A stretch of DNA of 36,743 bases. Origin: Elusimicrobiota bacterium. Its GTDB lineage: Bacteria; Elusimicrobiota; Elusimicrobia; Elusimicrobiales; UBA9959. This document shows positions 1 through 36,743 of the stretch, piece by piece. The DNA is taken from the NCBI GenBank assembly GCA_016207645.1, contig JACQPH010000111.1, positions 1-36,743 on the forward strand, written 5' to 3'. Within the stretch, counting starts at the first letter, position 1; each line of letters opens with the position of its first letter. The position numbers were made by a program, and so were the translations under genes. Under the pieces are notes generated by a model. The model had not been told where the DNA came from, ran no database searches, and saw only the letters and a list, made by a program, of their open reading frames with translations.

Positions 1-47
1 ACGCAAGGGTTTCCTCTTCGGGGTTCGCGGGGCTAAGCCCCTGCCGC
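1..47. repeat. Palindromic mosaic repeat, truncated right part
   Basis: ACGCAAGGGTTTCCTCTTCGGGGTTCGCGGGGCTAAGCCCCTGCC matches interior and right arm of the 4300 and 15590 copies. Confidence 0.8.
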
Positions 48-108
48 CCCGACTGGACATCTCGCGGTTCTTTCCGGGAGAGTTGCAGTTAGCGGCCCGG
101 ACAGTTAC

Positions 109-140
109 GCAATATTACCGTAATACACGCGGGGTATAAA
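109..140 (+). promoter_or_regulatory. 11-bp-period direct-repeat box with -10
   Basis: GCAAT (109) and GTAAT (120) 11 bp apart, 10 bp, then TATAAA (135-140). Confidence 0.55.
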
Positions 141-146
141 TTAACG

Positions 147-1328
147 ATGCTTATCTGGCTGCTTTCGGACTATGACCACAGGAAGCACGTGGCTTTCAAG
201 AGCCTGCTCGCCAGGTTCTCGGCGGCTTACCCGGACTCCGATATCGAATTCCTGGTGAAAAGCCGGCACAGCCTCTGGGAGAGCCTGTTCGCCCATTTGC
301 GCGATCCCAAGCGCAACCCGCTGGCGGACGTAGTGGAGATCCCTCAGAACTGGACCGAGCTGCTGGCCAGGCTGGGCCTGCTCTCCGAACTTTCCTCCGG
401 CCTGGAGGCGCTGTCGCAGCGCCGCTACCCCGAGTTCATCCTCAGGGAACTTTGCCGGGACGGGGGTTCCCGCGCTTATTCCGCCCCCTGGTGGCTGGAG
501 GCCCCGGCCCTTTTTTACCGGCCGCAGGCGCTCAAAGGCGCCGTCGAGGACCCGGACAGGGAGCTGGCCTCCTGGGAGGGCTTCAGGGCCGCCCTTGACC
601 GGCTGCGCCCGCCCGCAAGGCGCGGGAATTTCCGCGGGCTCTCGGTGCCCGGCTCCTCCGGCGCCGTGGAGGTGTCCGACGTGCTCCCCAGGATGTGGGG
701 CCGCCGGGGGGGGCTGTTCTCGGACGATTTCAACAGGGCCACTTTCAGCCGCGACGAGACCGCGGGGGGCGTCGAGGACTGGCTGGAGCTGGCCGTCAGC
801 GGCAAGATAGAGCTTTTCAGCGCGGACCGCTTCGAGAACGGCCCGCGCCCGGCGGAGGATTGCGCCTTCATCATCTCCTCCAGGAAGATCCAGGCCCCGG
901 GCCGTTCCGGCCTGAAAATGCTGCCCTACCCCGGCTATCCTTCCGGCGGCGGCCTGATGCTGGTCTATAACCTGGCCGTCTCCGCCTCCGCCGGGGACTT
1001 CGGCGCCGCCGCCGCCTTCGTCGCCTGGGCCCTGGAGCCGCGCAACGTCTCCGCCTTCGCGGAAAGCTTCGGGGTCTTCCCCTGCCTGAACTCCGTTTTC
1101 GAGGAGCGCCTGCGGAACGAGAAAGAGGCGGCGGTCTACAGGCGGCTTTTCTCCGCGCCCGAGCTCATGCCGAACATCATGGTCTATCCCACGGCCGAGC
1201 TGCTGCTGGAACGGGCGCTCTGGAACCTCTCTTTGAAGATAGCCCGCCGGGATTACGAGCGGGAGGACCTGGACCGCGAGCTGATAATGGCGCAGGGCGA
1301 GGCGGATTACCTGCTGTCGCTGTACTGA
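147..1328 (+). CDS. Extracellular-solute-binding-protein-like fold (sugar-ABC SBP family), no evident signal peptide
   Basis: 393 aa ORF; N-terminus MLIWLLSDYDHRKHVAFKSLLARFSAAYPDSDIEF resembles the first strand/helix of SBP folds; no hydrophobic export signal; no Shine-Dalgarno before ATG. Confidence 0.6.
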   Translation: MLIWLLSDYDHRKHVAFKSLLARFSAAYPDSDIEFLVKSRHSLWESLFAHLRDPKRNPLADVVEIPQNWTELLARLGLLSELSSGLEALSQRRYPEFILRELCRDGGSRAYSAPWWLEAPALFYRPQALKGAVEDPDRELASWEGFRAALDRLRPPARRGNFRGLSVPGSSGAVEVSDVLPRMWGRRGGLFSDDFNRATFSRDETAGGVEDWLELAVSGKIELFSADRFENGPRPAEDCAFIISSRKIQAPGRSGLKMLPYPGYPSGGGLMLVYNLAVSASAGDFGAAAAFVAWALEPRNVSAFAESFGVFPCLNSVFEERLRNEKEAAVYRRLFSAPELMPNIMVYPTAELLLERALWNLSLKIARRDYEREDLDRELIMAQGEADYLLSLY

Positions 1329-1376
1329 GGGGGGTAGAGGGAAGGTCTGGCGGATCTTACTGTTTACTCCGACCGC

Positions 1377-2906
1377 ATGAAAAAGAGAGGAAAAGAACTT
1401 TACGGCGCCGAGCCCGGCCGGGCCTATTACGACGGCCGCGACGCCTTCATGAAGGCGGCCCTCGAGGCCGTCTCGGAGCGCTTCGCCCTGGACGGGGCCT
1501 CGTTCTACGAATACGACGAAAAGAACGGCCTGCTGCGCCAGCGCCAGCGCCACGCCTGCGGCGTTTCCTTCGAGCACGAGGAGGCGCTGCGCCCGCCGCC
1601 GGGCTCGGCGGCCGCCCGCGCGATAGAGACGGTGGCCTGCGCCTCCTCGAAGACCCAGGGCGGGAGCTTCCTGTATTCCCCTTTCCGGTTCGACTACTGC
1701 GACCCCTCCGGCGGGCGCGGCGTTATCCCCTGCTTCGGCCTGGTGCGCCTGGAGCGCTCCCCCAGGAAGAAGGGCTTTACCCCGGCGGAGGCCGCCAGGG
1801 CCGACGCCTACCTGCGCTCCTACCTGCGCGACTACTACAAAGCGGAATTCTTTTTCCTGCACCGCAAGTACGACAAGAACGTGGCCGCCATCACCGAGCT
1901 GACGGAGGTGTTCGCCACCGCGCTGCGCGTGCGCGACAGCTTCAGGCATATCCTTTCCGGCATCCAGACCTATTTCGGCTTCGACCGCGTGCGGCTCTAC
2001 CTGATAGACGAGAAGAACCGCAAGCTCAAGGGCGAGCTTTCCGCCGACATCCGCGGCCAGATCAAGAGCATCTCCTACGAGGAGATCCCGCTGGAGGCCG
2101 GCGCGCACCGCTTCGCCGACATCGTGCTGGGGCGCAGTTCCGGCGCCTTCCTGGAGCGCTACAAGGACTGCGTGCTCTACATGCCGCTGGCGGTGCAGGG
2201 CGTCACCATCGGTCTGCTGATAGTCGACAATCTGCTCAGCCAGCAGCGCATCGAGCCGGCCGAGCTGGCCATGCTGAAGTCCTTCGGCGGCCAGATAGCG
2301 CTGGCCGTGGACAATTCCCGCCTGTTCGACAAGGTCGAGGAGCTCTCCCTTTACGACGAGCTGACCAAGCTCCCGCTGCGCCGCTATTTCAACCAGCGCT
2401 TCCAGGAGGAGTTCTACCGCGCCGAGCGCTTCAGGCAGCCGCTGGCCCTGGTCTGGGCCGACGTGGACTATTTCAAGGAGGTCAACGACACCTACGGCCA
2501 CCAGATAGGCGACAAGGTGCTGAAGGAAGTCGGGCGCGTGATCCTCTCGAACCTGCGCAAGATAGACTTCCCCTGCCGCTACGGCGGGGACGAGATCCTG
2601 ATCCTGCTGCCGCAGGCCACCGGCCTCGAGGCCCGGCGCCTCTCCGAGCGCCTCAGCAAGGAGCTTTCCGAGCTGCGCATCCCGGTGCCTTTCTCGAAGA
2701 CGAAGGAGCTGCGCGTGACCATGAGCGTCGGGGTTTCCACCTTCCCGCAGGACGCCTCCTCCATGGACGGCCTGCTGGAAAAGGCCGACGACGCGCTGTA
2801 CTGGGTCAAGTCGCACGGCCGCGGCGCGATAGCGCTGTATTCCGACGTGGCCGAGGAGAAGAAAAAGGCGGTCGGGGCCGGAGGGAGCGCAAATGGGAGC
2901 GAATAA
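1377..2906 (+). CDS. GAF-domain diguanylate cyclase (GGDEF)
   Basis: C-terminus has DELTKLPLRRYF, NDTYGHQIGD, RKIDFPCRYGGDEILILLP (GGDEI active site, RxxD I-site) and SVGVSTFP; preceding region GAF-like. Confidence 0.9.
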   Translation: MKKRGKELYGAEPGRAYYDGRDAFMKAALEAVSERFALDGASFYEYDEKNGLLRQRQRHACGVSFEHEEALRPPPGSAAARAIETVACASSKTQGGSFLYSPFRFDYCDPSGGRGVIPCFGLVRLERSPRKKGFTPAEAARADAYLRSYLRDYYKAEFFFLHRKYDKNVAAITELTEVFATALRVRDSFRHILSGIQTYFGFDRVRLYLIDEKNRKLKGELSADIRGQIKSISYEEIPLEAGAHRFADIVLGRSSGAFLERYKDCVLYMPLAVQGVTIGLLIVDNLLSQQRIEPAELAMLKSFGGQIALAVDNSRLFDKVEELSLYDELTKLPLRRYFNQRFQEEFYRAERFRQPLALVWADVDYFKEVNDTYGHQIGDKVLKEVGRVILSNLRKIDFPCRYGGDEILILLPQATGLEARRLSERLSKELSELRIPVPFSKTKELRVTMSVGVSTFPQDASSMDGLLEKADDALYWVKSHGRGAIALYSDVAEEKKKAVGAGGSANGSE

Positions 2907-4293
2907 TACCGGGCGGCCGGGCGGAACCGGTTTACGTTCCGCCGCCTTCTGCTGCCTTCTGCTGCTTTCCCTCGCTGTTTCTTCCCGCGCGGTCTTCGAG
3001 GACCTGCCGGCCGGGGCGCGGCAGGCCGGTTTCGGCGGGCAGTCGGCCGCGCTCGAGGACCCGCTTTCCCTTTACGGCAACCCGGCGCTGCCCGGCGCCT
3101 CCCGCAAGTTCGAGACCGGCGCGCATTTCCTTTCCTCGGAGCGCACCACGCAGGGCCCGGCGGAGCTTTCGGCCTACGGCGCCTGGGCGCTGCTCCCGCG
3201 CATGGCCTACGGCAGGATGGGCACCCTTTCCATAGCCGGGCTTTACAGGGACGACGGCGGCGTCCTGACGCAGAAGGCCATTTCCTTCGGCTGGGGCACC
3301 TGGCAGCTGCGCAGGGGACCCGCCGGGGTGCTCGACCTCGGCGCCAGCCTGAAGATACTGCAGGCGGCGGCTTCTACCGGGGGGGATTCGGCCTCCGGCG
3401 TGGCCGTGGACCTGGGCGCGGTCTTCAGGCCGGACAGCGGCCATGCCGTCGGTTTCTCCATCCTCAATCTGAACAACCCCTCTTTCGACGTGGGCGGGCT
3501 CAAGGACAAGGCGCCGCTGGTGATCAGGCTGGGCGTCTCGGAACGGAGGGAGGACTACACCCTCTCCCTGGACCTGGCCAGGCGCACGGCCTCCTCCGGG
3601 CAGAAAGGCAATATCAGCTTCAATCCCGGAGTGGAGCATGCCTGGCGCACCCGGCGCGCGGGCCTGCTGTATTCGCGCGCCGGGCTCAACCTGGCCGAGC
3701 GCGCCTCGGCCCTGAGCGCCGGCCTGGGCTGGAAGCATCTGGCCACCGAGCTTTCCTACGGCCTCGCGGTGCCGCTGACCGGGGCCATAGTGCCGGCGCA
3801 TTCGCTCGCGCTGGCGCTGCGCTTCGGCGACAGGGACGTGGAGGCGGAATACGAGCGCCTCATCAGGCAGGAGATAAAGTACCGCAAGGACCTGGTGGAG
3901 GCGCTGGACGAAAGCGCCAGGCGCGAGAACCTTTTAAAGCGGGAACTGGCCTCGATGAAGGCCGAGATAGATTCGCTCAACGCCAGGCTGAAGGACACGG
4001 TCGAGCAGAAGGCCGCCGAGAGCGGCGAAAAAGAGAGGCTGGCCGCCGTGGTGCGGCGCCAGGCCGCCGCCGAGGCCGAGCTCAGGGCCCTGGCCGAGAA
4101 GCGCAAGGCGGACAAGCTGGCCCAGCTCAAGTACGATTTCAGCCTGGACTGGCAGGCCTACCTCAAGCTGAAGGGCGGCGGCGCGCCCTCCGACGTGCTG
4201 AAAAGCAGCCTGCAGCGCATGCTGGCGCAGTACCAGGACGCCGGCATAGACATCAGCCAGGCCACGATGGAACTGCAATCCCTGGTGCGTTAG
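2893..4293 (+). CDS. PorV/UPF0164-like outer-membrane beta-barrel protein with C-terminal coiled coil
   Basis: signal peptide; ARQAGFGGQSAALEDPLSLYGNPA motif typical of PorV-like proteins; C-terminal charged coiled coil; 14-nt overlap with upstream gene. Confidence 0.65.
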   Translation: MGANNTGRPGGTGLRSAAFCCLLLLSLAVSSRAVFEDLPAGARQAGFGGQSAALEDPLSLYGNPALPGASRKFETGAHFLSSERTTQGPAELSAYGAWALLPRMAYGRMGTLSIAGLYRDDGGVLTQKAISFGWGTWQLRRGPAGVLDLGASLKILQAAASTGGDSASGVAVDLGAVFRPDSGHAVGFSILNLNNPSFDVGGLKDKAPLVIRLGVSERREDYTLSLDLARRTASSGQKGNISFNPGVEHAWRTRRAGLLYSRAGLNLAERASALSAGLGWKHLATELSYGLAVPLTGAIVPAHSLALALRFGDRDVEAEYERLIRQEIKYRKDLVEALDESARRENLLKRELASMKAEIDSLNARLKDTVEQKAAESGEKERLAAVVRRQAAAEAELRALAEKRKADKLAQLKYDFSLDWQAYLKLKGGGAPSDVLKSSLQRMLAQYQDAGIDISQATMELQSLVR

Positions 4294-4299
4294 GTGGAG

Positions 4300-4418
4300 G
4301 GCAGGCCGGGGTTTTGTTTCGCGAACCCCTTGCGGAAGGGGGGGCCCCGCCTGGCGGGGGGAAACCGACGCAAGGGTTTCCATCTTTCGGGGTTCGCGGG
4401 GCAAAACCCCGGCCTGCC
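4300..4418. repeat. Palindromic mosaic repeat, full copy
   Basis: 30-nt arms 4300-4329 / 4389-4418 (27/30 complementary) with internal hairpins CCCTTGCG/CGCAAGGG and CCCCGCC/GGCGGGG. Confidence 0.9.
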
Positions 4419-4450
4419 CGGACCCCGTAGAGGCCGGAAACGCTCACCCC

Positions 4451-4504
4451 GTAACGTTTTGTTAACATTTAATTCACTCCCGGTTAATATCCCGATGTTA
4501 AACT
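4451..4504 (+). promoter_or_regulatory. Four-unit 11-bp-period direct-repeat box with weak -10
   Basis: GTAAC 4451, TTAAC 4462, TTCAC 4473, TTAAT 4484, 10 bp, TAAACT 4499-4504. Confidence 0.5.
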
Positions 4505-4544
4505 TATCCATAAGGAAGGCCGGGCGGCCGGACGGCTTATATCC

Positions 4545-6284
4545 ATGGAAAGCAAAGAAATAGACAGGCATCTGAACGAACTCTGGAAGAAAGTCTCGGG
4601 GAGCGAGTACGTCCCGGAGGCTTCGCCTCTGCCGCCCGACATCCGCCAGTCCAACATGGAGACCATGCGTTTCCTGCGCGAAAATTTCTCCAAGGCCGAG
4701 AGCGAGTGGAAGACCCTGCTCGCCGGCAAGGAAGCGCAGCTGCGCGACCTTAACTCCCAGCTGGAGGAGACGAAGGCCCTTTCGGACGAGCTCAGGCGGC
4801 ATTACCAGGAGGCGCGCGAAAAAGCCCTCAGCGAGGAACTGGCCACCGCCATGAACCTGGAGAGCTCCGGGAAGCTCCTCGACTCGCAGAAGAAGAACCA
4901 TGCCCGGGAAGTGACCCTCCTCAAGGAGCTGCTGGAGCGCAGCAAGACGGAACTGCTCGGCCTGCAGGGCCGCATCGACGCCCTGCTGGCCGAGCGCGAC
5001 GGCATCCGCGATAAATTCGCCGCCCTTTCCGCCGAGAAGGCGGACCTGGACGACGAGAAGGCGGGGCTTGACGCGAAACTGGCCGATTCCAGGGAAGCGG
5101 TGGAGAAGACGCTGGCCGAGCTGCTCGGCGAGCGCAAGAACCGCCGCGACGACCAGGTGAAAATGAAGGGCCTGGAAACCAGAATAAAAGAGCTGACCGG
5201 CAGCCTGGAAAGCAATAAGGCCAACTGGGACGCGGAGAGGGCGCAGTGGAGGGAGATGTGGGACAGGGAGCGCTCCGTCTGGGAGACCCACAGGCAGGAA
5301 TTCGCCGTCTGGGAGGAGCGCCTGCGCGCCGAGCGCGAAGCCTGGACCCTGAAGATGCGCGAGCAGGAATCCAGGGGCGTCGAGAACGCCGCCGGCCTCG
5401 CCAATATACTGAAGGAGTCCAGCCAGTGGTCGGAAAAAGTGACGCAGGTGCTCAAGCTTTACGCCCTCAAAGGCGTGGAACTCCCCAGCGTTTTCGTCTC
5501 CGCGTCGCCCGACCAGAACTTCATCCGCGCCCGGAAGAACGTTTCCCGCGCGCTGGCGCTCGGCCTCGCCGGCCTTCTGCTGATGGCCGGCGCCGCCTGG
5601 CAGGTATACGCCTGGCGCGCCAAGGTCCATTACAAGCTTCTGGCGACGGCCCCGCTGGACCTGCCCAACCCCTCCGGCCTGGCCGTGACGAAAGAGGGCC
5701 TGTGGCTGGCCGACTGGAACAGAGGTCTTACGCTTAAGGATACAAAGGACTTTTCAACCCTGCGCGCCCTGCCGGCCCCGGCGGGGGGCCTGTTGAAGCC
5801 CGGCGCGCTGAGCGCTTCGGACGGCGGGCTTTGGACCCTGGACATGGCCCAGCTGCGCTACGCGCGCCAGAATTTCAAGGACGGAGCGATAACCGAGTCC
5901 GTTAAGACCCCCGGCGCCGCCCCGCAGGGCGCGGCCTGGGACGGCTACAACCTCTGGGCTTTCGACGCTTCCTCCGGCCTGCTTTACAAGTACGGCCTGG
6001 ACCCCTCGGCCGGCGCCGCCGCCACCTACCAGCTGGAAGGGGTGAAGAGCCTGGTCTGCATGCAGTGGGTGAACGGCCGGCTCTGGACCCTGGACGGCAG
6101 GAACGTCCTGCGGCGCTACGCGCTGAAAGAGGGGGTCTTTAAGCGGGTCTCCAGCCAGGATTTCGGGAGGAGCCGGGCCGCCGCCTTCTGGGCCGAGGCC
6201 GGCACGCTCTGGTCGGTGGAAAAAGCCGGCGAACTGTCCGGCGGCTATGAGTTGAAGAGGTATTCCCTGAAGCAGTACGACTAA
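4545..6284 (+). CDS. Long cytoplasmic coiled coil, single TM helix, C-terminal beta-propeller-like domain
   Basis: 579 aa; about 300 aa heptad-rich region, one TM (ALALGLAGLLLMAGAAWQVYAW), then repeats such as GLWLADWN / GLWTLD / NLWAFDASSG / RLWTLDGRN. Confidence 0.7.
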   Translation: MESKEIDRHLNELWKKVSGSEYVPEASPLPPDIRQSNMETMRFLRENFSKAESEWKTLLAGKEAQLRDLNSQLEETKALSDELRRHYQEAREKALSEELATAMNLESSGKLLDSQKKNHAREVTLLKELLERSKTELLGLQGRIDALLAERDGIRDKFAALSAEKADLDDEKAGLDAKLADSREAVEKTLAELLGERKNRRDDQVKMKGLETRIKELTGSLESNKANWDAERAQWREMWDRERSVWETHRQEFAVWEERLRAEREAWTLKMREQESRGVENAAGLANILKESSQWSEKVTQVLKLYALKGVELPSVFVSASPDQNFIRARKNVSRALALGLAGLLLMAGAAWQVYAWRAKVHYKLLATAPLDLPNPSGLAVTKEGLWLADWNRGLTLKDTKDFSTLRALPAPAGGLLKPGALSASDGGLWTLDMAQLRYARQNFKDGAITESVKTPGAAPQGAAWDGYNLWAFDASSGLLYKYGLDPSAGAAATYQLEGVKSLVCMQWVNGRLWTLDGRNVLRRYALKEGVFKRVSSQDFGRSRAAAFWAEAGTLWSVEKAGELSGGYELKRYSLKQYD

Positions 6285-6396
6285 TACTTGTTATTTATAT
6301 TGATTTATTATGGCTAAAATGGCAGAATTTGAAAGTGCATCCGAGGCGCGGCTGAAACCGCGGCCGGTCCGGTTCCGTCTTTTATCGAGGAAGATT

Positions 6397-9300
6397 ATGC
6401 TGAAAAAATTGATCTTTATTTTTGGCGCCCTGGCCTTGCCGGCCGCCAACGTCTCGGCACAGCAGCTTTACGTCAACAGCATAGACGTCAGGTTCGTCGA
6501 CGGCGGCAACGGGTACTGCAGCGACGTGACCGGCGGCAGTACGAGCCGGTCCTTCATTACGAGCGGCGGGAACGTCTGGCAGAATTCCTCCCTTATCGAA
6601 TTCGAGAGGCCCCGCACCTCGTATCCCGGGGGCTGCCTGGGCCTCTGCGCCACCCTGGTCTGCGTCAGCACGGCCGGCTACTTCGGCATAGACGAGATGA
6701 CCTTCGAAGTGTTCAAGTTCGGCACCGGCTCCAACCCGCTGGACCCGGCCTCCACGCCGCCCATCAAAACGATAGCGATGTACAATATCGGCACCTGCCA
6801 GAGCGATGGCAACGTGGAATACACCATAGGCACTTTCTGCACGTCCTGGGACGGCTCCTACAACCTGAACGGCCTCTTCGGCAAGACCAACGGGCAGTTC
6901 GGTTTCCGCACCAAGGTGCGCACCAACCAGGTCAGCGCCACCGCCGGCAATATCTCGATAGAGCAGACCTCGGCCTTTCCGGGCCAGAACCAGATCCCCA
7001 TACAGGTGAACGTGACCAATATCCATACGGTGCGCTCCAGCCCCACGGTGGTGGGCAGGATAACCGGCGTGGCGGCGCAGCCCTATAATATCCTTTACCG
7101 GCTTTCCAAGGACGCCACCGTCAGCATAAATATCTACGACGCCAATACCGCCGGCACGCTGCCGACGGTGCGCAATCTCCTCATCGCGGCGCCGCGGACG
7201 GGGGAGGGCATCCCCGACGGCACCATGACCAACGGCGATTTCTGGGACGGCCGCGACAATACCGGCAACTTCGTGGCCGGCGGCAATTATATCGCCCGCA
7301 TCGAGGCCGGCTCCAACGATATGTGGCAGCCGCCCACCGACCTGGCTTTCCCCGCCACCATACAGATGTCCCTCGATCCCCTGCAGATAACCGACGTTTC
7401 CGTCAGGCCGCTGGGCTCCTCCTCCACCGACATGGCCACCATCAGCTATATGCTCACCGAGTCGGCCACGGTGTACGTGAACATCTACCCGCCCAATACG
7501 CAGATAAACTACCTGACCGGCGCGGCGTCGAACGCCCCGCTCAGGAGATTTATCGAGGTGAAGGACAGGCGCATCACGGCTTCCACCTTCTGGGACGGCC
7601 GCGACGAGGGCGGCAGCCCGGTCTGCGACGGCGACTATATGTACGCTATAGACGCCGTGATGCCTTCCAATTCCGCTTTCGCGCCCGCCGGCGAGGTCTG
7701 GACCAAGCTGACCAAAGTGGGCACGGTGCCCGTGGCGCGCGGCAAGGCGCTGGCCTTCATAAACCCGTCCTCCACGGTGATAGGCTCCACGCAGCAGGTG
7801 GCCGGCCTCGACCCCTTCTATTTCCGCTACACCCCGCTGCGCGACACCTTCATCAGCCTGTACATCAAGAAGATGGACGGCGTGACGGTGGTGAGTTCCG
7901 TGACCGAGAACAGCATGCGCTTCGCCAATTTCTCCAACCGCGAGACCTGGAACGGGAAGGATAATTACGGGCTTTACGTGGCCAGCGGCGCCTACCTGGC
8001 CGAGCTCGTGAGCGACGACCCCTTCCAGTGCTCCACGGAGAAGACCTCCACGACCACGGCGGTGATCCCGGTGAACATGTTCCGCACCGTGGACGTGCTG
8101 TCCGGTTCCCTGATGGGCGGGACCTCCGACCTGGCCCGCGTCTCCTTCGAGCTGTCGCAGCCGATGTATATGAAGCTGCGCATCTACCCCGTGAGCAGCG
8201 TGGTGAACCCCTCCGTCTGGCCGAACGTGGCCGGCACCCCCGTCTACACGGTGGAAGGCATGCGCCCCGGCCGCTTCAAGGTGACCGAATACTGGGACGG
8301 CCGCGACGTGAACGGCAGGCTGGTGGAGGACGGGCGCTACCCGTTCACGCTGGTGGCCTACACCACCGGCACCGCGCAGGTGATGCAGTCCGTGGACAAG
8401 ACCTACGGCTACGTGGACGTCTCCCGCGGCAAGATAATCTTCACGGAGTTCGACGTCATCCCGAACATCCCGACGATGTTCAACTCCTCGGACACCATCA
8501 AGCTGCCGCCGTACGAGATAGACTACGCCCTCACCAGGCAGTCGATGGTCACGCTGCGGATCCTCTATGGCCAGGAATTCGCCAACGCCGGCAACGTCGC
8601 GGCGCTCGTCACCGACAACGAGGTCCGGGACGGCGACCTGCTCTACAAGGACTTCTGGGACGGGAAGGACGAGAGCGGCAACTTCGTCGCGGCCGGCTCC
8701 TACGACGTGCAGATCACGGCCCAGGACATAGACGCCCAGCTGGCCTCCATGGCCACGGTGCAGATGACCATAGACGTGGACCCGCTGCGCATCTTCGACG
8801 TCTCCATAGTGCCGCTCACGCTGGAGAATTTCGCCGTGGTCTCCTACCAGATCTCCGAGCCCATGAAGGTGGTCACCAAGATCTTCAAGCCCGGCACCGC
8901 GCTGCCGGACGACACCGACGACCCGCCCGGCGGGCGCCTGGTCAAGCGCATCATAGGCGTGCGGCCTTCGCGCACCCAGATCTCGGAATACTGGGACGGC
9001 ACCGACCTGACGCTGTCCAAGGTGCCGGACGGCAACTACGTCTTCAAGATCTACGCCTCCACCTTCACGGACGCCATCAACACCATCGACGGCGTGCTTT
9101 CCGCCGCGCTCTGCCCCGGGGAAAGCTGCCGCGTGCCCGACATCGTGACCGCCAACATCCCGGTCACCCGCGGCGGGACCGCGGACCTGTGCGGGGATTT
9201 CGCCAACGAGACCTTCTTCGCCCCGAACCCCTACGACGGGACCGCCGGCTGGTTCAAGATCCCGTTCATCCTGAACGGCTGGGTGAGCCTGAAGATGTAC

Positions 9301-9546
9301 AACATCGCCGGGGACCTGGTGTTCAAGAAGACCTTCGGGGACCTCAACTCGCCGCGCGACGCCGGCAACAACGTGGACGGCAACGGCAGGTGCGTGGCCA
9401 ACCCGGCCCACGAGGCCTGCTGGCCCAAGGTGAACAGCTACGGCCGGACGGTGGCCCCCGGCGTCTACTTCGCGGTGATACGTTTCCAGGCCACCGACGG
9501 CACCAGGGATATCTGCCAGACGATAAAGAAGATACTGATACCGTAG
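6397..9546 (+). CDS. Large exported protein with about six FlgD-Ig-like repeats (WDGxD motif)
   Basis: start revised from the 6310 ORF: ATG 6397 preceded by GAGGAAG and followed by signal peptide MLKKLIFIFGALALPAANVSAQQ; recurring FWDGRDNTGNFVAGGNY-type motifs; C-terminal FFAPNPYDG...VSLKMYNIAGDLVFKK...GVYFAVI. Confidence 0.75.
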   Translation: MLKKLIFIFGALALPAANVSAQQLYVNSIDVRFVDGGNGYCSDVTGGSTSRSFITSGGNVWQNSSLIEFERPRTSYPGGCLGLCATLVCVSTAGYFGIDEMTFEVFKFGTGSNPLDPASTPPIKTIAMYNIGTCQSDGNVEYTIGTFCTSWDGSYNLNGLFGKTNGQFGFRTKVRTNQVSATAGNISIEQTSAFPGQNQIPIQVNVTNIHTVRSSPTVVGRITGVAAQPYNILYRLSKDATVSINIYDANTAGTLPTVRNLLIAAPRTGEGIPDGTMTNGDFWDGRDNTGNFVAGGNYIARIEAGSNDMWQPPTDLAFPATIQMSLDPLQITDVSVRPLGSSSTDMATISYMLTESATVYVNIYPPNTQINYLTGAASNAPLRRFIEVKDRRITASTFWDGRDEGGSPVCDGDYMYAIDAVMPSNSAFAPAGEVWTKLTKVGTVPVARGKALAFINPSSTVIGSTQQVAGLDPFYFRYTPLRDTFISLYIKKMDGVTVVSSVTENSMRFANFSNRETWNGKDNYGLYVASGAYLAELVSDDPFQCSTEKTSTTTAVIPVNMFRTVDVLSGSLMGGTSDLARVSFELSQPMYMKLRIYPVSSVVNPSVWPNVAGTPVYTVEGMRPGRFKVTEYWDGRDVNGRLVEDGRYPFTLVAYTTGTAQVMQSVDKTYGYVDVSRGKIIFTEFDVIPNIPTMFNSSDTIKLPPYEIDYALTRQSMVTLRILYGQEFANAGNVAALVTDNEVRDGDLLYKDFWDGKDESGNFVAAGSYDVQITAQDIDAQLASMATVQMTIDVDPLRIFDVSIVPLTLENFAVVSYQISEPMKVVTKIFKPGTALPDDTDDPPGGRLVKRIIGVRPSRTQISEYWDGTDLTLSKVPDGNYVFKIYASTFTDAINTIDGVLSAALCPGESCRVPDIVTANIPVTRGGTADLCGDFANETFFAPNPYDGTAGWFKIPFILNGWVSLKMYNIAGDLVFKKTFGDLNSPRDAGNNVDGNGRCVANPAHEACWPKVNSYGRTVAPGVYFAVIRFQATDGTRDICQTIKKILIP

Positions 9547-9741
9547 GGGAAAAGGCGGGAAAGGCGGGAAAGGCTAAAGGATGAAGGCTAAGGGCTAAAG
9601 GGCCGAGGGGATAGTATTAAAGTTTTTGGTTTTTGCGAGGGTAAATTTATGAAGAAGAGAAAAAACCTCAAGAGAAGGGCGCCGTGGCCGGCGCTTTTTG
9701 CCTCCGCCTTTATCCTTCATCTTTTAGCCTTTAGCCTTTCC
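9547..9741. repeat. Heptad-period inverted array pair
   Basis: AAAGGCTAAAGGATGAAGG (9569-9587) pairs with CCTTCATCTTTTAGCCTTT (9714-9732), 18/19 plus one G-U; right arm lies in signal-peptide codons. Confidence 0.8.
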
Positions 9742-10656
9742 GTGTACGCGGCCGACAACAAGGTGGGCACCGAGGGCGCGGCCTTCATGAAGATCCCGAC
9801 CGGCAGCCCCAGGGCGCAGGCCCTCGGCAACAGCGGGGTCTCGCTGATGGAGGGCGGCGAAGCCATGGGGATAAACCCGGCGGGCATAGCCTCCGCGCAG
9901 ATGCGCGAGCTTTCCTTCTCCCACCTCGGCTGGATCCAGGAATATTCCGGCCAGTACATGTCCTACGTGCATCCCATCGGGCAGTCCGTGGTGGCGGTGA
10001 ACTACGCCTATTACGGCATCAAGAACTTCGACGTGCGCGACACCGAGGGGAAGCCGCAGTACAGCACGGACGTCAGGGTGCGCAACAGCTACGCCACTTT
10101 CTCCATCGCCAAGGGCTTCTTCCTGGAAAAACTGCTGGTGGGCGCCAGCGCCAAGGAGGTGATGGAGGACAACTATACCAGGGAGTACAAGAACCTGGTC
10201 TTCGATTTCGGCGCCATCCTCAGGCTGGGCCGCAAGCTCTCCCTCGGCTGGTCCGCGGCCAATTCTTCCGGGAAGAAGAAACAGGTGGTGAAGGTGAACC
10301 GGCTGGGCGGGGCCTTCGCTTTCAACCCCTTCGTCACGCTGCTGCTGGAGCAGAAGACCTATTCGGACCGCAAGGCCAAACTGGCCGGCGGCCTGGAGCT
10401 GAGCCTGCCGGAGGAGCTGCTGCAGGTGGGCCGCGTGTCGCTGCGCGCCGGGTACGCGCCCGCGGACAATTACGGCAAGAACATGACCGATAAGACGCTG
10501 GACAGCCTGGGGATGAACGAATCCGCCGGCCTGTCCTTCGGCGTGGGGCTCTACAGCGCGCAGGCGCTGGGCTACGGCATGGGCCTGGACTATACCCTGG
10601 CGCCTTACGGCGCCCTGGGCAAGGCCAGCCAGCTGTCGGTGCGCCTGCAGTTCTAG
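9649..10656 (+). CDS. PorV/UPF0164-like outer-membrane protein
   Basis: signal peptide; GAAFMKIPTGSPRAQALGNSGVSLMEGGEAMGINPAGIA is characteristic of PorV/UPF0164-like proteins. Confidence 0.8.
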   Translation: MKKRKNLKRRAPWPALFASAFILHLLAFSLSVYAADNKVGTEGAAFMKIPTGSPRAQALGNSGVSLMEGGEAMGINPAGIASAQMRELSFSHLGWIQEYSGQYMSYVHPIGQSVVAVNYAYYGIKNFDVRDTEGKPQYSTDVRVRNSYATFSIAKGFFLEKLLVGASAKEVMEDNYTREYKNLVFDFGAILRLGRKLSLGWSAANSSGKKKQVVKVNRLGGAFAFNPFVTLLLEQKTYSDRKAKLAGGLELSLPEELLQVGRVSLRAGYAPADNYGKNMTDKTLDSLGMNESAGLSFGVGLYSAQALGYGMGLDYTLAPYGALGKASQLSVRLQF

Positions 10657-10659
10657 GCT

Positions 10660-10827
10660 ATGAGCATGAAGCGCAAGGGCCAGACCACGATAGAGTACCT
10701 GCTGGTCACTATTTCGCTGCTGTTCGTTTTCGTGATCATGTACAAGTCGCTGCAGTACGCGCTGGCGAACCAGTTCAAGCGCGGCGGCCTGGTGATAATA
10801 AAGATGTACAAGGTGGACCCCTGGTAA
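10660..10827 (+). CDS. Small pilin-like protein with class III signal peptide (not in supplied ORF track)
   Basis: manual translation MSMKRKGQTTIEYLLVTISLLFVFVIMYKSLQYALANQFKRGGLVIIKMYKVDPW*; G^QTTIEYLL processing motif; starts 4 nt after the upstream stop. Confidence 0.8.
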   Translation: MSMKRKGQTTIEYLLVTISLLFVFVIMYKSLQYALANQFKRGGLVIIKMYKVDPW

Positions 10828-10857
10828 GATCTTAAATCGCGGATGGAGGAAAGTAAA

Positions 10858-11049
10858 ATGAATAAGTTGTTCAAGAACAGGAAAGGCCAGAACACCGTTG
10901 AATACCTGCTGATGCTCGCGGTGGTCGTGGGCGTGGTGCTCATAGCCGGCGTGGCGCTGAAGAAATATATGCCCACGCTCTTCTCCAGCATACAGGGCAT
11001 GATCAACGGCGCGGCCAGCACCCTGGGCGCTTCCGGCGGTAATAACTAG
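10858..11049 (+). CDS. Flp/class-III-signal pilin-like protein
   Basis: MNKLFKNRKGQNTVEYLLMLAVVVGVVLIAGVALKKYMP; ATG 10858 preceded by GGAGGAAAG, preferred over the 10843 ATG. Confidence 0.85.
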   Translation: MNKLFKNRKGQNTVEYLLMLAVVVGVVLIAGVALKKYMPTLFSSIQGMINGAASTLGASGGNN

Positions 11050-11143
11050 AAACCGGATTTGCCCGCCCCCGGCGCTTTCCGCGCCGGGGCGGGGCGGATA
11101 GCGGTTCTCCCCGGGTGATATTCCCGGAGAAAGTTGCGTCTTT

Positions 11144-11662
11144 ATGAGCGTGAAACGGTATCTTGCCGGGCCGCGGGCCGCCGCGGTGTCGCTGAAGCGC
11201 CGCCTTAAAAGGGCGGGGCAGGTGACTATCGAGCTGCTGCTGGTGCTGCCGGTGTTCATGCTGCTGCTGTTCTTTATAATGGAGATGGGGAACATGGGCT
11301 TCCAGACCATCCTGGCGCATCACTGCGCTTACGAGCTGGCCCGCATAGGGTCGCTGGTCGCCGGGCCCACGGGCGCGGGCTCCGGCGGCGGGCAGGCGAT
11401 GGCGAACATGAAGATGAAGAACGTGCTGGGCCAGATGTTCCCGTCCTCTCCCAATATCAGCGTGAACGGCGTGCTGGTGCCTACGCTGAAGGACCCGCAG
11501 TCCGGCCAGACCGGGGAGGACCTGCTGGTGACGCTCAACTACGAGGCCAAGCTCATCTTCCCGGGCTCCAGCCAGTTCCTTTCGGACCCGCCGAAGGGGA
11601 AGCGCATCAAGAAGATAATCGTGAAGGTGCGCATGCCGGTGGAGAAGCCGTACTTCCAGTAG
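11144..11662 (+). CDS. TadE-like minor pseudopilin
   Basis: RAGQVTIELLLVLPVFMLLLFFIMEMGNM N-terminal hydrophobic motif typical of TadE-like proteins. Confidence 0.75.
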   Translation: MSVKRYLAGPRAAAVSLKRRLKRAGQVTIELLLVLPVFMLLLFFIMEMGNMGFQTILAHHCAYELARIGSLVAGPTGAGSGGGQAMANMKMKNVLGQMFPSSPNISVNGVLVPTLKDPQSGQTGEDLLVTLNYEAKLIFPGSSQFLSDPPKGKRIKKIIVKVRMPVEKPYFQ

Positions 11663-11671
11663 CACATAGAG

Positions 11672-11714
11672 TTAACACGGATTTAACGGGAAGTTAATAA
11701 TTTAGTTGGAGAAT
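11672..11714 (+). promoter_or_regulatory. Three-unit 11-bp-period direct-repeat box upstream of cpaB
   Basis: TTAAC 11672, TTAAC 11683, TTAAT 11694, 10 bp, GAGAAT 11709-11714. Confidence 0.5.
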
Positions 11715-11720
11715 ATACTT

Positions 11721-12476
11721 ATGGAAAAGAAAGGCATGCTTGTCCCCGTGCTGCTGGCCCTGGCCGCGGCCGGCATTTACTGGTGGGTGCTCACCTCCAA
11801 GGAGCGCTCCCTGGCCGCCCAGAACGAGCGCGCCACGGTGCTGGTGGCCCGGTTCGACCTGCCCGCCCGCACGATCATGAACGTGGACGTCGTCGAGACC
11901 AGGGAGATCCCGCGCATGTACCTGGAGCAGGACGCCTACGAGGTCAAGACCCAGTCCGACATCAAGCTGGTCAGCAACCTGGTCACCATGATCCGCATCC
12001 CCAAGGGCAACCAGATAACGAATTCGGCCCTGGTGTCCCTCAGCCCCGAGGCCGGCCTCAGCGTGAAGGTGCCGCCCGGCTACCGCGGCTGCGTGCTGCC
12101 GCTCGAGAGCGACCTGCTGCGGCTGATAAAGCCCGGCGACCGCGTGGACATCCTGGTCAGCTTCGACGCCGTGATGGGCGACAACCGCAAGGAGAAAGTG
12201 ACCGCCACTATTTTGCAGAACGTGCTCGTGCTGGGCGTGGGCTCGAACCTCGGCCAGGGCCTTTCCGGCTCGCAGGCCAAGGCCAAGGCCGCGGCCGAGG
12301 CCGCCGACCAGGCCTTCTCGGAGAAGGCGGCGCTCAGCCTGGCGCTCAATCCCAACGAGGCGCAGTACCTGGCCCTGTCCATCAAGCAGGGCAACGTGGA
12401 CGTGATAGTGCGCGGCCTGGGCGACGTGGAGCTGCACCCGATGGCGATAGCTTCGTTCAAGCAGCTTATAAAGTAG
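11721..12476 (+). CDS. cpaB: Flp pilus assembly protein CpaB/RcpC (SAF domain)
   Basis: N-terminal TM then VLVARFDLPARTIMNVDVVETREIP SAF-like region and LLRLIKPGDRVDILVSFD; start taken at ATG 11721 (ORF track opens at a TTG). Confidence 0.85.
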   Translation: MEKKGMLVPVLLALAAAGIYWWVLTSKERSLAAQNERATVLVARFDLPARTIMNVDVVETREIPRMYLEQDAYEVKTQSDIKLVSNLVTMIRIPKGNQITNSALVSLSPEAGLSVKVPPGYRGCVLPLESDLLRLIKPGDRVDILVSFDAVMGDNRKEKVTATILQNVLVLGVGSNLGQGLSGSQAKAKAAAEAADQAFSEKAALSLALNPNEAQYLALSIKQGNVDVIVRGLGDVELHPMAIASFKQLIK

Positions 12477-12512
12477 GGTAGAGGGGATTGGGTAGAGGGT
12501 AGAGAGGCGGAG
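12476..12512. repeat. Heptad-period array (no obvious inverted partner)
   Basis: GGGTAGA GGGGATT GGGTAGA GGGTAGA GAGGCGG. Confidence 0.7.
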
Positions 12513-12551
12513 TTTTAAGCCCGGCCCCCGGTTTACATTAAGGATATACCT

Positions 12552-13274
12552 ATGAAAAAACTGATTTTCGCTTTGACCGCGCTGGCCCTGCCCGCCCTCG
12601 CGGGCGCCGAGGCCACGCAGATGGTGGCCGTCAGCGCCGACATAGTGGAGATAAGCGGCTCCATCCAGAAGACGCGCGGCTTTTCCTGGAACCAGTTCTT
12701 CGACTTCAGCGAGAAATCGATCCCCGGGATAATAACGCTGGGCGATTTCGAGCGGAAGACGCAGCTGACGGCCTCGCTGAAGCTGCTGGAGACGGAGGGC
12801 AAGGCGCAGATCCTGTCCAACCCCAAGGTCATCACCAAGAGCGGCACCCAGGCCAACTTCACCGTGGGCGGCGAGATACCGGTGCCCTACTCCAACAACC
12901 AGGGCGTCGGCGCCGAGTTCAAGAAGTTCGGCGTGATCCTGGTGGTGCTGCCCGTGGTCCTGGCCGAGAAGAAGGACACCGTGGACGTGCAGATCCAGCT
13001 CGAGGTCTCCAACCCCGACTACTCCAAGCCGGTGGTCACTTCCGGCACCACCATCCCCTCGATGGTGACCCGCCAGATCCAGACCGAGGTGGAGCTGAAG
13101 AGCGGGGAAACGCTCGTCATCGGCGGCCTGAAGCAGAGCAAGCGCAACGTGTCCAAGAACCGCGTGCCGATCCTGGGCAGCCTGCCGCTGATAGGCGCCC
13201 TGTTCAGCTCCACCGACGTGGTGGAGGAGCAGAGCTCGCTGTTTTTATTCGTGACTTTTGACATTATCAAGTAA
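12552..13274 (+). CDS. Short type II/III-family secretin (secretin domain with little else)
   Basis: 240 aa; signal peptide; AQILSNPKVITKSGTQANFTVGGEIPVP, GVILVVLPVV, TEVELKSGETLVIGGL, VPILGSLPLIGALF. Confidence 0.85.
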   Translation: MKKLIFALTALALPALAGAEATQMVAVSADIVEISGSIQKTRGFSWNQFFDFSEKSIPGIITLGDFERKTQLTASLKLLETEGKAQILSNPKVITKSGTQANFTVGGEIPVPYSNNQGVGAEFKKFGVILVVLPVVLAEKKDTVDVQIQLEVSNPDYSKPVVTSGTTIPSMVTRQIQTEVELKSGETLVIGGLKQSKRNVSKNRVPILGSLPLIGALFSSTDVVEEQSSLFLFVTFDIIK

Positions 13275-13356
13275 CGGCAGTGCGGGCGTGCTAGCGTTTG
13301 AAGAAATCCCTCTTGAGCCCGCACTCTAGCGCACGATAACGCTCGCACGCTTATAT

Positions 13357-15567
13357 ATGGAAGAACAGAATCTCGCTCCCCGCGTCATCACCTTCTCGGG
13401 CCCCAAAGAGGGCGTGGGCAAGACCTCCGTCGTGATGAACCTGGCCCTGGCCTGGGCCAATTACCAGAAGCGCAACGTGCTGGTGCTGCCGCTGGACCCG
13501 ATGTGCCGCGCGGAGCACGCGCAGCTGCTGGGCCTCAACCCGCCTTCGATGGCGGAGATCATCCAGCAGCTGGGCCGGGAATCCGTCGGCGCGCTGGGCG
13601 CCCTGCTTAAAGGCAAGATCCCGATATCGCAATGGGGGGTAGGCGTGCTGCCGCTCTCCAAGCGCCGCTCGGACGTGGCCAAGATGTCGCCCGATATTAT
13701 CCTGCCGCTGCTGTCGCGGCTCTCCCAGAACTTCGACATCTTCATCGACGTGGACCCCTATTTCCCCATGCAGGTCTTCGCCTTCGACATCTCCGACCTG
13801 GTGTTCTGGGTCTCCAACTCCAACGTCTCCTCGCTCAACGCCACGGCGGGCATTTTCCGGGAGATCAACGAGTTGCATTTCCCGATGAGCAAGTTCGAAG
13901 TGGTGGCGAACCTTTTCGACATGCCCGGCGCGGTGGGGCCGAAGGAAGTGGAGAAGTTCTACAAGCAGATGGGCAAGGATATCCTGGCCTTCATGCCCTG
14001 GGAGGACGCCCTCCCCGCCTACGCCAACCAGAACAAGATCCTGATCACCGAGCAGCCGAATACCCAGTGGGTGCGCATCCTGCGCGTGCTGCTGGGCCGC
14101 CTGGCGGAGCTCAAGCCCGCCGAGAAGCTGTGGGCTTCCAATATCACCACCGCTGAATTCTCCGGCGGGTCGGACATGCTCTGGCGCCAGACCGAGAAGG
14201 ACGCGCCCGCGGCGGCGCCCACCCCGCAGGCGCAGGCCCAGGCCGCCGCGCGCGTGGACGTGCCTCCTTTCTGGGAAGAGCTCAAGATGAAGGTGCACCG
14301 CAACGTGGTCACCGCGCTGGAGACGGAGCGCATAAAGCCCTCCGACGATCCCTCCCAGAACACCGAGATCCGCAAGCGGGTGGACGGCATCATAAACGGC
14401 CTGCTGCAGAAGGAGACCGCCACCCCGCTGACCCGCGAGCAGCGCGTCAAGTTCATCAACGAGCTGCTCGACGAGATCCTGGGCCTGGGCCCGCTGGAAG
14501 AGCTGTTGCGCGACCCGAGCGTGACCGAGATCATGGTCAACGCCTTCGACAAGGTGTACATAGAAAAATCCGGCAAGCTCATCCTGACCAAGTACAAGTT
14601 CCGCAACGACGAGCAGATCATGCAGGTCATGAAGCGCATCGTGGCCCCGCTGGGCCGGCGCATAGACGAATCCGTGCCGCTGGTGGACGCCCGCCTGAAG
14701 GACGGCTCGCGCGTGAACGGCATCATCCCGCCGCTGGCCGTATCAGGTCCGACCCTGACGATCCGCCGGTTCTCCGCTAAGCCGTTCACCGACGCGGAAC
14801 TCATAAAGAAAGGATCTATTTCGCAGACCGGGGTGGACTTCCTGAAGGCCTGCGTCAAGCTGCGCAAGGACATCATCATCTCCGGCGGCACCGGCACCGG
14901 CAAAACCACTTTTTTGAACATGCTGTCCAGCTACATCCCCGAGGACGAGCGCATCGTGACCGTGGAGGACACCGCCGAGCTCAGGCTGCAGCAGGACCAC
15001 TGGGTGCGCCTGGAGTCCCGCCCGCCGAACATCGAAGGCAAGGGCGAGGTCAGCATCCGCGACCTGGTCAAGAACTGCCTTCGTATGCGCCCCGACCGCA
15101 TAGTCGTGGGCGAGGTCCGCTCTTCCGAGGCCCTGGACATGCTGCAGGCCATGAACACGGGCCACGAGGGCTCGCTGGCCACCATCCACGCCAATACCCC
15201 GCGCGACGCGCTGACCCGCATGGAGGCCATGTGCCTGATGGCGGGCGCCGACCTGCCGATCTGGGCCCTGCGCGAGATGATCGCTTCCGCCGTGCACATG
15301 ATCGTGCAGCTGACCCGCTTCTCCGACGGCACCCGCAAGATCACGGCCATCACCGAGATCACCGGCCGCGAGGAGAACCAGATCACCATCCACGATATTT
15401 TCAAATACCACCAGACCGGCATGGACGAGAACGGCAGGGTGGTGGGCTACTTCACCGCCACCGGCGACCCGCCCAAGTTCTACAAGGATTTCGCCACCCA
15501 CGGCCTGCAGATCCCGGTGGAGCTGTTCTGGACCGAGGAGCAGAAACGGGCCCGGGCCGGACGTTAA
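13357..15567 (+). CDS. Fused TadZ/CpaE-like ParA-family domain + TadA/CpaF secretion ATPase
   Basis: N-term [25 protein letters not shown] (MinD/ParA P-loop); C-term [77 protein letters not shown] (CpaF-type ATPase). Confidence 0.92.
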
Positions 15568-15586
15568 GGAGGCATGAGGCCTGGAG

Positions 15587-15703
15587 GGATGGACGGGATT
15601 TTGTTTCGCGAACCCCTTGCGGAAGGGGGGGCCCCGCCAGGCGGGGGGAAACCGACGCAAGGGTTTCCATCTTCCGGGGTTCGCGGGACAAAATTCCGCC
15701 CAT
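15587..15703. repeat. Palindromic mosaic repeat, full copy
   Basis: near-identical interior to the 4300 copy; arms GGGATGGACGGGATTTTGTTTCGCGAACCCC / GGGGTTCGCGGGACAAAATTCCGCCCATCCC. Confidence 0.9.
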
Positions 15704-15735
15704 CCCGAACCCTTGGAGTGACACAGCAGGATATT

Positions 15736-17295
15736 ATGAGGAAACTGATCGCGCTGATGATTTTGCTGGGCGCTTTCGCGGGGAGACCCGCGGAGGCCGG
15801 CGTTTTCACGCAGTCCGAGATGGAGGAGATCTCCTGCGCCGCCCTCAAGATGCAGCTGTTCTATTATTACCTGGACCCCAACCGGGACCAGAAAGTGGTG
15901 AATTTCCCCATGACCTGCAAGGGGGTGAAGTCCACGTACGCCATGCCCAAGTGGGTGGAGCCGGGGGTGGTGGAGATGGCCGGCCGCAAGGTCTGGCGCG
16001 ACCCGGTGGAGGGGGAGATCTCCGAGGCCACGCTCTGGCAGACCCCCGTTTCCATAATCTACGAGTACCTGGACCTCACGCGCAAGACCTTCCCGCCCGA
16101 GGCCGGCGGCGCCAATATCCAGCCCGGCCTGCTGGTGAAGGAATACGCCGATATCCGCATCCGCTTCCAGATGTCCATGGACAGGCTGTACCGCGCCCGC
16201 ACCCGCGAGGTCGTCATGGGCGACTCCATGGAGGGCCGCGGCCGCACCATGATGTCGCAGTTCGTCCTTATCCTCAAGGAGATGGAGTCCATCGCGGACG
16301 CCATCTCCAGCACCAACCAGCGGCGCTACGCCGACGCCGTGCTGGCCTCCGCCATGCTCAGCCAGGACTCCTTCCGCGCGCTTTTCAGGGCGCCGCGCAG
16401 GTACGAAGCCCCGCCCAGGGAATCCGGCTCGGCCAAGGTCGTGAACACGGCGCTCACCATGATGGGCATCATCCTGATGTTCCTGGCGGTCCAGGCCTTC
16501 TTCGCCATGAACGACGAGAAGACCAACGCCATGATGGGCGACTACTCCAGGAAAGTGGAGACCTTCACCGAGGCCTTCTCGCGCCAGTTCATCAACATCA
16601 ACGTCAAATACCTGGTGCTGGGGCCGGTGGCCCTTTTCTCGCTGCTGGGCCTGCTCACCATGAACCTGCCGGCTTTCTTCTTCCTGAGCGCGCTGGGCCT
16701 GGCCATAGGCATGCGCACCCCGCAGTTCGTGCTCACCGCCATGAAGCAGGCGCGCGGCAAGAAGATAGACACCCAGCTGATGGACGCGCTGATCCTGCTG
16801 GCCAACTGCCTGCGCTCGGGCCTCGACATCGTGCAGGGCTTCGAGATGGTCTCCAAGGACCTGATGCCGCCCATCTCCGACGAATTCGCGCTGGTCATCA
16901 AGAACTACCAGCTGGGCATGACCTTCGAGAAGGCCCTGGGCGTCATGGAGGACCGCGTGGAATCCAAGATGCTCGCCTACATGATCCGCGCCATCGTGCT
17001 GCAGCGCCAGATGGGCGGCAACCTGACGAAAGTCTTCGAGCGCATCGTGGTGGACATCCGCGAGGAGTCCAAGCTGGAGGAGAAGACCAAGGCCATGACG
17101 GCCCAGCAGAAGATCCAGTCCATCGTCGTGGGCATCATGCCCTGGGTGATGGTGGGCGTGATGTTCATGTTCCAGCCCGCGGTCATGATAAAGTTCTACA
17201 GCACGCCGATAGGCATGGCCACGGCGTGTTTCTGCGTCATCTGGGTGGCCATCGGCATGAAAGTGGTGGCCAGCCTCGGGAATATACGCGTATGA
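15736..17295 (+). CDS. tadB: TadB-like inner-membrane platform protein (T2SSF) with extra N-terminal exported domain
   Basis: C-terminal half T2SSF-like (QLMDALILLANCLRSGLDIVQGFEMVSKDL...FEKALGVMEDRV); start revised to ATG 15736 (MRKLIALMILLGAFAGRPAEAG); ORF from 15574 only reads through a repeat element. Confidence 0.85.
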   Translation: MRKLIALMILLGAFAGRPAEAGVFTQSEMEEISCAALKMQLFYYYLDPNRDQKVVNFPMTCKGVKSTYAMPKWVEPGVVEMAGRKVWRDPVEGEISEATLWQTPVSIIYEYLDLTRKTFPPEAGGANIQPGLLVKEYADIRIRFQMSMDRLYRARTREVVMGDSMEGRGRTMMSQFVLILKEMESIADAISSTNQRRYADAVLASAMLSQDSFRALFRAPRRYEAPPRESGSAKVVNTALTMMGIILMFLAVQAFFAMNDEKTNAMMGDYSRKVETFTEAFSRQFININVKYLVLGPVALFSLLGLLTMNLPAFFFLSALGLAIGMRTPQFVLTAMKQARGKKIDTQLMDALILLANCLRSGLDIVQGFEMVSKDLMPPISDEFALVIKNYQLGMTFEKALGVMEDRVESKMLAYMIRAIVLQRQMGGNLTKVFERIVVDIREESKLEEKTKAMTAQQKIQSIVVGIMPWVMVGVMFMFQPAVMIKFYSTPIGMATACFCVIWVAIGMKVVASLGNIRV

Positions 17296-18194
17296 TGGAC
17301 CCGGAGAAGATAAAGAACGCGCTGCTTATCGTGATCTCCACGATAGGCTCCTTCGCGGCCTTCACGGCGGTGCAGCGCTTCCTCGCCCCGCGCGAGGAGG
17401 AGCGCTCCGCGATAGGCGACATCAGCGACATGGAGGGGAGGGAGCTCTCCGCCTTCTCCAGGCTGGAGAACAGCAGGAGTTTCTGGGACAAGCTGGACCT
17501 GTTCTTCGCCAGGCAGCTGGGCCTGGAGAAGAAGCTCGACGAGACCTACATGCTGCTGGGCAGCCCGCCCGGCACCAACCCGCTGAAGATGCTGCACCTG
17601 AAGCTGATAGCCGGCTCCGTGCTGCCCACGCTGTTCTTCGCGCTCAGCGGGTCCTTCTTCTGCCTTCTCTTCGCGCCGCTGGGCTTCCTGCTGCCCGACG
17701 CGGCCGTCTGGGCCGGCCGCATCCGCCGGCGACAGGAGGACATCATCCGCAACTTCCCCACCTTCGTCGACCTGGGGGCGCTGATGATAGAATCCGGCCT
17801 GGATTACATGACCGCTTTCGACCGCATCGTGAAGATCGCCCCGGTGAAGACCGGCCTGGAGATGGAGATAGAGAAGACGATCAACGAGGTGCAGCTGGGC
17901 TACGCCCGCCGCGACGCGCTCCGGCGCCTGTCCATGCGCACCGGCCTGCAGGAGGTCCGCTCCTTCGTGGGCCTGATAGTGCAGTCCGACGAGCTGGGCA
18001 CCAGCCTGGTGGAGCTGATGCGCAACTATTCCGCCGACATGCGCTTCCGCCGCCTCAACAAGGCCGAGAAGCTGGCCGCGCAGGCCTCCACCAAGATGCT
18101 CATCCCGCTGTTCATCTTTATTTTTCCGACGGTGTTCATACTGATGCTGGCCCCGATGATAATGGACCTGATAACGGGCGGCATGCCGTTTTAA
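17292..18194 (+). CDS. tadC: TadC-like inner-membrane platform protein (T2SSF)
   Basis: FPTFVDLGALMIESGLDYMTAFDRIVK...ALRRLSMRTGLQEVRSFVGLIVQSDELGTSLVELMRNYSADMR; ATG overlaps tadB stop (ATGA). Confidence 0.88.
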   Translation: MMDPEKIKNALLIVISTIGSFAAFTAVQRFLAPREEERSAIGDISDMEGRELSAFSRLENSRSFWDKLDLFFARQLGLEKKLDETYMLLGSPPGTNPLKMLHLKLIAGSVLPTLFFALSGSFFCLLFAPLGFLLPDAAVWAGRIRRRQEDIIRNFPTFVDLGALMIESGLDYMTAFDRIVKIAPVKTGLEMEIEKTINEVQLGYARRDALRRLSMRTGLQEVRSFVGLIVQSDELGTSLVELMRNYSADMRFRRLNKAEKLAAQASTKMLIPLFIFIFPTVFILMLAPMIMDLITGGMPF

Positions 18195-18298
18195 GAAAGG
18201 CTGAAGGCTAAAGGATAAAGGCTGAAGGATTAGGGATCAAGTACTTATCACATCACCGCTTGAATTATGGCTTCTTGATCCTTCGGCCTTAATCCTTA
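18195..18298. repeat. Heptad-period inverted array pair
   Basis: AAGGATTAGGGATCAAG (18225-18241) vs CTTGATCCTTCGGCCTTAATCCTT (18274-18297): arms differ by one 7-nt unit. Confidence 0.75.
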
Positions 18299-18309
18299 CC
18301 ACTTACCAT

Positions 18310-19626
18310 ATGATAAACCTATTTCTGGCGGTCCTTTTCTCGGCGGCGCTCTGCGCCCCGGCCTCCGCGCAGGTCAAGCGCGTGAAAAGCGAGGAATCGC
18401 TGTTCCTCGACCTGCAGAAGACCGGCCTGGGCGCCCTGAACGAGCTGGACGAGAAGCGGAAATTCCTGGAGCTGGTGCGCCTGGAGAAGCAGAAGCTGCA
18501 GGGCAAGATGCTGGGCGACATCTACGACAACGCCTACGAGTATTACCGCAACGGCAACTACGAGGACGCCAAGGACCTGGCGCTGAAGATCATCTCCATC
18601 GACCCCAACCACCAGGACGCGCATATGCTGCTGGAGGCCTCCAACCAGCTGCGCGGCAGCCTGCGCCCCGGCATGAGCGAGAAGCTGATGCTGGAGGACC
18701 GCTTCAAGACGGCCCTTTCCTATTACACCGAGGGCCGCATCGTGGAGGCCCATACCAAGATGACCGAAGTGGTCAAGCTCTCCCCGAACAACATCAAGGC
18801 CAGGTACTGGCTCTCCAAGATGAAGGAGGACCTGAAGGAATATTATTTCCAGAAGGGCATGCAGGACTACCAGGCCAGGGACCTGAAAGGCTCGCTGGAC
18901 GATCTTTACAACGCCCTGCTGATCAGGCCCCGGGATACCCTCATCATCACCTGGATCACCCGCGTGGAGGACGAGCTGCGCCAGCAGCGCGCCAACGACC
19001 TGCTCAAGTCGGCGCTGGAGTTCTACGCCCAGGGCCGCCTGAAGGACGCCCACGACGGGCTGAGGCGCGCGCTGGAGGTGCAGCCCGGCGACTCCAAGGC
19101 CGGCAAACTGCTGGCCGAGGTCAGGACCGAGCTGGAGAACGGCTTCCTGGCCGCCGGCAAGAAATTCTACGGCTCCCGCAGGTACACCGAGGCCATAGGG
19201 GAGTGGGACAAGGCCAAGCCCTATACGGCCAACATGGCCTACATCAACAACCTCATCTCCCGCGCCCGCCAGCAGATGAAGCTGGAAGGGGAAGAGAAGA
19301 AGCGCCGCGCCGACGAGGCCGCGCGCCGCGCGAAGACCGAGGAGGAGGCCCGCCTCAAAGAGGAGGAGGACCGCAAGAAGGCCGAGGCCGAGGCCAAAAA
19401 GCGCGGCCTGAGCGTGGAGGAAGTGGTCAAGAAACCGCAGGGCGTGACCGAGGAGAACCGCATGGCCGCCCAGCAGCACTACATGGAGGGCATCAAGTAC
19501 TTCCAGAACTCGAATTACGACAAGGCCCGCGACGAGTGGACCATAGCGCGGCAGCTCGACCCCGGCAACGCCGACGCCGCGGCCGGCCTCAAGCGCATAG
19601 AGTCGATACTCTCCGGCGGGCAGTAG
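18310..19626 (+). CDS. TPR-repeat periplasmic protein (TadD-like position)
   Basis: signal peptide MINLFLAVLFSAALCAPASAQ; several TPR-like repeats (YYRNGNYEDAKDLALKIISIDPNHQDA etc.). Confidence 0.7.
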   Translation: MINLFLAVLFSAALCAPASAQVKRVKSEESLFLDLQKTGLGALNELDEKRKFLELVRLEKQKLQGKMLGDIYDNAYEYYRNGNYEDAKDLALKIISIDPNHQDAHMLLEASNQLRGSLRPGMSEKLMLEDRFKTALSYYTEGRIVEAHTKMTEVVKLSPNNIKARYWLSKMKEDLKEYYFQKGMQDYQARDLKGSLDDLYNALLIRPRDTLIITWITRVEDELRQQRANDLLKSALEFYAQGRLKDAHDGLRRALEVQPGDSKAGKLLAEVRTELENGFLAAGKKFYGSRRYTEAIGEWDKAKPYTANMAYINNLISRARQQMKLEGEEKKRRADEAARRAKTEEEARLKEEEDRKKAEAEAKKRGLSVEEVVKKPQGVTEENRMAAQQHYMEGIKYFQNSNYDKARDEWTIARQLDPGNADAAAGLKRIESILSGGQ

Positions 19627-19650
19627 CCGCGCGCGGGGAAGGCGGAGGGG

Positions 19651-19681
19651 GCCGCCCTCAAAAAGGGCGGCTCCTTTTTTG
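19651..19681 (+). terminator. Rho-independent terminator
   Basis: GCCGCCC-TCAAAAA-GGGCGGC followed by TCCTTTTTTT, 25 nt after the stop of the TPR gene. Confidence 0.92.
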
Positions 19682-19695
19682 AAGGTAACTGCCCG

Positions 19696-19723
19696 AACCC
19701 CATATAGCGACCTGAACGGTTAC
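19696..19723. repeat. Repeat tail copy
   Basis: AACCCCATATAGCGACCTGAACGGTTAC is 25/28 identical to AACCCCGTATAGCGACCTGAATAGTTAC at 20990-21017. Confidence 0.75.
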
Positions 19724-19739
19724 TTTTGAAGACTATCTT

Positions 19740-19782
19740 TTAACCGTTCTGTAACATGTTTGAAACGCGGACTTTGTAGAAT
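19740..19782 (+). promoter_or_regulatory. Three-unit 11-bp-period direct-repeat box with -10
   Basis: TTAAC 19740, GTAAC 19751, GAAAC 19762, 10 bp, TAGAAT 19777-19782. Confidence 0.65.
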
Positions 19783-19828
19783 TTGAGCAGGCTCGGGCGG
19801 GACCGGTTTCTCTTATAGGACAAAATTT

Positions 19829-20944
19829 ATGCGGCTTACCGTGAAATGGCTGATGTGGTTCGTCGGGATAGGCATCTACGTGATGTTCCTCGGCGGCATT
19901 TTCTACTACAACCTCTTCAAGTGGACTTTCGACGAGAAGCTGAAACAGGACGTGATCGAGACCGTCAAGGTCTACGCGCCCACCCTGCGCAACGGCCTGC
20001 TCAACAACGCCAACGCGATCTCCTTCGAGGAGTACGACATCATGCAGTCGCTGGTCAAGGACGAGCGCATCACCTCCCTGATCTACCTCAGCCGCCAGGG
20101 CAAGGTGCGCTGGCACAAGGAATCCCGGTTCATGGGCATGGGCTGGGACGAACTGCAGAAGCAGGTCCCGCCGCCCACCGACGCCATAGCGCAGGCCTAC
20201 CTCTCCAAGATGCCCAAGGTGCGCCAGGTGAAGGGCGAGCCTTTCTACGAGATCGCCATCCCTTTCTCGGTCCGCGGCGACATCATCGGCATCATCGACA
20301 TGATGGTGTCCAGGGCCGGCGCGGAGGTGCTGATCGGCTCGGCCATGCGCAAGTACGTGTTCGGGGCCGTCGGCGTCCTGTTCCTGCTGGGCCTGCCGCT
20401 CTATTTCTTCTTCCACCACTACGTGATCTCGCCGATGGACGCGCTGCGCGACAGCGTGGAGAGCGTCTCGCTCAAGAACTTCGACCTGCGCTTCCCGGCC
20501 CGCGCCGACGAGTTCGGGGACCTTTCCGGCGCCATCACGAGGCTGATGGGGAAGATGAAGGTGGAGATAGAGGGCATCTCCAACAGGGACCGCACCTACA
20601 AGGAGGCGGAGCAGCGCTGGTGGCGTTCCCTGCTGAACATCATCGTGCCGGCCACGAACTACGTGATCGTCGTCGACGAGAACAACAGCATCCTTTACGC
20701 CAATTTCGAGCTCGGCCAGGGCATGGACGCCAAGAACATCCACCTGCTGGACGTGGTGGACAGCCAGCAGCAGACGCTGCTGCGCCTGGTGGGCCAGGCC
20801 TTCGAGACCCCCGACCAGCCCGTGGAGGGCGAGACCGTCTTCAAGAACCAGAACTTCAACGTGAAGGTGCTCCACGTCGGCCAGACCGCCGAGACCAACC
20901 GCACCCTGATCCTCTTCTACCCCAAAGCCCAGATAAGCATGTAG
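19829..20944 (+). CDS. Membrane sensor with periplasmic domain, HAMP and PAS-like domain, no recognisable output domain
   Basis: two TM segments flanking about 145 aa; HAMP-like VISPMDALRDSVESVSLKNFDLRFPARADEFGDLSGAITRLMGKM; C-terminal PAS-like NYVIVVDENNSILYAN; no kinase/GGDEF/MA motifs. Confidence 0.7.
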   Translation: MRLTVKWLMWFVGIGIYVMFLGGIFYYNLFKWTFDEKLKQDVIETVKVYAPTLRNGLLNNANAISFEEYDIMQSLVKDERITSLIYLSRQGKVRWHKESRFMGMGWDELQKQVPPPTDAIAQAYLSKMPKVRQVKGEPFYEIAIPFSVRGDIIGIIDMMVSRAGAEVLIGSAMRKYVFGAVGVLFLLGLPLYFFFHHYVISPMDALRDSVESVSLKNFDLRFPARADEFGDLSGAITRLMGKMKVEIEGISNRDRTYKEAEQRWWRSLLNIIVPATNYVIVVDENNSILYANFELGQGMDAKNIHLLDVVDSQQQTLLRLVGQAFETPDQPVEGETVFKNQNFNVKVLHVGQTAETNRTLILFYPKAQISM

Positions 20945-20945
20945 C

Positions 20946-21017
20946 CGTAACTTTAGGTAGTGGAGGGTTGGCCGGGGTTTTGCCCCGCGAACCCCGTATA
21001 GCGACCTGAATAGTTAC
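20946..21017. repeat. Short palindromic mosaic repeat with single arm, bounded by GTAACT..AGTTAC
   Basis: GGCCGGGGTTTTGCCCCGCGAACCCC (20970-20995) equals one arm of the 4300 copy; GTAACT..AGGT / ACCT..AGTTAC borders. Confidence 0.7.
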
Positions 21018-21080
21018 GAATAATTATGTATTATATAACCAGCACGGGCCCGGCCCGCGGGTATTATTTTGGAGGAAATT

Positions 21081-21377
21081 ATGAAACTTGAAGTGCGCAA
21101 TATCAGCGTCGGTTCGCTCGTTACCTCTTCGGTGCCGCTGGTGGTCTTCTGCCTGGCGCTCCTCGGGGGCGTGGTGACCTTCATGGTGGTGCCCAATATG
21201 CAGCTGGCCTCCATGAGCTTTTTCCAGAAGCTGCTGAGCGTGGGCCTCTACGCCCTGCTTTACGTGGTGATAAGCACGGCGGTGCTCGTGTTCGCCGCCT
21301 TCGTCTACAACGTCCTCACCGGGGTGCTCGGCCTCCGCGGCATCACTTTCGACATAGAAGAGATCCACCACGACTAA
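21081..21377 (+). CDS. Small two-TM membrane protein, DUF3566-like
   Basis: MKLEVRNISVGSLVTSSVPLVVFCLALLGGVVTFMVV...; ATG 21081 preceded by GGAGGAAATT. Confidence 0.55.
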   Translation: MKLEVRNISVGSLVTSSVPLVVFCLALLGGVVTFMVVPNMQLASMSFFQKLLSVGLYALLYVVISTAVLVFAAFVYNVLTGVLGLRGITFDIEEIHHD

Positions 21378-21383
21378 AACAAA

Positions 21384-22142
21384 ATGAAAATAAACATCAT
21401 CTTTGCCTCGAAAGACCTGTCGCGGGCCTCGCTGATGCTGGAGATGCTTTCCCGGCAGGGCTACGCCGTGGCCACGGCCCACCGGGCCCGGGAGGTCATG
21501 GGGATGCTGGCGGAGAAGTCCTTCGACATGGTCATGATAGGCCAGAACCTGGCCGACGAGGAAGGGCTCACCTTCCTGCGCAACCTCAGGGCCAAGAACA
21601 AGAACATCCCCGTCATCGCGGTGCTGGAATCCCCGGACACCTTCCTCGACCATATGCCGTCCGGCCTGAACATGGAGGCCCTGCTGCCGCACGGCGCCTC
21701 CGGCCGCGAGACCCCCAGGATCTCCTACAAGCTGGCCTTCTTCCAGCTCGGAGCCGACGAGTGCCTGGCCTACAGCCAGGACCTGCACGAGAGCGTCGCC
21801 CGCGTGCGGGCCGTGGTGCGCCGCACCGTCAGCGTGCAGGCGGACGAAGTGCTGAAGATGAACGAGATAGAGCTCAATATGTCGAGCTACACGGTGCGCA
21901 TCGGCGGCAGGGAGATAAAGGTGACGGCCAAGGAATTCGACCTGCTCTACGTCTTCCTGAGCTCCCCGAACCGCGTACTGTCCAGGCCCTACCTGATAGA
22001 GCGCGTCTGGGGCTACAACTATTTCGGCTCGCCGCGCACGGTGGACGTGCACGTGCGCAGGCTGCGCTCCAAGATGGGCAAGTCCTCGCGCTACGTGCAC
22101 ACGGTGCCCTGCGTGGGCTACAAGCTGGTGCCCTCCAAGTAG
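21384..22142 (+). CDS. OmpR/PhoB-family response regulator with degenerate receiver
   Basis: C-terminal winged helix VRIGGREIKVTAKEFDLLYVFLSSPNRVLSRPYLIERVWGYNYFGSPRTVDVHVRRLRSKMG...VGYKLVPSK; receiver lacks the usual acidic pair and phospho-Asp. Confidence 0.88.
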   Translation: MKINIIFASKDLSRASLMLEMLSRQGYAVATAHRAREVMGMLAEKSFDMVMIGQNLADEEGLTFLRNLRAKNKNIPVIAVLESPDTFLDHMPSGLNMEALLPHGASGRETPRISYKLAFFQLGADECLAYSQDLHESVARVRAVVRRTVSVQADEVLKMNEIELNMSSYTVRIGGREIKVTAKEFDLLYVFLSSPNRVLSRPYLIERVWGYNYFGSPRTVDVHVRRLRSKMGKSSRYVHTVPCVGYKLVPSK

Positions 22143-22200
22143 GGGGGCGGGGTTCGGGAGCGGAGAAATTCAGCTTTTAAAAAACAACGGGAGAAAAAAT

Positions 22201-22578
22201 ATGGCCGCGAACAAGATCCTGATAATAGACGACGACACGCACCTGCGCGAGAGCCTGGCCGAGGTGCTGGACCTGGAGGGCTTCAAATGCTTCGAGGCCG
22301 GCAACGCCAGGGGCGGCATAGAGTCCGCCAAGAAGAACAAGCCCGACGTGGTGATAATGGACATCCAGCTGCCGGACTCCTCCGGCTTCCAGATCTGCCA
22401 GGAGCTGCGCAAGTTCTCGAAGGAGTTCATCCTCATCATGATGACGGGCCGCTTCCTCTCGGCCGAGGAGAAGACCCAGGGCCTGTCCCTGGGCGCCGAC
22501 GAGTACATGACCAAGCCCTTCGATATACCGGAGCTCTGCATCCGCATCCGCCAGCTGCTCACCAGGAAGGGGAAATAA
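22201..22578 (+). CDS. Single-domain (CheY-like) response regulator
   Basis: KILIIDDDTHLRESL, VVIMDIQLPDSSG, MMTGR, GADEYMTKPFD. Confidence 0.9.
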   Translation: MAANKILIIDDDTHLRESLAEVLDLEGFKCFEAGNARGGIESAKKNKPDVVIMDIQLPDSSGFQICQELRKFSKEFILIMMTGRFLSAEEKTQGLSLGADEYMTKPFDIPELCIRIRQLLTRKGK

Positions 22579-24047
22579 TGAAAAAGACCGCCCTGACGCT
22601 CGTTTCCCTGCTGGTGTTTTCCACCGCCTTCGCGCAGCAGCCTCCCGCCGCCGCGAAGCCCGCGGCTAAACCCGCGGCCGCCGCCGGAGCGGCCGGCGGC
22701 CAGATGGAACTTTACCTGGAGGCCATGGACGGCCAGGGCTGGCAGTGGTTCTTCCTGGCCGACACCGTCAGGCGCCGCCTGGACGGGTCCGGCCTCAAGG
22801 TGTACCCGCTGGTGACGAAGAACGCCGACGGCGCCTTTTCCGCCCGCCGCGGCGAGACGGAGCTGGCCGAGTCCTACCGGCTCGCGGTGCTGGTAAAGTC
22901 CTATCCCGGCAAGCTGCTCAACTATCTTAACGCGCGCTCCCTCAGCCCTTCGGCCGACGGCTGGCGCGACGCCGCCCTTTTCGCCGGGGTCAACCCGGAC
23001 GAACTGGAAAAACGCGCCGCCTCCGAGGGCGCCGCGGCCCTGGCGGACGCGAATAAAAGGTCCTCCGCGGCCGGCGCCGCCGAGACCGCCCTTTTCCTGG
23101 GGGGGAAGCGCTACGCGGGCTCCCAGCGTCTGCTGCCGCTTTACGACGCCGTGAACGCCTCCCTGCCCGCCGCCAGGCGCGCCCCGCCCCCGGCCGGCTA
23201 CGTCGCGAAGCCCAAGGCCCCGCCCCCCGGTTTCTGGGTGGTCCTCAGCTCCGGCCTGGCCGCGAACGACGCTCTGGTGGGCGTGTTCGACAGGTATTTC
23301 GAGGGCATAAAGCCGGTAACGCTGGACCACGCCTCCGCGGAGCGCGCGGCCCGGTTCCCCGCGCTCGAGTTCGTCCCCTCCTACGTCCTCGCCGCCACGC
23401 CCGAGGCCAAGACCCGCCTGGACGCCGAGATCAGGGCCGGGCTTTTCAAGGAGAACGGCGGCTACCTGGTCTACGAGGACAGGCAGCGCGCCGGCCTGTA
23501 CGCCGGCCGGCCGGAAAAAAAGAACACCCTGGAGATCTTCGTGATGAGCCAGTGCCCCTTCGGGGTGCTGGCGGAGAACGCAGTGCTGGACGCGGAAAAG
23601 AACAAGCTGCTGCCGGAAGGCCTTAAGGTCGAGATACATTATATCGGCGACGCCAAAAAGGACGAGGCCGGCGCCTGGACCTTCTCGAGCCTGCACGGGC
23701 AGCCGGAATGGGAGGAGAACGCCCGCCAGATCTTCATTAACGCGAAGTTCCCGGACAAGTTCAACGCGTACCTGCTGGAGCGCAACAAAGCGGTGACCTC
23801 CCCCGACTGGCAGAGCGCGGCTAAAACCGCCGGCATCGACCCCGAGGCCGTGACCGCGGGCTTCGGGGAGGCCAAGGACCTCCTGGCCGCCAATTTCGCG
23901 GCGACCGGGGCGCTGGGGATCACCACTTCCCCGTCGTTCATGGTGGACGGAAGACGCTTCATGGTGGGGCTCGGCGAGCTGACGAAGACAGCCGGCTTCG
24001 AGAAGCTCCCGCCGCCCGGCCAGCCGGCCGCCGGCTGCGCCAAATAG
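22578..24047 (+). CDS. Exported protein with C-terminal thioredoxin-fold/GILT-like domain (single-Cys CPFG)
   Basis: signal peptide; TLEIFVMSQCPFGVLAENAVL, ALGITTSPSFMVDGRR; TAATG stop/start overlap with preceding gene. Confidence 0.6.
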   Translation: MKKTALTLVSLLVFSTAFAQQPPAAAKPAAKPAAAAGAAGGQMELYLEAMDGQGWQWFFLADTVRRRLDGSGLKVYPLVTKNADGAFSARRGETELAESYRLAVLVKSYPGKLLNYLNARSLSPSADGWRDAALFAGVNPDELEKRAASEGAAALADANKRSSAAGAAETALFLGGKRYAGSQRLLPLYDAVNASLPAARRAPPPAGYVAKPKAPPPGFWVVLSSGLAANDALVGVFDRYFEGIKPVTLDHASAERAARFPALEFVPSYVLAATPEAKTRLDAEIRAGLFKENGGYLVYEDRQRAGLYAGRPEKKNTLEIFVMSQCPFGVLAENAVLDAEKNKLLPEGLKVEIHYIGDAKKDEAGAWTFSSLHGQPEWEENARQIFINAKFPDKFNAYLLERNKAVTSPDWQSAAKTAGIDPEAVTAGFGEAKDLLAANFAATGALGITTSPSFMVDGRRFMVGLGELTKTAGFEKLPPPGQPAAGCAK

Positions 24048-24053
24048 GGGAAC

Positions 24054-24085
24054 GCAACATTTCCGTAACAGCCTTCTGGGATAAT
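24054..24085 (+). promoter_or_regulatory. Two-unit 11-bp-period direct-repeat box with -10
   Basis: GCAAC 24054, GTAAC 24065, 10 bp, GATAAT 24080-24085. Confidence 0.6.
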
Positions 24086-24090
24086 ATACG

Positions 24091-24180
24091 GAGGGATTAA
24101 GGATTAAGGATTAAGGATTAAGAATCAAGGATTAAGACTTGCCGCTATACTTAATTCTTACCACTTAATCCTTAATCCCG
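24091..24180. repeat. Heptad-period inverted array pair (GGATTAA unit)
   Basis: GGGATTAAGGATTAAG (24093-24108) perfectly pairs with CTTAATCCTTAATCCC (24164-24179). Confidence 0.85.
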
Positions 24181-24187
24181 CCCGATT

Positions 24188-26077
24188 ATGACAGAAGCTC
24201 CAAAGAAGCGCGGCAGGCTGTTCTACAAGTTCCTGCTCATCTTCCTCATAGTTTCGCTGGTGCCCCTCGGCATAGTCGGCTACTACCTCGTAAACCTCAG
24301 CCAGGTCACCCTGAACCGCGCCATCTCCCGCGACCAGGAATCCCTGGCCGTCGGCTTCGCCGATACCGTCTCCAGCTACATAGTGAATTTCCGCAACGTG
24401 CTGACCGACGCGGCCCACCTGGAGGATTTCGCCTCCATGAACGTGCCCAAGCAGCGCGAGCTGGTGAGCCACATCATGCAGCTGCACGCGGCCTTCCTCG
24501 AGATCTCGGTGATAAACGCCGCCGGGGTCGAGACGGTGCGCCTGGGCCGCTTCGAGCACGAGAGCAAGATGCGGGACTTCTCCGGCGACGCGCTGTTCGC
24601 CAAGGTCATGCGCGCCGGCGAGTTCGTGGGCGGGCTCGAGAAATACCAGGGCAAGTACCCCGCCATCACGATGGGCGCGCAGATAGTGAACCCGGCCACC
24701 AACCAGCCGGCCGGGGCGATCCTCGCCAAGATGAGCCTCACCGCCCTGTCGAGCCTGCTGAAGACCGGCTTCCCGGAGACCACCCACACGCAGGCCGCCG
24801 TGATCGATTCCAGCGGCTTCCTGATAGCGCATTCCAACGACAAGGAGATCTACAAGCCGGACGCCAAACTGCCGGACGACGTGCTGCGCATCCTCCTCCA
24901 GAACGACGCCAAGACCGGCGGCGGCGAGCTGATCCTGGAATCGGGCGAGCGCGTGCTGGGGGCCTTCGCCGAGGTCTCCGACCTGGGCTGGGTGGTCTAT
25001 ATCCAGCGCTCCGTGTCCGTGGCCTACTCGGCCTCCGACGACATGCTCAAGCGCACCTGGCGCATGATGCTGATAGTCACGGTTTTCGTGCTCTTCCTCG
25101 GCTACGCGGTCTCGCTGGTCATCACCCAGCCCATCTCGGCCCTGCGCGAGGCCGCCATCAAGCTGGGCGAGGGGGACTTCGACTACCTGCCGGACCTCAG
25201 CATGCCCAACGACGAAATAGGCGAGCTGGCGCACACCTTCATGCAGATGAGCGAGTCGCTGAAGGTCAAGACGGCCGAGATCATGTCCGCCAAGGACGAG
25301 CTGGAGCGCCTGAACCGCAGCCTGGAGAACCGGGTGGAGGCCCGCACGCGCGAGCTGAAATCGGCCCAGGACGAGCTGATCAAGAAGGAGCGCCTGGCCG
25401 CCATCGGGCAGATGGCCTCCGTCGTGGGCCACGAGATCCGCAACCCGCTGGCCGTCATCAACAACTCGATCTATTTCATCAAGACCAAGACCAACGCGCA
25501 GGCCAGCCCCGAGCCGAAGGTGGTAAAGCACATCGCCATCATCGAGTCCGAGATCAGGCAGGCCAACGGCATCATCGACGAGATCCTGGGCTTCGCCCGC
25601 ACGCGCGAGCTGAACCCCAAGCTGGTGCACCTGAACTCCTACCTGGAGGACCTGACCATGTCCTTCCCGGTGCCGCCGCATATCGAGCTGGTGAAGAGCT
25701 TCGCGCCGGAGAACCCGACGGTGAACATAGACACCGACGAGATGGCGCAGGCGCTCCGCAACCTGATCAAGAACGGCATCGAGGTGATGCCGGAGCGCGG
25801 CAAGGTGTACGTGCGCAGCGAGATGGCCGACGCCGGCACGGTGCGCATCGACGTGGAGGACACCGGCCAGGGCATCCCCAAGGAGACCCTGGAAAAGATC
25901 TTCGCCCCTTTCTTCACCACCAAAGCGCGCGGCACGGGCCTGGGCCTCGCCGTGGTGAAGAAGGTGGCCGACCGCCACAAGGGCCGCATAGAGGCCACCA
26001 GCGTGGTCGGCCAGGGCACCTGCTTCAGGCTTTTCATCCCCGTGGTGCAGAACCCTCCGCCCCCGGCCCCGCGGTAA
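24188..26077 (+). CDS. Sensor histidine kinase (Cache-like extracellular domain, HAMP, HisKA, HATPase)
   Basis: two TMs around large sensor domain; HAMP; H-box VVGHEIRNPLAVINNSIYF; N-box NLIKNGIEVMP; DTGQGIPKE, GTGLGLAVVKKV. Confidence 0.93.
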   Translation: MTEAPKKRGRLFYKFLLIFLIVSLVPLGIVGYYLVNLSQVTLNRAISRDQESLAVGFADTVSSYIVNFRNVLTDAAHLEDFASMNVPKQRELVSHIMQLHAAFLEISVINAAGVETVRLGRFEHESKMRDFSGDALFAKVMRAGEFVGGLEKYQGKYPAITMGAQIVNPATNQPAGAILAKMSLTALSSLLKTGFPETTHTQAAVIDSSGFLIAHSNDKEIYKPDAKLPDDVLRILLQNDAKTGGGELILESGERVLGAFAEVSDLGWVVYIQRSVSVAYSASDDMLKRTWRMMLIVTVFVLFLGYAVSLVITQPISALREAAIKLGEGDFDYLPDLSMPNDEIGELAHTFMQMSESLKVKTAEIMSAKDELERLNRSLENRVEARTRELKSAQDELIKKERLAAIGQMASVVGHEIRNPLAVINNSIYFIKTKTNAQASPEPKVVKHIAIIESEIRQANGIIDEILGFARTRELNPKLVHLNSYLEDLTMSFPVPPHIELVKSFAPENPTVNIDTDEMAQALRNLIKNGIEVMPERGKVYVRSEMADAGTVRIDVEDTGQGIPKETLEKIFAPFFTTKARGTGLGLAVVKKVADRHKGRIEATSVVGQGTCFRLFIPVVQNPPPPAPR

Positions 26078-26083
26078 TTCCCC

Positions 26084-26112
26084 TTGTATTCCGCCTTGTA
26101 AAGTAATATAAA
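26084..26112 (+). promoter_or_regulatory. Sigma70-like promoter
   Basis: TTGTAT - 17 bp - TATAAA upstream of the hybrid kinase. Confidence 0.55.
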
Positions 26113-26152
26113 TATAGACGGCGCGCGGCCTTCGCCGCCGCGCCTATACGAC

Positions 26153-27325
26153 ATGGAAAGCAAAATTTTAGTAGTCGACGACGACGCCCATCTGCGGGAA
26201 ACCCTGCGCGACCTCCTGGAGATGGAGGGGTACAAGGTCTTCGAGGCGGAGAGCGGCGCGGCGGCCATGAAGATGGTAGTCTCCGATTTCTTCCACGTCA
26301 TCCTGATGGACTTCAACCTGACCGACAAGACCGGCATCGAGGTCATCAAGGACATCCGCAAGCTCAACACCGACAGCCAGATCCTGATGATGACCGCCCA
26401 CGCCTCGCTCGACACCGCGGTGCGCGCCATCCAGGAATCGGTCTACGATTTCCTGATCAAGCCCGTCGATTTCAACTACCTGCGCCGCTCCATCAAGAAG
26501 GCCGAGGAGAAGCTCTACCTCGAGCAGGAGAACAAGCGCCTGATCGACATGCTCAAGCACAATAACGAGGAGCTGGACCGCCTGAACGGCATGAAGAGCA
26601 AGTTCATGTCCATGGCCTCGCACGACCTGTCCAACTCCCTGATGACGCTGCAGATCAGCTTCGAGATGCTGGCCGCCACGGTCAATCCGAACCCCGACCA
26701 GAAGAAGAAGATGGATTTCATCAACACCAGCATCGCGCAGATCTCCCGCCTGATCGGGGACCTGGTGGACTGGGCCTCCATCGAGCAGGGGAAGCTCCGC
26801 ATGGAGAAGAACTATTTCGAGATGGACAAGATGGTGACCGAGATGATAGTGGGCCCGAAGGCCCGCGCCCAGCAGAAGAACATCGAGATCACGGCGGAGT
26901 GCTCCCCGGGCCTCAAGATGGTCTGCGCCGACAAGCGCCGCATAGGCCAGGTGCTGCTGAACCTGCTCGAGAACGGCATCCGCCATACCCAGCGCGGCGG
27001 CAGGATCACCGTCTACGTCACCCCGCTCGAGGATTCCGTCTGCGTTTCCGTCAAGGACACCGGCGAGGGCATAGACCCCGAGGTGCTCCCGAAGCTTTTC
27101 CAGAGTTTCTACCAGCCGGCCGGCGGCAAATCGCCGCATGGGCGCCTGGGGCTGGGGCTCTCTATCTCGAAGGAGATAGTGCAGAACCACGAGGGGAAGA
27201 TCATGGTGGAGAGCGAGGGCGTGGGCAAGGGCTCCGCTTTCAAGTTCACCATCCCCTTCGCCAAGGAGCCGCCCCCCGCGGACGCCGCGAAAGGCGGGCA
27301 GGCCCCGAACGAAGGGCATCATTAG
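26153..27325 (+). CDS. Receiver-HisKA-HATPase hybrid kinase
   Basis: KILVVDDDAHLRETL, VILMDFNLTDKTG, KPVDF; H-box MASHDLSNSLMTLQ; NLLENGIRHTQRGG, DTGEGIDPEVLPKLF, GLGLSISKEIV. Confidence 0.92.
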   Translation: MESKILVVDDDAHLRETLRDLLEMEGYKVFEAESGAAAMKMVVSDFFHVILMDFNLTDKTGIEVIKDIRKLNTDSQILMMTAHASLDTAVRAIQESVYDFLIKPVDFNYLRRSIKKAEEKLYLEQENKRLIDMLKHNNEELDRLNGMKSKFMSMASHDLSNSLMTLQISFEMLAATVNPNPDQKKKMDFINTSIAQISRLIGDLVDWASIEQGKLRMEKNYFEMDKMVTEMIVGPKARAQQKNIEITAECSPGLKMVCADKRRIGQVLLNLLENGIRHTQRGGRITVYVTPLEDSVCVSVKDTGEGIDPEVLPKLFQSFYQPAGGKSPHGRLGLGLSISKEIVQNHEGKIMVESEGVGKGSAFKFTIPFAKEPPPADAAKGGQAPNEGHH

Positions 27326-27370
27326 GGGAGCGGCAGCAGGCAGTATACACTGAGTACAAGGAGCTTAACT

Positions 27371-28045
27371 ATGGCCGTTGCAAAAAAGAACGTTACCGTG
27401 CTGATCGCGGATGACCAGACCCTTTTCAGGGAGGGCATCAAAGACCTCCTGGAGGACGAGAAGGGCATAACCGTGGTGGGGGAGGCCTCCAACGGCCCCG
27501 AAGTGGTAGCCATGGCCAAAAAGCTCAAGCCCGACGTCATCCTGATGGACATCAAGCTGCCGCAGATGGACGGCGTTTCCGCCACCCGCATCATCCGCAA
27601 GGAATGCCCCCAGACCAACGTGCTGATCCTCTCCGGCTACGAGGACGAGGCCCACGTGACCGAGGCCATCCAGGCCGGCGCCAACGGCTACCTGTCCAAG
27701 ATGCTGCCCGCCTCCGAGCTGGTGCACGCGCTGAAGACCTTCAACTCCGAGGGCGTCATGATACCCCAGCCCATAATGGGCAAGCTGATCCAGGGCCTGC
27801 GCCAGATGGGCACCCCCGGCTACGACAGCGCCCCGGACGCGCTGACCGCCACCGAGATAAAGGTGATGGCGCTGCTCGGCAAGGGCAAGAGCAATAAGGA
27901 GATCGCCTCCGAGCTGGGCTGCAGCGTGAAGACCATCAAGAACCACCTCAACAGCATCTTCCAGAAGCTGGGCGTGAACAACCGCACCGAGGCCGTGGTC
28001 AGGGCCATAGAGAAGGGCCTGATCTCGCCGGAAGACGGCAGGTAG
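27371..28045 (+). CDS. NarL/FixJ-family response regulator
   Basis: VLIADDQTLFREGI, VILMDIKLPQMDG, LuxR-type HTH LTATEIKVMALLGKGKSNKEIASELGCSVKTIKNHLNSIFQKLGVNNRTEAV. Confidence 0.95.
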   Translation: MAVAKKNVTVLIADDQTLFREGIKDLLEDEKGITVVGEASNGPEVVAMAKKLKPDVILMDIKLPQMDGVSATRIIRKECPQTNVLILSGYEDEAHVTEAIQAGANGYLSKMLPASELVHALKTFNSEGVMIPQPIMGKLIQGLRQMGTPGYDSAPDALTATEIKVMALLGKGKSNKEIASELGCSVKTIKNHLNSIFQKLGVNNRTEAVVRAIEKGLISPEDGR

Positions 28046-28065
28046 GAAACCCCGCCGGCAAGAGG

Positions 28066-28094
28066 CGGCCGGTCCCGCAAGGGCCGGCCGTTTT
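28066..28094 (+). terminator. Rho-independent terminator
   Basis: CGGCCGGTCC-CGCAA-GGGCCGGCCG followed by TTTT, 20 nt after the NarL-type gene. Confidence 0.8.
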
Positions 28095-28106
28095 GCCGTC
28101 CGATAG

Positions 28107-28138
28107 TCAACAATAAAGAAACATCCGCCGCATATACT
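28107..28138 (+). promoter_or_regulatory. Two-unit 11-bp-period direct-repeat box with -10
   Basis: TCAAC 28107, GAAAC 28118, 10 bp, TATACT 28133-28138; directly after a terminator. Confidence 0.55.
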
Positions 28139-28149
28139 ATAACAAAGCC

Positions 28150-28178
28150 TTGAATTAGCCTGTTTTTGGTGGTATAAC
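28150..28178 (+). promoter_or_regulatory. Sigma70-like promoter
   Basis: TTGAAT - 17 bp - TATAAC upstream of the third pilin-like gene. Confidence 0.6.
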
Positions 28179-28184
28179 ATAAGT

Positions 28185-28335
28185 GGGAAAGGCTGAAGGC
28201 TAAGGGATGAAGGCTAAAGAAAAGACCGGCGTGAAAATACAGTTATTGGAATTTTTATTGGATTTAAAGTTGCGGACCGCCCTTTTGGGCTTCCGCCCTT
28301 TATCCTTTATCCTTAATCCTTCATCCTTCGTCCGT
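28185..28335. repeat. Heptad-period inverted array pair
   Basis: GGCTGAAGGCTAAGGGATGAAGGCTAAAG vs CCCTTTATCCTTTATCCTTAATCCTTCATCCTTCG; start codon lies in the left arm. Confidence 0.7.
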
Positions 28336-28494
28336 CGGCCCGGCCAGACCACGGTGGAGTATCTGCTCATGCTGGCCGTGGTGGCGGGCATGGCCTCCAT
28401 AATGGGCGTGCTGTTCCACCGCAGGATACTGGGCGGCATCTTCACGCTGGTGGGAATGATAATAGGCGCCGGCACCCCCACTACCGGGCCCTGA
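28207..28494 (+). CDS. Pilin-like protein with class III signal and unusually long N-terminal leader
   Basis: ...RRPGQTTVEYLLMLAVVAGMASIMGVLF; about 50 aa upstream of the G^Q site, partly encoded by heptad repeats. Confidence 0.75.
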   Translation: MKAKEKTGVKIQLLEFLLDLKLRTALLGFRPLSFILNPSSFVRRPGQTTVEYLLMLAVVAGMASIMGVLFHRRILGGIFTLVGMIIGAGTPTTGP

Positions 28495-28496
28495 AT

Positions 28497-29657
28497 ATGA
28501 AAGGTGAGAAAGAAGGCGGATTCCAGGGGTTCTGGCGGCCTGCGCGGCGGGCCGGGCAGATACTCATACCCTCGCTGCTGGTCATCCCTTCCCTGCTCAT
28601 CTTCGTCTACCTGCTTTTCGAGACCACCAAGCTGTCCCGCGAGAAGATCCGCCAGCAGTTCGCCGTGGACTCCGCCGCCTTCATCCAGATGGGCGACTAT
28701 ACCAATCTGCTGAACCGCACGGCCTACGTCAACGGGACCTTCCCTTACCGCATTTTCAAGGAAGCCTACGAATGCCCCAACCCGGAAACGCCGCTGCAGA
28801 TGGCCTCCGGCTCCGGCACCATCTGCCCCTACGACATGCTTTACGCGGCGGGGCTGTTCCCCAAGTACACCGGCGACGTCAAAGGCCAGCAGCCGGACCC
28901 GCTGGACAATAAAAAGAAATGGGACATAGTGTTCTCCCCCGGCATCAGGCCGGAGTTCGACGGCAATCCCAGTTCCAAGATGGACAAGGGGCTGCTGGAC
29001 CTGATAACCCAGAAGCAGGGCGTGGACATCATGATAGAGTGGGGCACCGCCATAGGCTATTACAAGTTCTATTCCCAGGTCTACAGCCTGCTGGGCCAGG
29101 TGGAGGAGTCGCAGTGGACCGTTTTCGACCGCCTCACCGAAAGCTTCAACTTCTTCCGCAAATCCTACTACCTGAACGCCAATACCCCCGACTGCGTGAA
29201 GAACCCGCAGACCTGCGGGAACGACGGGGTCTACAGCAGCGGCGGCTTCAATTCGACGAAGCTGACGAAGGGCGGCAATTTTTTCATGCATTACGCCCTG
29301 AAGGTCCAGTTCCACGCCAAGGTCTTCACCGGCGGCAGCCTGCCCCCGTATTACCTGGGCAAGACCAACCCGCCCATGGACATGACCACCATGGCCCCGG
29401 ACGGCCTGTTCCAGCTGGCCACCGTCACCGACTCCAGGCTCAAGAAGTTCGGCGACGGGCTGGACGTCTACCAGGGCTGGGACGCCCCGTCCAATTACTT
29501 CAATATCGATTTCAACAACATCGCGAAGTGCACCGAGACCGGCAGGCCCTGCGTGCACGCGCTGGTCACCTCCCAGTGCCCGCAGCTGACCACGGCCGGC
29601 AACAACTGCGTCTGGCCCGCGCCGACGCCCAAGTACCAGACCAGGCTTTATCCGTAA
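28497..29657 (+). CDS. TadG-like pilus-associated protein
   Basis: RRAGQILIPSLLVIPSLLIFVYLLFETTKLSREKIRQQFAVDSAAF N-terminal TM region followed by large exported domain. Confidence 0.6.
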   Translation: MKGEKEGGFQGFWRPARRAGQILIPSLLVIPSLLIFVYLLFETTKLSREKIRQQFAVDSAAFIQMGDYTNLLNRTAYVNGTFPYRIFKEAYECPNPETPLQMASGSGTICPYDMLYAAGLFPKYTGDVKGQQPDPLDNKKKWDIVFSPGIRPEFDGNPSSKMDKGLLDLITQKQGVDIMIEWGTAIGYYKFYSQVYSLLGQVEESQWTVFDRLTESFNFFRKSYYLNANTPDCVKNPQTCGNDGVYSSGGFNSTKLTKGGNFFMHYALKVQFHAKVFTGGSLPPYYLGKTNPPMDMTTMAPDGLFQLATVTDSRLKKFGDGLDVYQGWDAPSNYFNIDFNNIAKCTETGRPCVHALVTSQCPQLTTAGNNCVWPAPTPKYQTRLYP

Positions 29658-29660
29658 CGG

Positions 29661-29792
29661 CAGGGTAGAGGGGAGAGGGGTTAGGGTAGAGGGTGTGGAG
29701 TGCGTAAACTTGAGGCTTTTTAAGAATTTTTAAATATTATGATGCGGCTATTCAAAAAACCCTCTACCCTAACCCCTCTACCCTCTACCCTG
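29661..29792. repeat. Heptad-period inverted array pair, 34-nt arms
   Basis: 29661-29694 and 29759-29792 are complementary at 33/34 positions; 64-nt loop contains the start codon of the TadE-like gene. Confidence 0.9.
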
Positions 29793-30326
29793 GCTTGTCC
29801 CCGCCGCCGGCGGGGGCAGGCCATGACCGAGGTGGTGCTGCTTTTTCCGCTTTTCCTGCTGATAGTCTTCATCACGGCCAAGATCTTCGCCCTGCTGGTG
29901 CTGGTGCAGAAGCTGGAGATAGCCTCCTATTACGCCGCGCGGCGCTGGCAGCTGGAGTCGCACCTCAACGCCGACCAGGCCAACTGGGACGAGAACACCC
30001 TCAAGAAGGACATCGAGAAGAACCTGCGCGGCTATATAGGTTTCGACACCCCGGCCGTGAGCAAATTCCTCAACCTGAAGGACATGAAGATAGAAGTGGT
30101 CCGCACCCAGGTCTGGAACGTGATAACCATTACCGTGACCACCACCCCGGCCGGGATAAAGATGCTCTGCAAGTACCCTTCCCAGGCGGTCTGCGCCGCG
30201 CCTTACGGCAAGGCCTGCGCCGACGGCTACGCCTACATCTGCCAGGGGGGAAAATCGATGGAAGTCATAAAATACGTGCCGAACCGCGACCGCCCCATCC
30301 AGTTCGTGCTGCCCGGTCTCAAATAA
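29739..30326 (+). CDS. TadE/TadF-like pseudopilin
   Basis: RRRRGQAMTEVVLLFPLFLLIVFITAKIFALLVLVQKLEIASYYAARRW; leader encoded by heptad repeats; ATG 29742 is an alternative start. Confidence 0.65.
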   Translation: MMRLFKKPSTLTPLPSTLACPRRRRGQAMTEVVLLFPLFLLIVFITAKIFALLVLVQKLEIASYYAARRWQLESHLNADQANWDENTLKKDIEKNLRGYIGFDTPAVSKFLNLKDMKIEVVRTQVWNVITITVTTTPAGIKMLCKYPSQAVCAAPYGKACADGYAYICQGGKSMEVIKYVPNRDRPIQFVLPGLK

Positions 30327-30334
30327 GGACTAAA

Positions 30335-31990
30335 ATGCTCTGGTTCAAGATCAAGCTCTTTCTTCAGCGTCACTGGGTGGGCCTCGCCGTAGCCGCCATC
30401 GTCGTCATAGCGGTGCTCTTCCCGATCTGGTACCTCGCCGGGGTGGAGGAGAACACCCGCCGCTACATCATCAGCATGAACGTGGCCAGCATGCCCTGGA
30501 TGGTGCTCAATACCGTCATCTTCGTGGGCTTCCTGTACCTGATGCAGTCCGGCGGCCTGAGCGCGCTGAAAAAGACCAAGATAGACGCCGCCGCGGTCAA
30601 TATCAAGTTCTCCGACGTGATAGGCCTGACCGAGGCCAAGCGCGAGGCCTGGGAAGTGGTGCAGCTCATCAAGGACCGCACCCGCGTGAAGGCCATAGGC
30701 GGCAAGATCCTCAAGGGCGTGCTGCTGGTGGGGCCTCCGGGCTGCGGCAAGACCCTGCTGGCCAAGGCCGTGGCCACCGAGGCCGGCGTGCCTTTCATCT
30801 CCATCTCCGGCTCCGAATTCGTGGAAGTCTTCGTGGGCGTCGGCGCCAGCCGTGTGCGCAAGCTTTTCAAGCAGGCCAGGGAATACGCCCAGGCCCACGG
30901 CTCCTGCATCATCTTCATCGACGAGGTGGAAGTGATAGGCCGCAAAAGGGTGCTCTACGACGCCTTCGGCGGCGGCTCCGAGACCAACAGCACGCAGAAC
31001 CAGCTGCTGGTGGAGATGGACGGCCTGGATTCCGCCGCCAACGTGGTGGTGTTCGCGGCCACCAACGCCCTGGAGGACATCCTCGACGACGCCCTGCTGC
31101 GGCCGGGCCGCTTCGACCGCAAAATTTTCGTGGGGCGGCCCAACCTGGAGGAGCGGGAGGCCCTGTTCGGCTACTACCTGGGCAAGGTGAAATACGCTCC
31201 CGAGGTGGATGTGCCGCGCCTCGCCCGCAAGGCCGTGCATAAGAGCCCGGCCGAGATAGAGAACATAATAAAGGAAGCGGCTCTTATCGCGGCCCGTAAC
31301 ACGCGCGACCTGATAACCTATAAGGATTTCAGCGAGGCCATCGAGCGCGTGGAGCTGGGCGTGGCCCACCGCCTGAGCCTGAACCCGCATGAGCGCGAGA
31401 TGACCGCCTTCCACGAAGCCGGCCATTTGCTGGCGCTTTACCTCACCCATCCCACCAGCGACGTGTTCAAGGTCTCCATCCTCAACCGCGGCGGCGCGCT
31501 GGGCGTGGTGCATTCCACCCCCACCGAGGAGATCTACGCCTCCGACGCCAATACCCTGCTGGCCCATATCCGCACCTCCCTGGGCGGCTACACCGCCGAG
31601 AAGATAAAGTACGGCGTCACCACGGAAGGGGTCAGCGCCGACTTCGCGAAGATCACCAGGCTGGCGCACGACATGGTGTGGAAGCTCGGCATGGGCAGGT
31701 CCGGCTTCCTGGGGGATTTTACGGCCATCCCGCAGCATGAGCGCTCCGGCGATATAGGCACCGAGCTGAACCGGGAAGCCCAGGCTATCATAAAGGAGCA
31801 GTACGCCGTCGTGGACGCCCTGCTCAGGGAGAACTGGCCGATAGTCGAACGCTTCGTCAAGGAGCTCCTCGCCCGCGAGGAACTGGATTATGACGAAATA
31901 GCCGCTATCTTCAACGAATACGGCAAGCCGCCGAGGCCGCTGCAGAAAGGGCAGGCGCCGCTGCCGCCGCCGCGGCTCCCACCCCCTTGA
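30335..31990 (+). CDS. FtsH-family membrane AAA+ zinc metalloprotease (paralogue-like)
   Basis: two N-terminal TMs; [42 protein letters not shown], zinc motif FHEAGHLL and [15 protein letters not shown]. Confidence 0.92.
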
Positions 31991-32015
31991 AATTCCGCGT
32001 TTCCTCTGCTATAAC
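31987..32015 (+). promoter_or_regulatory. Sigma70-like promoter overlapping the ftsH-like stop codon
   Basis: TTGAAA - 17 bp - TATAAC; TGA stop lies inside the -35. Confidence 0.6.
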
Positions 32016-32105
32016 ATTAGGGTGAAATAAAGGCCTCGGAGATGGTTACCCTACCAGTCCCCGGACCTTAAGTTTTATTTGTTGTTTTCCGTGATTGGAG
32101 GTTAT

Positions 32106-33581
32106 ATGCCTTCCGATGAAGAAAAAGAAGCCGCTGAAGAGAAAGCAGCCCCGGAGCCGGAGATAGTGGACCTGGGGTCGGCCGCGCAGGCCGCTCAGGA
32201 CGCGGGGTCCGAAGGACAATATAGTTCTTCCGGTATGCCGTTATCGGGAGACGAGACCCCGGAAGAAGAAGCCGGGGAAGAGCCCGAAGAAGAGCAGGAG
32301 ACCCCCGCCGAAAAAAAAGAAAAAAAATTCTGGCTGTTTTCATTGGGGCTGGTGCTGCTGCTGCTCGCGGGCGGCGGCTATTTCGCCGTCACCGGCATGC
32401 GCCAGGCCGCGCATAAGCTGGGCGGCGGTTCCGATTTCGAGAAGCTTTCGGCCAACAGCACCGTTTACGACGGAAGGGCGGCCGGCGCGGCCGCCGCCGG
32501 GAACGCCGATTATTTCCCGCCGGACGAGGAGAACGCCGGGGCCCGGGTCCAGGAGAAGCCTAAAGGAGACAGGGTAAACCCCTCTTTGATGCGCACAAAG
32601 GAAGAACTGCTTGCCGGGGCCTCCGGAAAGCGCGCGGCGCAGGGCGCGGCCTACGTTCCGGAGCGGGAGGATATAGAGGAGTCCCGGCCTTCGGCGGCTC
32701 CGGCCGGGCAGGCCGCTATGGCCGAGAGATTGCAGGCCAAGGCGGCTTTCAACACCTTCAGAACGGGCTCCGGGGGCGCTAAAAATTCGCCTTCGGCCGC
32801 TTCCGGCGCAGCAGGGGCTTTCCAGGGCAGCGGCGCCGTCATCGGCAGGGCCACGGAACAGCGCGAGACGAATTCCTCCACGCCCAAAGGGGCGGCCCGC
32901 GGTTCGGTGGTGGAGGGGCTGAAAAGCGCTTTCAGGGCCTCCTTTTACGGCGCCCGCGTCGCCTCGCACGACACGGCCAGGGGCTGGATAGCCAGGACTT
33001 TCGACGGCACGCAGGAGGCCACCACCGCCATAGAGTACGACGAGAAGATGCGCGCCAAGCTGGACAGGGTGAACCCGAACGCGATCCCCGGCTTCCTGCG
33101 GGAGCAGGACGTGAGCGCGGCCGAGGCCAAAACGCTTTCCGTCTCCAAGGTGGCCAAGCCGAAAATGGACAAGGAAGGCACCAAGGAGGCGCTGGCCGAG
33201 GACAAGGACTACCAGGCGAAAAAAGCGGCCGGCGGGTTTTCGGGCAGCATGATCAACGGCATCTTCAACGGCCTCTCCGGCCCGCCGAATGACGACAAGG
33301 GCGCTCCCCCCGGTCCTACCGACGACGAGGACGATGATATGGACCTCTTCTCCAATCCCGAAGACGAGGCCGACCTGAACTCGCTCGGCCTGAGCGAATA
33401 TATGGAATCCACCGGCTTCGGCGAGGAATGCGGCTGCAGCGAGGCGGCCCCCTGCTGCTGCCTGCCGCAGAACACGGTCAGCCAGAATTGCCCCATGTAC
33501 GGGCCCTTTCTGCCGAACGACCCCTGCGGCGCGGCTATGTACGGCGCCGCCGCCGGCGGCGTGATGGCCGGACAGCAGTAA
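32106..33581 (+). CDS. Single-TM protein with acidic cytoplasmic N-terminus, low-complexity periplasmic region and Cys-rich C-terminus
   Basis: ATG 32106 preceded by GGAGGTTAT; TM FWLFSLGLVLLLLAGGGYFAV; tail EECGCSEAAPCCCLPQNTVSQNCPMYGPFLPNDPCG. Confidence 0.65.
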   Translation: MPSDEEKEAAEEKAAPEPEIVDLGSAAQAAQDAGSEGQYSSSGMPLSGDETPEEEAGEEPEEEQETPAEKKEKKFWLFSLGLVLLLLAGGGYFAVTGMRQAAHKLGGGSDFEKLSANSTVYDGRAAGAAAAGNADYFPPDEENAGARVQEKPKGDRVNPSLMRTKEELLAGASGKRAAQGAAYVPEREDIEESRPSAAPAGQAAMAERLQAKAAFNTFRTGSGGAKNSPSAASGAAGAFQGSGAVIGRATEQRETNSSTPKGAARGSVVEGLKSAFRASFYGARVASHDTARGWIARTFDGTQEATTAIEYDEKMRAKLDRVNPNAIPGFLREQDVSAAEAKTLSVSKVAKPKMDKEGTKEALAEDKDYQAKKAAGGFSGSMINGIFNGLSGPPNDDKGAPPGPTDDEDDDMDLFSNPEDEADLNSLGLSEYMESTGFGEECGCSEAAPCCCLPQNTVSQNCPMYGPFLPNDPCGAAMYGAAAGGVMAGQQ

Positions 33582-33621
33582 ACGCGCCGTTCTAAATAAC
33601 GCTATGGAGTTGTAACTGCTC

Positions 33622-33670
33622 ACCCCCCTCCCTTCCCTCCCCCCTCGAGGGGGAGGGTTAGGGTGGGGGG
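33622..33670. repeat. C/G-rich imperfect palindrome in an intergenic region
   Basis: ACCCCCCTCCCTTCCCTCCCCC-CTCGAG-GGGGAGGGTTAGGGTGGGGGG. Confidence 0.75.
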
Positions 33671-33708
33671 CGCTTTCCAAAGAACCTAAGTAGTTATATG
33701 GAGTTTTA

Positions 33709-34827
33709 ATGAGGAAATCATACCTGCTGCTGCTCCTCCCTTTCGCCGCGGCCTGCTCCGGGAAGCTTCCCGAACAGGAAGTCCTGAAGATCTTCTCCCG
33801 TCACAGCTACGAGGAACATTCCCCGCAGCGGCTCTCCGGCCTGCTGAAAGAAAAGGGGGCCGGCGGCCTCAGGGACCTGGACCGGCGCGCGCTGGTGCTG
33901 AAGGCCAGGCGCCCGGTGAAGGCCAGGGGCCCCGGGATCAGCGTCTGCTCGGGCCTCCTGGTGGGGTTGCGCCCGGACGGGCTCTGTATCCTGAAGGTTT
34001 TCAAGGACTCGCCAGGCGCCGCCGCGGGCCTGCGCGACGGGGACCGGGTGCTGGAGCTGGACGGCGAGCCGGCTTCCCCGGACGCGGCCCTCAGGCGCCT
34101 GAGCGGGAGCGCCGGTTTCACGCTGAAGGTTGGGCGCCCGGGAGCGGCCGGGCCTTTCGAGGCGAAAGTCTCCCGCGAGGACTTCTTCTTCCCGCCGAAT
34201 TTCGGTTTTTACGACAGGCGGACCCGCACGGCCTTTCTGCGGCTAGGCCTTTTTTTCGAGGGTTCGGCGGCACCGGTGCTGGACGGCCTCGACGCCATGC
34301 GCCGCCTGGGCGCGGCGAACCTGATCCTGGACCTGCGGGATAATCCGGGCGGCGTGCCGGCCGAAGCCGCGGAAATGCTCAAGGCCTTCGCCCCGAAGGC
34401 GGGCCGGGTTCTCGAGGTCAGGTCGCGGCATAAGGGCTATTCCGCCCTTTACGAGGCCGCCGGGAAGGGCCGCTTCGCCGGCCTGAGAACGGCCGTCCTG
34501 GTGAACTCCGGCACTTCCATGGCCGCCGAGGTTTTCGCCAGGTCCCTCAAAGAGATCTCCGGTACCGTTCTTGTGGGTGAGACCACGGCCGGCAGCGTTT
34601 CCCTGGTGCGCGCCTTCAGCCTCGGCGACGGGCGCGGCCTGGAACTGACCGTGGCGAAGCTGTTCCCGCCCTCCGGCCTGGATATGGAAGGGAAAGGGGC
34701 GGAGCCTGACCTGAAGGCGGGCGGGAAGATCCCCGGCCGCGTCTGGGATGATTCCCGTGAGACCGCCCTGCTGGGGGACGAGGCTTACGCCGCTGCCGGC
34801 CTGTTCGCGGCCGGCAAAGCCCCTTGA
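33709..34827 (+). CDS. Putative lipoprotein, PDZ + S41 (C-terminal processing peptidase-like) domain
   Basis: lipobox-like LPFAAACSG; PDZ VFKDSPGAAAGLRDGDRVLELDG; S41 LILDLRDNPGGVPAEAAEML, VLVNSGTSMAAEVFARSLKEI, GETTAG. Confidence 0.82.
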   Translation: MRKSYLLLLLPFAAACSGKLPEQEVLKIFSRHSYEEHSPQRLSGLLKEKGAGGLRDLDRRALVLKARRPVKARGPGISVCSGLLVGLRPDGLCILKVFKDSPGAAAGLRDGDRVLELDGEPASPDAALRRLSGSAGFTLKVGRPGAAGPFEAKVSREDFFFPPNFGFYDRRTRTAFLRLGLFFEGSAAPVLDGLDAMRRLGAANLILDLRDNPGGVPAEAAEMLKAFAPKAGRVLEVRSRHKGYSALYEAAGKGRFAGLRTAVLVNSGTSMAAEVFARSLKEISGTVLVGETTAGSVSLVRAFSLGDGRGLELTVAKLFPPSGLDMEGKGAEPDLKAGGKIPGRVWDDSRETALLGDEAYAAAGLFAAGKAP

Positions 34828-34904
34828 CAGGCAACCGTAAGCCATTAAAATCGCGTTTACTACTACTTATTCCTGCCTACTACACCAGCTTCTTGGTTAA
34901 TTAT

Positions 34905-34965
34905 TTGACAAGATGTATGGCATCTTGTCTAATTGCTTGACAAGATGTAGGTTTTGTTGTATATT
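34905..34965 (+). promoter_or_regulatory. Tandem sigma70-like promoters with embedded operator-like repeats
   Basis: TTGACA(34905)-17-TCTAAT and TTGACA(34937)-17-TATATT; inverted repeat GACAAGATG-tatgg-CATCTTGTC (34907-34929) plus third copy TTGACAAGATG 34937-34947. Confidence 0.7.
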
Positions 34966-35010
34966 TTTCCTAATCATGGGTAAGAGGTTAAAAGGAGGCG
35001 CTTTATTGAC

Positions 35011-36213
35011 ATGGACCTGATAAAGCTGTTCGAACTTGATAAACTCGCTAAAAAAGAAGCCGGACGATTTAACAAGCGCCGCCGCCTTTATGAAGTCATT
35101 CTTAACACGGCAGGCAGGGCATTCACCGGTATAGTCGGGCCGCGGGGCGCGGGAAAAACTGTGCTTCTCAGGCAGTTCGCGCTTGGAGATGCTGATTCCT
35201 TCTATCTATCTCTTGACACCTTCGCCGGCGCGGACCTGTTCGCGCTGGCAAAGACGCTGGCCGGGAAATACGGAGTTAAAACGCTGCTTCTCGACGAGAT
35301 ACACTTCTTAAAGGGCTACGAAGCCGCGCTCAAAAGCATTTTTGACTTTCTTGATCTGCGCGTCATCTTTACCAGTTCCGTGGCGCTCTCCCTCTTTGAA
35401 TCCGCGCAGGATCTGTCCCGCAGGGTAAAACTGCGTTATCTTTATCCGTTCTCGTTCAGGGAATACCTCTATTTTAAGGAGTCGGTATTGCTGGAGCCGC
35501 TCAAGCTCGACGAGATAGCGCGGAATGCGTGGACGTCCGGGCATATGCGGCAAGGCTACCTCTTTGACGAATATCTTAAAGGAGGGCTTTTCCCTTTCTC
35601 CCTGGAAGAGCCCGACGCGCTGCCTATCCTGGAAAACATCCTGGAAAAGATAATAACCCGCGACATCCCCGGCGTGGCGGGGCTGCGCAGCGATGAGATC
35701 GGCTCCATAAGCAACCTGGTGAGGTTTGCGGGTAAATCCGCGCCGGAAGACATAAACTATTCCACCATAGCGCGCAATATCGGCGTCACTAAATACAAGG
35801 CGGAGCAATATGTGCGCCTGCTGGAGAGGTCCTTCGTCTTGAACCCGGTGCTGCCCGCCGGGACCAATGTGCTGAGGGAGCCGAAGGTTCTTATGTGCCT
35901 GCCTTTCCGCCTGCTCTACCGGAGTTATGAGGACGCGGCGGGCGGGCTTCGCGAGGATTTTGCGGCGCAGGCTCTGCGGATGCGCTGCGGCGGGCTGCAC
36001 TACCTCAAGTCCACCCGCGGAGAAAAAACCCCGGATTTTCTCGTCGAAGAAGACGGAAAGGATTTTGTGGTGGAGGTCGGCGGGAAAGGTAAAGGGCTAA
36101 GCCAGTTTAAGGGTTACCGCGCGGAGTCAAAACTTATACTAAGCCATTCATTGGAGGCCGCGGGAATAAAAAAACCTTTATTCCTGCTCGGGTTCCCGCC
36201 AGACCAGCGGTAA
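35011..36213 (+). CDS. AAA_14/DUF4143-type ATPase
   Basis: FTGIVGPRGAGKTVLLRQFAL Walker A, KTLLLDEIHFLKGYEAALKSIFDFL Walker B, LRVIFTSSVALSLFES, SFREYLYF, C-terminal TPDFLVEEDGKDFVVEVGGK; preceded by AAAGGAGG. Confidence 0.9.
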   Translation: MDLIKLFELDKLAKKEAGRFNKRRRLYEVILNTAGRAFTGIVGPRGAGKTVLLRQFALGDADSFYLSLDTFAGADLFALAKTLAGKYGVKTLLLDEIHFLKGYEAALKSIFDFLDLRVIFTSSVALSLFESAQDLSRRVKLRYLYPFSFREYLYFKESVLLEPLKLDEIARNAWTSGHMRQGYLFDEYLKGGLFPFSLEEPDALPILENILEKIITRDIPGVAGLRSDEIGSISNLVRFAGKSAPEDINYSTIARNIGVTKYKAEQYVRLLERSFVLNPVLPAGTNVLREPKVLMCLPFRLLYRSYEDAAGGLREDFAAQALRMRCGGLHYLKSTRGEKTPDFLVEEDGKDFVVEVGGKGKGLSQFKGYRAESKLILSHSLEAAGIKKPLFLLGFPPDQR

Positions 36214-36283
36214 GCGCGTTCTCCGGAGGCGGGCGCCTTTATGAGATATGGGGTGTCTTGCTCTGTCAAGACCTGCGTGGGCC

Positions 36284-36311
36284 TTGACAAAAGCTTTTTA
36301 TCTGCTATAAT
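36284..36311 (+). promoter_or_regulatory. Strong sigma70 promoter
   Basis: TTGACA - 16 bp - TATAAT. Confidence 0.85.
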
Positions 36312-36332
36312 ATATTTGCGGAGCGGTGTAGT

Positions 36333-36445
36333 GCCTCGCCCATCTGGCTTGGTAGTGCGCAGGTGCGGTGCAGTTGCGGGTAGTCGCGGTCGCAGACAGA
36401 CGCGGTGCGGTGTGAGGCGCGGTGTGTGTCCCAGATGGGCGAGGC
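36333..36445 (+). ncRNA. Long hairpin at the 5' end of a structured leader RNA
   Basis: GCCTCGCCCATCTGG (36333-36347) is the perfect reverse complement of CCAGATGGGCGAGGC (36431-36445); starts about 15 nt after predicted +1. Confidence 0.6.
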
Positions 36446-36461
36446 GTTTGGTTTTAAGTAT

Positions 36462-36545
36462 CCGATAATAGCAAAGCCGGCTAAAGCCGGCGGCGCAAAG
36501 CTAAGACCCGCTAAATACGCGGGGGTCAGGCTGCCGAAGATGAAA
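36462..36545 (+). ncRNA. GEMM-family (cyclic dinucleotide) riboswitch-like module, tentative
   Basis: CGATAATAGCAAAGCCGGCTAAAGCCGGCGGCGCAAAGCTAAGACCC...GGGTCAGGCTGCCGAAG resembles the GEMM-I core pattern (GCAAA..hairpin..GCGCAAAGC..hairpin..GCTGCCGAA); no alignment run. Confidence 0.4.
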
Positions 36546-36574
36546 GACCGTCCGGTTCTTGCCGGCCGCGTTGG

Positions 36575-36657
36575 AACGGATTTAGGCCGTTTCTGCTGTC
36601 TTCGGGGTATCAGCCCGTCACCGGGTTAAGGCGGAGAGAGCAGAGGCGGTCTTTTTT
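36575..36657 (+). terminator. Intrinsic terminator / expression-platform candidate
   Basis: GCCGTTTCTGCT pairs with AGCAGAGGCGGT (12 bp incl. wobbles) before CTTTTTTT; AAAGACCG (36543-36550) can alternatively pair with CGGTCTTT. Confidence 0.65.
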
Positions 36658-36672
36658 TGGGCGGGAGGAAAA

Positions 36673-36743
36673 ATGTTCTGCGCGGCTAAAGACGTAGAAA
36701 CATATTCCTGGCGGGTTCCGGCCCGTCCACATCCATATAATAT
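36673..36743 (+). CDS. Start of an ORF running off the window (MFCAAKDVETYSWRVPARPHPYN...)
   Basis: ATG 36673 preceded by GGGAGGAAAA; open to the window end. Confidence 0.4.
   Translation, partial: MFCAAKDVETYSWRVPARPHPYN

Follow-up and report, generated by a model that had tools for sequence, protein, structure and literature searches.

Do six promoters scattered over one pilus locus of an Elusimicrobiota bacterium, a member of a phylum known mostly from metagenomes, answer to a single regulator? The window considered here is the whole 36,743-nucleotide stretch analyzed, and a sequence-only reading of it had described six upstream regions in which a degenerate pentamer, [G/T/C]NAA[C/T], recurs every 11 bp and is followed, after exactly 10 bp, by a -10-like hexamer. 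The open literature searched contained no earlier account of an Elusimicrobiota regulon for which both binding site and candidate regulator had been specified, and the six sites would represent a new regulon under a regulator of a known kind.

Six promoters with a common geometry

Base-by-base checking of the window placed every pentamer (16/16), 11-bp step, 10-bp gap, and all six hexamers exactly where they had been read; the pentamer consensus holds for every unit except TTCAC in site 2, which falls outside it. All sites lie on the + strand. Site 1 (109–140) reads GCAAT-N6-GTAAT-N10-TATAAA, with an ATG 6 bp downstream at 147, and precedes an SBP-like gene and then a GGDEF gene. Site 2 (4451–4504), the predicted promoter of a coiled-coil gene (4545–6284), carries GTAAC, TTAAC, TTCAC, and TTAAT at 11 bp, then 10 bp and TAAACT. 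Site 3 (11672–11714; TTAAC, TTAAC, TTAAT, 10 bp, GAGAAT) is the predicted promoter of the Flp pilus assembly gene cpaB/rcpC (11721–12476, +), the first in a run of pilus genes, secretin and TadA among them, that extends to about 18194. Site 4 (19740–19782; TTAAC, GTAAC, GAAAC, 10 bp, TAGAAT) precedes an operon that starts with a HAMP sensor gene and continues with those for a small membrane protein, the OmpR regulator, and a stand-alone receiver. Site 5 (24054–24085; GCAAC-N6-GTAAC-N10-GATAAT) is the predicted promoter of a dCache-HAMP-HisKA-HATPase histidine kinase (24188–26077, +; Pfam), and site 6 (28107–28138; TCAAC-N6-GAAAC-N10-TATACT) stands upstream of a second pilus block, of which the first long gene (28497–29657, +) is followed by a TadE-like gene. 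At sites 1 and 3 transcription is predicted to begin at the ATG itself, so that leaderless transcripts are possible there.

Reduced to a mechanical grammar (two [GTC]NAA[CT] units at 11 bp, a 10-bp gap, and a loose -10), the pattern matched the window six times on the + strand and not at all on the - strand, while dinucleotide shuffles (n = 100) averaged 0.2 matches and never exceeded two. Scanning periods of 8–14 against gaps of 7–14, the (11,10) combination yielded six matches in the window and the runner-up, (11,12), three. A motif matrix derived from the promoters of orthologs ranked the listed sites first to seventh in the window at 15.9–29.5 bits, the next score being 9.4. Random DNA from the same genome (270 kb, 20 contigs) contained no match to the plain grammar and reached at best 15.0 bits. 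The matrix therefore does not match random genomic DNA; the sequence-only reading had named equally frequent matches in coding and intergenic DNA as fatal to its proposal. A chance likeness among AT-rich intergenic stretches is made conceivable by the degenerate, AT-rich pentamer and by the number of unit pairs spaced at 11 bp, which taken alone is no higher than expected in the window. However, the shuffles, random own-genome DNA, strand bias, period and gap scan, and conservation (below) are all contrary, and the likelihood of this explanation, refuted at the sequence level, is negligible.

The matrix consensus, [G/T]NAA[C/T]A-N5-[G/T]NAA[C/T]A-N4-TTT-N2-TAtAAT-AT, has direct repeats of 10–11 bp at a fixed distance above the -10, as do promoters of OmpR/PhoB-family activators. 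Judged from sequence, the six sites are very likely to be real activator sites of the OmpR/PhoB type that replace the -35.

An Rfam scan detected no RNA elements at the six sites. A c-di-GMP-I riboswitch (Rfam RF01051, 54.6 bits) lies at the window end (36460–36538, +), where the same locus encodes a GGDEF protein. The window also contains intergenic arrays of 7-bp units (GGATTAA, CCTTTAT, AAAGGCT) at 24094–24136, 28297–28333, 18196–18241, and 9569–9601, many of them accompanied by an inverted copy farther along. Relatives carry other 7-bp units at matching positions (TATTCGC, CCCTATA, GGTTACC, GGGATGA; loci L114, L117, L118, L120, L126, and L128), some around a GGAGTTCCTTAA-like core, and these arrays may constitute an undescribed repeat element of this Elusimicrobiota family.

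Conservation of the sites and the direction of control

The genome containing the window is 2.8 Mb and 81% complete, and the family compared comprises 59 Elusimicrobiota genomes in 13 genera. Across this family the order of the pilus locus is syntenic, and 11-bp repeats with the 10-bp gap recur upstream of orthologous genes in about 50 related genomes; the proposal was to have been abandoned had the 11-bp spacing proved variable in orthologous upstream regions, and both spacing and gap are conserved. A score of at least 18 was attained by 22/25, 32/40, 45/50, and 17/34 orthologs at sites 3, 4, 5, and 6, respectively, versus 0.7, 1.5, 2.3, and 4.7% of random stretches, where the counts measure conservation rather than independent events, orthologous promoters not being independent. 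At site 1, four of 11 scoreable orthologous promoters scored at least 18 (L099, L107, L121, L123), and the four-unit array of site 2, including TTCAC, is kept in most orthologs. Among 35 combinations of period and gap, 11 and 10 were best at each of four promoters (sites 3, 4, 5, and 6), narrowly ahead of (11,12), since GATAATAT-like hexamers admit two readings.

Sequence changes in orthologs remain inside the motif. The cpaB upstream region has three units and GAGAAT in almost every genome of the genus, with variants (GAAAC, GCAAT) within the motif. Other genera have TATAAT as the hexamer, still at a gap of exactly 10, as at cpaB (site 3) in L125, L127, and L131, at the second pilus block in L122 and L124, and at the HAMP sensor in L120; site 6 orthologs with TATAAT include L284, L285, L288, and L299. 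Against the proposal, single sites are missing in some genomes that have the regulator: at cpaB in G037 and G054, at the kinase and pilus promoters in L267, and at the HAMP promoter in L300.

These data also bear on whether the repeats are instead operators for repression, or for tuning of read-through, at promoters with another start. Below site 6 there is indeed a second, ordinary promoter-like element (28150–28178, +; TTGAAT-N17-TATAAC) with an extended -10 (TGGTATAAC), kept in most orthologs as TGGTATAACAT. At site 3, GAGAAT overlaps a conserved Shine-Dalgarno sequence, GGAG (11708–11711), 9 nt before the cpaB ATG; it would serve read-through transcripts, and its presence implies them. This Shine-Dalgarno sequence (GGAGAAAGT) persists in genus g3 although the repeats are gone there. 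However, promoters other than site 6 have no -35, and the distance from repeats to -10 is exact, with the hexamer becoming a sharper TATAAT in relatives; both features fit activation better. We consider the operator explanation very improbable and infer direct binding with activation rather than repression.

Genome-wide, a stricter form ending in TANNNT gave 21 matches, three of them in the window, versus 11 for the reversed pattern, consistent with a small regulon centered on the tad locus. Pattern searches returned about ten further candidate sites above genes elsewhere in the genome. These genes encode a fusion of a receiver domain with a T2SSE/TadA-type ATPase (L016:964–2421, with a same-grammar site 40 bp upstream), a Kelch protein (L017), a FliG-like protein (L029), barrel-like proteins (L014, L026), a beta-lactamase-fold protein (L027, its site some 300 bp off), and the OmpR protein C152 (L031). 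Given these similar sites, one of them beside the C152 gene, paralogs may read the same box.

An aspartate-less OmpR protein as candidate regulator

The one OmpR-type DNA-binding protein encoded in the window (21384–22142, +; Pfam Response_reg and Trans_reg_C, the latter a winged helix-turn-helix [wHTH] domain as in the OmpR/PhoB family) had been singled out as a natural candidate for the activator. Its gene follows those for a HAMP-type membrane sensor without a kinase domain (19829–20944, +; no Pfam match; in NCBIfam, residues 163–252 bear a weak and partial resemblance to SiaA) and a small membrane protein (21081–21377, +; gene call in L019, no NCBIfam match), and precedes that for a stand-alone receiver domain (22201–22578, +; Pfam Response_reg, 1.6e-26), possibly a partner of the regulator. 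Because the regulator is third in this operon and site 4 precedes the first gene, it would be autoregulated.

The gene occurs in 54 of the 59 family genomes, in one copy each and in syntenic position; the nearest proteins found outside the clade are about 26–39% identical. Aligned orthologs hardly vary around SYKLAFFQLGADECLSYSQDLHESVARIRAVVRR or anywhere in the wHTH domain. The recognition helix RTVDVHVRRLR is unique to this protein among the 11 OmpR proteins of the genome and identical, by alignment, in PDB chain 8hih; we take entries 8hih and 8hig to be GlnR. Pfam Response_reg covers residues 16–80, and every aligned ortholog has Gly or Ser in place of the phospho-Asp and has also lost the acidic pair and Lys; by Pfam and alignment this is an aspartate-less receiver (ALR), a receiver fold lacking the phospho-Asp. 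Activation by phosphorylation is therefore unlikely, and control would be exerted without it. The predicted structure of the protein is of low confidence, too weak for use. Three further OmpR proteins of this genome, in L004 (C152), L006 (C13), and L009 (C150), have receivers that lack some or all phosphorylation residues.

The five genomes without the regulator are G002, G003, G009, G012, and G029. G012 and G029 were ruled out as counter-examples owing to contig gaps in mid-locus; the tad locus breaks at contig ends there (L345 and L346 in G012; L347 and L348 in G029), making absence calls unsafe. G009 lacks regulator, cpaB, and kinase through a contig gap or loss. G002 and G003, of genus g3, keep cpaB and the kinase, and G002 other locus genes as well, while the regulator is gone from both and their six scoreable promoters are all devoid of sites. 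Regulator gene and sites have thus been lost together, which supports the candidate proposed from sequence. This co-loss counts as one event and is not specific to the regulator gene, because G002 and G003 have lost nearly all OmpR proteins, with one left in each. In L116 (G002) the pilus genes are contiguous and the regulator is lost, a natural deletion useful for comparison.

Alternatively, the repeats could be sites of the Pho-box kind, recognized by C26, a PhoB-like regulator that is phosphorylated in the canonical way, or by another OmpR paralog. Pho boxes share the general architecture of direct repeats in place of the -35, and C26 has a reciprocal best match in G006 and G008 and is absent from G002 and G003, all of which favors this rival. 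However, its recognition helix differs (RTVDVHIGTLRR), and no ortholog was found at E≤1e-55 in the site-bearing genomes G001, G004, G014, G015, G021, G044, and G057, of which several are incomplete but G021 and G015 are 97 and 92% complete; C26 is accordingly disfavored. As for other paralogs, a C120-type protein occurs in g3 even though that genus has no sites, and C152, considered for the site just above its gene, was rejected with close orthologs in only about seven other genomes. Taken together, reading by C26 or another paralog appears quite unlikely. A CtrA-like assignment of the cpaB site (TTAA-N7-TTAA) was also dropped, since other sites have GNAAC and the helix is GlnR-like.

Proposed mechanism and relation to known systems

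Geometry, conservation, and co-loss all support the original proposal, namely that the promoters form a regulon, depend on an activator, and carry direct repeats instead of a -35. The six sites probably bind one OmpR/PhoB-family activator, most likely the 21384–22142 product, which would activate the tad/Flp locus, its signaling genes, and its own operon in positive autoregulation. Two to four wHTH domains are proposed to bind the 11-bp direct repeats head to tail, as in GlnR, on one DNA face and, with the repeats ending 10 bp above the -10, to reach to about -23. PhoB contacts sigma region 4 in place of the -35, and the activator would likewise cover the missing -35, contact sigma region 4, and recruit housekeeping RNA polymerase. 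Its activity might be set by protein amount, the HAMP sensor, or the stand-alone receiver (22201–22578). A more far-reaching scheme, in which a phosphorylation-independent GlnR-type master regulator, core to this Elusimicrobiota family, switches the tad pilus on via protein contact from the HAMP sensor or stand-alone receiver, is rather doubtful; we know of no description of protein-contact signaling of this kind for OmpR-family proteins.

The present proposal would tie tad pili to a candidate regulator unable to use the usual phosphorylation switch, extend the GlnR-type box to another phylum and to different targets, and supply a ready promoter set for a one-protein binding test.

Three known systems invite comparison. 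The Escherichia coli Pho box consists of 11-bp repeats (7 + 4 bp) replacing the -35 near a sigma-70 -10 (PMC4971064). The sequence-only reading had invoked this precedent, and the direct repeats in place of the -35 bear it out, but the half-site is of the GlnR type ([G/T]NAAC) rather than TGTCA-like. PhoB has a phosphorylated receiver and phosphate targets, whereas the 21384–22142 protein has no phosphorylatable receiver and falls short of the NCBIfam PhoB equivalog cut-off (123.6 versus 296.2 bits). ChxR, which binds a direct repeat (PMC4395418), and HP1043 likewise combine an OmpR/PhoB-type output domain with a receiver lacking the phospho-Asp, but their targets are unrelated; a 2015 survey listed no aspartate-less receivers in the then-known genomes of the Elusimicrobia class.

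The closest parallel is GlnR of actinobacteria, an OmpR-family protein that acts without aspartate phosphorylation. Its box is given as t/gTAAC-n6-Gc/aAAC in a review (PMC10704036) and, for Mycobacterium smegmatis, as Gn2AC-n6-GnAACA, where binding depends on how far apart the two AC dinucleotides lie (PMC3662644). The matrix matches the form GNNAC-N6-GNAAC, and, as a sequence motif, [G/T]NAA[C/T]A-N5-[G/T]NAACA fits the actinobacterial GlnR box better than the Pho box. The likeness covers 5-bp half-sites at 11 bp (GlnR: gTnAc-n6-GaAAc), the shared recognition helix, and head-to-tail binding, here proposed from sequence. Unlike the present orthologs with their Gly or Ser, GlnR keeps an Asp (D50) that stabilizes its dimer; it also belongs to a different phylum and targets nitrogen genes, in contrast to the tad pilus, sensor, and surface genes predicted as targets in Elusimicrobiota.
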